DNA of 64,000 nucleotides from Hirudinaria manillensis. Its lineage: Eukaryota > Annelida > Clitellata > Hirudinida > Hirudinidae. Position 1 is the first letter of the stretch, and the number at the start of each line of letters is the position of its first letter. The translations under genes and the position numbers were made by a program. Shown piece after piece: positions 1 through 64,000 of this stretch. The stretch lies in NCBI GenBank assembly GCA_034509925.1, contig CM067529.1, positions 7,727,501 through 7,791,500 on the forward strand, written 5' to 3'. The notes beneath the pieces were generated by a model. That model had not been told where the DNA came from and ran no database searches. It worked only from the letters and a program-made list of their open reading frames with translations.

Positions 1-1715
1 TTTTGTCACTCACTCGAATCAGAAACGATCCTACTGGCTTATTGGCTAAAAGTTTTTCTGAATCTTCTCTTGAAATGATACCTGTTCATGGCAAAAAAAA
101 ACTCATAAAAGTTAAAAAAAAAACAAACATTATAGCATACCAATACAATTAATACAACTACAAGTGAGATTAGAAAGAATCGAAGAAATAGAAAAAAAGG
201 ACGGAAACCGTAGTCACGGAGATCGAAACCCACCGTGGAACCACTCGGCGATTTGGCCGGTCGGGGGAACGGTTCCCGCTCCTCTGGGAACCTCGTGGTC
301 CTTGAACCACTTCACTATTGACACCCTGCTCTCAGGTTTTGCAAGAAATCCTAAATTCCTAAATGAAATTCTCTTATCAAGATTTAGCCACAACAATAAC
401 AACTTGGTAAACAGCACATAAGCACGAATCGATCTGATGTATCAAGGCATGCTCGTAGAGCATAATGACCGTACGTAGGTTCATTATGAATATTAAAGCT
501 TGAAATTTCAAGTAAATCAAAGCATTTCACCTGGAAGAAACTACTACAGGTGCACTGGGAGGAAGAAGCAAGTCTTTTGTCGAGTCTCGCATATCCAACG
601 TACTCTCACTTCTGCCTAATTCTCTCACTTTCTGCAACAAGAACTTCTTCTTTTCATCATGTTCCTTGATTAGAGACTCTGTCGGCATTTTGGCATATTT
701 ACATTAATTAATTAATAATCCTAAAATTAAACATAAAATCATATTTTTAATTAAAAGCTAAAAGGAGTTCCTAATGTGATTGCATTTCAAAAGAAATTTG
801 TAAAACCTTGTTCCTTCCAGTTACTTTCGATATTTTTTACGTCGTCGTCTGCTTCTTTAATTTTAATCGAAGGACTCTCGGGACCTGGAGAATCCGATGC
901 AAATTGGTTGCTTCCTTGTTTCTTAAGTGATGAATGAGGTGAATCCCCAACCTTAACATGATTTAAAACTTATTTCTATTCTAATATGAACATAGATTTT
1001 TAAAATACAAAATCAATATTAAAATTGGGTAAATTAATTATAAATCATTTTAACAAACCTTAATTCCAGACAAATGTTTTGGCTTAATATTTGGACTCGG
1101 TTTGCTATGAACATTCCCTTGGCTAATAATCGGGCTGGTTTTGATTGGCAATGCATCTTTTTGTAATTGTTCATTGATGATCGTGACTCGAGGTTTCTCA
1201 GAATTGTGCTCCAGTGCAAAACTCACTTTCAGCGTTCCTTTTAAGTTTACAATTTCATTTATTTCAAAATTACATATTTTAAACTAAATATACAATTAAA
1301 AACATTTTCCAACCAAGAAAGGTTCATATTTTGTGAGGTAAATACATAAGGTTATTACCTTTTGGTTTCCTAGGTTTTCTAGTAAAACTTGAAGGAAATT
1401 TTATATCCTTGTCTCCTATTTCATCTTCTTTCAGTTTCCATCTGCGTACTTGCTCCTTAAGAAATATTGAAAATTGATTGATTACTCGCCAATAACATCT
1501 TATCGATTGCTTAAGAGAAATTTATACGTAAATCTTATTCAAAATTGAGTGAAATGTTAATGAAATCACTCATAAATACTGAAAACGAATGAAATATTTC
1601 GTACAATAGATCCAACCTCTCGCATTTTAAAAAACAAAAGTTGCTTCTGTTCCTCATCTAACTCAGCTAAGAGTTCTGGCTCTATATACATCAACTCCAA
1701 AATCTTTTTCAGCAT
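1..1715 (-). CDS. SH2D4-like: SH2D4A/B-like SH2 adaptor, 5' seven exons (partial)
   Basis: Cytoplasmic adaptor of the SH2D4 family, which binds phosphotyrosine through a C-terminal SH2 domain. Coding exons on the minus strand: 1715-1617, 1455-1359, 1237-1059, 951-807, 678-531, 325-234 and 81 to beyond the edge. All have GT/AG borders and matching phases (0,1,0,1,2,1), giving about 280 residues so far. The start is the ATG at 1713-1715. Residues 1-45 ([19 protein letters not shown], then [13 protein letters not shown] and EQVRRWK) match the conserved SH2D4 N-terminus. Residues 46-250 are polar and probably disordered. The SH2 domain opens at WFHG (251-254) with ISRED following; FLIRVS (273-278) supplies the phosphotyrosine-binding Arg276. 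The remaining SH2 domain lies left of the window. Introns are 107-205 bp. The family assignment is firm; choice between 4A and 4B is not meaningful in an invertebrate. Confidence 0.85.
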
Positions 1716-2513
1716 TTTCTAAATCGAGACAATCACAGCGCCCAAGATACATCGAGTAGTTGCCTCAAAACGTAAACTTCCTATTGAGATTAGATGTAAC
1801 ACCTCGCGAAGGTAAGTCGTAACATGTGTGAGTTTTCCGAATTTGTTCAACGCTTGGAATTAAATTTTATCATCGAAAATGTTTGAAATAGTGGCCCGCT
1901 CTTACTAAGTGGCGAATTCGCAGATGTAAGATCTGGCCTCAACTGCACCAGATTTGTTGAAAACAAAAGATTTAAAGGAATTAAACATCGAAACGCTTAT
2001 ACGATAAAATTAATCCATATTAATTTGTTTAACAAAATATTAAGAATAATTGAAAAACAAGGATCGTCAGTCAACAATCTCCACCAGATATTATAATTTT
2101 CGTCACTATGGAGCCAATGTATTAAACTTTCTGAAATATGTATGTACATATGGCACATGTAAAATATGGCACCTCAATTGGAAATTATATTCGTTTCTGA
2201 ATAACCTGTATTAAATCGTTATTTTAACATTTTATAAATATTTTTATTAAACATTTATTTTTTCTCCGATTTTAGAAAAGTTTACGCAAAAGTATCTTGG
2301 AAGAATTTGTATTTGAATATAAGTTCAAAGGGACATCCTAAATTTTTTTTTATGAGTCGCTATTTCAAATGACTTTTGTCTTAAAAAAAAATTAGAAAGG
2401 ATTATCCGATTAATAATCGGAATGAAGATGCATTCGGAAGAATTGATCAAATTTAATGGTTTGTAAACCATGAATGTCTTTGGGCAAAGACGTAAAGGAC
2501 ACCCCCAAGCAAA
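1716..2513. other. Intergenic, no gene seen
   Basis: AT-rich sequence between the divergent SH2D4-like gene and the small plus-strand ORF. It should contain the SH2D4-like promoter. I see no conserved exon, RNA gene or clear element here. Confidence 0.4.
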
Positions 2514-2777
2514 ATGGCATTCTACCTTTCAAAGAAGTCTGCTTCGATCATCTTCCTCGGTCTGATTCAGTCGGTGCAATCCATCCATAACCTGGGTTCA
2601 AATGAATATTCCATGAATATTTCAAAGAATAATTTCTACGCTAATTTTAAAGTAATTTCTTGGTCTCGCCATTTCTGTCCAGGTGACACTCACAAAATGG
2701 TGCACACTTTCCTGGAAGGAAATAGATGGAAGGAGATAGATTTCCATAGATGTTGTCGACTTGCAGATCTGGACTAG
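2514..2777 (+). CDS. Small secreted protein, unknown family
   Basis: An uninterrupted 87-residue ORF with a true ATG. The first 23 or so residues look like a signal peptide: two lysines at 7-8, then a hydrophobic stretch (ASIIFLGLIQSV) and small residues near 20-23. The mature part has three cysteines: one in FCPGD and a CC pair near the C-terminus. It also contains the string VISWSRHFC, which resembles the WSxWS start of the TSP1-like exons at 4593-4754 and 22171-22326, but the later Arg/Cys pattern of TSP1 is absent. It could be a complete small secreted protein or the first exon of a longer gene. I do not recognise a family. Confidence 0.4.
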   Translation: MAFYLSKKSASIIFLGLIQSVQSIHNLGSNEYSMNISKNNFYANFKVISWSRHFCPGDTHKMVHTFLEGNRWKEIDFHRCCRLADLD

Positions 2778-2932
2778 ACGCAACCCCTCCATTACGAGCC
2801 TTGATTCAATCGAGTTTTAATCTTAACATTTTCTCCGGGTTGCTCATTTGCCGGTTGTCTAGGTTAATGGCCATTACCTAGATAGATGATTAAGACGGCG
2901 TTCCCGCGACGGGATTCGAAGACGTGCAGCCA

Positions 2933-3904
2933 TCATGATATAGTCGACTTTTCTTCCGGGAGAGTTATCTTCCTTAAATTGTCTGTTCTGTTGCAAAAAA
3001 TTTTTGATAGACATACAAAAGAGTCTTTCAGCTCTTGAACGCTGGAATATTGCGTGCCATTACAATATATTTTCCTGGCAAGCAATCCCCACACGTTTTC
3101 GATGGGGTTCAAGTCTGGGGAGCGAGATGGCAACTTGAGAACCTCCAAATTCCTTTCCTGGAAAAAAAGTTTGGTTGCTTTTGCCGTGTGTAGAGGGGCA
3201 TTGTCATGCTGGAAGATCACCCTTTCACTTCCAAATTTGTCACATAATGTGAACAAATGATGGTCCAGAGTTTCAACATATTTGGCAGAGTTTTGATTCC
3301 CCTCTAAGAACACAAGTTCGGAAGAACCTCGAGAGGAAATGGCAGCCCAGACCATCACTGAGCCACCTCCAAAATTTCTTTTAAAAAATGACTTTTTGCA
3401 TTTTCTGACATCGTGCCAATGAAATTTGAATCCATCTGGACCATCCAAGTTAAATTTTTTTTCATCTGAAAAAATTACGGACTTCCAGTTGGTGTCCAAA
3501 TCCAGCATCTCCTTTGCCCAGTTCAGTCGGAACTTCTTGTGGGCCTCCGTCAGAAGCGGCTTGTGCTGACGCTTAACAAACTTTAGAAAACCACTTCCAC
3601 GGAGACATCTCAATATTGTAGATCTACTGACATTTAGCTTTAAGCTATTTTTTAGGTCCTTTGTTGAACTGAGCCCCTTGGAAGCTTCGCGAAGGATGAC
3701 TCTTCTCTGACGTTCATCCAGGTTTTTTGGTCTTCCAGGGGAACAAATCGTTCCATAATTTTGAGGATCACTTAAAAAACGACTAATAACATTTCTAGAG
3801 CGATTCATCCTCCTAGAAATTTCAAAAATTGACAAATTCAAGTCTTTAAAGGCAAGAATTTGTCCTCTTTCAACATCGTTAAGTTGCTTTCCTAAACCCA
3901 TCAA
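2933..3904 (-). CDS. Tc1/mariner-superfamily transposase (Tc3-like)
   Basis: A 323-residue transposase that would bind the element's terminal repeats and catalyse cut-and-paste transposition at TA sites. Residues 1-110 hold the paired-type helix-turn-helix DNA-binding region with a GRPK linker (57-60). The DDE domain follows: D147 in FSDEKK, D234 in QHDNAPLH and E269 in SPDLNPIEN. The last pair is separated by 34 residues, so the triad is DD34E, the Tc1 pattern. There is no internal stop or frameshift. The last 25 residues after FVCLSKIF do not resemble the usual Tc1/Tc3 ending, so the C-terminus may be replaced or frameshifted. One candidate terminal repeat lies upstream at 4231-4261; I could not find its partner, so mobility is doubtful. 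Confidence 0.88.
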   Translation of the reverse strand: MMGLGKQLNDVERGQILAFKDLNLSIFEISRRMNRSRNVISRFLSDPQNYGTICSPGRPKNLDERQRRVILREASKGLSSTKDLKNSLKLNVSRSTILRCLRGSGFLKFVKRQHKPLLTEAHKKFRLNWAKEMLDLDTNWKSVIFSDEKKFNLDGPDGFKFHWHDVRKCKKSFFKRNFGGGSVMVWAAISSRGSSELVFLEGNQNSAKYVETLDHHLFTLCDKFGSERVIFQHDNAPLHTAKATKLFFQERNLEVLKLPSRSPDLNPIENVWGLLARKIYCNGTQYSSVQELKDSFVCLSKIFCNRTDNLRKITLPEEKSTIS

Positions 3905-4230
3905 TAATAACGTTACCTATCGATATTTTATTCTATAAACATGTTACTGACATCAAGTAATATATAAGGAGTCTTATTATGTTAATGAACTTTTATGAAA
4001 CCTGTAATAAAAATTTTTTTCCTCAACGGAAGAGACCCCACGCTCCATTGCGGAAACTCCGAGAAACAACATCAAAAGTGTTTCTTGGTGGATTCTCATC
4101 AATATTCAAATTTTAGTCTTAACTTTTATTGAATACTAATTAATTACTCTTTTGTGATCGCTAAAATCAGCATTTTGACCAAAGTTTACCGGTAATTTTA
4201 AAGATAGAGACAGAAAACTTGTGATTCTAG

Positions 4231-4261
4231 TACCTGTCCTATCTTTATGACGCGCACTGTA
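4231..4261 (-). repeat. Candidate Tc1/mariner terminal inverted repeat (one end only)
   Basis: Read on the minus strand this starts TACAGTGCGCGTCATAAAGA and continues into ATAGGACA. That is the typical outer end of Tc1/mariner elements, including the flanking TA target dinucleotide. It lies about 330 bp upstream of the transposase start, on the correct side. No matching inverted copy was found beyond the transposase 3' end (checked by eye down to about 2040). Confidence 0.5.
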
Positions 4262-4498
4262 TGTCACTCTAATCAAACTAGGATAGTTGTTGTTATCAGT
4301 CTTTTGATAACCGGAGGCCTGAATTTTTAAATTCACAAGTTTTGACGAAAGACATACTACAAGGCATGACTGTCTAAGTAAAAATATAAGTTTGAATTTT
4401 AATCGTATTTTCCCGGAGAAAAAATTGTTCAGCCGAAAATTCGGACAAATCTTCAGTCATGGAAGTCTCATTTCTTTCCATGTAATGTACGCTGATGG

Positions 4499-6430
4499 TC
4501 AACCATTTGACACTGTGCGGATGGGAATATAATGAACCAATAAGTGTCATTACTCGAATCATTAACTAATTAATCAATCAATCTAAATCTACCTGGATGA
4601 CAATCTAAGAGTTTGACTTGTAGTTTGGGACCCATGCAAGGTCTGACATTGTTGCATTTCTTCGTTCTGAAGACAACTCTAGTTACGTTAGCTACGTCGC
4701 AATCCTTTGGGAAACTCCACGGTGACCAAGTAATTAGGATTGGTCTATTAGTGACTGGGAAATGAATTATGCTGAATTACGCTTTGATAAAATAATACTT
4801 TAATTAAATATCTGGGCTTACTTCCCCAATCTGAATGCATGAGGTTGAAGTCAAATGCCATCCAACGAAATTTTTCTTCTCCTGCAAATCGATAGTTCTC
4901 CTTGTACTGGGTTATTTAACCATTTTAATGTTTTAATGTTTACAACTCACTAATTAACTCCTACATCCAATGAATTTTTGCAAGGCATTAAAACAGGGAT
5001 GTCCAAATTGCGGCCCAGCGATCCCTTTTAACTGGCCCGCCACAACTTAGCGGCTCAACTACATTATTTTTGCCGTGCAACATTATTTACCAACTGCATT
5101 ATTTTGAAATAAACTGCCAACCGTTTTTGTTCTAAAATAATCCATTTCATGAAAAATATTGATGTAAGCTGATTGATTTATGTTACTTAAATAAAATAGC
5201 TGAGGTAATACGTACTTCACCTCGAGTGAGTGGCCCTTCTGTATTTGTGTATTTTACTACATATGGCCCTTTGTGAAAAGTTTGGACACCCCTGTGTTAA
5301 ACCAAGTCATTCAACATAACAAATAATTAAGTTATTTTTGTTTCTGAGACTGCGAATTACCAAAAAACCCCAAAAGTTGTTGAGGCTTAACATTCAACAA
5401 AATTGTCCCTCCATAATTTTTGACGAAATGGCAAGTCTCGCATGAACAATATGTTGCCCTGTAGATCTTTGAATATTAGAGAGTTAAAAAAAATCCTATT
5501 CATAGCACAATATCCAGTTTTCTCATAAACTCATTCAATATATTCCAGAACTCGAGGCTGTAGTCACAAACTTAAAACAAATTCCGATGTAAGACCTCAA
5601 AGAACTTTTTCTGCAAACGTCATTTGTTAGAATTCTCGGACGATATTGTGAACTGTGACATAGTGAGGATACTTGGTGTCCGGGTCAAAACTCCCAAATT
5701 TTCTGACTCCAGGCTGACCGTCTCAGTATCACTTGGTAGCATCGACAGCAGCATCTTACAATCACTTTATATCAGTGCACAGTTCTTCCCTCGTCAACAT
5801 CAGTGATATAAAAGTTTATAAAATCTAAGCACTTTTAACGAAGAACATGCTGGACATCCAAATATTCGCTCCTAAGAATTTATTTGCAGTTGAATCATTT
5901 AATCTCAAGCACGACTGCAATCTTGTAACAACCATGTAGCAAAACAGTTGCGTTGGTCAAAACGGTTTAGTTTGTATTGTGTTACTTAGAGGTTAAGTGT
6001 GCGTTCCAGTTTTCATTAATGGGTTCAAATATGTAATCCAACAAATCCATCATTGACATTCTGACCTCCTTTGGTGCCCTCAGTCACCTCTTCACGGAGA
6101 CTAATGCACCCCACACCCCTTCGTTATGCCGCTGTTGTGAACTCAACTGTAACCCGCTTCAACTCGGCAATTCGTAAACTTAATTTAAATCGATACTTCA
6201 GACACAAAGAAATGCGATGAAAATTTCTTTTTAATTTCTGTTGGTTGCACTGAAGTGTCGCTCTACTACGCTATTCTATTTGTTAACATAATCATTGTCG
6301 GTCATGCAAGTGATTAACAGCCCTTTGACCTTTGAATAAATAAAATAAAATAAATAAATAAATAAAATTTACCTTTCTTTCTATGCACTATCGACGCGAG
6401 CAAGAGAAATGCAAATAATCGCAAGAGCAT
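4499..6430 (-). CDS. Secreted TSP1-like protein (multi-exon, model incomplete)
   Basis: Exons recognised on the minus strand: 6430-6373 encodes a 19-residue signal peptide (MLLRLFAFLLLAS...) and ends at a GTAAAT donor in phase 1. Exon 5466-5361 carries a C-rich segment (YCSCETCHF) and exits in phase 1. Exon 4881-4822 is 60 nt, phase 1-1. Exon 4754-4593 is 162 nt, phase 1-1, and encodes a TSP1-like unit with ITWSPWS, then cysteines and TRVVFRTKKC. A short final exon at 4512-4499 would add VSNG and a stop; this is tentative. The connection between the signal exon and 5466 is unresolved (phase 1 exit against phase 0 entry), so an exon is missing or broken there. Exons 4881-4822 and 4754-4593 match the exons at 22446-22387 and 22326-22171 in length class, phase and protein. 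TSP1 modules are extracellular adhesion modules. Confidence 0.55.
4994..5294. mobile_element. hAT-type non-autonomous element (MITE)
   Basis: The left end reads CAGGGATGTCCAAATTGCGG and the right end, inverted, reads CAGGGGTGTCCAAACTTTTC. These are imperfect terminal inverted repeats of hAT type. The flanking 8-mers cattaaaa and tgttaaac agree at positions 3-7 (TTAAA), a decayed 8-bp target duplication. There is no coding capacity. It sits in the intron between exons 5361-5466 and 4822-4881 of the TSP1-like gene. Confidence 0.75.
5600..5800 (-). pseudogene. Possible decayed TSP1-like exon
   Basis: On the minus strand the DNA shares the 15-mer GGTCAGCCTGGAGTC with the TSP1-like exon at 22171-22326. 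One frame reads VILRRSAWSQKIWEF before a stop, compared with LLISWSAWSLP in the intact unit. All three minus frames are open for short distances, so no coding frame can be chosen. It may be the first half of a TSP1-like unit whose second half is exon 5466-5361. Confidence 0.3.
6306..6366 (+). repeat. (TAAA)n tail, probable LINE/SINE 3' end
   Basis: A short non-repetitive lead (CCCTTTGACCTTTGAATAAA) runs into tandem AAATAAAT units. This structure is typical of the 3' tail of non-LTR elements. It lies in intron 1 of the TSP1-like gene, ending a few bases from the donor of the signal-peptide exon. Confidence 0.45.
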
Positions 6431-7770
6431 TAAGAACCAAAATACTGAATTCTATACTCTAAACTTTAAAATCGTCATCAAAACAAATTCTTTTGCGTCT
6501 TAGGAGACTTTTTATGAAATTAATGAAACAGAATATTAAAATTGCAAACAATTATAAAGTTATATTGCTTTTTTTTTTAATTTTTGAATTTATGAAATAA
6601 ATTTATTTTTTAAACAATTTGCTGATTTGCATTTTGATTTGTATTTGGTTTTATTGAAAAAATAAATCATTTGCGTCATAGTACATCATAGTTGACGTCC
6701 AAACTGCCATCATACCTTGACAGCTAGACAAAGAGGGAAGCGTAGGAACTCACTGCAATTATTAAACATTTATTCCAGTTTATTAATGTAACAGTAACAC
6801 GTCTAAGTTTCTTAACAGATCGGCTTTTAAGAATTCGCAAATGAACTGGTTGATTGGCATTTAAAAAATGTCTAAAGTAATTAATTTTTCGTGAGTTTCT
6901 AACTTGATGTGATCACCATTATTATGTGGTGACCATCATTATACATGTACGTATGCTTTTACTAAGATATCACTCTCCTGATTTCAATGATTCCCTTTGA
7001 GATCTAAACGATGTTGTATCATTTTCATTTCCTAAGATTCGAACATTCTGCATCACAGATATGTTTTTCGTGCAACTATTTCAAATAAGCTCGTGTTTTA
7101 AATTCCAAACCTTCTATTCTCAATCTTACTGACAGCGTGTGCCAGACACAAGACCAAACAATTGTCACGCATTTAGGTAAAAAAAAAACTAAACTTCATT
7201 GGTGCCTTGTAGCGGCACCACAATCCGCTAGGTGCTTAATTGTTCGGATTCAAAAGAGAGTCCTAACATGAGTTTTTATATCTCGATAATAAAATAAAAA
7301 TCTATTAAAATAAGAATCTTTTTGTTTTCTTTAATAAAAGTAAAAATAAAAATAATGCGGGCAAACAAATGTCATGTAAGGATAAGCATTCAATTTATGA
7401 TGATTTATTTAAAAACGGAATTACGGAATTAAAATTAATTACGGAAGCAATCAATTGAAACTTTTTTTTTAAGAGTTGAGATGTTAAATAAGCCATGGAT
7501 AATATGGAGTCTAATATTAGTTGCTTTTAGATTATTAATATAATATAATAGTTACGCCTATATTTTTCTTAACAGATCAGCTTTTAAGAAGGCCTAAATG
7601 AAGTGTCGTCAGTTATTAAAAGATATTAATATTTTAATTGAATAAAAATTCAATTCTTCAGAAAAAGTTTTACATTTTGTCTTGTCTCTTCACGACATTT
7701 TATCTCACTTGGCGTTGTTATTTTGTTTTTCATTGATTTCTAGTCAATGTATTAAATTAAATTATATTAT
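6431..7770. other. Intergenic, AT-rich, no gene seen
   Basis: No coding exon could be supported. It contains one member of a 21-bp direct repeat (6811-6831) whose second member is at 7568-7588 with one mismatch (CTTAACAGATCRGCTTTTAA plus G). The flanks are also partly similar. They may be ends of an old repeat element. Confidence 0.35.
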
Positions 7771-7899
7771 GTTATGTTATGTTATGTTATGTTATGTTAT
7801 GTTATGTTATGTTATGTTATGTTATGTTATGTTATGTTATGTTATGTTATGTTATGTTATGTTATGTTATGTTATGTTATGTTATGTTATGTTATGTTA
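7771..7899 (+). repeat. (GTTAT)25 microsatellite
   Basis: Twenty-five perfect GTTAT units run from 7771 to 7895, followed by GTTAC. The long open frame across it is a by-product of the 5-bp period lacking stops. Confidence 0.97.
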
Positions 7900-8129
7900 C
7901 ATCGTGATTTGTATTGTATTAATCTATTGTAGAAGAATCAGAAGCTTTAGAACCCTTACCTCTGTCATTATAATCCTTGGCTATGGCTTAAAAAATACCA
8001 TCTCACCACCATTCATCATCAACCATTTCACTCAATAACTTCAATAATCACCTCGTAATCATTCAAGCTTTCCCTTATATTTTTGAAAACGACCATAATT
8101 AATAATTACTGTTCAAATTTGTGCAAATG

Positions 8130-8216
8130 ATCGTGAGCTGTATAATCCTCTACAATTTGGCTTTGTCAAATAAAATAAATAAATAAAATAAATAAATAAA
8201 CAGACAAACAAACAAA

Positions 8217-8247
<31 letters not shown>

Positions 8248-8248
8248 A
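8130..8248 (+). repeat. (TAAA)n/(CAAA)n tail, probable LINE/SINE 3' end
   Basis: The lead sequence ends in TTTGGCTTTGTCAAATAAAA and is followed by about 75 bp of AAAT units, with a short interruption of CAAA units. It looks like a second copy of the kind of tail seen at 6306-6366. Confidence 0.5.
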
Positions 8249-8735
8249 ACACCTACGCATATGTAAAAATTGCTTTCACCAGTCTGATCAGTTTTTAAAT
8301 CTTACATACCCCAATGACCAGAACAGCTTGGTATTATGACATTCATGTCTAGTAATCATTGTAATAATTATAATGTGCAACATAATATCATAATAATAAG
8401 AGTTAATATATTTATTGGAGATCATTAGGGTTCGTTGCGCTGACTGATTGCGGCACATTTAGTTAAGAATTTGAGCAATTGAAATGTGCTCTTAAATAAT
8501 AGTTTTATTGTTATTTATTCTTACAGAAAACCTCCACGAAATACATACAAATAATTTTAAAATTGAGCAAAAATACAAATATACATGAATGAATTCAGCA
8601 AGATTTTAAGGACGTGGTCATTTTATATTATATTATTCTATGGTTGAATCAGTTTTCAGACGAATTGAGCAAATAATTGATCGAACGAATAAAAACATAT
8701 TATGTAGATAACCACGAGGAAAGCAGGCGAGATCA

Positions 8736-9026
8736 TTAGAAATGAACATCTACGAGTGAGGCATTTTTCGAATGTGGAATGTTGGGCGAACAAAAGAGGT
8801 CTTTGTCCAAGATGACAAGATTAGTTTTAGCCTGTAGAAGGTTCGAACAGTTCAAAGATCGAATACTTTTGAATTTGTAATTTATTATTACATTGTCAAG
8901 GGTGAAATCATCAGCGAAAACATTAGGCCCTTTCAGCAGAAAGCAAAACCATTCGTTCACGTTCAGAACATGCCAGGTTAGATAATGATAAAAGCACCTC
9001 GCACCGTTGCATTGATATGAACTCTA
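8736..9026 (-). CDS. Unassigned open reading frame, possible terminal exon
   Basis: An open frame of about 94 residues runs from a possible acceptor (ATTAG at about 9026) to a TAA at 8736. A TACTAAC-like branch point lies just upstream. The translation has four cysteines and strings such as NEWFCFLLKGP and ADDFTLDNVIINY. I do not recognise a family. The obvious upstream donor (GTAATT near 9075) does not join in frame with a long exon, so this is weak. Confidence 0.2.
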
Positions 9027-9258
9027 ATGAACTCGTTAGTAAAATTATTAAAATATCGTAATAAATTATTAAAATTACCTTCGAGTAGGACCGTCGCTAG
9101 AGGGTTGCGAGGGTACGGGGAATTTAGCTTAATTAGTGCCACTGTTTTTAATAAACAAAGCCATAAGATTGAATGATAATAATTAACAAGTAACAATTAA
9201 GACCTCATTAAGTTTGCCTGATCGTTACAATCCTTACTTTTTTCCAGCGATATCGTAA

Positions 9259-9308
9259 TAATCATCATCATCATCATCGTCACCATCATTAAAGGTCATC
9301 ATCATCAT
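9259..9308 (+). repeat. (ATC)n microsatellite
   Basis: Imperfect runs of ATC/TCA units with a short interruption (CACC and TTAAAGG). It is low-complexity sequence. Confidence 0.8.
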
Positions 9309-9445
9309 GTTACACTTGTGCAATAAATAATGAGAAATGTGATTTGAACACTTGCACTCACAGGACAATAGTCTTAATGGAAAAAATATCGCGTGCTTGG
9401 ACGATGTTCCCGCTTGAAAGAGTTTCTCTTATCGAGTTCGTTGTT

Positions 9446-9770
9446 TTGTTTTTTTTTATTTTATTTATTTATTTTTATAAACAAAATGAAGGGTCATCCG
9501 ATGACCACTTACACATTTTGTAATAGCATTAGACAACAGAAAATAGAGTGAAACAGAAACAAGCGACATTGTCAACAGAAAATCAAGTTCACTTAATGGA
9601 GAGGTAGTTATTGAGGTTTAAGAATGACACGCACGATTGGAAGCGAGAAAGTGTCGAGGAGTTAATGACGTATGGTAGTGATGACAATATCATATGATAG
9701 TGAGTTCCAGGGTTTGGCAATTCGGTTGATGAAGAAATATTGTGTTTTAGTCAGATTTTTTGTTATGGTC
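9446..9770 (-). pseudogene. LINE 3' remnant (Jockey/CR1-like RT C-terminus)
   Basis: On the minus strand, about 9770-9690 translates to QYFFINRIAKPWNSLSYDIV. This matches the conserved C-terminal block of non-LTR retrotransposon polymerases, usually F..R....WN.LP..VV. Stops follow, then a decayed region, and the element ends in an AAATAAAT tail (9446-9480). It is 5' truncated and non-functional. Confidence 0.65.
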
Positions 9771-10360
9771 GTCATAAATACACACATAAATAAATAAATA
9801 ACATTTATTCATTCGAGACTAACAATTAACTACGAAACTATGCGGTAATCAATGAAATATCGGCTAAAATTCGACTTGATCCTTATTAACGCCTGCCAGA
9901 TCTTTTTATAATAATTACATCGTACGATCGTCATCAGGATTTGTCGATAAAGCAATCAATTTAGCAAACGGACTTGTGGGTCTTTATCGATTTATTATGT
10001 TTATTATGCTTGGTTTTTTTTTCGCATCGAAGATTAGGGAAACTTATTTATATAAACGAAGCCTTTTCAGTGTGTGGGCTCCGAAAACCAACGACTGTCT
10101 AACTTTCAATCAAGTTCCTAAAAAGGTGATTGAAACTCAAACCAATTCCTTATGTTTGAAACTTGGATCTAATCAATGGGCCTGTGAAGAGCATTCACTG
10201 CTAATCGTTCAGAGTAATGTCGCTAGCTACTACTAGTTATTCTTAGTGCCATTGAAATATTATTTCATTCACCAATTGCTGTCCGAGCACTTAATTAGCG
10301 CCGTATAAGTTACTGATACTCAGATGAAACCTCGGAGAATCAACTGAGAGGAAGTTGAAT
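9771..10360. other. Upstream region of the receptor gene
   Basis: It holds a short TAAA run (9788-9803) and no supportable exon. The proximal promoter of the gene starting at 10388 should be here. TATA is not evident at a useful distance. Confidence 0.3.
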
Positions 10361-10381
10361 ATGGATGTTCGAGTTGGATGA
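10361..10381 (+). promoter_or_regulatory. Possible upstream ORF in the 5' leader
   Basis: ATG GAT GTT CGA GTT GGA TGA lies 6 bp before the start codon of the receptor gene. If it is in the mRNA leader, it would lower initiation at the main ATG. The transcription start is unknown. Confidence 0.3.
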
Positions 10382-10387
10382 ATAAAT

Positions 10388-13300
10388 ATGCATTGGAGTT
10401 TGATCGTAATCCTGCATTCCTGTCTTGTTTACAATCTAGCTGTTTTCTATTCAGGTAAGCCATTTTAAGGTAAACATTTGCTGTCTTAGTTCGGATATTT
10501 ACCTCCTATCGCTACAAGACAATATTTAATTTATGGATGAACAAACAGAATACAGATACAGTAGCAGAGATAATTCGAATTCTATTTAGAAATCAGTAAA
10601 TCAAAGCCCAGCAGACAAAGTCATATGGAGGTGGGGTTTGAATCTTGGCGAGCATTCGATGGAAACCCTCTGACGTACAGCTCAACAAACGGAACCAGTG
10701 AGGGGGAGGCTGGGTGGATACAAGTAGATCTTGGAGGATTCTATAACATACGAGAAGTTGTCGTCACCAACGCCCCTGGAAATGGTTATTCATTGTCGTT
10801 GGGACTTCCTTAAGAATACTTAGAACTGAAGCGTTATAATCTTTTTTTTTTCTTTTTGAGGATATATGATTTTTTTAATGATTTTTTTTTTGTAATTTAT
10901 CTGCATGTACCAGAAGCTTGATTATTTAACGATAAAAATGCAGGAAGTGAAATTAATGCTCGTACATAACGTTTTAGATTCAGAATACTTAGTCAACTTT
11001 CAAGTATTGGTTGGAGCGACCAACCAAGTGATTCCAGAATGGATGGCTTGCTTTGTTTATGCAGCTCTGCCTCCTCTCCGGCCCGGTGCAAATTATTCAT
11101 CTAAATGCGACCACGATTTAACCATTGGTCGCTACGTTACTCTCCAAAAGCACGGTGGACCTAACAAGAGCATTATTGCGGCAGCTGAAATCATGGTTTA
11201 TGGATTCCCCAGCATTCCTGGTTTGTAGGTCTTCTTCGAAATAAAAATATTTTATTTGAATAGTTAAATGAGGTGACATTGATAATAAGCGTTGCACAAC
11301 AATGACTCATGTTGTCAACAGACGACAATAACAACAACAATAAGACTTTACGACATCTGCAGGGACAAAAATCTGATCGATTCAATGAGTGCTTTCTCGC
11401 AATGCGGCTCAATTGATTCTGACGATATAAGATATCTTTTATCGTTTATTCCTCAAATATTCGTTTCATTTATCAAATAACATTTGAAAAACGAAGCTGG
11501 TCAAAGCCCTGAACTTATTTAAATGTTTGTGAGGTCTCGGTGAGAAGCCGATTATTGTGAAGAACTCAATAGGTCGATGTTGCGCTCACAAAAACGGGTG
11601 TCGATGACAGCAAATAAAATTGGCCTTTTCAATAACAGTTTGCCTAAAGTGGCATTCGTCAGGTGGAGATGAGAGGCGTTTTGACAGATAATACTTTTTG
11701 TTTATTTGTCCTGCTGGTGGTGTTTCTGATCCTATTTCAGTCTTTCAATAGAATTTGGTTTGAAGGGCTGCCATTAGCAGACAGGCAGCTTCGAAACTAA
11801 CAAAATTTGTTTTAAGCGCTATAACGAATCATCCATCGCATCTACGTCAATAATAACCTTACAATAACATATCTTAGACCTTGTATATACCCCACGGATC
11901 TCCAACTTGGTTAGAGAATATCTGGCAATGCTTTTTCGTCCGAATTAATTAATGACTTGAAAAAAACTTCTCTTTAAACAATACGAGAACCGCAACTGTT
12001 CTGTTCTGTTCTTTGTTGCTGTAAAATCCACATGTTAGATGATCCTATTCTTGCTTAGCATCTCCTTGATACTTAAATAGCCAAAAAAAGTCATTATATT
12101 CGCCTCAGCCTCGCAATTTACAAAATCAAATATGTCAGCAACAACTATGGCTGCAATTTGAATTTAAATTCCTATTGAATTGTACGCACGCTCCGAAAAC
12201 ATTCATGCAATGCAAATCACGGTAAGTATTTGGTTACTAGCTTTATCAGGAATTGAAGTTTGATATATTGTGACTGCTGAGGTGAATTTAAAAACGATTA
12301 ACAGCAACATATTCATTCTTTGAAAGCTCTCAACCTGTTGGAAAATGTTGTCAAAGTCGATCAAAATTTCAAGGATTTCGCTCATTATGGAGCGAGGAAT
12401 GCCTTGGACGGCAACATTTACACGTGCGCATTCACAGCATCGAATATTGTCAGCTCTCGCAACAGTTCAGGATGGTGGCAGGCAGACTTTGGCGAGCCTA
12501 GGAGAGTGACCTCATTCCTCATAGCCAATGTTAGAACGGAGTGTTAGTCATCGTTAATAGAGTCATTTCACTGATCTTACTAAAGTTTTATTTCTTAATA
12601 AATGCCGATGTATATTGGTAATATTTGCGATTTCTATCCATTTATAATTTATTTTAAAAATGGATAGAAACTTTGCTGAAGATGAAATATCTTTCGAAAA
12701 CCATCTTTAACATACTGTTGTAACCCGGGGTCTTGAGGAATTAATTAACGTAAGGATATCTTTATTGGATTTAACTAATGGCAAATACGGCTGGACGATT
12801 TGGTCGATTGCTTGTCCTGATCGGAACCGCTTAATGACTTGAATCGCTAGTTACGACTTCGAAATAAAAGATACTGAATATTAACTAAACTTAATTAATT
12901 AATTATTTAATTAATTAATTAATGTCAGGGATCCAACATTGCCCCCTCCTTAAATCTGTTCGTCCCGAACAGGCTGTTCTGTTTCTCCGTGATATTTTGC
13001 TAATCGATTGCTGTGGACCACTTTCATTCTAGTCCTTGCTGACTTCTGTATGCGGTATACCACGTCGTTTATTTTCTTTATGATTCGGTATGGTCCTTCC
13101 CAATCTTTTTGTAACTTTGGCGACTTCCCTTTTTTTCGTTGGGGGTTGTATAGCCAGACTAGTTCACTTTCTTTAAAGCTTATATCATTGGCTTGCCTAT
13201 CGTATCTCGCTTTGGCTTGATCGCTATTAACACTAATATTTTTCCGGGCAACCTGATGTGTGTCGGCCAGTGTATTTCTTAGGCTTGAAACGTAGTCACA

Positions 13301-16300
13301 TGCCGACTTAGGTTCCTCTGCTCTTCCGAACATCATATCGGCAGGAAGACGAATCTCCCTCCCGAATGTCATTTTCGATGGACTGATTCCTGTCGTTTTA
13401 TGCACGGCTGTCCGGTAGGCCATAAGGAAAAGTGGCAGGTATCTGTCCCAGTCATCTTGCTGTTCACTTACCATTTTTGACAAATACTGTTCCATGGTCC
13501 TGTTAAATCTCTCGACCATACCGTCCGATTGCGGATGTAATGCAGTGGTTCTTGTCTTATGGATTCCAAGGTTTCCGCATAGCTCTTGAAATATTTTCGA
13601 CTCGAAATTCCTTCCTTGGTCCGAATGTAACTCTAATGGCACCCCGAATCGACTAATCCAATTATTTACGAGAGCATCAGCTACATTTTCCGCCTCCTGA
13701 TTTGGCAGTGCAAACGCTTCAGTCCATTTGGTGAAGTAATCGCTGATCACTAATATGTACCGATTTCCCTTCTTTGATGCAGGGAATGGTCCGGCAATGT
13801 CCAAAGCTATTCTTTCAAAAGGTACTCCCACATTATAAGGTTGCATTAGTCCTTTAGTCTTCTTTTGAGGACCTTTACTGGTTGCGCAATTATTGCAATT
13901 TCTACACCATTCTTCAACGTCTTGTTTGTAGTGCAACCAGTAAAACCTCTCCCTCACCTTCCTGATGGTTTTATTCACTCCTAGGTGTCCACCTGAGGTT
14001 CCGTTATGGAATTCTTGTAACACCTCAGAGACGCAAGATCTCGGAAGTACTATTTGAAGGTGATAGTCGGTGCCATCCTCTGTTTCCCACTTCCTATGTA
14101 GGAGTCCATTACTAATTCTCAAGGAATCCCACTGTGCCCAATAGGACTTAGTAACTTCTCCGTGCTCCGCTATCTGTTGCCAATCTGGTTTCATCCCGGC
14201 CTCCATCCACTGTAGTATGGGTGCAAGTGCTTCGTCTCTTAATTGTAGATCTCGTAACCCGCTTTCTGTCCAGGGTTCGGGAGCCGTGATACGAATTTGT
14301 CGACATTCTTCGGTCTCCTGCTTTTTCTCTGCGTTGTTGCAGTGTCTGCAGTTAATTTGACAAGGACGTCGTGATAGCGCATCGGCGTTGTTGTGTATTT
14401 GACCTCTCCTGTGTTCAATATTAAACTGAAAACCCTGTAGTCTTTCAATCCACCTCGCCATTTGACCTTCTGGGTTTTTAAAGTTTAACAGCCACCTCAA
14501 AGAGGCGTGATCCGTTCTTAGCAAAAACGGCTGGCCCAAAAGATATTTCTGGAAGTGTTTCATGGATTCTACTGCTGCTAGTAATTCTCTCCTGGTCACG
14601 CAATAGTTTCTTTCCGCTTTAGACAGTGAACGGCTATAAAATGCTAGGACTTTTTCTTCATTTTCAACCTGCTGGGAAAGAACTGCCCCGATTCCACAGT
14701 TACTGGCATCTGTATCGAGGATAAAAGGTAATCCGGGGATAGGATATGCCAGGATCGGTGCCGTTGTCATAGCTTCTTTCAGATTATCAAATGCTTTCTC
14801 ACAGCTGTCGTTCCAGATAAATGGCTTGCCTTTTACAGTAAGCTCATGAAGGCTTTTTGCGATGTTTGAAAAGTTGGCAATAAATCGTCTGTAATAGGTA
14901 CAAAGTCCTAAGAAGCTTTGAAGTTCTTGGATATTTTTGGGTACAGGCCAATTTTTTACTACCTCGACTTTATCTGGATCTGTACTAACACCTTCAGAAG
15001 ACACGATATGGCCAAGGTATTTGACTTCTTTTTTAAAGAGTGAGCATTTCTTTGGACTCAATTTCATGCCTGCCTCTCTAATCCTACTAAATACTTCTCT
15101 GAGGTTGACTAGATGTTCTCCAAATGTTTTTCCGACAACAATTATGTCATCCAAATATACTAGGCATATTTTCCAATTGAGTCCCCTTAGTATGTGTTCC
15201 ATTAATCTTTCAAACGTCGCGGGGGCATTGCATAGCCCGAATGGCATGACAGTGAATTGCCATAATCCTTCACCTGTCGAGAAGGCCGTTTTTTCTTTAT
15301 CGTCAGGATGTAACTCCACTTGCCAGTAACCACTTTTGAGATCTAATGTGGAAAAAATTTTTGATCCCGAGAGAGTGTCTAAGGTATCATCGATTCTAGG
15401 TAAGGGGTAGCTGTCCTTAAGTGTCATTTCGTTCAGCTTTCTATAGTCGACACAAAAACGAAGTGATCCGTCTTTCTTCTTAACGAGTACCACTGGTGAG
15501 CTCCAGGGGCTATTTGACGGTTCAATAACCCCTTGGTCTTGCATTTCTTTTATCATTTCCTTGGCGTTTGCTCTTGTAGCTAACGGAAGTGGACGGGGGT
15601 TTTGTCGAATGGGTTTAGCACCGGCCGTATTTATTTGATGTTGCACGAGGTTAGTTCTACCCAAAGGGCTGTCTTGTTCAGCCATTATATCCTGAAATTC
15701 GCTAAGCAGCTTTTCCGCTTGTTGATAATCTTCTTTTTGTAGGGTTTTGTTTAAATCTTTCAGGAGATTGTCCATCAATGGTTTAGACATGGTATCCCTT
15801 TTTATATGCTTATTTCCACTTCCATCTAATGTTAATATGCGTTCTAGGTTCCTGCAAAGTGCGATAGGTGTTCCTGCTTTGATCTGTTGTTCTTGGTCAG
15901 ATAGATTCATTACCCTCAGTGGAACTCTGCCGGTGTTTAGCTTGACTAGTGCTCGTCCTATTAGTAGTCCTTGGCCAATGCCCGATTGATCTTCGACTGC
16001 TCCTATACCAAATTTTGTGTGGTCGCCCTCTAGCCCGCCCCAAATTAAACTTTCCGACTGTGCTGGGATGGTCTCGTCCTGCAATATTTTTACAAATGTG
16101 TCTTTAATTTCTGTACCCCCGTAATTTAAAGGAATCTCCATCGTTCCTTGTTGAAGGGTGCCGCCCTTCATGTCAATGGAAATTCCATAGCGTCGCATGA
16201 AATCCAATCCCAGTATACATTCATCTGTTATATTAGCTATCATAAATTCCTGTTCGAATGACTTACCTCCTAAATCTACTGTAATAGTTGTGGTTCCTTG

Positions 16301-19300
16301 AACTGGCACTAATTCTCCGGTGGCTGTTTTTAGCTTGTAGTTGTTGGTCGTTACTTTACTGTTTCCTGCCAACTTTGGTTGGACAATAGATGTAGATGCC
16401 CCTGTGTCTATTACAAGATTATATTCTTTCCCTCCAATTTTCCCTTTAACCTCTAGTGATGATCCTTTTCCTAATGCTGTAACGTGAAAGATGAGTGGGG
16501 TATTTCGAGTTTGCTGAAACGATTTTTGCCCCTTAAAATTAGTAGCTTCAGGTTTTTCTGATTTAGAGGTCTCTCTCCAGTACTGCTGGTTTTTGGAGAT
16601 GGTCGTTCTACATTCTCGGGCTAAATGGCCAGGCTTGCTACACCTGAAGCACCTTGGTCTTCTATCTACCACCTGAAATCTTAAGTTTCTTTGGGGCTTG
16701 CTGAGGTCATTGACTTGTCGGACTATTTTTTTTAATAATTTCTCTGTCTTTGTCATTATCTTTATCTTTATCCTTGTCTTTGTCTTCCTGAGCTTCAATT
16801 TTCTTTACATTCAAGCTTTTTTGGATTGAGGCTCTTGCCGCTTCAATGGAGATTGCAAACGCCAATGCTTCATGGCTGGCCTTTTTTCCATGAATTTTTA
16901 GTGCCATTTTGGTTTCCGCATCCCTTATCCCATCAACGAAGGCGTCAGTTACAATGTTTTCAATGAAATCTGTTGACTGTCCTGGGTGGGCTAAGTATGC
17001 GAGTCTTCTGACGTCAGCTTCTAATTCTTGGAGTGATTCGCCCTGTTTTTGCGTACGGTTTTTTAATTCGTTTTTATGTACTTCCAGCATGTGGCCATTC
17101 CCAAATCTTCTTTCCATTGCTTCTACTATTTCTGAATAGGCTTTACAGTGCAGCATTGTTTGCAAAAGCTCGGCTGCCCTTCCTCGCAGTACCATTATCA
17201 GCTCTGTTGCTTTTTCCTCTTCGGTCCACTTGTTACGTTCAGCGGCAATTTCAAACTGATGTCTGAACACTGCCCATGGCCCTTGTCCGTCGAATAGTGG
17301 TGGTCTCGTCGTTTTCTCTCTTCTATATGTCTCTATTTTTGATTCATTGTACTTCTTAAACTTCTCTATTTCCCTCTTCTGCTCCTCTTTTAGTGCATCT
17401 AATTCTGCTTTAACCTTTCTAAGGTCGGCCATTTCCTTGGATGATCTGAGGTTGGTTAAGTCAGTTTTTACCTCTTCCCGCAGAACATCTACGGATGTCT
17501 GGCATTTGGCTACGTCTGTCTTTACCTGCTCCCGTAGAACATCCATGGCTACCTGGAAGTTGGCTATATCGGATTTCATATCCGACCGCAAAGTATCAAT
17601 GTCACATTTCATATCCGACCGCAAAGTATTCATGCCGCAAATCATATCTGACCGCAGAGCATTATTGTCGGATTTCAAATCTGACCGCAGAGCATTATTG
17701 TCGGCTTTCATAGATGCCTGAAGTTCTTCCCATTTTTTTCCTTTTTGATCCCCAAATTCATACTCCGACGGGTCATGATTATTTTCCAAAAGCCATTCCT
17801 CGAGTCGTCTTTGTAGTTCGGCTTTTAGGCCAGTTGCATCCTGGCCTCGATTCCTTAGTTCTTGTCTCAAATCGGGAACGCGCAACTCGTCCAGTATCTT
17901 AGGTCCCATTTCTGTCGTTAAACTCGCTGTCTTTACCTTTAGTGAATCGATATCCTTTTACGACGTTAAATCCCACTCCTGACACCAATGTTGTAACCCG
18001 GGGTCTTGAGGAATTAATTAACGTAAGGATATCTTTATTGGATTTAACTAATGGCAAATACGGCTGGACGATTTGGTCGATTGCTTGTCCTGATCGGAAC
18101 CGCTTAATGACTTGAATCGCTAGTTACGACTTCGAAATAAAAGATACTGAATATTAACTAAACTTAATTAATTAATTATTTAATTAATTAATTAATGTCA
18201 GGGATCCAACAATACATTTAATAATTAAGCGGTTTGTTCGACAGATTTCCGGGCTTTTGAATATATGAGGGAGTTTGTTATTCTGGTGAGTAACGATTCA
18301 GACAGGCAACTTATCGAGAAAGACACATGTTTTCTGTACAACTCATCGAAATTGTACACTGACACCATTCTGATCTTGCCATGTACAAAGCCCATGATTG
18401 GAAGATATATAACTGTGATCAATCTACATCCTTATGAAGTATCTGAAAGGATGGATACGCTCACCATATGCGAGTTCTATGCATTTGATTCTGATGAGGG
18501 TTAGTTGAGTACAACAGTTGTCAAAATTAAAATACCTTAAAGAGAATTTTCGTTTTTTAAAAGAATTGAAAATACTCTTCATGACATTATTTCAATATTA
18601 GTTTTAAATTAACTTTTAACGAAAACTTTCGTAGAGAGATTCGTTTGTTGCTTTTGCAGGCTTCGAATTACCAGTCACATCAACGGTTACTTCAACTGTT
18701 ACACCAACTGAAATGTCAACCACAATTTCAACTATTATTCCATCGACCACAATTTCAACTGTTATTCCAACAAGCACAATTTCAACTGTTATTCCAACAA
18801 CCACAATTTCAACTGTTGTTCCAACAACTACTTCAACCATTACAACTGATGTGACAACTACCAAATCAACCACAGTTACTGTTGAAATATCTTCGACTAG
18901 AACCCTATCTTTTCCAGTAACAACATCACACACGACACTAAACGACGAGACAACTTTCCAGTTAGTCATAACGACTTCCACAAAGAATTCACCCACTTCA
19001 AAATCCACATTACCAACAACGACAACGACATCAAGAACAACAGCAAGAGCAACAGCGTTAACATTCGAATTAACTACGCCGTCAAGATTTACAGCGTCGA
19101 AGACAACTACTGCGATATTTGAACCTCTCGAGACAGATGCTCCAACGACTGTTGCCAAAAACCATCCAACCACAACTGGTGCACTTTCAGGGGAAGTCAC
19201 ACACCAAACAATTACTTACATCTTACCAAACAATTCTTTAAATGGAAACGACATGTCGATGAAAGACGATACGAGACTCCGCCTAGGTCTCGGAATTGGC

Positions 19301-19737
19301 CTCGGATTGGGTTTGGGTTTGCTTCTCCTGTTGACCATTTTTCTCATTCTCTTGTTTTGGTGAGTGTTTGAAGCACCATACCTCTGTCATCTATTTCTCC
19401 ATTTGTAATCAACGCTTTCAGTTGCTTTCTGAAGAAAAGAAATACTCAAAAGGTTCCGGTAGACTATATTTCTGAAGAGTGAGTTTAAATCGTATTTATT
19501 ATTTGCCTCCTGCTATAGGCCCTACATTCTTTGAAAACAAAAGTGACTTACCGGCTTTAAAATGGTTTAAAGTTACCGCTATTTAATTTACTAAATATTT
19601 TAGATGTTATTAATTAAAGGTCACCCAAGATCGATTACGTTCATCCAAGAACAAGACTTGCTCCTCCACGAAGTAATGCCTTCGATGGCGTCGACTTTTC
19701 CTACGTTCCGGACTTAAATTGGTTCGATTTCATTTAA
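10388..19737 (+). CDS. Type I membrane protein: two F5/8C (F-lectin-like) domains, mucin stalk, TM, Tyr tail
   Basis: Eight exons: 10388-10454, 10590-10784, 10978-11220, 12327-12542, 18245-18499, 18660-19359, 19422-19478 and 19620-19737. They sum to 1851 nt, which is 616 residues plus TAA, with all borders GT/AG. Introns 1-5 are phase 1 and introns 6-7 are phase 2. Residues 1-22 are a signal peptide (MHWSLIVILH...). Residues 23-168 form a first galactose-binding-like domain, with AFDGN, WIQVDLG and GRYVTL. Residues 169-326 form a second, with NALDGN, WWQADFG and GRYITV; each domain is split by one intron. Residues 327-530 are Thr/Ser-rich with TTISTVIPT-like repeats. A Gly/Leu-rich membrane span covers about 534-559, then KKR. 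The tail contains Y574 (DYISEE), Y584 (DYVHP) and Y606 (SYVPD). Such ectodomains usually bind carbohydrate or lipid, so a surface lectin-type receptor is inferred. Intron 4 carries the Gypsy element. An alternative last exon may exist at 20897. Confidence 0.8.
11221..12326. other. Intron 3 of the receptor gene
   Basis: 1106 bp with donor GTTTGT at 11221 and acceptor AAAG at 12326 chosen by phase. A stronger-looking acceptor (AACAG at 12304) would break phase with exon 3. A good GTAAGT at 12222 has no in-frame exon upstream of it. Nothing else was recognised. Confidence 0.4.
12716..12938 (-). repeat. Gypsy 3' LTR
   Basis: 223 bp, bounded by TGTTG and CAACA inverted ends. It matches the LTR at 17989-18211 base for base by eye. 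It contains a run of TTAA units at 12888-12922. Confidence 0.96.
12942..12951 (-). other. Polypurine tract of the Gypsy element
   Basis: AAGGAGGGGG on the minus strand, three bases (CAA) before the 3' LTR. It is the expected primer for plus-strand DNA synthesis. The pol stop codon overlaps its start. Confidence 0.85.
12950..16798 (-). CDS. pol: Gypsy pol: zinc knuckle, protease, RT, RNase H, integrase
   Basis: Replication and integration polyprotein, 1282 residues from the first ATG; in life it is probably made by frameshifting from gag. Domains in order: CCHC zinc knuckle (C50, C53, H58, C63); aspartic protease with DTGA (131-134); reverse transcriptase with YLDD (548-551); RNase H with D695/D697, E738, D763 and D806; integrase zinc-binding H931, H938, C968, C971; integrase core D1000, D1060 and E1096 (35 residues between the last two); and a GPY motif (1235-1237). 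All catalytic residues are present and the frame is open. The zinc knuckle, normally part of Gag, lies in the pol frame here. The ORF overlaps gag by 92 bp in the +1 frame. It acts in a cytoplasmic capsid and then in the nucleus. Confidence 0.96.
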   Translation of the reverse strand: MKLRKTKTRIKIKIMTKTEKLLKKIVRQVNDLSKPQRNLRFQVVDRRPRCFRCSKPGHLARECRTTISKNQQYWRETSKSEKPEATNFKGQKSFQQTRNTPLIFHVTALGKGSSLEVKGKIGGKEYNLVIDTGASTSIVQPKLAGNSKVTTNNYKLKTATGELVPVQGTTTITVDLGGKSFEQEFMIANITDECILGLDFMRRYGISIDMKGGTLQQGTMEIPLNYGGTEIKDTFVKILQDETIPAQSESLIWGGLEGDHTKFGIGAVEDQSGIGQGLLIGRALVKLNTGRVPLRVMNLSDQEQQIKAGTPIALCRNLERILTLDGSGNKHIKRDTMSKPLMDNLLKDLNKTLQKEDYQQAEKLLSEFQDIMAEQDSPLGRTNLVQHQINTAGAKPIRQNPRPLPLATRANAKEMIKEMQDQGVIEPSNSPWSSPVVLVKKKDGSLRFCVDYRKLNEMTLKDSYPLPRIDDTLDTLSGSKIFSTLDLKSGYWQVELHPDDKEKTAFSTGEGLWQFTVMPFGLCNAPATFERLMEHILRGLNWKICLVYLDDIIVVGKTFGEHLVNLREVFSRIREAGMKLSPKKCSLFKKEVKYLGHIVSSEGVSTDPDKVEVVKNWPVPKNIQELQSFLGLCTYYRRFIANFSNIAKSLHELTVKGKPFIWNDSCEKAFDNLKEAMTTAPILAYPIPGLPFILDTDASNCGIGAVLSQQVENEEKVLAFYSRSLSKAERNYCVTRRELLAAVESMKHFQKYLLGQPFLLRTDHASLRWLLNFKNPEGQMARWIERLQGFQFNIEHRRGQIHNNADALSRRPCQINCRHCNNAEKKQETEECRQIRITAPEPWTESGLRDLQLRDEALAPILQWMEAGMKPDWQQIAEHGEVTKSYWAQWDSLRISNGLLHRKWETEDGTDYHLQIVLPRSCVSEVLQEFHNGTSGGHLGVNKTIRKVRERFYWLHYKQDVEEWCRNCNNCATSKGPQKKTKGLMQPYNVGVPFERIALDIAGPFPASKKGNRYILVISDYFTKWTEAFALPNQEAENVADALVNNWISRFGVPLELHSDQGRNFESKIFQELCGNLGIHKTRTTALHPQSDGMVERFNRTMEQYLSKMVSEQQDDWDRYLPLFLMAYRTAVHKTTGISPSKMTFGREIRLPADMMFGRAEEPKSACDYVSSLRNTLADTHQVARKNISVNSDQAKARYDRQANDISFKESELVWLYNPQRKKGKSPKLQKDWEGPYRIIKKINDVVYRIQKSARTRMKVVHSNRLAKYHGETEQPVRDEQI
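16707..17909 (-). CDS. gag: Gypsy gag with SAP domain and coiled coil
   Basis: Capsid protein ORF of 400 residues. Residues 6-40 match a SAP-type helix-extension-helix motif (LRVPDLRQELRNRG, then LKAELQRRL). Residues 60-120 contain 10-11-residue repeats ending in LRSDxK, repeated five times and predicting a long coiled coil that extends to about 200. Residues 203-360 form the retrotransposon gag capsid region (PPLFDGQGPWAVFRHQFE; later ELEADVRRLAYLAHP). The C-terminus is a run of Lys-Asp pairs (375-388). No CCHC knuckle occurs before its stop; it is encoded in the overlapping pol frame. The ORF opens 60 bp inside the primer-binding site. Confidence 0.93.
   Translation of the reverse strand: MGPKILDELRVPDLRQELRNRGQDATGLKAELQRRLEEWLLENNHDPSEYEFGDQKGKKWEELQASMKADNNALRSDLKSDNNALRSDMICGMNTLRSDMKCDIDTLRSDMKSDIANFQVAMDVLREQVKTDVAKCQTSVDVLREEVKTDLTNLRSSKEMADLRKVKAELDALKEEQKREIEKFKKYNESKIETYRREKTTRPPLFDGQGPWAVFRHQFEIAAERNKWTEEEKATELIMVLRGRAAELLQTMLHCKAYSEIVEAMERRFGNGHMLEVHKNELKNRTQKQGESLQELEADVRRLAYLAHPGQSTDFIENIVTDAFVDGIRDAETKMALKIHGKKASHEALAFAISIEAARASIQKSLNVKKIEAQEDKDKDKDKDNDKDREIIKKNSPTSQ
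16726..16733 (-). promoter_or_regulatory. A8 run in the gag-pol overlap, candidate recoding site
   Basis: On the minus strand the overlap contains TTATTAAAAAAAATAGTC. Pol is in the +1 frame relative to gag, and the -1 frame meets a TAA at once. The A8 run is the only obvious slippery string near the gag stop at 16707-16709. Ribosomal slippage or polymerase slippage could both yield Gag-Pol. The exact site is inferred. Confidence 0.45.
17969..17987 (-). other. Gypsy primer-binding site, tRNA-Leu type
   Basis: TGGTGTCAGGAGTGGGATT on the minus strand, one base after the 5' LTR. Its complement reads AATCCCACTCCTGACACCA. From general knowledge this is the 3' end, with CCA, of animal tRNA-Leu(CAG/CAA). 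It primes minus-strand synthesis. Confidence 0.88.
17989..18211 (-). repeat. Gypsy 5' LTR
   Basis: 223-bp copy next to the primer-binding site, identical by eye to 12716-12938. It should hold the element's promoter. The ATAC target copy follows at 18212-18215. Confidence 0.96.
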
Positions 19738-21177
19738 ACTTATAAATAATTAAATTTCAAGAAGTAACACTGGCGTACCAATTGTTTTTGCCACCTAGGG
19801 CGGTCGTTCGATATTCCACTTCTCATCCCCGGTGATATCCCATTGATAATATGGCTTTCAAAATTCGGAAGACCCTCAAAATATTCACTTTCATGTGACT
19901 ACAATCAAAGACCTAATTTTAGATTGTGTATATTAGACGAACACTTTCGCCTTATGTCGCATATATATGAAATAAGTAATGGATTAAGGCATCGATTTTT
20001 CTAAAATAATATGAAAGCATTATGAAAATTGAAAACTTATGAAAGCTATAGTGAGCAATGTGACCAGTGAACACTTTGGCGGAACAAGATTTGGAGAAGG
20101 GAGAAAAATATAACAGGAGGAATATAACAAGGAAAATGAATGAAAATATTCAATTTAAAGATAGAATCTTTATTCTGAAGAAGGCAATTTCTCAACCCTA
20201 TGAACTTGACAGAACTTGACAGTCGTCTGAATTTTCATGGAAAAGTTTGCAAATCCAACTTCATTTTCGCTTTAATATTTTCTGAGAAATACCAACGAAA
20301 TAGTGATGAAACAAAGTCACGGCGAAAGTTAACAGGACACACAAACAATGGGCTGCGGTCTTAGATCGGTTCCATATATATCTTTCCAGATGAGAAATAA
20401 TTAGTTTGAGGGGCGAATTTGATAAGGGCAATATGAAGCAATACCTTTTTGACGTACGTTTCACGTGTTTGTGTTAGATCGAATGGCAAATTGAAATGTA
20501 GTACAATTATGCAGGATGAAATATTAATAACTAGAGGACGTTAGGCGGGATAAGATTACCGGCTGTGCCGCATCTCTTGTGAAAGGAGTGCTCCTCGTTT
20601 GGATTTTTGTAAATATGGTTGAACTGTAAGCATTAAAAACAATGACATATTACAGCTTTAAGAACTCGTGTTGGTATAAAATTTCAGATTTTTTAGTTTT
20701 ATCCCCGCTAGATACCTCCCTTTGGTACGCCACTGAACATTAACATCGTGGCATAACATTAGTTTCTATAGCTGTAAGCAACAAGGTAATGAAAATACTC
20801 CTTGGTGTAAAACAAAAATCACCTATTACTAGCATATTGCAAATACTACAATTTATCTTTAATAAAATAATGACCAATTAAATGCTTTCTTTTCAGGGAA
20901 GGTTCTGAGGCATAAATCCGACAAATATCCGGAAAATTATTTTGACATTTTCTACAGTTCTTAAGGAATCCCGCTGGATTGGCAATGTTTTGTAGTATTG
21001 ACAGTTGCCATTTTAACTGATTTAATGGTTTATTATTAAACCTTTTTAACTTATTATTTCATTTGACGAGTTTTTCATCTAACTAGAAGTGCGGTGTTCA
21101 TGCAAATGGACAAAATAAATATTTGAAAAGAAGAAATAAATTTTATTAGTTACACAATTTTATTAGACGAATTTTAT
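19738..21177. other. 3' flank of the receptor gene; possible alternative last exon at 20897-20915
   Basis: Mostly non-coding. A strong acceptor (TTTCTTTTCAG) at 20886-20896 precedes G GAA GGT TCT GAG GCA TAA. This would continue exon 7 (phase 2) as EEGSEA and stop. An AATAAA at 21114-21119 could serve that transcript. Otherwise I see no gene. Confidence 0.35.
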
Positions 21178-21595
21178 TAGTTAGATTGGAGCCCAGATCG
21201 TAAATATTTAATAAACAACATCGAAGCAATACAGAGAAGATTCACTAAAGCCGTCTCTAAGAAAATACAAATATTCAACAAGACTCAAACTTCTTGGACT
21301 CCCAACACTTGAACACCGGCGTTTAATTCTAGATTTGCGTTTTTTATTCAAAATTTTCCATGGCCTTGTTAAAACAGATATTAGTAAGCATATCCATCAT
21401 TCAAATCCTAGAACTCATGGTCACCCTTTAAGGTTGAGATCGGATGCATGCAATACTTACAGGTCAAATCCGCTTCATTAATAGAAATTCATCAGCGCAT
21501 CTGGAACGCTCTTCCCGAGGAGGTGGTATCGTCAGGCACCTTCTCTCTATTTAAAACTCTAATTTCAAATATTGATCTGAACAAACATTGATTTG
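21178..21595 (+). pseudogene. LINE 3' remnant (Jockey/CR1-like RT C-terminus)
   Basis: Broken reverse-transcriptase tail. It reads DWSPDRKYLINNIEAIQRRF in one frame. It then shifts to KLLGLPTLEHRRLILDLRFL and on to HPLRLRS, followed by stops. A third frame gives IHQRIWNALPEEVVSSGTFS and SLFKTLIS. The order is the canonical C-terminal order of Jockey/CR1-type polymerases. At least two frameshifts and the missing 5' part make it dead. A decayed 3' region continues to about 21770. Confidence 0.8.
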
Positions 21596-21910
21596 ATCAA
21601 ATATTGATCTGTTCCTAACGGTCTCAGAGTAACTTTTGAGGACTTTTTTGTTTGCCATATCGCTCGCCCTCTGCTTGTTATTTTTTATTCTTGGTATTGT
21701 CGGCCATATTAGGGGCCCTTTTAGGATCCTCTGACTGGGAAAATAATTAAATACATAACATACACAACATTTTAATAAGCTATCTCTGTCATGAGAATCT
21801 CCGAATCAATTTATTTAATTCAAACTTAATAACAGAAGTTTGTAGATATATTTATGACCATATATATATTTCAGTATTGGTACGGGATGTGACTCAGAAA
21901 GTGACGTAGT

Positions 21911-22446
21911 TTACAGGGTTCCATTCGAAGACGTCGTGGTTTCAGCCGTAGATGCCGTAGTGGTCACTATCTCCTTCTTTGCGTAAGTGATGGTGGTCGT
22001 TTCGTCAAATTGTTCTGATTCAGCAATAACAGCATAACAGTAACAAGCATAACGTGAGAATATCACTCATTCTGCTGCATATTTTAAGAGCTAATATTTA
22101 CAGTAGAGATTTAAATTTATTACATTAATTTGCGATATAACTTATAACCTATTTACTACTAACAACTTACCTGAACACGGAATAGGAGTGATAAGTTTAA
22201 CTTCTATTTGGGCCCCGGAACACATACTGATTTCGTGACAATTGCGTATTCTGTAGATGGTTTTAATTCCACATGTATACGGAAGACTCCAGGCTGACCA
22301 ACTGATCAGGAGATCAGGATTGCCAACTGTAGAATAGCTAAATTAACCCATAGAATTGGTAATATTAACTACGTTGTAAGGTATACCGGCCCATTCAGAC
22401 TGCATCATGCTAAAATCCCAGTTCAGCCAAGTAATCGACAGGCATT
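21911..22446 (-). CDS. Second TSP1-like gene, 3' part only
   Basis: Three minus-strand exons with GT/AG borders, all joined in phase 1: 22446-22387 (60 nt), 22326-22171 (156 nt) and 22014-21911 ending in TAA. The first encodes TWLNWDFSMMQSEWA and matches RWMAFDFNLMHSDWG of the gene at 4499-6430. The second is a TSP1-like unit: ISWSAWSLPYTCG, then TIYRIRNC and two further cysteines. The last is Thr-rich (ETTTITYAKKEIVTTTASTA...) and ends the protein without a membrane span. No upstream exon or signal peptide was found between 22447 and the tRNA array at about 22941. The gene is therefore either cut off by the array or has its 5' part elsewhere. The extracellular role is inferred from its paralogue. 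Confidence 0.6.
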
Positions 22447-22940
22447 CTAACGAATTAATAAAAGACATTTAACAAACTAACAAATAGGCGGTGTTAAAAA
22501 CACAAGATTAACCAAAGCTAAAAAATGAACAAGACAATAATTAAACAATAAAAGCAAGAAACTCATTTCATTATTTATACAAAAGAGTACATGACAACAT
22601 TTTTCAAGCTTTTCGATAATAAAATTGAGAAATATAAAAATGATTTCAAGGAATTACAAAATAAAAAAAATGCAATTACGTTGTGCCACAAATACCATAA
22701 GAAATAGACTATTAAACATAACAGAAAAAAACAGTAAAAAGACAGATATAAAATATAGCGTCACAGAAAAACAGAGTCCATAGTAAAAAGAGAGATAGTG
22801 CAACAAAAAAAAATTGTAATAATATTAAAGCATAAAATATCTAAACACTGATTACAAAATGATTTATTCACTAACGCTTAAAAAGAAGGGGAAAAAAACA
22901 TTTCATTAGCAAAACGAATAATATTGAAAAAACTAAATAC
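22447..22940. other. AT-rich spacer before the tRNA array
   Basis: Highly A-rich sequence with no exon, RNA gene or element that I can identify. It separates the truncated TSP1-like gene from the left edge of the array. Confidence 0.4.
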
Positions 22941-23053
22941 AAAGATCTAACCCAAGGAAGCCTAAATCGTTCGCATGTCTGATCCGCCTCCGACCTCAGA
23001 AAAGTCGCAAAACACGCCCTAGTGACTGCGCGTCGCTTTCAGACGTCTTCGGC

Positions 23054-23125
23054 AGGGGGCAGCCGGAGTTGAACCGGCGACCTCACGATCTGCAGTCGAA
23101 TGCTCTGCCACTGAGCTATACCCCC
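23054..23125 (-). tRNA. tRNA-Cys(GCA), copy 1, stem variant
   Basis: First tRNA of the array. It differs from the consensus at 23085, which puts U opposite U28 in the anticodon stem (position 42). It lies at the degenerate edge and may be less functional than the rest. Confidence 0.85.
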
Positions 23126-23303
23126 GACGATTCGCCACTTATTTTACACTTTCCATTTCCGTGCTTCAACGGCGGCAGTCGAGTTCGTCGATAGCACGCA
23201 TTCGAGGCCACTTTCGTCGTTTCACAGAGGTCTAACTCAAGGCAGCCTCATTCCGTTCTACTTCTTAACCAGATCGTTCCGCCTCCGACCTCAGAAAAGT
23301 CGC

Positions 23304-23307
23304 AAAA
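23304..23307 (-). terminator. First T4 after tRNA-Cys (copy 2; in every unit)
   Basis: Minus-strand TTTT in GTGTTTTGCG, 42-45 nt past the tRNA 3' end. A second TTTT follows at 23295-23298. No T run of four or more lies closer. T4 is a minimal Pol III stop in animals. Confidence 0.5.
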
Positions 23308-23348
23308 CACGCCCTAGTGACTGCGCGTCGCTTTCAGACGTCTTCGGC

Positions 23349-23420
23349 AGGGGGCAGCCGGAGTTGAACCGGCGACCTCTCGATCTGCAGTCGAATGCTC
23401 TGCCACTGAGCTATACCCCC
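23349..23420 (-). tRNA. tRNA-Cys-GCA: tRNA-Cys(GCA), copy 2, array consensus
   Basis: Delivers cysteine to UGC/UGU codons. The 72-nt cloverleaf is complete. Acceptor stem GGGGGTA/TGCCCCC has one U-G wobble. D stem is GCTC/GAGC with loop AGTGGCA. Anticodon stem TTCGA/TCGAG encloses loop CTGCAGA with anticodon GCA. The variable loop is AGGTC. T stem GCCGG/CCGGC encloses TTCAACT. Discriminator is U73, a cysteine identity base. There is no intron and no encoded CCA. The internal promoter is intact: A box TAGCTCAGTGG and B box GGTTCAACTCC. The body agrees closely with animal cytosolic tRNA-Cys as known to me. About 128 of the 139 copies look identical to this one by eye. Confidence 0.98.
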
Positions 23421-23433
23421 GACGATTCGCCAC

Positions 23434-23441
23434 TTATTTTA
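23434..23441 (-). promoter_or_regulatory. TATA-like element upstream of tRNA-Cys (copy 2; in every unit)
   Basis: TAAAATAA on the minus strand at -21 to -14 from the tRNA 5' end. AT-rich upstream boxes can assist TFIIIB placement. The context is otherwise G+C-rich and the box is conserved across the units, but this is a weak prediction. Confidence 0.4.
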
Positions 23442-24233
23442 CACTTTCCATTTCCGTGCTTCAACGGCGGCAGTCGAGTTCGTCGATAGCACGCATTCGA
23501 GGCCACTTTCGTCGTTTCACAGAGGTCTAACTCAAGGCAGCCTCATTCCGTTCTACTTCTTAACCAGATCGTTCCGCCTCCGACCTCAGAAAAGTCGCAA
23601 AACACGCCCTAGTGACTGCGCGTCGCTTTCAGACGTCTTCGGCAGGGGGCAGCCGGAGTTGAACCGGCGACCTCTCGATCTGCAGTCGAATGCTCTGCCA
23701 CTGAGCTATACCCCCGACGATTCGCCACTTATTTTACACTTTCCATTTCCGTGCTTCAACGGCGGCAGTCGAGTTCGTCGATAGCACGCATTCGAGGCCA
23801 CTTTCGTCGTTTCACAGAGGTCTAACTCAAGGCAGCCTCATTCCGTTCTACTTCTTAACCAGATCGTTCCGCCTCCGACCTCAGAAAAGTCGCAAAACAC
23901 GCCCTAGTGACTGCGCGTCGCTTTCAGACGTCTTCGGCAGGGGGCAGCCGGAGTTGAACCGGCGACCTCTCGATCTGCAGTCGAATGCTCTGCCACTGAG
24001 CTATACCCCCGACGATTCGCCACTTATTTTACACTTTCCATTTCCGTGCTTCAACGGCGGCAGTCGAGTTCGTCGATAGCACGCATTCGAGGCCACTTTC
24101 GTCGTTTCACAGAGGTCTAACTCAAGGCAGCCTCATTCCGTTCTACTTCTTAACCAGATCGTTACGCCTCCGACCTCAGAAAAGTCGCAAAACACGCCCT
24201 AGTGACTGCGCGTCGCTTTCAGACGTCTTCGGC

Positions 24234-24305
24234 AGGGGGAAGCCGGAGTTGAACCGGCGACCTCTCGATCTGCAGTCGAATGCTCTGCCACTGAGCTATA
24301 CCCCC
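24234..24305 (-). tRNA. tRNA-Cys(GCA), copy 5, G67U variant
   Basis: Base 24240 changes the U6-G67 wobble pair to U6-U67 in the acceptor stem. The rest matches the consensus. Confidence 0.88.
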
Positions 24306-27183
24306 GACGATTCGCCAGTTATTTTACACTTTCCATTTCCGTGCTTCAACGGCGGCAGTCGAGTTCGTCGATAGCACGCATTCGAGGCCACTTTCGTCGT
24401 TTCACAGAGGTCTAACTCAAGGCAGCCTCATTCCGTTCTACTTCTTAACCAGATCGTTCCGCCTCCGACCTCAGAAAAGTCGCAAAACACGCCCTAGTGA
24501 CTGCGCGTCGCTTTCAGACGTCTTCGGCAGGGGGCAGCCGGAGTTGAACCGGCGACCTCTCGATCTGCAGTCGAATGCTCTGCCACTGAGCTATACCCCC
24601 GACGATTCGCCACTTATTTTACACTTTCCATTTCCGTGCTTCAACGGCGGCAGTCGAGTTCGTCGATAGCACGCATTCGAGGCCACTTTCGTCGTTTCAC
24701 AGAGGTCTAACTCAAGGCAGCCTCATTCCGTTCTACTTCTTAACCAGATCGTTCCGCCTCCGACCTCAGAAAAGTCGCAAAACACGCCCTAGTGACTGCG
24801 CGTCGCTTTCAGACGTCTTCGGCAGGGGGCAGCCGGAGTTGAACCGGCGACCTCTCGATCTGCAGTCGAATGCTCTGCCACTGAGCTATACCCCCGACGA
24901 TTCGCCAGTTATTTTACACTTTCCATTTCCGTGCTTCAACGGCGGCAGTCGAGTTCGTCGATAGCACGCATTCGATGCCACTTTCGTCGTTTCACAGAGG
25001 TCTAACTCAAGGCAGCCTCATTCCGTTCTACTTCTTAACCAGATCGTTCCGCCTCCGACCTCAGAAAAGTCGCAAAACACGCCCTAGTGACTGCGCGTCG
25101 CTTTCAGACGTCTTCGGCAGGGGGCAGCCGGAGTTGAACCGGCGACCTCTCGATCTGCAGTCGAATGCTCTGCCACTGAGCTATACCCCCGACGATTCGC
25201 CACTTATTTTACACTTTCCATTTCCGTGCTTCAACGGCGGCAGTGGAGTTCGTCGATAGCACGCATTCGAGGCCACTTTCGTCGTTTCACAGAGGTCTAA
25301 CTCAAGGCAGCCTCATTCCGTTCTACTTCTTAACCAGATCGTTCCGCCTCCGACCTCAGAAAAGTCGCAAAACACGCCCTAGTGACTGCGCGTCGCTTTC
25401 AGACGTCTTCGGCAGGGGGCAGCCGGAGTTGAACCGGCGACCTCTCGATCTGCAGTCGAATGCTCTGCCACTGAGCTATACCCCCGACGATTCGCCACTT
25501 ATTTTACACTTTCCATTTCCGTGCTTCAACGGCGGCAGTCGAGTTCGTCGATAGCACGCATTCGAGGCCACTTTCGTCGTTTCACAGAGGTCTAACTCAA
25601 GGCAGCCTCATTCCGTTCTACTTCTTAACCAGATCGTTCCGCCTCCGACCTCAGAAAAGTCGCAAAACACGCCCTAGTGACTGCGCGTCGCTTTCAGACG
25701 TCTTCGGCAGGGGGCAGCCGGAGTTGAACCGGCGACCTCTCGATCTGCAGTCGAATGCTCTGCCACTGAGCTATACCCCCGACGATTCGCCAGTTATTTT
25801 ACACTTTCCATTTCCGTGCTTCAACGGCGGCAGTCGAGTTCGTCGATAGCACGCATTCGAGGCCACTTTCGTCGTTTCACAGAGGTCTAACTCAAGGCAG
25901 CCTCATTCCGTTCTACTTCTTAACCAGATCGTTACGCCTCCGACCTCAGAAAAGTCGCAAAACACGCCCTAGTGACTGCGCGTCGCTTTCAGACGTCTTC
26001 GGCAGGGGGCAGCCGGAGTTGAACCGGCGACCTCTCGATCTGCAGTCGAATGCTCTGCCACTGAGCTATACCCCCGACGATTCGCCACTTATTTTACACT
26101 TTCCATTTCCGTGCTTCAACGGCGGCAGTCGAGTTCGTCGATAGCACGCATTCGATGCCACTTTCGTCGTTTCACAGAGGTCTAACTCAAGGCAGCCTCA
26201 TTCCGTTCTACTTCTTAACCAGATCGTTCCGCCTCCGACCTCAGAAAAGTCGCAAAACACGCCCTAGTGACTGCGCGTCGCTTTCAGACGTCTTCGGCAG
26301 GGGGCAGCCGGAGTTGAACCGGCGACCTCTCGATCTGCAGTCGAATGCTCTGCCACTGAGCTATACCCCCGACGATTCGCCACTTATTTTACACTTTCCA
26401 TTTCCGTGCTTCAACGGCTGCAGTCTAGTTCGTCGATAGCACGCATTCGAGGCCACTTTCGTCGTTTCACAGAGGTCTAACTCAAGGCAGCCTCATTCCG
26501 TTCTACTTCTTAACCAGATCGTTCCGCCTCCGACCTCAGAAAAGTCGCAAAACACGCCCTAGTGACTGCGCGTCGCTTTCAGACGTCTTCGGCAGGGGGC
26601 AGCCGGAGTTGAACCGGCGACCTCTCGATCTGCAGTCGAATGCTCTGCCACTGAGCTATACCCCCGACGATTCGCCACTTATTTTACACTTTCCATTTCC
26701 GTGCTTCAACGGCGGCAGTCGAGTTCGTCGATAGCACGCATTCGAGGCCACTTTCGTCGTTTCACAGAGGTCTAACTCAAGGCAGCCTCATTCCGTTCTA
26801 CTTCTTAACCAGATCGTTCCGCCTCCGACCTCAGAAAAGTCGCAAAACACGCCCTAGTGACTGCGCGTCGCTTTCAGACGTCTTCGGCAGGGGGCAGCCG
26901 GAGTTGAACCGGCGACCTCTCGATCTGCAGTCGAATGCTCTGCCACTGAGCTATACCCCCGACGATTCGCCACTTATTTTACACTTTCCATTTCCGTGCT
27001 TCAACGGCTGCAGTCTAGTTCGTCGATAGCACGCATTCGAGGCCACTTTCGTCGTTTCACAGAGGTCTAACTCAAGGCAGCCTCATTCCGTTCTACTTCT
27101 TAACCAGATCGTTCCGCCTCCGACCTCAGAAAAGTCGCAAAACACGCCCTAGTGACTGCGCGTCGCTTTCAGACGTCTTCGGC

Positions 27184-27255
27184 AGGGGGCAGCCGGAGTT
27201 GAACCGGCGACCTCTCGATCTGCAGTCGAATGCTCTGCCACTGAGCTATAACCCC
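27184..27255 (-). tRNA. tRNA-Cys(GCA), copy 15, G5U variant
   Basis: Base 27251 changes G5 to U, so position 5 no longer pairs with C68. The rest matches the consensus. Confidence 0.88.
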
Positions 27256-30133
27256 GACGATTCGCCACTTATTTTACACTTTCCATTTCCGTGCTTCAAC
27301 GGCGGCAGTCGAGTTCGTCGATAGCACGCATTCGAGGCCACTTTCGTCGTTTCACAGAGGTCTAACTCAAGGCAGCCTCATTCCGTTCTACTTCTTAACC
27401 AGATCGTTCCGCCTCCGACCTCAGAAAAGTCGCAAAACACGCCCTAGTGACTGCGCGTCGCTTTCAGACGTCTTCGGCAGGGGGCAGCCGGAGTTGAACC
27501 GGCGACCTCTCGATCTGCAGTCGAATGCTCTGCCACTGAGCTATACCCCCGACGATTCGCCACTTATTTTACACTTTCCATTTCCGTGCTTCAACGGCTG
27601 CAGTCGAGTTCGTCGATAGCACGCATTCGAGGCCACTTTCGTCGTTTCACAGAGGTCTAACTCAAGGCAGCCTCATTCCGTTCTACTTCTTAACCAGATC
27701 GTTCCGCCTCCGACCTCAGAAAAGTCGCAAAACACGCCCTAGTGACTGCGCGTCGCTTTCAGACGTCTTCGGCAGGGGGCAGCCGGAGTTGAACCGGCGA
27801 CCTCTCGATCTGCAGTCGAATGCTCTGCCACTGAGCTATACCCCCGACGATTCGCCACTTATTTTACACTTTCCATTTCCGTGCTTCAACGGCGGCAGTC
27901 GAGTTCGTCGATAGCACGCATTCGATGCCACTTTCGTCGTTTCACAGAGGTCTAACTCAAGGCAGCCTCATTCCGTTCTACTTCTTAACCAGATCGTTCC
28001 GCCTCCGACCTCAGAAAAGTCGCAAAACACGCCCTAGTGACTGCGCGTCGCTTTCAGACGTCTTCGGCAGGGGGCAGCCGGAGTTGAACCGGCGACCTCT
28101 CGATCTGCAGTCGAATGCTCTGCCACTGAGCTATACCCCCGACGATTCGCCACTTATTTTACACTTTCCATTTCCGTGCTTCAACGGCGGCAGTCGAGTT
28201 CGTCGATAGCACGCATTCGAGGCCACTTTCGTCGTTTCACAGAGGTCTAACTCAAGGCAGCCTCATTCCGTTCTACTTCTTAACCAGATCGTTCCGCCTC
28301 CGACCTCAGAAAAGTCGCAAAACACGCCCTAGTGACTGCGCGTCGCTTTCAGACGTCTTCGGCAGGGGGCAGCCGGAGTTGAACCGGCGACCTCTCGATC
28401 TGCAGTCGAATGCTCTGCCACTGAGCTATACCCCCGACGATTCGCCACTTATTTTACACTTTCCATTTCCGTGCTTCAACGGCGGCAGTCGAGTTCGTCG
28501 ATAGCACGCATTCGAGGCCACTTTCGTCGTTTCACAGAGGTCTAACTCAAGGCAGCCTCATTCCGTTCTACTTCTTAACCAGATCGTTCCGCCTCCGACC
28601 TCAGAAAAGTCGCAAAACACGCCCTAGTGACTGCGCGTCGCTTTCAGACGTCTTCGGCAGGGGGCAGCCGGAGTTGAACCGGCGACCTCTCGATCTGCAG
28701 TCGAATGCTCTGCCACTGAGCTATACCCCCGACGATTCGCCACTTATTTTACACTTTCCATTTCCGTGCTTCAACGGCGGCAGTCGAGTTCGTCGATAGC
28801 ACGCATTCGATGCCACTTTCGTCGTTTCACAGAGGTCTAACTCAAGGCAGCCTCATTCCGTTCTACTTCTTAACCAGATCGTTCCGCCTCCGACCTCAGA
28901 AAAGTCGCAAAACACGCCCTAGTGACTGCGCGTCGCTTTCAGACGTCTTCGGCAGGGGGCAGCCGGAGTTGAACCGGCGACCTCTCGATCTGCAGTCGAA
29001 TGCTCTGCCACTGAGCTATACCCCCGACGATTCGCCACTTATTTTACACTTTCCATTTCCGTGCTTCAACGGCGGCAGTCGAGTTCGTCGATAGCACGCA
29101 TTCGAGGCCACTTTCGTCGTTTCACAGAGGTCTAACTCAAGGCAGCCTCATTCCGTTCTACTTCTTAACCAGATCGTTCCGCCTCCGACCTCAGAAAAGT
29201 CGCAAAACACGCCCTAGTGACTGCGCGTCGCTTTCAGACGTCTTCGGCAGGGGGCAGCCGGAGTTGAACCGGCGACCTCTCGATCTGCAGTCGAATGCTC
29301 TGCCACTGAGCTATACCCCCGACGATTCGCCACTTATTTTACACTTTCCATTTCCGTGCTTCAACGGCGGCAGTCGAGTTCGTCGATAGCACGCATTCGA
29401 TGCCACTTTCGTCGTTTCACAGAGGTCTAACTCAAGGCAGCCTCATTCCGTTCTACTTCTTAACCAGATCGTTCCGCCTCCGACCTCAGAAAAGTCGCAA
29501 AACACGCCCTAGTGACTGCGCGTCGCTTTCAGACGTCTTCGGCAGGGGGCAGCCGGAGTTGAACCGGCGACCTCTCGATCTGCAGTCGAATGCTCTGCCA
29601 CTGAGCTATACCCCCGACGATTCGCCACTTATTTTACACTTTCCATTTCCGTGCTTCAACGGCGGCAGTCGAGTTCGTCGATAGCACGCATTCGAGGCCA
29701 CTTTCGTCGTTTCACAGAGGTCTAACTCAAGGCAGCCTCATTCCGTTCTACTTCTTAACCAGATCGTTCCGCCTCCGACCTCAGAAAAGTCGCAAAACAC
29801 GCCCTAGTGACTGCGCGTCGCTTTCAGACGTCTTCGGCAGGGGGCAGCCGGAGTTGAACCGGCGACCTCTCGATCTGCAGTCGAATGCTCTGCCACTGAG
29901 CTATACCCCCGACGATTCGCCACTTATTTTACACTTTCCATTTCCGTGCTTCAACGGCGGCAGTCGAGTTCGTCGATAGCACGCATTCGAGGCCACTTTC
30001 GTCGTTTCACAGAGGTCTAACTCAAGGCAGCCTCATTCCGTTCTACTTCTTAACCAGATCGTTCCGCCTCCGACCTCAGAAAAGTCGCAAAACACGCCCT
30101 AGTGACTGCGCGTCGCTTTCAGACGTCTTCGGC

Positions 30134-30205
30134 AGGGGGCAGCCGGAGTTGAACCGGCGACCTCTCGATCTGCAGTCGAATGCTCTGCCACTGAGCTATA
30201 GCCCC
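30134..30205 (-). tRNA. tRNA-Cys(GCA), copy 25, G5C variant
   Basis: Base 30201 changes G5 to C, giving a C5-C68 mismatch. Confidence 0.88.
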
Positions 30206-31018
30206 GACGATTCGCCACTTATTTTACACTTTCCATTTCCGTGCTTCAACGGCGGCAGTCGAGTTCGTCGATAGCACGCATTCGAGGCCACTTTCGTCGT
30301 TTCACAGAGGTCTAACTCAAGGCAGCCTCATTCCGTTCTACTTCTTAACCAGATCGTTCCGCCTCCGACCTCAGAAAAGTCGCAAAACACGCCCTAGTGA
30401 CTGCGCGTCGCTTTCAGACGTCTTCGGCAGGGGGCAGCCGGAGTTGAACCGGCGACCTCTCGATCTGCAGTCGAATGCTCTGCCACTGAGCTATACCCCC
30501 GACGATTCGCCACTTATTTTACACTTTCCATTTCCGTGCTTCAACGGCTGCAGTCGAGTTCGTCGATAGCACGCATTCGAGGCCACTTTCGTCGTTTCAC
30601 AGAGGTCTAACTCAAGGCAGCCTCATTCCGTTCTACTTCTTAACCAGATCGTTACGCCTCCGACCTCAGAAAAGTCGCAAAACACGCCCTAGTGACTGCG
30701 CGTCGCTTTCAGACGTCTTCGGCAGGGGGCAGCCGGAGTTGAACCGGCGACCTCTCGATCTGCAGTCGAATGCTCTGCCACTGAGCTATACCCCCGACGA
30801 TTCGCCACTTATTTTACACTTTCCATTTCCGTGCTTCAACGGCTGCAGTCGAGTTCGTCGATAGCACGCATTCGAGGCCACTTTCGTCGTTTCACAGAGG
30901 TCTAACTCAAGGCAGCCTCATTCCGTTCTACTTCTTAACCAGATCGTTCCGCCTCCGACCTCAGAAAAGTCGCAAAACACGCCCTAGTGACTGCGCGTCG
31001 CTTTCAGACGTCTTCGGC

Positions 31019-31090
31019 AGGGGGAAGCCGGAGTTGAACCGGCGACCTCTCGATCTGCAGTCGAATGCTCTGCCACTGAGCTATACCCCC
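31019..31090 (-). tRNA. tRNA-Cys(GCA), copy 28, G67U variant
   Basis: Base 31025 carries the same G67U change as copies 5 and 29. Confidence 0.88.
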
Positions 31091-31313
31091 GACGATTCGC
31101 CACTTATTTTACACTTTCCATTTCCGTGCTTCAACGGCTGCAGTCGAGTTCGTCGATAGCACGCATTCGAGGCCACTTTCGTCGTTTCACAGAGGTCTAA
31201 CTCAAGGCAGCCTCATTCCGTTCTACTTCTTAACCAGATCGTTCCGCCTCCGACCTCAGAAAAGTCGCAAAACACGCCCTAGTGACTGCGCGTCGCTTTC
31301 AGACGTCTTCGGC

Positions 31314-31385
31314 AGGGGGAAGCCGGAGTTGAACCGGCGACCTCTCGATCTGCAGTCGAATGCTCTGCCACTGAGCTATAGCCCC
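31314..31385 (-). tRNA. tRNA-Cys(GCA), copy 29, double variant
   Basis: It carries both G67U (31320) and G5C (31381), which leaves two acceptor-stem mismatches. It is the most altered copy and may be a pseudogene. It combines changes seen singly in neighbours 25 and 28. Confidence 0.8.
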
Positions 31386-31903
31386 GACGATTCGCCAGTT
31401 ATTTTACACTTTCCATTTCCGTGCTTCAACGGCGGCAGTCGAGTTCGTCGATAGCACGCATTCGAGGCCACTTTCGTCGTTTCACAGAGGTCTAACTCAA
31501 GGCAGCCTCATTCCGTTCTACTTCTTAACCAGATCGTTCCGCCTCCGACCTCAGAAAAGTCGCAAAACACGCCCTAGTGACTGCGCGTCGCTTTCAGACG
31601 TCTTCGGCAGGGGGCAGCCGGAGTTGAACCGGCGACCTCTCGATCTGCAGTCGAATGCTCTGCCACTGAGCTATACCCCCGACGATTCGCCACTTATTTT
31701 ACACTTTCCATTTCCGTGCTTCAACGGCGGCAGTCGAGTTCGTCGATAGCACGCATTCGAGGCCACTTTCGTCGTTTCACAGAGGTCTAACTCAAGGCAG
31801 CCTCATTCCGTTCTACTTCTTAACCAGATCGTTCCGCCTCCGACCTCAGAAAAGTCGCAAAACACGCCCTAGTGACTGCGCGTCGCTTTCAGACGTCTTC
31901 GGC

Positions 31904-31975
31904 AGGGGGCAGCCGGAGTTGAACCGGCGACCTCTCGATCTGCAGTCGAATGCTCTGCCACTGAGCTATACCACC
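31904..31975 (-). tRNA. tRNA-Cys(GCA), copy 31, G3U variant
   Basis: Base 31973 changes G3 to U opposite C70, a mismatch. Confidence 0.88.
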
Positions 31976-32198
31976 GACGATTCGCCACTTATTTTACACT
32001 TTCCATTTCCGTGCTTCAACGGCGGTAGTCGAGTTCGTCGATAGCACGCATTCGAGGCCACTTTCGTCGTTTCACAGAGGTCTAACTCAAGGCAGCCTCA
32101 TTCCGTTCTACTTCTTAACCAGATCGTTCCGCCTCCGACCTCAGAAAAGTCGCAAAACACGCCCTAGTGACTGCGCGTCGCTTTCAGACGTCTTCGGC

Positions 32199-32270
32199 AG
32201 GGGGCAGCCGGAGTTGAACCGGCGACCTCTCGATCTGCAGTCGAATGCTCTGCCACTGAGCTATAACCCC
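32199..32270 (-). tRNA. tRNA-Cys(GCA), copy 32, G5U variant
   Basis: Base 32266 carries the same G5U change as copy 15. Confidence 0.88.
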
Positions 32271-32788
32271 GACGATTCGCCACTTATTTTACACTTTCCA
32301 TTTCCGTGCTTCAACGGCGGCAGTCGAGTTCGTCGATAGCACGCATTCGAGGCCACTTTCGTCGTTTCACAGAGGTCTAACTCAAGGCAGCCTCATTCCG
32401 TTCTACTTCTTAACCAGATCGTTCCGCCTCCGACCTCAGAAAAGTCGCAAAACACGCCCTAGTGACTGCGCGTCGCTTTCAGACGTCTTCGGCAGGGGGC
32501 AGCCGGAGTTGAACCGGCGACCTCTCGATCTGCAGTCGAATGCTCTGCCACTGAGCTATACCCCCGACGATTCGCCACTTATTTTACACTTTCCATTTCC
32601 GTGCTTCAACGGCGGCAGTCGAGTTCGTCGATAGCACGCATTCGAGGCCACTTTCGTCGTTTCACAGAGGTCTAACTCAAGGCAGCCTCATTCCGTTCTA
32701 CTTCTTAACCAGATCGTTCCGCCTCCGACCTCAGAAAAGTCGCAAAACACGCCCTAGTGACTGCGCGTCGATTTCAGACGTCTTCGGC

Positions 32789-32860
32789 AGGGGGCAGCCG
32801 GAGTTGAACCGGCGACCTCTCGATCTGCAGTCGAATGCTCTGCCACTGAGCTATACCACC
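32789..32860 (-). tRNA. tRNA-Cys(GCA), copy 34, G3U variant
   Basis: Base 32858 carries the same G3U change as copy 31. This is the last base-substituted tRNA that I see; from here rightwards only two one-base deletions occur. Confidence 0.88.
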
Positions 32861-35800
32861 GACGATTCGCCACTTATTTTACACTTTCCATTTCCGTGCT
32901 TCAACGGCGGCAGTCGAGTTCGTCGATAGCACGCATTCGAGGCCACTTTCGTCGTTTCACAGAGGTCTAACTCAAGGCAGCCTCATTCCGTTCTACTTCT
33001 TAACCAGATCGTTCCGCCTCCGACCTCAGAAAAGTCGCAAAACACGCCCTAGTGACTGCGCGTCGCTTTCAGACGTCTTCGGCAGGGGGCAGCCGGAGTT
33101 GAACCGGCGACCTCTCGATCTGCAGTCGAATGCTCTGCCACTGAGCTATACCCCCGACGATTCGCCACTTATTTTACACTTTCCATTTCCGTGCTTCAAC
33201 GGCGGCAGTCGAGTTCGTCGATAGCACGCATTCGAGGCCACTTTCGTCGTTTCACAGAGGTCTAACTCAAGGCAGCCTCATTCCGTTCTACTTCTTAACC
33301 AGATCGTTCCGCCTCCGACCTCAGAAAAGTCGCAAAACACGCCCTAGTGACTGCGCGTCGCTTTCAGACGTCTTCGGCAGGGGGCAGCCGGAGTTGAACC
33401 GGCGACCTCTCGATCTGCAGTCGAATGCTCTGCCACTGAGCTATACCCCCGACGATTCGCCAGTTATTTTACACTTTCCATTTCCGTGCTTCAACGGCGG
33501 CAGTCGAGTTCGTCGATAGCACGCATTCGAGGCCACTTTCGTCGTTTCACAGAGGTCTAACTCAAGGCAGCCTCATTCCGTTCTACTTCTTAACCAGATC
33601 GTTCCGCCTCCGACCTCAGAAAAGTCGCAAAACACGCCCTAGTGACTGCGCGTCGCTTTCAGACGTCTTCGGCAGGGGGCAGCCGGAGTTGAACCGGCGA
33701 CCTCTCGATCTGCAGTCGAATGCTCTGCCACTGAGCTATACCCCCGACGATTCGCCACTTATTTTACACTTTCCATTTCCGTGCTTCAACGGCTGCAGTC
33801 GAGTTCGTCGATAGCACGCATTCGAGGCCACTTTCGTCGTTTCACAGAGGTCTAACTCAAGGCAGCCTCATTCCGTTCTACTTCTTAACCAGATCGTTCC
33901 GCCTCCGACCTCAGAAAAGTCGCAAAACACGCCCTAGTGACTGCGCGTCGCTTTCAGACGTCTTCGGCAGGGGGCAGCCGGAGTTGAACCGGCGACCTCT
34001 CGATCTGCAGTCGAATGCTCTGCCACTGAGCTATACCCCCGACGATTCGCCACTTATTTTACACTTTCCATTTCCGTGCTTCAACGGCTGCAGTCTAGTT
34101 CGTCGATAGCACGCATTCGAGGCCACTTTCGTCGTTTCACAGAGGTCTAACTCAAGGCAGCCTCATTCCGTTCTACTTCTTAACCAGATCGTTCCGCCTC
34201 CGACCTCAGAAAAGTCGCAAAACACGCCCTAGTGACTGCGCGTCGCTTTCAGACGTCTTCGGCAGGGGGCAGCCGGAGTTGAACCGGCGACCTCTCGATC
34301 TGCAGTCGAATGCTCTGCCACTGAGCTATACCCCCGACGATTCGCCACTTATTTTACACTTTCCATTTCCGTGCTTCAACGGCGGCAGTCGAGTTCGTCG
34401 ATAGCACGCATTCGAGGCCACTTTCGTCGTTTCACAGAGGTCTAACTCAAGGCAGCCTCATTCCGTTCTACTTCTTAACCAGATCGTTCCGCCTCCGACC
34501 TCAGAAAAGTCGCAAAACACGCCCTAGTGACTGCGCGTCGCTTTCAGACGTCTTCGGCAGGGGGCAGCCGGAGTTGAACCGGCGACCTCTCGATCTGCAG
34601 TCGAATGCTCTGCCACTGAGCTATACCCCCGACGATTCGCCACTTATTTTACACTTTCCATTTCCGTGCTTCAACGGCGGCAGTCGAGTTCGTCGATAGC
34701 ACGCATTCGAGGCCACTTTCGTCGTTTCACAGAGGTCTAACTCAAGGCAGCCTCATTCCGTTCTACTTCTTAACCAGATCGTTCCGCCTCCGACCTCAGA
34801 AAAGTCGCAAAACACGCCCTAGTGACTGCGCGTCGCTTTCAGACGTCTTCGGCAGGGGGCAGCCGGAGTTGAACCGGCGACCTCTCGATCTGCAGTCGAA
34901 TGCTCTGCCACTGAGCTATACCCCCGACGATTCGCCACTTATTTTACACTTTCCATTTCCGTGCTTCAACGGCTGCAGTCGAGTTCGTCGATAGCACGCA
35001 TTCGAGGCCACTTTCGTCGTTTCACAGAGGTCTAACTCAAGGCAGCCTCATTCCGTTCTACTTCTTAACCAGATCGTTCCGCCTCCGACCTCAGAAAAGT
35101 CGCAAAACACGCCCTAGTGACTGCGCGTCGCTTTCAGACGTCTTCGGCAGGGGGCAGCCGGAGTTGAACCGGCGACCTCTCGATCTGCAGTCGAATGCTC
35201 TGCCACTGAGCTATACCCCCGACGATTCGCCACTTATTTTACACTTTCCATTTCCGTGCTTCAACGGCGGCAGTCGAGTTCGTCGATAGCACGCATTCGA
35301 GGCCACTTTCGTCGTTTCACAGAGGTCTAACTCAAGGCAGCCTCATTCCGTTCTACTTCTTAACCAGATCGTTCCGCCTCCGACCTCAGAAAAGTCGCAA
35401 AACACGCCCTAGTGACTGCGCGTCGCTTTCAGACGTCTTCGGCAGGGGGCAGCCGGAGTTGAACCGGCGACCTCTCGATCTGCAGTCGAATGCTCTGCCA
35501 CTGAGCTATACCCCCGACGATTCGCCACTTATTTTACACTTTCCATTTCCGTGCTTCAACGGCGGCAGTCGAGTTCGTCGATAGCACGCATTCGAGGCCA
35601 CTTTCGTCGTTTCACAGAGGTCTAACTCAAGGCAGCCTCATTCCGTTCTACTTCTTAACCAGATCGTTCCGCCTCCGACCTCAGAAAAGTCGCAAAACAC
35701 GCCCTAGTGACTGCGCGTCGCTTTCAGACGTCTTCGGCAGGGGGCAGCCGGAGTTGAACCGGCGACCTCTCGATCTGCAGTCGAATGCTCTGCCACTGAG

Positions 35801-38800
35801 CTATACCCCCGACGATTCGCCACTTATTTTACACTTTCCATTTCCGTGCTTCAACGGCGGCAGTCGAGTTCGTCGATAGCACGCATTCGAGGCCACTTTC
35901 GTCGTTTCACAGAGGTCTAACTCAAGGCAGCCTCATTCCGTTCTACTTCTTAACCAGATCGTTCCGCCTCCGACCTCAGAAAAGTCGCAAAACACGCCCT
36001 AGTGACTGCGCGTCGCTTTCAGACGTCTTCGGCAGGGGGCAGCCGGAGTTGAACCGGCGACCTCTCGATCTGCAGTCGAATGCTCTGCCACTGAGCTATA
36101 CCCCCGACGATTCGCCACTTATTTTACACTTTCCATTTCCGTGCTTCAACGGCGGCAGTCGAGTTCGTCGATAGCACGCATTCGAGGCCACTTTCGTCGT
36201 TTCACAGAGGTCTAACTCAAGGCAGCCTCATTCCGTTCTACTTCTTAACCAGATCGTTCCGCCTCCGACCTCAGAAAAGTCGCAAAACACGCCCTAGTGA
36301 CTGCGCGTCGCTTTCAGACGTCTTCGGCAGGGGGCAGCCGGAGTTGAACCGGCGACCTCTCGATCTGCAGTCGAATGCTCTGCCACTGAGCTATACCCCC
36401 GACGATTCGCCACTTATTTTACACTTTCCATTTCCGTGCTTCAACGGCGGCAGTCGAGTTCGTCGATAGCACGCATTCGAGGCCACTTTCGTCGTTTCAC
36501 AGAGGTCTAACTCAAGGCAGCCTCATTCCGTTCTACTTCTTAACCAGATCGTTCCGCCTCCGACCTCAGAAAAGTCGCAAAACACGCCCTAGTGACTGCG
36601 CGTCGCTTTCAGACGTCTTCGGCAGGGGGCAGCCGGAGTTGAACCGGCGACCTCTCGATCTGCAGTCGAATGCTCTGCCACTGAGCTATACCCCCGACGA
36701 TTCGCCACTTATTTTACACTTTCCATTTCCGTGCTTCAACGGCGGCAGTCGAGTTCGTCGATAGCACGCATTCGAGGCCACTTTCGTCGTTTCACAGAGG
36801 TCTAACTCAAGGCAGCCTCATTCCGTTCTACTTCTTAACCAGATCGTTCCGCCTCCGACCTCAGAAAAGTCGCAAAACACGCCCTAGTGACTGCGCGTCG
36901 CTTTCAGACGTCTTCGGCAGGGGGCAGCCGGAGTTGAACCGGCGACCTCTCGATCTGCAGTCGAATGCTCTGCCACTGAGCTATACCCCCGACGATTCGC
37001 CACTTATTTTACACTTTCCATTTCCGTGCTTCAACGGCTGCAGTCGAGTTCGTCGATAGCACGCATTCGAGGCCACTTTCGTCGTTTCACAGAGGTCTAA
37101 CTCAAGGCAGCCTCATTCCGTTCTACTTCTTAACCAGATCGTTCCGCCTCCGACCTCAGAAAAGTCGCAAAACACGCCCTAGTGACTGCGCGTCGCTTTC
37201 AGACGTCTTCGGCAGGGGGCAGCCGGAGTTGAACCGGCGACCTCTCGATCTGCAGTCGAATGCTCTGCCACTGAGCTATACCCCCGACGATTCGCCACTT
37301 ATTTTACACTTTCCATTTCCGTGCTTCAACGGCGGCAGTCGAGTTCGTCGATAGCACGCATTCGAGGCCACTTTCGTCGTTTCACAGAGGTCTAACTCAA
37401 GGCAGCCTCATTCCGTTCTACTTCTTAACCAGATCGTTCCGCCTCCGACCTCAGAAAAGTCGCAAAACACGCCCTAGTGACTGCGCGTCGCTTTCAGACG
37501 TCTTCGGCAGGGGGCAGCCGGAGTTGAACCGGCGACCTCTCGATCTGCAGTCGAATGCTCTGCCACTGAGCTATACCCCCGACGATTCGCCACTTATTTT
37601 ACACTTTCCATTTCCGTGCTTCAACGGCGGCAGTCGAGTTCGTCGATAGCACGCATTCGAGGCCACTTTCGTCGTTTCACAGAGGTCTAACTCAAGGCAG
37701 CCTCATTCCGTTCTACTTCTTAACCAGATCGTTCCGCCTCCGACCTCAGAAAAGTCGCAAAACACGCCCTAGTGACTGCGCGTCGCTTTCAGACGTCTTC
37801 GGCAGGGGGCAGCCGGAGTTGAACCGGCGACCTCTCGATCTGCAGTCGAATGCTCTGCCACTGAGCTATACCCCCGACGATTCGCCACTTATTTTACACT
37901 TTCCATTTCCGTGCTTCAACGGCGGCAGTCGAGTTCGTCGATAGCACGCATTCGAGGCCACTTTCGTCGTTTCACAGAGGTCTAACTCAAGGCAGCCTCA
38001 TTCCGTTCTACTTCTTAACCAGATCGTTCCGCCTCCGACCTCAGAAAAGTCGCAAAACACGCCCTAGTGACTGCGCGTCGCTTTCAGACGTCTTCGGCAG
38101 GGGGCAGCCGGAGTTGAACCGGCGACCTCTCGATCTGCAGTCGAATGCTCTGCCACTGAGCTATACCCCCGACGATTCGCCACTTATTTTACACTTTCCA
38201 TTTCCGTGCTTCAACGGCGGCAGTCGAGTTCGTCGATAGCACGCATTCGAGGCCACTTTCGTCGTTTCACAGAGGTCTAACTCAAGGCAGCCTCATTCCG
38301 TTCTACTTCTTAACCAGATCGTTCCGCCTCCGACCTCAGAAAAGTCGCAAAACACGCCCTAGTGACTGCGCGTCGCTTTCAGACGTCTTCGGCAGGGGGC
38401 AGCCGGAGTTGAACCGGCGACCTCTCGATCTGCAGTCGAATGCTCTGCCACTGAGCTATACCCCCGACGATTCGCCACTTATTTTACACTTTCCATTTCC
38501 GTGCTTCAACGGCGGCAGTCGAGTTCGTCGATAGCACGCATTCGAGGCCACTTTCGTCGTTTCACAGAGGTCTAACTCAAGGCAGCCTCATTCCGTTCTA
38601 CTTCTTAACCAGATCGTTCCGCCTCCGACCTCAGAAAAGTCGCAAAACACGCCCTAGTGACTGCGCGTCGCTTTCAGACGTCTTCGGCAGGGGGCAGCCG
38701 GAGTTGAACCGGCGACCTCTCGATCTGCAGTCGAATGCTCTGCCACTGAGCTATACCCCCGACGATTCGCCACTTATTTTACACTTTCCATTTCCGTGCT

Positions 38801-41800
38801 TCAACGGCGGCAGTCGAGTTCGTCGATAGCACGCATTCGAGGCCACTTTCGTCGTTTCACAGAGGTCTAACTCAAGGCAGCCTCATTCCGTTCTACTTCT
38901 TAACCAGATCGTTCCGCCTCCGACCTCAGAAAAGTCGCAAAACACGCCCTAGTGACTGCGCGTCGCTTTCAGACGTCTTCGGCAGGGGGCAGCCGGAGTT
39001 GAACCGGCGACCTCTCGATCTGCAGTCGAATGCTCTGCCACTGAGCTATACCCCCGACGATTCGCCACTTATTTTACACTTTCCATTTCCGTGCTTCAAC
39101 GGCGGCAGTCGAGTTCGTCGATAGCACGCATTCGAGGCCACTTTCGTCGTTTCACAGAGGTCTAACTCAAGGCAGCCTCATTCCGTTCTACTTCTTAACC
39201 AGATCGTTCCGCCTCCGACCTCAGAAAAGTCGCAAAACACGCCCTAGTGACTGCGCGTCGCTTTCAGACGTCTTCGGCAGGGGGCAGCCGGAGTTGAACC
39301 GGCGACCTCTCGATCTGCAGTCGAATGCTCTGCCACTGAGCTATACCCCCGACGATTCGCCACTTATTTTACACTTTCCATTTCCGTGCTTCAACGGCGG
39401 CAGTCGAGTTCGTCGATAGCACGCATTCGAGGCCACTTTCGTCGTTTCACAGAGGTCTAACTCAAGGCAGCCTCATTCCGTTCTACTTCTTAACCAGATC
39501 GTTCCGCCTCCGACCTCAGAAAAGTCGCAAAACACGCCCTAGTGACTGCGCGTCGCTTTCAGACGTCTTCGGCAGGGGGCAGCCGGAGTTGAACCGGCGA
39601 CCTCTCGATCTGCAGTCGAATGCTCTGCCACTGAGCTATACCCCCGACGATTCGCCACTTATTTTACACTTTCCATTTCCGTGCTTCAACGGCGGCAGTC
39701 GAGTTCGTCGATAGCACGCATTCGAGGCCACTTTCGTCGTTTCACAGAGGTCTAACTCAAGGCAGCCTCATTCCGTTCTACTTCTTAACCAGATCGTTCC
39801 GCCTCCGACCTCAGAAAAGTCGCAAAACACGCCCTAGTGACTGCGCGTCGCTTTCAGACGTCTTCGGCAGGGGGCAGCCGGAGTTGAACCGGCGACCTCT
39901 CGATCTGCAGTCGAATGCTCTGCCACTGAGCTATACCCCCGACGATTCGCCACTTATTTTACACTTTCCATTTCCGTGCTTCAACGGCGGCAGTCGAGTT
40001 CGTCGATAGCACGCATTCGAGGCCACTTTCGTCGTTTCACAGAGGTCTAACTCAAGGCAGCCTCATTCCGTTCTACTTCTTAACCAGATCGTTCCGCCTC
40101 CGACCTCAGAAAAGTCGCAAAACACGCCCTAGTGACTGCGCGTCGCTTTCAGACGTCTTCGGCAGGGGGCAGCCGGAGTTGAACCGGCGACCTCTCGATC
40201 TGCAGTCGAATGCTCTGCCACTGAGCTATACCCCCGACGATTCGCCACTTATTTTACACTTTCCATTTCCGTGCTTCAACGGCGGCAGTCGAGTTCGTCG
40301 ATAGCACGCATTCGAGGCCACTTTCGTCGTTTCACAGAGGTCTAACTCAAGGCAGCCTCATTCCGTTCTACTTCTTAACCAGATCGTTCCGCCTCCGACC
40401 TCAGAAAAGTCGCAAAACACGCCCTAGTGACTGCGCGTCGCTTTCAGACGTCTTCGGCAGGGGGCAGCCGGAGTTGAACCGGCGACCTCTCGATCTGCAG
40501 TCGAATGCTCTGCCACTGAGCTATACCCCCGACGATTCGCCACTTATTTTACACTTTCCATTTCCGTGCTTCAACGGCTGCAGTCGAGTTCGTCGATAGC
40601 ACGCATTCGAGGCCACTTTCGTCGTTTCACAGAGGTCTAACTCAAGGCAGCCTCATTCCGTTCTACTTCTTAACCAGATCGTTCCGCCTCCGACCTCAGA
40701 AAAGTCGCAAAACACGCCCTAGTGACTGCGCGTCGCTTTCAGACGTCTTCGGCAGGGGGCAGCCGGAGTTGAACCGGCGACCTCTCGATCTGCAGTCGAA
40801 TGCTCTGCCACTGAGCTATACCCCCGACGATTCGCCACTTATTTTACACTTTCCATTTCCGTGCTTCAACGGCGGCAGTCGAGTTCGTCGATAGCACGCA
40901 TTCGAGGCCACTTTCGTCGTTTCACAGAGGTCTAACTCAAGGCAGCCTCATTCCGTTCTACTTCTTAACCAGATCGTTCCGCCTCCGACCTCAGAAAAGT
41001 CGCAAAACACGCCCTAGTGACTGCGCGTCGCTTTCAGACGTCTTCGGCAGGGGGCAGCCGGAGTTGAACCGGCGACCTCTCGATCTGCAGTCGAATGCTC
41101 TGCCACTGAGCTATACCCCCGACGATTCGCCACTTATTTTACACTTTCCATTTCCGTGCTTCAACGGCGGCAGTCGAGTTCGTCGATAGCACGCATTCGA
41201 GGCCACTTTCGTCGTTTCACAGAGGTCTAACTCAAGGCAGCCTCATTCCGTTCTACTTCTTAACCAGATCGTTCCGCCTCCGACCTCAGAAAAGTCGCAA
41301 AACACGCCCTAGTGACTGCGCGTCGCTTTCAGACGTCTTCGGCAGGGGGCAGCCGGAGTTGAACCGGCGACCTCTCGATCTGCAGTCGAATGCTCTGCCA
41401 CTGAGCTATACCCCCGACGATTCGCCACTTATTTTACACTTTCCATTTCCGTGCTTCAACGGCGGCAGTCGAGTTCGTCGATAGCACGCATTCGAGGCCA
41501 CTTTCGTCGTTTCACAGAGGTCTAACTCAAGGCAGCCTCATTCCGTTCTACTTCTTAACCAGATCGTTCCGCCTCCGACCTCAGAAAAGTCGCAAAACAC
41601 GCCCTAGTGACTGCGCGTCGCTTTCAGACGTCTTCGGCAGGGGGCAGCCGGAGTTGAACCGGCGACCTCTCGATCTGCAGTCGAATGCTCTGCCACTGAG
41701 CTATACCCCCGACGATTCGCCACTTATTTTACACTTTCCATTTCCGTGCTTCAACGGCGGCAGTCGAGTTCGTCGATAGCACGCATTCGAGGCCACTTTC

Positions 41801-44800
41801 GTCGTTTCACAGAGGTCTAACTCAAGGCAGCCTCATTCCGTTCTACTTCTTAACCAGATCGTTCCGCCTCCGACCTCAGAAAAGTCGCAAAACACGCCCT
41901 AGTGACTGCGCGTCGCTTTCAGACGTCTTCGGCAGGGGGCAGCCGGAGTTGAACCGGCGACCTCTCGATCTGCAGTCGAATGCTCTGCCACTGAGCTATA
42001 CCCCCGACGATTCGCCACTTATTTTACACTTTCCATTTCCGTGCTTCAACGGCGGCAGTCGAGTTCGTCGATAGCACGCATTCGAGGCCACTTTCGTCGT
42101 TTCACAGAGGTCTAACTCAAGGCAGCCTCATTCCGTTCTACTTCTTAACCAGATCGTTCCGCCTCCGACCTCAGAAAAGTCGCAAAACACGCCCTAGTGA
42201 CTGCGCGTCGCTTTCAGACGTCTTCGGCAGGGGGCAGCCGGAGTTGAACCGGCGACCTCTCGATCTGCAGTCGAATGCTCTGCCACTGAGCTATACCCCC
42301 GACGATTCGCCACTTATTTTACACTTTCCATTTCCGTGCTTCAACGGCGGCAGTCGAGTTCGTCGATAGCACGCATTCGAGGCCACTTTCGTCGTTTCAC
42401 AGAGGTCTAACTCAAGGCAGCCTCATTCCGTTCTACTTCTTAACCAGATCGTTCCGCCTCCGACCTCAGAAAAGTCGCAAAACACGCCCTAGTGACTGCG
42501 CGTCGCTTTCAGACGTCTTCGGCAGGGGGCAGCCGGAGTTGAACCGGCGACCTCTCGATCTGCAGTCGAATGCTCTGCCACTGAGCTATACCCCCGACGA
42601 TTCGCCACTTATTTTACACTTTCCATTTCCGTGCTTCAACGGCGGCAGTCGAGTTCGTCGATAGCACGCATTCGAGGCCACTTTCGTCGTTTCACAGAGG
42701 TCTAACTCAAGGCAGCCTCATTCCGTTCTACTTCTTAACCAGATCGTTCCGCCTCCGACCTCAGAAAAGTCGCAAAACACGCCCTAGTGACTGCGCGTCG
42801 CTTTCAGACGTCTTCGGCAGGGGGCAGCCGGAGTTGAACCGGCGACCTCTCGATCTGCAGTCGAATGCTCTGCCACTGAGCTATACCCCCGACGATTCGC
42901 CACTTATTTTACACTTTCCATTTCCGTGCTTCAACGGCGGCAGTCGAGTTCGTCGATAGCACGCATTCGAGGCCACTTTCGTCGTTTCACAGAGGTCTAA
43001 CTCAAGGCAGCCTCATTCCGTTCTACTTCTTAACCAGATCGTTCCGCCTCCGACCTCAGAAAAGTCGCAAAACACGCCCTAGTGACTGCGCGTCGCTTTC
43101 AGACGTCTTCGGCAGGGGGCAGCCGGAGTTGAACCGGCGACCTCTCGATCTGCAGTCGAATGCTCTGCCACTGAGCTATACCCCCGACGATTCGCCACTT
43201 ATTTTACACTTTCCATTTCCGTGCTTCAACGGCTGCAGTCGAGTTCGTCGATAGCACGCATTCGAGGCCACTTTCGTCGTTTCACAGAGGTCTAACTCAA
43301 GGCAGCCTCATTCCGTTCTACTTCTTAACCAGATCGTTCCGCCTCCGACCTCAGAAAAGTCGCAAAACACGCCCTAGTGACTGCGCGTCGCTTTCAGACG
43401 TCTTCGGCAGGGGGCAGCCGGAGTTGAACCGGCGACCTCTCGATCTGCAGTCGAATGCTCTGCCACTGAGCTATACCCCCGACGATTCGCCACTTATTTT
43501 ACACTTTCCATTTCCGTGCTTCAACGGCGGCAGTCGAGTTCGTCGATAGCACGCATTCGAGGCCACTTTCGTCGTTTCACAGAGGTCTAACTCAAGGCAG
43601 CCTCATTCCGTTCTACTTCTTAACCAGATCGTTCCGCCTCCGACCTCAGAAAAGTCGCAAAACACGCCCTAGTGACTGCGCGTCGCTTTCAGACGTCTTC
43701 GGCAGGGGGCAGCCGGAGTTGAACCGGCGACCTCTCGATCTGCAGTCGAATGCTCTGCCACTGAGCTATACCCCCGACGATTCGCCACTTATTTTACACT
43801 TTCCATTTCCGTGCTTCAACGGCGGCAGTCGAGTTCGTCGATAGCACGCATTCGAGGCCACTTTCGTCGTTTCACAGAGGTCTAACTCAAGGCAGCCTCA
43901 TTCCGTTCTACTTCTTAACCAGATCGTTCCGCCTCCGACCTCAGAAAAGTCGCAAAACACGCCCTAGTGACTGCGCGTCGCTTTCAGACGTCTTCGGCAG
44001 GGGGCAGCCGGAGTTGAACCGGCGACCTCTCGATCTGCAGTCGAATGCTCTGCCACTGAGCTATACCCCCGACGATTCGCCACTTATTTTACACTTTCCA
44101 TTTCCGTGCTTCAACGGCGGCAGTCGAGTTCGTCGATAGCACGCATTCGAGGCCACTTTCGTCGTTTCACAGAGGTCTAACTCAAGGCAGCCTCATTCCG
44201 TTCTACTTCTTAACCAGATCGTTCCGCCTCCGACCTCAGAAAAGTCGCAAAACACGCCCTAGTGACTGCGCGTCGCTTTCAGACGTCTTCGGCAGGGGGC
44301 AGCCGGAGTTGAACCGGCGACCTCTCGATCTGCAGTCGAATGCTCTGCCACTGAGCTATACCCCCGACGATTCGCCACTTATTTTACACTTTCCATTTCC
44401 GTGCTTCAACGGCTGCAGTCGAGTTCGTCGATAGCACGCATTCGAGGCCACTTTCGTCGTTTCACAGAGGTCTAACTCAAGGCAGCCTCATTCCGTTCTA
44501 CTTCTTAACCAGATCGTTCCGCCTCCGACCTCAGAAAAGTCGCAAAACACGCCCTAGTGACTGCGCGTCGCTTTCAGACGTCTTCGGCAGGGGGCAGCCG
44601 GAGTTGAACCGGCGACCTCTCGATCTGCAGTCGAATGCTCTGCCACTGAGCTATACCCCCGACGATTCGCCACTTATTTTACACTTTCCATTTCCGTGCT
44701 TCAACGGCGGCAGTCGAGTTCGTCGATAGCACGCATTCGAGGCCACTTTCGTCGTTTCACAGAGGTCTAACTCAAGGCAGCCTCATTCCGTTCTACTTCT

Positions 44801-47538
44801 TAACCAGATCGTTCCGCCTCCGACCTCAGAAAAGTCGCAAAACACGCCCTAGTGACTGCGCGTCGCTTTCAGACGTCTTCGGCAGGGGGCAGCCGGAGTT
44901 GAACCGGCGACCTCTCGATCTGCAGTCGAATGCTCTGCCACTGAGCTATACCCCCGACGATTCGCCACTTATTTTACACTTTCCATTTCCGTGCTTCAAC
45001 GGCGGCAGTCGAGTTCGTCGATAGCACGCATTCGAGGCCACTTTCGTCGTTTCACAGAGGTCTAACTCAAGGCAGCCTCATTCCGTTCTACTTCTTAACC
45101 AGATCGTTCCGCCTCCGACCTCAGAAAAGTCGCAAAACACGCCCTAGTGACTGCGCGTCGCTTTCAGACGTCTTCGGCAGGGGGCAGCCGGAGTTGAACC
45201 GGCGACCTCTCGATCTGCAGTCGAATGCTCTGCCACTGAGCTATACCCCCGACGATTCGCCACTTATTTTACACTTTCCATTTCCGTGCTTCAACGGCGG
45301 CAGTCGAGTTCGTCGATAGCACGCATTCGAGGCCACTTTCGTCGTTTCACAGAGGTCTAACTCAAGGCAGCCTCATTCCGTTCTACTTCTTAACCAGATC
45401 GTTCCGCCTCCGACCTCAGAAAAGTCGCAAAACACGCCCTAGTGACTGCGCGTCGCTTTCAGACGTCTTCGGCAGGGGGCAGCCGGAGTTGAACCGGCGA
45501 CCTCTCGATCTGCAGTCGAATGCTCTGCCACTGAGCTATACCCCCGACGATTCGCCACTTATTTTACACTTTCCATTTCCGTGCTTCAACGGCGGCAGTC
45601 GAGTTCGTCGATAGCACGCATTCGAGGCCACTTTCGTCGTTTCACAGAGGTCTAACTCAAGGCAGCCTCATTCCGTTCTACTTCTTAACCAGATCGTTCC
45701 GCCTCCGACCTCAGAAAAGTCGCAAAACACGCCCTAGTGACTGCGCGTCGCTTTCAGACGTCTTCGGCAGGGGGCAGCCGGAGTTGAACCGGCGACCTCT
45801 CGATCTGCAGTCGAATGCTCTGCCACTGAGCTATACCCCCGACGATTCGCCACTTATTTTACACTTTCCATTTCCGTGCTTCAACGGCGGCAGTCGAGTT
45901 CGTCGATAGCACGCATTCGAGGCCACTTTCGTCGTTTCACAGAGGTCTAACTCAAGGCAGCCTCATTCCGTTCTACTTCTTAACCAGATCGTTCCGCCTC
46001 CGACCTCAGAAAAGTCGCAAAACACGCCCTAGTGACTGCGCGTCGCTTTCAGACGTCTTCGGCAGGGGGCAGCCGGAGTTGAACCGGCGACCTCTCGATC
46101 TGCAGTCGAATGCTCTGCCACTGAGCTATACCCCCGACGATTCGCCACTTATTTTACACTTTCCATTTCCGTGCTTCAACGGCGGCAGTCGAGTTCGTCG
46201 ATAGCACGCATTCGAGGCCACTTTCGTCGTTTCACAGAGGTCTAACTCAAGGCAGCCTCATTCCGTTCTACTTCTTAACCAGATCGTTCCGCCTCCGACC
46301 TCAGAAAAGTCGCAAAACACGCCCTAGTGACTGCGCGTCGCTTTCAGACGTCTTCGGCAGGGGGCAGCCGGAGTTGAACCGGCGACCTCTCGATCTGCAG
46401 TCGAATGCTCTGCCACTGAGCTATACCCCCGACGATTCGCCACTTATTTTACACTTTCCATTTCCGTGCTTCAACGGCTGCAGTCGAGTTCGTCGATAGC
46501 ACGCATTCGAGGCCACTTTCGTCGTTTCACAGAGGTCTAACTCAAGGCAGCCTCATTCCGTTCTACTTCTTAACCAGATCGTTCCGCCTCCGACCTCAGA
46601 AAAGTCGCAAAACACGCCCTAGTGACTGCGCGTCGCTTTCAGACGTCTTCGGCAGGGGGCAGCCGGAGTTGAACCGGCGACCTCTCGATCTGCAGTCGAA
46701 TGCTCTGCCACTGAGCTATACCCCCGACGATTCGCCACTTATTTTACACTTTCCATTTCCGTGCTTCAACGGCGGCAGTCGAGTTCGTCGATAGCACGCA
46801 TTCGAGGCCACTTTCGTCGTTTCACAGAGGTCTAACTCAAGGCAGCCTCATTCCGTTCTACTTCTTAACCAGATCGTTCCGCCTCCGACCTCAGAAAAGT
46901 CGCAAAACACGCCCTAGTGACTGCGCGTCGCTTTCAGACGTCTTCGGCAGGGGGCAGCCGGAGTTGAACCGGCGACCTCTCGATCTGCAGTCGAATGCTC
47001 TGCCACTGAGCTATACCCCCGACGATTCGCCACTTATTTTACACTTTCCATTTCCGTGCTTCAACGGCGGCAGTCGAGTTCGTCGATAGCACGCATTCGA
47101 GGCCACTTTCGTCGTTTCACAGAGGTCTAACTCAAGGCAGCCTCATTCCGTTCTACTTCTTAACCAGATCGTTCCGCCTCCGACCTCAGAAAAGTCGCAA
47201 AACACGCCCTAGTGACTGCGCGTCGCTTTCAGACGTCTTCGGCAGGGGGCAGCCGGAGTTGAACCGGCGACCTCTCGATCTGCAGTCGAATGCTCTGCCA
47301 CTGAGCTATACCCCCGACGATTCGCCACTTATTTTACACTTTCCATTTCCGTGCTTCAACGGCGGCAGTCGAGTTCGTCGATAGCACGCATTCGAGGCCA
47401 CTTTCGTCGTTTCACAGAGGTCTAACTCAAGGCAGCCTCATTCCGTTCTACTTCTTAACCAGATCGTTCCGCCTCCGACCTCAGAAAAGTCGCAAAACAC
47501 GCCCTAGTGACTGCGCGTCGCTTTCAGACGTCTTCGGC

Positions 47539-47609
47539 AGGGGGCAGCCGGAGTTGAACCGGCGACCTCTCGATCTGCAGTCGAATGCTCTGCCACTGAG
47601 CTATACCCC
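47539..47609 (-). tRNA. tRNA-Cys(GCA), copy 84, one G deleted
   Basis: 71 nt. The 5' G run has four instead of five, which shortens the 5' side of the acceptor stem. The same change is present in copy 127. Confidence 0.85.
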
Positions 47610-50600
47610 GACGATTCGCCACTTATTTTACACTTTCCATTTCCGTGCTTCAACGGCGGCAGTCGAGTTCGTCGATAGCACGCATTCGAGGCCACTTTCG
47701 TCGTTTCACAGAGGTCTAACTCAAGGCAGCCTCATTCCGTTCTACTTCTTAACCAGATCGTTCCGCCTCCGACCTCAGAAAAGTCGCAAAACACGCCCTA
47801 GTGACTGCGCGTCGCTTTCAGACGTCTTCGGCAGGGGGCAGCCGGAGTTGAACCGGCGACCTCTCGATCTGCAGTCGAATGCTCTGCCACTGAGCTATAC
47901 CCCCGACGATTCGCCACTTATTTTACACTTTCCATTTCCGTGCTTCAACGGCGGCAGTCGAGTTCGTCGATAGCACGCATTCGAGGCCACTTTCGTCGTT
48001 TCACAGAGGTCTAACTCAAGGCAGCCTCATTCCGTTCTACTTCTTAACCAGATCGTTCCGCCTCCGACCTCAGAAAAGTCGCAAAACACGCCCTAGTGAC
48101 TGCGCGTCGCTTTCAGACGTCTTCGGCAGGGGGCAGCCGGAGTTGAACCGGCGACCTCTCGATCTGCAGTCGAATGCTCTGCCACTGAGCTATACCCCCG
48201 ACGATTCGCCACTTATTTTACACTTTCCATTTCCGTGCTTCAACGGCTGCAGTCGAGTTCGTCGATAGCACGCATTCGAGGCCACTTTCGTCGTTTCACA
48301 GAGGTCTAACTCAAGGCAGCCTCATTCCGTTCTACTTCTTAACCAGATCGTTCCGCCTCCGACCTCAGAAAAGTCGCAAAACACGCCCTAGTGACTGCGC
48401 GTCGCTTTCAGACGTCTTCGGCAGGGGGCAGCCGGAGTTGAACCGGCGACCTCTCGATCTGCAGTCGAATGCTCTGCCACTGAGCTATACCCCCGACGAT
48501 TCGCCACTTATTTTACACTTTCCATTTCCGTGCTTCAACGGCGGCAGTCGAGTTCGTCGATAGCACGCATTCGAGGCCACTTTCGTCGTTTCACAGAGGT
48601 CTAACTCAAGGCAGCCTCATTCCGTTCTACTTCTTAACCAGATCGTTCCGCCTCCGACCTCAGAAAAGTCGCAAAACACGCCCTAGTGACTGCGCGTCGC
48701 TTTCAGACGTCTTCGGCAGGGGGCAGCCGGAGTTGAACCGGCGACCTCTCGATCTGCAGTCGAATGCTCTGCCACTGAGCTATACCCCCGACGATTCGCC
48801 ACTTATTTTACACTTTCCATTTCCGTGCTTCAACGGCGGCAGTCGAGTTCGTCGATAGCACGCATTCGAGGCCACTTTCGTCGTTTCACAGAGGTCTAAC
48901 TCAAGGCAGCCTCATTCCGTTCTACTTCTTAACCAGATCGTTCCGCCTCCGACCTCAGAAAAGTCGCAAAACACGCCCTAGTGACTGCGCGTCGCTTTCA
49001 GACGTCTTCGGCAGGGGGCAGCCGGAGTTGAACCGGCGACCTCTCGATCTGCAGTCGAATGCTCTGCCACTGAGCTATACCCCCGACGATTCGCCACTTA
49101 TTTTACACTTTCCATTTCCGTGCTTCAACGGCGGCAGTCGAGTTCGTCGATAGCACGCATTCGAGGCCACTTTCGTCGTTTCACAGAGGTCTAACTCAAG
49201 GCAGCCTCATTCCGTTCTACTTCTTAACCAGATCGTTCCGCCTCCGACCTCAGAAAAGTCGCAAAACACGCCCTAGTGACTGCGCGTCGCTTTCAGACGT
49301 CTTCGGCAGGGGGCAGCCGGAGTTGAACCGGCGACCTCTCGATCTGCAGTCGAATGCTCTGCCACTGAGCTATACCCCCGACGATTCGCCACTTATTTTA
49401 CACTTTCCATTTCCGTGCTTCAACGGCGGCAGTCGAGTTCGTCGATAGCACGCATTCGAGGCCACTTTCGTCGTTTCACAGAGGTCTAACTCAAGGCAGC
49501 CTCATTCCGTTCTACTTCTTAACCAGATCGTTCCGCCTCCGACCTCAGAAAAGTCGCAAAACACGCCCTAGTGACTGCGCGTCGCTTTCAGACGTCTTCG
49601 GCAGGGGGCAGCCGGAGTTGAACCGGCGACCTCTCGATCTGCAGTCGAATGCTCTGCCACTGAGCTATACCCCCGACGATTCGCCACTTATTTTACACTT
49701 TCCATTTCCGTGCTTCAACGGCGGCAGTCGAGTTCGTCGATAGCACGCATTCGAGGCCACTTTCGTCGTTTCACAGAGGTCTAACTCAAGGCAGCCTCAT
49801 TCCGTTCTACTTCTTAACCAGATCGTTCCGCCTCCGACCTCAGAAAAGTCGCAAAACACGCCCTAGTGACTGCGCGTCGCTTTCAGACGTCTTCGGCAGG
49901 GGGCAGCCGGAGTTGAACCGGCGACCTCTCGATCTGCAGTCGAATGCTCTGCCACTGAGCTATACCCCCGACGATTCGCCACTTATTTTACACTTTCCAT
50001 TTCCGTGCTTCAACGGCGGCAGTCGAGTTCGTCGATAGCACGCATTCGAGGCCACTTTCGTCGTTTCACAGAGGTCTAACTCAAGGCAGCCTCATTCCGT
50101 TCTACTTCTTAACCAGATCGTTCCGCCTCCGACCTCAGAAAAGTCGCAAAACACGCCCTAGTGACTGCGCGTCGCTTTCAGACGTCTTCGGCAGGGGGCA
50201 GCCGGAGTTGAACCGGCGACCTCTCGATCTGCAGTCGAATGCTCTGCCACTGAGCTATACCCCCGACGATTCGCCACTTATTTTACACTTTCCATTTCCG
50301 TGCTTCAACGGCGGCAGTCGAGTTCGTCGATAGCACGCATTCGAGGCCACTTTCGTCGTTTCACAGAGGTCTAACTCAAGGCAGCCTCATTCCGTTCTAC
50401 TTCTTAACCAGATCGTTCCGCCTCCGACCTCAGAAAAGTCGCAAAACACGCCCTAGTGACTGCGCGTCGCTTTCAGACGTCTTCGGCAGGGGGCAGCCGG
50501 AGTTGAACCGGCGACCTCTCGATCTGCAGTCGAATGCTCTGCCACTGAGCTATACCCCCGACGATTCGCCACTTATTTTACACTTTCCATTTCCGTGCTT

Positions 50601-53600
50601 CAACGGCGGCAGTCGAGTTCGTCGATAGCACGCATTCGAGGCCACTTTCGTCGTTTCACAGAGGTCTAACTCAAGGCAGCCTCATTCCGTTCTACTTCTT
50701 AACCAGATCGTTCCGCCTCCGACCTCAGAAAAGTCGCAAAACACGCCCTAGTGACTGCGCGTCGCTTTCAGACGTCTTCGGCAGGGGGCAGCCGGAGTTG
50801 AACCGGCGACCTCTCGATCTGCAGTCGAATGCTCTGCCACTGAGCTATACCCCCGACGATTCGCCACTTATTTTACACTTTCCATTTCCGTGCTTCAACG
50901 GCGGCAGTCGAGTTCGTCGATAGCACGCATTCGAGGCCACTTTCGTCGTTTCACAGAGGTCTAACTCAAGGCAGCCTCATTCCGTTCTACTTCTTAACCA
51001 GATCGTTCCGCCTCCGACCTCAGAAAAGTCGCAAAACACGCCCTAGTGACTGCGCGTCGCTTTCAGACGTCTTCGGCAGGGGGCAGCCGGAGTTGAACCG
51101 GCGACCTCTCGATCTGCAGTCGAATGCTCTGCCACTGAGCTATACCCCCGACGATTCGCCACTTATTTTACACTTTCCATTTCCGTGCTTCAACGGCGGC
51201 AGTCGAGTTCGTCGATAGCACGCATTCGAGGCCACTTTCGTCGTTTCACAGAGGTCTAACTCAAGGCAGCCTCATTCCGTTCTACTTCTTAACCAGATCG
51301 TTCCGCCTCCGACCTCAGAAAAGTCGCAAAACACGCCCTAGTGACTGCGCGTCGCTTTCAGACGTCTTCGGCAGGGGGCAGCCGGAGTTGAACCGGCGAC
51401 CTCTCGATCTGCAGTCGAATGCTCTGCCACTGAGCTATACCCCCGACGATTCGCCACTTATTTTACACTTTCCATTTCCGTGCTTCAACGGCGGCAGTCG
51501 AGTTCGTCGATAGCACGCATTCGAGGCCACTTTCGTCGTTTCACAGAGGTCTAACTCAAGGCAGCCTCATTCCGTTCTACTTCTTAACCAGATCGTTCCG
51601 CCTCCGACCTCAGAAAAGTCGCAAAACACGCCCTAGTGACTGCGCGTCGCTTTCAGACGTCTTCGGCAGGGGGCAGCCGGAGTTGAACCGGCGACCTCTC
51701 GATCTGCAGTCGAATGCTCTGCCACTGAGCTATACCCCCGACGATTCGCCACTTATTTTACACTTTCCATTTCCGTGCTTCAACGGCGGCAGTCGAGTTC
51801 GTCGATAGCACGCATTCGAGGCCACTTTCGTCGTTTCACAGAGGTCTAACTCAAGGCAGCCTCATTCCGTTCTACTTCTTAACCAGATCGTTCCGCCTCC
51901 GACCTCAGAAAAGTCGCAAAACACGCCCTAGTGACTGCGCGTCGCTTTCAGACGTCTTCGGCAGGGGGCAGCCGGAGTTGAACCGGCGACCTCTCGATCT
52001 GCAGTCGAATGCTCTGCCACTGAGCTATACCCCCGACGATTCGCCACTTATTTTACACTTTCCATTTCCGTGCTTCAACGGCGGCAGTCGAGTTCGTCGA
52101 TAGCACGCATTCGAGGCCACTTTCGTCGTTTCACAGAGGTCTAACTCAAGGCAGCCTCATTCCGTTCTACTTCTTAACCAGATCGTTCCGCCTCCGACCT
52201 CAGAAAAGTCGCAAAACACGCCCTAGTGACTGCGCGTCGCTTTCAGACGTCTTCGGCAGGGGGCAGCCGGAGTTGAACCGGCGACCTCTCGATCTGCAGT
52301 CGAATGCTCTGCCACTGAGCTATACCCCCGACGATTCGCCACTTATTTTACACTTTCCATTTCCGTGCTTCAACGGCGGCAGTCGAGTTCGTCGATAGCA
52401 CGCATTCGAGGCCACTTTCGTCGTTTCACAGAGGTCTAACTCAAGGCAGCCTCATTCCGTTCTACTTCTTAACCAGATCGTTCCGCCTCCGACCTCAGAA
52501 AAGTCGCAAAACACGCCCTAGTGACTGCGCGTCGCTTTCAGACGTCTTCGGCAGGGGGCAGCCGGAGTTGAACCGGCGACCTCTCGATCTGCAGTCGAAT
52601 GCTCTGCCACTGAGCTATACCCCCGACGATTCGCCACTTATTTTACACTTTCCATTTCCGTGCTTCAACGGCGGCAGTCGAGTTCGTCGATAGCACGCAT
52701 TCGAGGCCACTTTCGTCGTTTCACAGAGGTCTAACTCAAGGCAGCCTCATTCCGTTCTACTTCTTAACCAGATCGTTCCGCCTCCGACCTCAGAAAAGTC
52801 GCAAAACACGCCCTAGTGACTGCGCGTCGCTTTCAGACGTCTTCGGCAGGGGGCAGCCGGAGTTGAACCGGCGACCTCTCGATCTGCAGTCGAATGCTCT
52901 GCCACTGAGCTATACCCCCGACGATTCGCCACTTATTTTACACTTTCCATTTCCGTGCTTCAACGGCTGCAGTCGAGTTCGTCGATAGCACGCATTCGAG
53001 GCCACTTTCGTCGTTTCACAGAGGTCTAACTCAAGGCAGCCTCATTCCGTTCTACTTCTTAACCAGATCGTTCCGCCTCCGACCTCAGAAAAGTCGCAAA
53101 ACACGCCCTAGTGACTGCGCGTCGCTTTCAGACGTCTTCGGCAGGGGGCAGCCGGAGTTGAACCGGCGACCTCTCGATCTGCAGTCGAATGCTCTGCCAC
53201 TGAGCTATACCCCCGACGATTCGCCACTTATTTTACACTTTCCATTTCCGTGCTTCAACGGCTGCAGTCGAGTTCGTCGATAGCACGCATTCGAGGCCAC
53301 TTTCGTCGTTTCACAGAGGTCTAACTCAAGGCAGCCTCATTCCGTTCTACTTCTTAACCAGATCGTTCCGCCTCCGACCTCAGAAAAGTCGCAAAACACG
53401 CCCTAGTGACTGCGCGTCGCTTTCAGACGTCTTCGGCAGGGGGCAGCCGGAGTTGAACCGGCGACCTCTCGATCTGCAGTCGAATGCTCTGCCACTGAGC
53501 TATACCCCCGACGATTCGCCACTTATTTTACACTTTCCATTTCCGTGCTTCAACGGCTGCAGTCGAGTTCGTCGATAGCACGCATTCGAGGCCACTTTCG

Positions 53601-56600
53601 TCGTTTCACAGAGGTCTAACTCAAGGCAGCCTCATTCCGTTCTACTTCTTAACCAGATCGTTCCGCCTCCGACCTCAGAAAAGTCGCAAAACACGCCCTA
53701 GTGACTGCGCGTCGCTTTCAGACGTCTTCGGCAGGGGGCAGCCGGAGTTGAACCGGCGACCTCTCGATCTGCAGTCGAATGCTCTGCCACTGAGCTATAC
53801 CCCCGACGATTCGCCACTTATTTTACACTTTCCATTTCCGTGCTTCAACGGCGGCAGTCGAGTTCGTCGATAGCACGCATTCGAGGCCACTTTCGTCGTT
53901 TCACAGAGGTCTAACTCAAGGCAGCCTCATTCCGTTCTACTTCTTAACCAGATCGTTCCGCCTCCGACCTCAGAAAAGTCGCAAAACACGCCCTAGTGAC
54001 TGCGCGTCGCTTTCAGACGTCTTCGGCAGGGGGCAGCCGGAGTTGAACCGGCGACCTCTCGATCTGCAGTCGAATGCTCTGCCACTGAGCTATACCCCCG
54101 ACGATTCGCCACTTATTTTACACTTTCCATTTCCGTGCTTCAACGGCGGCAGTCGAGTTCGTCGATAGCACGCATTCGAGGCCACTTTCGTCGTTTCACA
54201 GAGGTCTAACTCAAGGCAGCCTCATTCCGTTCTACTTCTTAACCAGATCGTTCCGCCTCCGACCTCAGAAAAGTCGCAAAACACGCCCTAGTGACTGCGC
54301 GTCGCTTTCAGACGTCTTCGGCAGGGGGCAGCCGGAGTTGAACCGGCGACCTCTCGATCTGCAGTCGAATGCTCTGCCACTGAGCTATACCCCCGACGAT
54401 TCGCCACTTATTTTACACTTTCCATTTCCGTGCTTCAACGGCGGCAGTCGAGTTCGTCGATAGCACGCATTCGAGGCCACTTTCGTCGTTTCACAGAGGT
54501 CTAACTCAAGGCAGCCTCATTCCGTTCTACTTCTTAACCAGATCGTTCCGCCTCCGACCTCAGAAAAGTCGCAAAACACGCCCTAGTGACTGCGCGTCGC
54601 TTTCAGACGTCTTCGGCAGGGGGCAGCCGGAGTTGAACCGGCGACCTCTCGATCTGCAGTCGAATGCTCTGCCACTGAGCTATACCCCCGACGATTCGCC
54701 ACTTATTTTACACTTTCCATTTCCGTGCTTCAACGGCGGCAGTCGAGTTCGTCGATAGCACGCATTCGAGGCCACTTTCGTCGTTTCACAGAGGTCTAAC
54801 TCAAGGCAGCCTCATTCCGTTCTACTTCTTAACCAGATCGTTCCGCCTCCGACCTCAGAAAAGTCGCAAAACACGCCCTAGTGACTGCGCGTCGCTTTCA
54901 GACGTCTTCGGCAGGGGGCAGCCGGAGTTGAACCGGCGACCTCTCGATCTGCAGTCGAATGCTCTGCCACTGAGCTATACCCCCGACGATTCGCCACTTA
55001 TTTTACACTTTCCATTTCCGTGCTTCAACGGCGGCAGTCGAGTTCGTCGATAGCACGCATTCGAGGCCACTTTCGTCGTTTCACAGAGGTCTAACTCAAG
55101 GCAGCCTCATTCCGTTCTACTTCTTAACCAGATCGTTCCGCCTCCGACCTCAGAAAAGTCGCAAAACACGCCCTAGTGACTGCGCGTCGCTTTCAGACGT
55201 CTTCGGCAGGGGGCAGCCGGAGTTGAACCGGCGACCTCTCGATCTGCAGTCGAATGCTCTGCCACTGAGCTATACCCCCGACGATTCGCCACTTATTTTA
55301 CACTTTCCATTTCCGTGCTTCAACGGCGGCAGTCGAGTTCGTCGATAGCACGCATTCGAGGCCACTTTCGTCGTTTCACAGAGGTCTAACTCAAGGCAGC
55401 CTCATTCCGTTCTACTTCTTAACCAGATCGTTCCGCCTCCGACCTCAGAAAAGTCGCAAAACACGCCCTAGTGACTGCGCGTCGCTTTCAGACGTCTTCG
55501 GCAGGGGGCAGCCGGAGTTGAACCGGCGACCTCTCGATCTGCAGTCGAATGCTCTGCCACTGAGCTATACCCCCGACGATTCGCCACTTATTTTACACTT
55601 TCCATTTCCGTGCTTCAACGGCGGCAGTCGAGTTCGTCGATAGCACGCATTCGAGGCCACTTTCGTCGTTTCACAGAGGTCTAACTCAAGGCAGCCTCAT
55701 TCCGTTCTACTTCTTAACCAGATCGTTCCGCCTCCGACCTCAGAAAAGTCGCAAAACACGCCCTAGTGACTGCGCGTCGCTTTCAGACGTCTTCGGCAGG
55801 GGGCAGCCGGAGTTGAACCGGCGACCTCTCGATCTGCAGTCGAATGCTCTGCCACTGAGCTATACCCCCGACGATTCGCCACTTATTTTACACTTTCCAT
55901 TTCCGTGCTTCAACGGCGGCAGTCGAGTTCGTCGATAGCACGCATTCGAGGCCACTTTCGTCGTTTCACAGAGGTCTAACTCAAGGCAGCCTCATTCCGT
56001 TCTACTTCTTAACCAGATCGTTCCGCCTCCGACCTCAGAAAAGTCGCAAAACACGCCCTAGTGACTGCGCGTCGCTTTCAGACGTCTTCGGCAGGGGGCA
56101 GCCGGAGTTGAACCGGCGACCTCTCGATCTGCAGTCGAATGCTCTGCCACTGAGCTATACCCCCGACGATTCGCCACTTATTTTACACTTTCCATTTCCG
56201 TGCTTCAACGGCGGCAGTCGAGTTCGTCGATAGCACGCATTCGAGGCCACTTTCGTCGTTTCACAGAGGTCTAACTCAAGGCAGCCTCATTCCGTTCTAC
56301 TTCTTAACCAGATCGTTCCGCCTCCGACCTCAGAAAAGTCGCAAAACACGCCCTAGTGACTGCGCGTCGCTTTCAGACGTCTTCGGCAGGGGGCAGCCGG
56401 AGTTGAACCGGCGACCTCTCGATCTGCAGTCGAATGCTCTGCCACTGAGCTATACCCCCGACGATTCGCCACTTATTTTACACTTTCCATTTCCGTGCTT
56501 CAACGGCGGCAGTCGAGTTCGTCGATAGCACGCATTCGAGGCCACTTTCGTCGTTTCACAGAGGTCTAACTCAAGGCAGCCTCATTCCGTTCTACTTCTT

Positions 56601-59600
56601 AACCAGATCGTTCCGCCTCCGACCTCAGAAAAGTCGCAAAACACGCCCTAGTGACTGCGCGTCGCTTTCAGACGTCTTCGGCAGGGGGCAGCCGGAGTTG
56701 AACCGGCGACCTCTCGATCTGCAGTCGAATGCTCTGCCACTGAGCTATACCCCCGACGATTCGCCACTTATTTTACACTTTCCATTTCCGTGCTTCAACG
56801 GCGGCAGTCGAGTTCGTCGATAGCACGCATTCGAGGCCACTTTCGTCGTTTCACAGAGGTCTAACTCAAGGCAGCCTCATTCCGTTCTACTTCTTAACCA
56901 GATCGTTCCGCCTCCGACCTCAGAAAAGTCGCAAAACACGCCCTAGTGACTGCGCGTCGCTTTCAGACGTCTTCGGCAGGGGGCAGCCGGAGTTGAACCG
57001 GCGACCTCTCGATCTGCAGTCGAATGCTCTGCCACTGAGCTATACCCCCGACGATTCGCCACTTATTTTACACTTTCCATTTCCGTGCTTCAACGGCGGC
57101 AGTCGAGTTCGTCGATAGCACGCATTCGAGGCCACTTTCGTCGTTTCACAGAGGTCTAACTCAAGGCAGCCTCATTCCGTTCTACTTCTTAACCAGATCG
57201 TTCCGCCTCCGACCTCAGAAAAGTCGCAAAACACGCCCTAGTGACTGCGCGTCGCTTTCAGACGTCTTCGGCAGGGGGCAGCCGGAGTTGAACCGGCGAC
57301 CTCTCGATCTGCAGTCGAATGCTCTGCCACTGAGCTATACCCCCGACGATTCGCCACTTATTTTACACTTTCCATTTCCGTGCTTCAACGGCGGCAGTCG
57401 AGTTCGTCGATAGCACGCATTCGAGGCCACTTTCGTCGTTTCACAGAGGTCTAACTCAAGGCAGCCTCATTCCGTTCTACTTCTTAACCAGATCGTTCCG
57501 CCTCCGACCTCAGAAAAGTCGCAAAACACGCCCTAGTGACTGCGCGTCGCTTTCAGACGTCTTCGGCAGGGGGCAGCCGGAGTTGAACCGGCGACCTCTC
57601 GATCTGCAGTCGAATGCTCTGCCACTGAGCTATACCCCCGACGATTCGCCACTTATTTTACACTTTCCATTTCCGTGCTTCAACGGCGGCAGTCGAGTTC
57701 GTCGATAGCACGCATTCGAGGCCACTTTCGTCGTTTCACAGAGGTCTAACTCAAGGCAGCCTCATTCCGTTCTACTTCTTAACCAGATCGTTCCGCCTCC
57801 GACCTCAGAAAAGTCGCAAAACACGCCCTAGTGACTGCGCGTCGCTTTCAGACGTCTTCGGCAGGGGGCAGCCGGAGTTGAACCGGCGACCTCTCGATCT
57901 GCAGTCGAATGCTCTGCCACTGAGCTATACCCCCGACGATTCGCCACTTATTTTACACTTTCCATTTCCGTGCTTCAACGGCGGCAGTCGAGTTCGTCGA
58001 TAGCACGCATTCGAGGCCACTTTCGTCGTTTCACAGAGGTCTAACTCAAGGCAGCCTCATTCCGTTCTACTTCTTAACCAGATCGTTCCGCCTCCGACCT
58101 CAGAAAAGTCGCAAAACACGCCCTAGTGACTGCGCGTCGCTTTCAGACGTCTTCGGCAGGGGGCAGCCGGAGTTGAACCGGCGACCTCTCGATCTGCAGT
58201 CGAATGCTCTGCCACTGAGCTATACCCCCGACGATTCGCCACTTATTTTACACTTTCCATTTCCGTGCTTCAACGGCGGCAGTCGAGTTCGTCGATAGCA
58301 CGCATTCGAGGCCACTTTCGTCGTTTCACAGAGGTCTAACTCAAGGCAGCCTCATTCCGTTCTACTTCTTAACCAGATCGTTCCGCCTCCGACCTCAGAA
58401 AAGTCGCAAAACACGCCCTAGTGACTGCGCGTCGCTTTCAGACGTCTTCGGCAGGGGGCAGCCGGAGTTGAACCGGCGACCTCTCGATCTGCAGTCGAAT
58501 GCTCTGCCACTGAGCTATACCCCCGACGATTCGCCACTTATTTTACACTTTCCATTTCCGTGCTTCAACGGCGGCAGTCGAGTTCGTCGATAGCACGCAT
58601 TCGAGGCCACTTTCGTCGTTTCACAGAGGTCTAACTCAAGGCAGCCTCATTCCGTTCTACTTCTTAACCAGATCGTTCCGCCTCCGACCTCAGAAAAGTC
58701 GCAAAACACGCCCTAGTGACTGCGCGTCGCTTTCAGACGTCTTCGGCAGGGGGCAGCCGGAGTTGAACCGGCGACCTCTCGATCTGCAGTCGAATGCTCT
58801 GCCACTGAGCTATACCCCCGACGATTCGCCACTTATTTTACACTTTCCATTTCCGTGCTTCAACGGCGGCAGTCGAGTTCGTCGATAGCACGCATTCGAG
58901 GCCACTTTCGTCGTTTCACAGAGGTCTAACTCAAGGCAGCCTCATTCCGTTCTACTTCTTAACCAGATCGTTCCGCCTCCGACCTCAGAAAAGTCGCAAA
59001 ACACGCCCTAGTGACTGCGCGTCGCTTTCAGACGTCTTCGGCAGGGGGCAGCCGGAGTTGAACCGGCGACCTCTCGATCTGCAGTCGAATGCTCTGCCAC
59101 TGAGCTATACCCCCGACGATTCGCCACTTATTTTACACTTTCCATTTCCGTGCTTCAACGGCGGCAGTCGAGTTCGTCGATAGCACGCATTCGAGGCCAC
59201 TTTCGTCGTTTCACAGAGGTCTAACTCAAGGCAGCCTCATTCCGTTCTACTTCTTAACCAGATCGTTCCGCCTCCGACCTCAGAAAAGTCGCAAAACACG
59301 CCCTAGTGACTGCGCGTCGCTTTCAGACGTCTTCGGCAGGGGGCAGCCGGAGTTGAACCGGCGACCTCTCGATCTGCAGTCGAATGCTCTGCCACTGAGC
59401 TATACCCCCGACGATTCGCCACTTATTTTACACTTTCCATTTCCGTGCTTCAACGGCGGCAGTCGAGTTCGTCGATAGCACGCATTCGAGGCCACTTTCG
59501 TCGTTTCACAGAGGTCTAACTCAAGGCAGCCTCATTCCGTTCTACTTCTTAACCAGATCGTTCCGCCTCCGACCTCAGAAAAGTCGCAAAACACGCCCTA

Positions 59601-60222
59601 GTGACTGCGCGTCGCTTTCAGACGTCTTCGGCAGGGGGCAGCCGGAGTTGAACCGGCGACCTCTCGATCTGCAGTCGAATGCTCTGCCACTGAGCTATAC
59701 CCCCGACGATTCGCCACTTATTTTACACTTTCCATTTCCGTGCTTCAACGGCGGCAGTCGAGTTCGTCGATAGCACGCATTCGAGGCCACTTTCGTCGTT
59801 TCACAGAGGTCTAACTCAAGGCAGCCTCATTCCGTTCTACTTCTTAACCAGATCGTTCCGCCTCCGACCTCAGAAAAGTCGCAAAACACGCCCTAGTGAC
59901 TGCGCGTCGCTTTCAGACGTCTTCGGCAGGGGGCAGCCGGAGTTGAACCGGCGACCTCTCGATCTGCAGTCGAATGCTCTGCCACTGAGCTATACCCCCG
60001 ACGATTCGCCACTTATTTTACACTTTCCATTTCCGTGCTTCAACGGCGGCAGTCGAGTTCGTCGATAGCACGCATTCGAGGCCACTTTCGTCGTTTCACA
60101 GAGGTCTAACTCAAGGCAGCCTCATTCCGTTCTACTTCTTAACCAGATCGTTCCGCCTCCGACCTCAGAAAAGTCGCAAAACACGCCCTAGTGACTGCGC
60201 GTCGCTTTCAGACGTCTTCGGC

Positions 60223-60293
60223 AGGGGGCAGCCGGAGTTGAACCGGCGACCTCTCGATCTGCAGTCGAATGCTCTGCCACTGAGCTATACCCC
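60223..60293 (-). tRNA. tRNA-Cys(GCA), copy 127, one G deleted
   Basis: 71 nt with the same loss of one 5' G as copy 84, exactly 43 units away. The unit and its next two neighbours also carry the same spacer types as those after copy 84. Confidence 0.85.
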
Positions 60294-63200
60294 GACGATT
60301 CGCCACTTATTTTACACTTTCCATTTCCGTGCTTCAACGGCGGCAGTCGAGTTCGTCGATAGCACGCATTCGAGGCCACTTTCGTCGTTTCACAGAGGTC
60401 TAACTCAAGGCAGCCTCATTCCGTTCTACTTCTTAACCAGATCGTTCCGCCTCCGACCTCAGAAAAGTCGCAAAACACGCCCTAGTGACTGCGCGTCGCT
60501 TTCAGACGTCTTCGGCAGGGGGCAGCCGGAGTTGAACCGGCGACCTCTCGATCTGCAGTCGAATGCTCTGCCACTGAGCTATACCCCCGACGATTCGCCA
60601 CTTATTTTACACTTTCCATTTCCGTGCTTCAACGGCGGCAGTCGAGTTCGTCGATAGCACGCATTCGAGGCCACTTTCGTCGTTTCACAGAGGTCTAACT
60701 CAAGGCAGCCTCATTCCGTTCTACTTCTTAACCAGATCGTTCCGCCTCCGACCTCAGAAAAGTCGCAAAACACGCCCTAGTGACTGCGCGTCGCTTTCAG
60801 ACGTCTTCGGCAGGGGGCAGCCGGAGTTGAACCGGCGACCTCTCGATCTGCAGTCGAATGCTCTGCCACTGAGCTATACCCCCGACGATTCGCCACTTAT
60901 TTTACACTTTCCATTTCCGTGCTTCAACGGCTGCAGTCGAGTTCGTCGATAGCACGCATTCGAGGCCACTTTCGTCGTTTCACAGAGGTCTAACTCAAGG
61001 CAGCCTCATTCCGTTCTACTTCTTAACCAGATCGTTCCGCCTCCGACCTCAGAAAAGTCGCAAAACACGCCCTAGTGACTGCGCGTCGCTTTCAGACGTC
61101 TTCGGCAGGGGGCAGCCGGAGTTGAACCGGCGACCTCTCGATCTGCAGTCGAATGCTCTGCCACTGAGCTATACCCCCGACGATTCGCCACTTATTTTAC
61201 ACTTTCCATTTCCGTGCTTCAACGGCTGCAGTCGAGTTCGTCGATAGCACGCATTCGAGGCCACTTTCGTCGTTTCACAGAGGTCTAACTCAAGGCAGCC
61301 TCATTCCGTTCTACTTCTTAACCAGATCGTTCCGCCTCCGACCTCAGAAAAGTCGCAAAACACGCCCTAGTGACTGCGCGTCGCTTTCAGACGTCTTCGG
61401 CAGGGGGCAGCCGGAGTTGAACCGGCGACCTCTCGATCTGCAGTCGAATGCTCTGCCACTGAGCTATACCCCCGACGATTCGCCACTTATTTTACACTTT
61501 CCATTTCCGTGCTTCAACGGCGGCAGTCGAGTTCGTCGATAGCACGCATTCGAGGCCACTTTCGTCGTTTCACAGAGGTCTAACTCAAGGCAGCCTCATT
61601 CCGTTCTACTTCTTAACCAGATCGTTCCGCCTCCGACCTCAGAAAAGTCGCAAAACACGCCCTAGTGACTGCGCGTCGCTTTCAGACGTCTTCGGCAGGG
61701 GGCAGCCGGAGTTGAACCGGCGACCTCTCGATCTGCAGTCGAATGCTCTGCCACTGAGCTATACCCCCGACGATTCGCCACTTATTTTACACTTTCCATT
61801 TCCGTGCTTCAACGGCTGCAGTCGAGTTCGTCGATAGCACGCATTCGAGGCCACTTTCGTCGTTTCACAGAGGTCTAACTCAAGGCAGCCTCATTCCGTT
61901 CTACTTCTTAACCAGATCGTTCCGCCTCCGACCTCAGAAAAGTCGCAAAACACGCCCTAGTGACTGCGCGTCGCTTTCAGACGTCTTCGGCAGGGGGCAG
62001 CCGGAGTTGAACCGGCGACCTCTCGATCTGCAGTCGAATGCTCTGCCACTGAGCTATACCCCCGACGATTCGCCACTTATTTTACACTTTCCATTTCCGT
62101 GCTTCAACGGCGGCAGTCGAGTTCGTCGATAGCACGCATTCGAGGCCACTTTCGTCGTTTCACAGAGGTCTAACTCAAGGCAGCCTCATTCCGTTCTACT
62201 TCTTAACCAGATCGTTCCGCCTCCGACCTCAGAAAAGTCGCAAAACACGCCCTAGTGACTGCGCGTCGCTTTCAGACGTCTTCGGCAGGGGGCAGCCGGA
62301 GTTGAACCGGCGACCTCTCGATCTGCAGTCGAATGCTCTGCCACTGAGCTATACCCCCGACGATTCGCCACTTATTTTACACTTTCCATTTCCGTGCTTC
62401 AACGGCGGCAGTCGAGTTCGTCGATAGCACGCATTCGAGGCCACTTTCGTCGTTTCACAGAGGTCTAACTCAAGGCAGCCTCATTCCGTTCTACTTCTTA
62501 ACCAGATCGTTCCGCCTCCGACCTCAGAAAAGTCGCAAAACACGCCCTAGTGACTGCGCGTCGCTTTCAGACGTCTTCGGCAGGGGGCAGCCGGAGTTGA
62601 ACCGGCGACCTCTCGATCTGCAGTCGAATGCTCTGCCACTGAGCTATACCCCCGACGATTCGCCACTTATTTTACACTTTCCATTTCCGTGCTTCAACGG
62701 CGGCAGTCGAGTTCGTCGATAGCACGCATTCGAGGCCACTTTCGTCGTTTCACAGAGGTCTAACTCAAGGCAGCCTCATTCCGTTCTACTTCTTAACCAG
62801 ATCGTTCCGCCTCCGACCTCAGAAAAGTCGCAAAACACGCCCTAGTGACTGCGCGTCGCTTTCAGACGTCTTCGGCAGGGGGCAGCCGGAGTTGAACCGG
62901 CGACCTCTCGATCTGCAGTCGAATGCTCTGCCACTGAGCTATACCCCCGACGATTCGCCACTTATTTTACACTTTCCATTTCCGTGCTTCAACGGCTGCA
63001 GTCGAGTTCGTCGATAGCACGCATTCGAGGCCACTTTCGTCGTTTCACAGAGGTCTAACTCAAGGCAGCCTCATTCCGTTCTACTTCTTAACCAGATCGT
63101 TCCGCCTCCGACCTCAGAAAAGTCGCAAAACACGCCCTAGTGACTGCGCGTCGCTTTCAGACGTCTTCGGCAGGGGGCAGCCGGAGTTGAACCGGCGACC

Positions 63201-63761
63201 TCTCGATCTGCAGTCGAATGCTCTGCCACTGAGCTATACCCCCGACGATTCGCCACTTATTTTACACTTTCCATTTCCGTGCTTCAACGGCGGCAGTCGA
63301 GTTCGTCGATAGCACGCATTCGAGGCCACTTTCGTCGTTTCACAGAGGTCTAACTCAAGGCAGCCTCATTCCGTTCTACTTCTTAACCAGATCGTTCCGC
63401 CTCCGACCTCAGAAAAGTCGCAAAACACGCCCTAGTGACTGCGCGTCGCTTTCAGACGTCTTCGGCAGGGGGCAGCCGGAGTTGAACCGGCGACCTCTCG
63501 ATCTGCAGTCGAATGCTCTGCCACTGAGCTATACCCCCGACGATTCGCCACTTATTTTACACTTTCCATTTCCGTGCTTCAACGGCGGCAGTCGAGTTCG
63601 TCGATAGCACGCATTCGAGGCCACTTTCGTCGTTTCACAGAGGTCTAACTCAAGGCAGCCTCATTCCGTTCTACTTCTTAACCAGATCGTTCCGCCTCCG
63701 ACCTCAGAAAAGTCGCAAAACACGCCCTAGTGACTGCGCGTCGCTTTCAGACGTCTTCGGC

Positions 63762-63833
63762 AGGGGGCAGCCGGAGTTGAACCGGCGACCTCTCGATCTG
63801 CAGTCGAATGCTCTGCCACTGAGCTATACCCCC
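63762..63833 (-). tRNA. tRNA-Cys-GCA: tRNA-Cys(GCA), copy 139, last complete copy in view
   Basis: Consensus sequence. The array continues: 63834-64000 is the spacer of the next unit. Confidence 0.98.
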
Positions 63834-64000
63834 GACGATTCGCCACTTATTTTACACTTTCCATTTCCGTGCTTCAACGGCTGCAGTCGAGTTCGTCGAT
63901 AGCACGCATTCGAGGCCACTTTCGTCGTTTCACAGAGGTCTAACTCAAGGCAGCCTCATTCCGTTCTACTTCTTAACCAGATCGTTCCGCCTCCGACCTC

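Follow-up and report, generated by a model that had tools for sequence, protein, structure and literature searches.

The tandem array of tRNA-Cys genes that runs to the right-hand end of the window (the 64,000 nucleotides of Hirudinaria manillensis DNA analysed here) belongs to a set of at least eight long tRNA arrays in this leech genome. They most likely consist of ordinary nuclear tRNA genes, transcribed by Pol III, homogenised, and with copy numbers that follow array length. In animals, tRNA genes usually lie scattered or in mixed clusters, and the giant array organisation, best known from Entamoeba, is unusual for an animal. Each gene would be transcribed singly by Pol III from internal promoters, while unequal exchange and gene conversion, the latter probably GC-biased, would keep the units alike and may also purge damaged copies from the array interior. 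Copy number would then mainly track a tolerated array length of about 40–60 kb and not the demand for each amino acid.

The tRNA-Cys array and its repeat unit

The first-pass annotation had counted at least 139 tRNA-Cys genes, one per 295-bp unit, and this was reproduced by both programs applied to the window. ARAGORN identified 139 genes, all on the minus strand and all (139/139) tRNA-Cys(GCA), from 23054-23125 to 63762-63833, and TRF found a single array at 22983-64000 with a period of 295, 139.1 copies and 99% matches. The count was also rightly regarded as a minimum, given that a further 18 tRNA-Cys genes lie beyond the window and bring the array, as assembled, to 157 genes and about 46.3 kb, with 139 of the 157 units falling within 22983..64000 (minus strand); the outer end is located near C4:7796740, where AT-rich unique sequence begins. 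At the left edge, the proposed start at 22941 agrees with a degraded remnant of unit sequence, read by eye at 22941..22982 (minus strand), that precedes the TRF start at 22983. An Rfam scan of window positions 1-26000 yielded 10 matches, all of them tRNA.

Measured from anchor to anchor, 153 of the 156 units are 295 bp long and three are 294 bp, and they comprise 22 distinct sequences, the commonest of which was seen 100 times. Unit 1 (23340..23634, minus strand) shows 0 differences from the consensus and carries the consensus tRNA-Cys(GCA) gene at 23349..23420 (minus strand), which was identified by ARAGORN and scores 69 bits against Rfam RF00005. All 157 genes combine a complete fold with a GCA anticodon (ARAGORN), as expected of nuclear tRNA-Cys, and the T-run of a downstream terminator is also present, at an unusual distance: candidate Pol III terminators of the gene at 23349..23420 lie at 23295..23307 (minus strand), where one T4 (23304-23307) begins at +42 nt and a second occupies 23295-23298. 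An AT-rich stretch, TAAAATAAG, was read by eye 13-21 nt upstream of the same gene (23433..23441, minus strand) and no similar stretch was seen, again by eye, upstream of the genes of other arrays.

A genome-wide search with the 72-nt tRNA-Cys gene at up to 3 mismatches matched the minus strand 157 times and the plus strand once, with a control count of 0 for either strand. The 157 were placed in the array, in agreement with ARAGORN, and the remaining one, on C5, is a solo copy with AT-rich flanks unrelated to the array and with its terminator at +9, as against +42 in the array.

Identical tRNA-Cys genes make up 145 of the 157. The left edge of the array, 42 units at 23045..35434 (minus strand), is less homogenised, with a pairwise difference between units of 0.56%, compared with 0.08% for the next 96 units and 0.21% for the last 18, and it carries 9 of the 12 variant genes, all nine of the substitution-bearing genes lying there. 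The genes of units 83, 126 and 143, in the interior or right-hand part, lack one G of their 5' run, and this could alternatively be a homopolymer consensus error.

Further tRNA arrays in the leech genome

Seven more tandem arrays were found, carrying Thr+Leu(CAG), Leu(CAA), Lys, Phe+Glu(TTC), Ala+Gly+Ala, Asp+Asn and Val+Glu(CTC)+Val, such that the genome holds at least eight, including Cys, with units of 246-683 bp that contain 1-3 tRNA genes and are repeated about 70-250 times. Jointly, the eight arrays are estimated to hold at least 1,580 tRNA genes in about 375 kb (several ends were sampled only), and these 375 kb located amount to about 0.25% of the 148.4-Mb genome. The Leu(CAA) array is estimated at 249-259 copies and 61-64 kb, and the Phe/Glu array exceeds 56 kb; for these two, and for the Ala/Gly/Ala, Val/Glu/Val and Lys arrays, extents are given by sampled positions with continuity assumed between them, and the right ends of the Phe/Glu and Lys arrays were not found at the positions sampled.

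The other arrays carry canonical tRNA genes whose full structure is retained outside the A and B boxes as well. BLAST comparison of one unit per array revealed similarity essentially at the tRNA genes only, the spacers being unrelated, and spacer GC content was nevertheless 0.50-0.57 in all eight arrays, as against 0.28-0.37 in 14 flanking and solo-gene stretches. A run of T4 or longer begins no more than 42 nt past the gene end in 19 of 19 genes examined.

In the Thr/Leu array, a comparison of the 585-bp units (37 of 44) seemed to show strong constraint (p 6e-6). This was dismissed as an artefact, because a single unit with a shifted alignment had caused the signal; once that unit was removed, hand counts gave 3/160 variable sites in the gene and 17/425 in the spacer (p 0.31). 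Within the Cys array the gene was no less variable than the spacer (4/72 versus 8/223, p 0.50). With no significantly lower variability of the gene in either array, selection is not directly visible in the polymorphism. A hand count of transversions in the Thr/Leu array gave 7 versus 14.

Within the part of the gene set that was probed, Arg(ACG) proved to be a single gene within 3.5 kb, and solo copies of Cys, Thr and Asp were also present. T-arm patterns gave overlapping, non-additive counts of 741 (control 2), 575 (control 5) and 181 (control 4), and the places listed are a lower bound, with exact T arms also present on C2 past 14107.3 kb. An Ala/Ile-type T-arm pattern (20 matches, control 3) and an initiator-Met-type pattern (31 matches, control 7) revealed no array, and a human-type tRNA-Thr pattern gave 0 matches. 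A joined human-type query, with 6 of 57 candidates scored, and an Rfam tRNA search of the genome, with 63 of 10475 scored and all of these in one array on C1, are samples and not a census. In the loci of seven arrays scanned against Rfam, only RF00005 reached its gathering score, and no 5S was found at the Lys array locus at E values up to 1.

Copy number and alternative roles

Both ends are known or bracketed for six arrays, and among these longer units go with fewer copies (Spearman -0.94), so that the high tRNA-Cys count can follow from the short Cys unit. These arrays are 39-63 kb long irrespective of their unit, with a CV of 0.17 for length and 0.58 for copy number, 3 of the 6 lengths being derived from bracketed ends. 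Such similar lengths could also result from assembly limits. Sections of PMC10671345 describe a HiFi assembly of H. manillensis with a mean read of 18.73 kb, and the six lengths correspond to about 2-3 times that mean, which would be consistent with collapsed arrays whose true copy numbers are higher and whose regular lengths are meaningless. This is unlikely, since no exact repeat within the Cys array exceeds 6.4 kb and its positions are distinguished by variants, such that HiFi reads should order most of the array, and since the Phe/Glu and Leu(CAA) arrays reach more than 56 kb and 61-64 kb, respectively.

Selection could instead have expanded the Cys array to provide tRNA-Cys for proteins rich in Cys, whether salivary or otherwise secreted. 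It provides 157 genes, in addition to the solo copy, for an amino acid that is usually rare among protein residues. Sections of PMC10671345 report many Cys-rich antithrombotic proteins in H. manillensis and prominent families among them. Cys is not the only amino acid with tRNA arrays, however, and a Cys-specific reading is weakened because the seven further arrays serve common amino acids; moreover, Leu(CAA) reaches its estimated 249-259 copies and copy number drops as the unit lengthens. The arrays can be explained without a special supply of tRNA-Cys, and we regard selection for it as distinctly unlikely.

It is highly improbable that the array is a satellite carrying a tRNA gene by chance, the gene being silent or irrelevant. 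High homogeneity and the lack of detectable extra constraint on the Cys gene within the array would agree with such an origin, but the unit is restricted to one locus, 145 of 157 genes are identical and intact canonical tRNA genes are present in every one of eight unrelated units. The first-pass suggestion of a satellite did not survive in its dispersed form, which was rejected as the main account: the sole other Cys gene within 3 mismatches is the solo copy with its unrelated AT-rich flanks, in a test where a gene-free unit could escape the gene search and a second genome search scored 2 of 3 candidates. tRNA gene clusters serve as boundaries in other systems, and selection might here have favoured TFIIIC binding, at a boundary or structural locus, over tRNA output. 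The array differs sharply in composition from its flanks, and a human tRNA tandem repeat has been proposed as a boundary in part of PMC4041453; nevertheless, the arrays draw on several isoacceptors and unit types and their genes keep full tRNA structure past the A and B boxes, and we consider this role very unlikely.

Comparison with other tRNA gene clusters

More tentatively than for the Cys array itself, we propose that H. manillensis is a bilaterian that has converged on an Entamoeba-like plan, in which most nuclear tRNA genes may reside in isoacceptor-specific tandem arrays of limited length, and in which strong biased gene conversion may keep the arrays homogeneous and have made their unrelated spacers GC-rich, a generalisation perhaps slightly likelier to fail than to hold. 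The analogy with Entamoeba had been drawn in the first-pass annotation and gained force when other isoacceptors were found to own separate arrays. Sections of PMC2652664 describe, for Entamoeba, several distinct arrays undergoing concerted evolution, each with a short unit of one to few tRNA genes, and the eight leech arrays, with 1-3 genes per unit, share this form in an animal. According to the same sections, Entamoeba has 25 array types comprising almost all tRNA genes, whereas eight have so far been found in the leech, and the arrays exceed 10% of the genome, against about 0.25%. Some Entamoeba units include 5S RNA, while no 5S match occurred in the leech array loci scanned, and the microsatellite-like intergenic repeats of E. 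histolytica and E. dispar were not seen in the leech arrays.

The view that animal arrays mix isoacceptors was too broad, since adjacent tRNA genes of drosophilids are mostly of the same kind, though not in arrays this long (PMC2888827, in part). Nematostella and teleost clusters resemble the leech arrays in having at least 50 tRNA genes near each other, but neighbours in Nematostella and zebrafish mostly form mixed pairs (sections of PMC2888827), in contrast to 1-3 fixed genes repeated about 70-250 times. The tRNA-Cys cluster on Arabidopsis chromosome 5 likewise consists of tandem tRNA-Cys(GCA) genes in short 0.4-kb units of variable copy number, although it has four copies (PMC10701932, in part) and the leech array 157. 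The human 1q23.3 locus is also a tandem repeat with tRNA genes, and it differs in its 7.3-kb unit, 9-43 units and CTCF binding (PMC4041453, in part). Among the top-ranked results of literature searches we found no annelid precedent for such arrays, and "trna" does not occur in the main text of PMC10671345, nor "arrays" in that of PMC10087013.

Many tRNA arrays of this kind, long, pure and near-identical, in one compact animal genome would offer a testbed for how tandem Pol III genes stay alike. They could also be used to ask if demand or array mechanics determines copy number, and if spacer GC can be raised by gene conversion on its own. The arrays also suggest that fragmented leech assemblies may give tRNA counts that are too low, as for Hirudo medicinalis, where 429 tRNA genes were counted (PMC7303139, in part).

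Extent and internal variation of the tRNA-Cys array

ARAGORN located 139 tRNA-Cys(GCA) genes in the window, every one on the minus strand and one per 295-bp unit, and TRF resolved the region as a single tandem array of 139.1 copies with 99% matches. These numbers agree with the first-pass annotation, which had claimed at least 139 such genes and rightly treated that count as a minimum: beyond the window edge the array goes on with 18 further genes before giving way to AT-rich unique sequence, and its length is about 46.3 kb. Searching the whole assembly (148.4 Mb, 23 contigs) with the 72-nt gene, at three or fewer mismatches, yielded 157 minus-strand matches and one plus-strand match on contig C5, with none for the controls. 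The suggestion that the unit is a genome-wide satellite was set aside as the main explanation, given that the whole unit as query found a single match outside the array (two of three candidates scored), a 73-bp stretch on C5 which is the tRNA gene itself, and the flanks of this solo gene are AT-rich and unrelated to the Cys unit.

The 156 complete units fall into 22 forms; 100 of them share one sequence, and three are one base short. Variation is unevenly distributed, with a pairwise difference of 0.56% (19 forms) among the left 42 units, 0.08% (three forms) among the next 96 and 0.21% (five forms) among the last 18. The genes are identical in 145 of 157 cases; ten substitutions, nine of them in the acceptor stem, are spread over nine genes which all lie within the left 42 units, and the G run at the 5' end is one base short in the genes of units 83, 126 and 143, counted from the left edge. 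A uniform interior with a more variable edge is what unequal exchange predicts. Variable sites were no scarcer in the gene (4 of 72) than in the spacer (8 of 223; p = 0.50), so that the polymorphism does not by itself reveal selection on the gene. Transversions, predominantly C to A and G to T, make up 12 of the 13 base changes that were counted by hand as segregating among the Cys units (window positions 23045-64000 and the 5240 nt directly past the window); the Thr/Leu array described below has 7 among 21 (p = 0.001).

The assembly may have collapsed the array to less than its true length. Contig 23 carries COX1, for which the closest protein matches come from Poecilobdella javanica (97%) and Hirudinaria manillensis (96%); the slight lead of P. 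javanica is the one point that does not favour taking the genome to be the H. manillensis assembly of PMC10671345, which was built from PacBio HiFi reads averaging 18.73 kb. The longest exact repeat within the array is 6.4 kb and variants are scattered among the copies, so that such reads should order most units, which argues against collapse. Six arrays with ends known or bracketed, however, measure 39-63 kb whatever their unit size, and this common range may be a biological property or a consequence of how far the reads extend.

Further tRNA arrays in the genome

Another tRNA array, on contig C1, came up in an Rfam tRNA search and, from such leads, seven tandem arrays besides Cys were located. 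The Thr/Leu array (C1:5585951-5629335, 585-bp unit) carries Thr(AGT) and, on the opposite strand, Leu(CAG); it gave 74 Thr matches at three or fewer mismatches, and a more diverged copy contributes a 75th T arm. A second C1 array (4489.2 kb to between 4550.4 and 4553 kb, 246-bp unit) has a gene with a 112-nt match, read from its sequence as a putative intron-bearing Leu(CAA), its anticodon being assigned by eye as ARAGORN made no call. The partly masked Lys(CTT) array (C4, about 6835.5 kb to beyond 6862 kb, 331-bp unit) yielded four unmasked genes with ARAGORN. The others carry Phe(GAA) and Glu(TTC) (C2, 14065.9 kb to beyond 14122.5 kb, 400-bp unit), Ala(TGC), Gly(GCC) and Ala(AGC) (C5, 8149.6 kb to between 8202.6 and 8206 kb, 553-bp unit), Asp(GTC) and Asn(GTT) (C8, 2930.3-2969.3 kb, 499-bp unit, at least 78 Asp T arms), and Val(AAC), Glu(CTC) and Val(CAC) (C11, 4070.6 kb to between 4120.2 and 4121.5 kb, 683-bp unit). 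Taken together, the lower bounds amount to about 1,580 genes in 376 kb of arrays, figures that presume unbroken arrays from one sampled point to the next and equal gene content per unit.

Arrays are seen for part of the isoacceptors, with Arg(ACG), a single gene within the 3.5 kb examined on C13, as an exception. Solo copies occur once each for Cys, Thr (on C10) and Asp. Genome-wide T-arm probes of the initiator-Met type (31 matches, control 7) and Ala/Ile type (20 matches, control 3) revealed no array. The result holds for those two T arms, and the arrayed Ala genes carry another. Further large arrays probably remain to be found, because the located Ala/Gly/Ala array accounts for only about 100 of the 467 forward Gly/Glu-type T-arm matches.

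Among known systems, Entamoeba has 25 array types occupying more than 10% of the genome (PMC2652664), Nematostella and teleosts are reported to have clusters of fifty or more tRNA genes (PMC2888827), and in Arabidopsis four tRNA-Cys copies are clustered in units of 0.4 kb (PMC10701932). Reported tRNA counts are 1308 for the leech Dinobdella ferox (PMC10494388) and 429 for Hirudo medicinalis (PMC7303139). The top matches of the literature searches included no account of arrays of this kind from leeches or other annelids.

Spacers, copy number and predicted expression

When one unit per array was compared by BLAST, similarity was essentially confined to the tRNA genes, and the arrays were therefore not copied from one another. 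Nevertheless, spacer GC is 0.50-0.57 in all eight arrays versus 0.28-0.37 for 14 stretches from flanks and solo-gene loci, and the recurrence of one GC-rich composition in eight spacers that are otherwise unrelated suggests that a common process acts on them. The best available candidate is GC-biased gene conversion, which is expected when copies are continually corrected against each other; a literature search showed no tRNA case of it among its top matches. Spacer CpG observed/expected ratios are 1.1-1.7.

Across six arrays, copies drop as unit length grows (Spearman -0.94), and the spread is narrower for array length (CV 0.17) than for copy number (CV 0.58), midpoints being used for the three bracketed arrays; the short unit accounts in part for the many Cys copies. 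Even so, the tRNA-Cys copy number stands out, cysteine usually making up a low share of proteins, and a link to Cys-rich secretions is possible.

Against the Rfam tRNA model the consensus Cys genes reach 69 bits, and full tRNA matches were obtained for the seven remaining arrays as well. A run of at least four Ts begins no more than 42 nt past the 3' end in all 19 genes examined, starting at +42 in the Cys array versus +9 in the solo Cys gene. Pol III transcription is compatible with the predicted trailer of 41 nt, by which precursors derived from the array would be recognisable. By eye, the first T-run is followed by GC (TTTTGC) in 8 of the 19 genes.

Other features of the window

The window also carries a Tc1/mariner-type transposase reading frame with DDE_3 and Tc3 HTH domains (2933-3916, minus strand) and a Ty3/gypsy-like retroelement (12950-17957, minus strand) that has a pol reading frame and a gag-like one with a SAP domain. 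A mucin-like Thr/Ser-rich reading frame (18635-19363, plus strand), in which no Pfam domain was detected, overlaps a 27-bp tandem repeat, and TRF reports 27.6 copies of a (TTATG) pentanucleotide repeat at 7762-7899.
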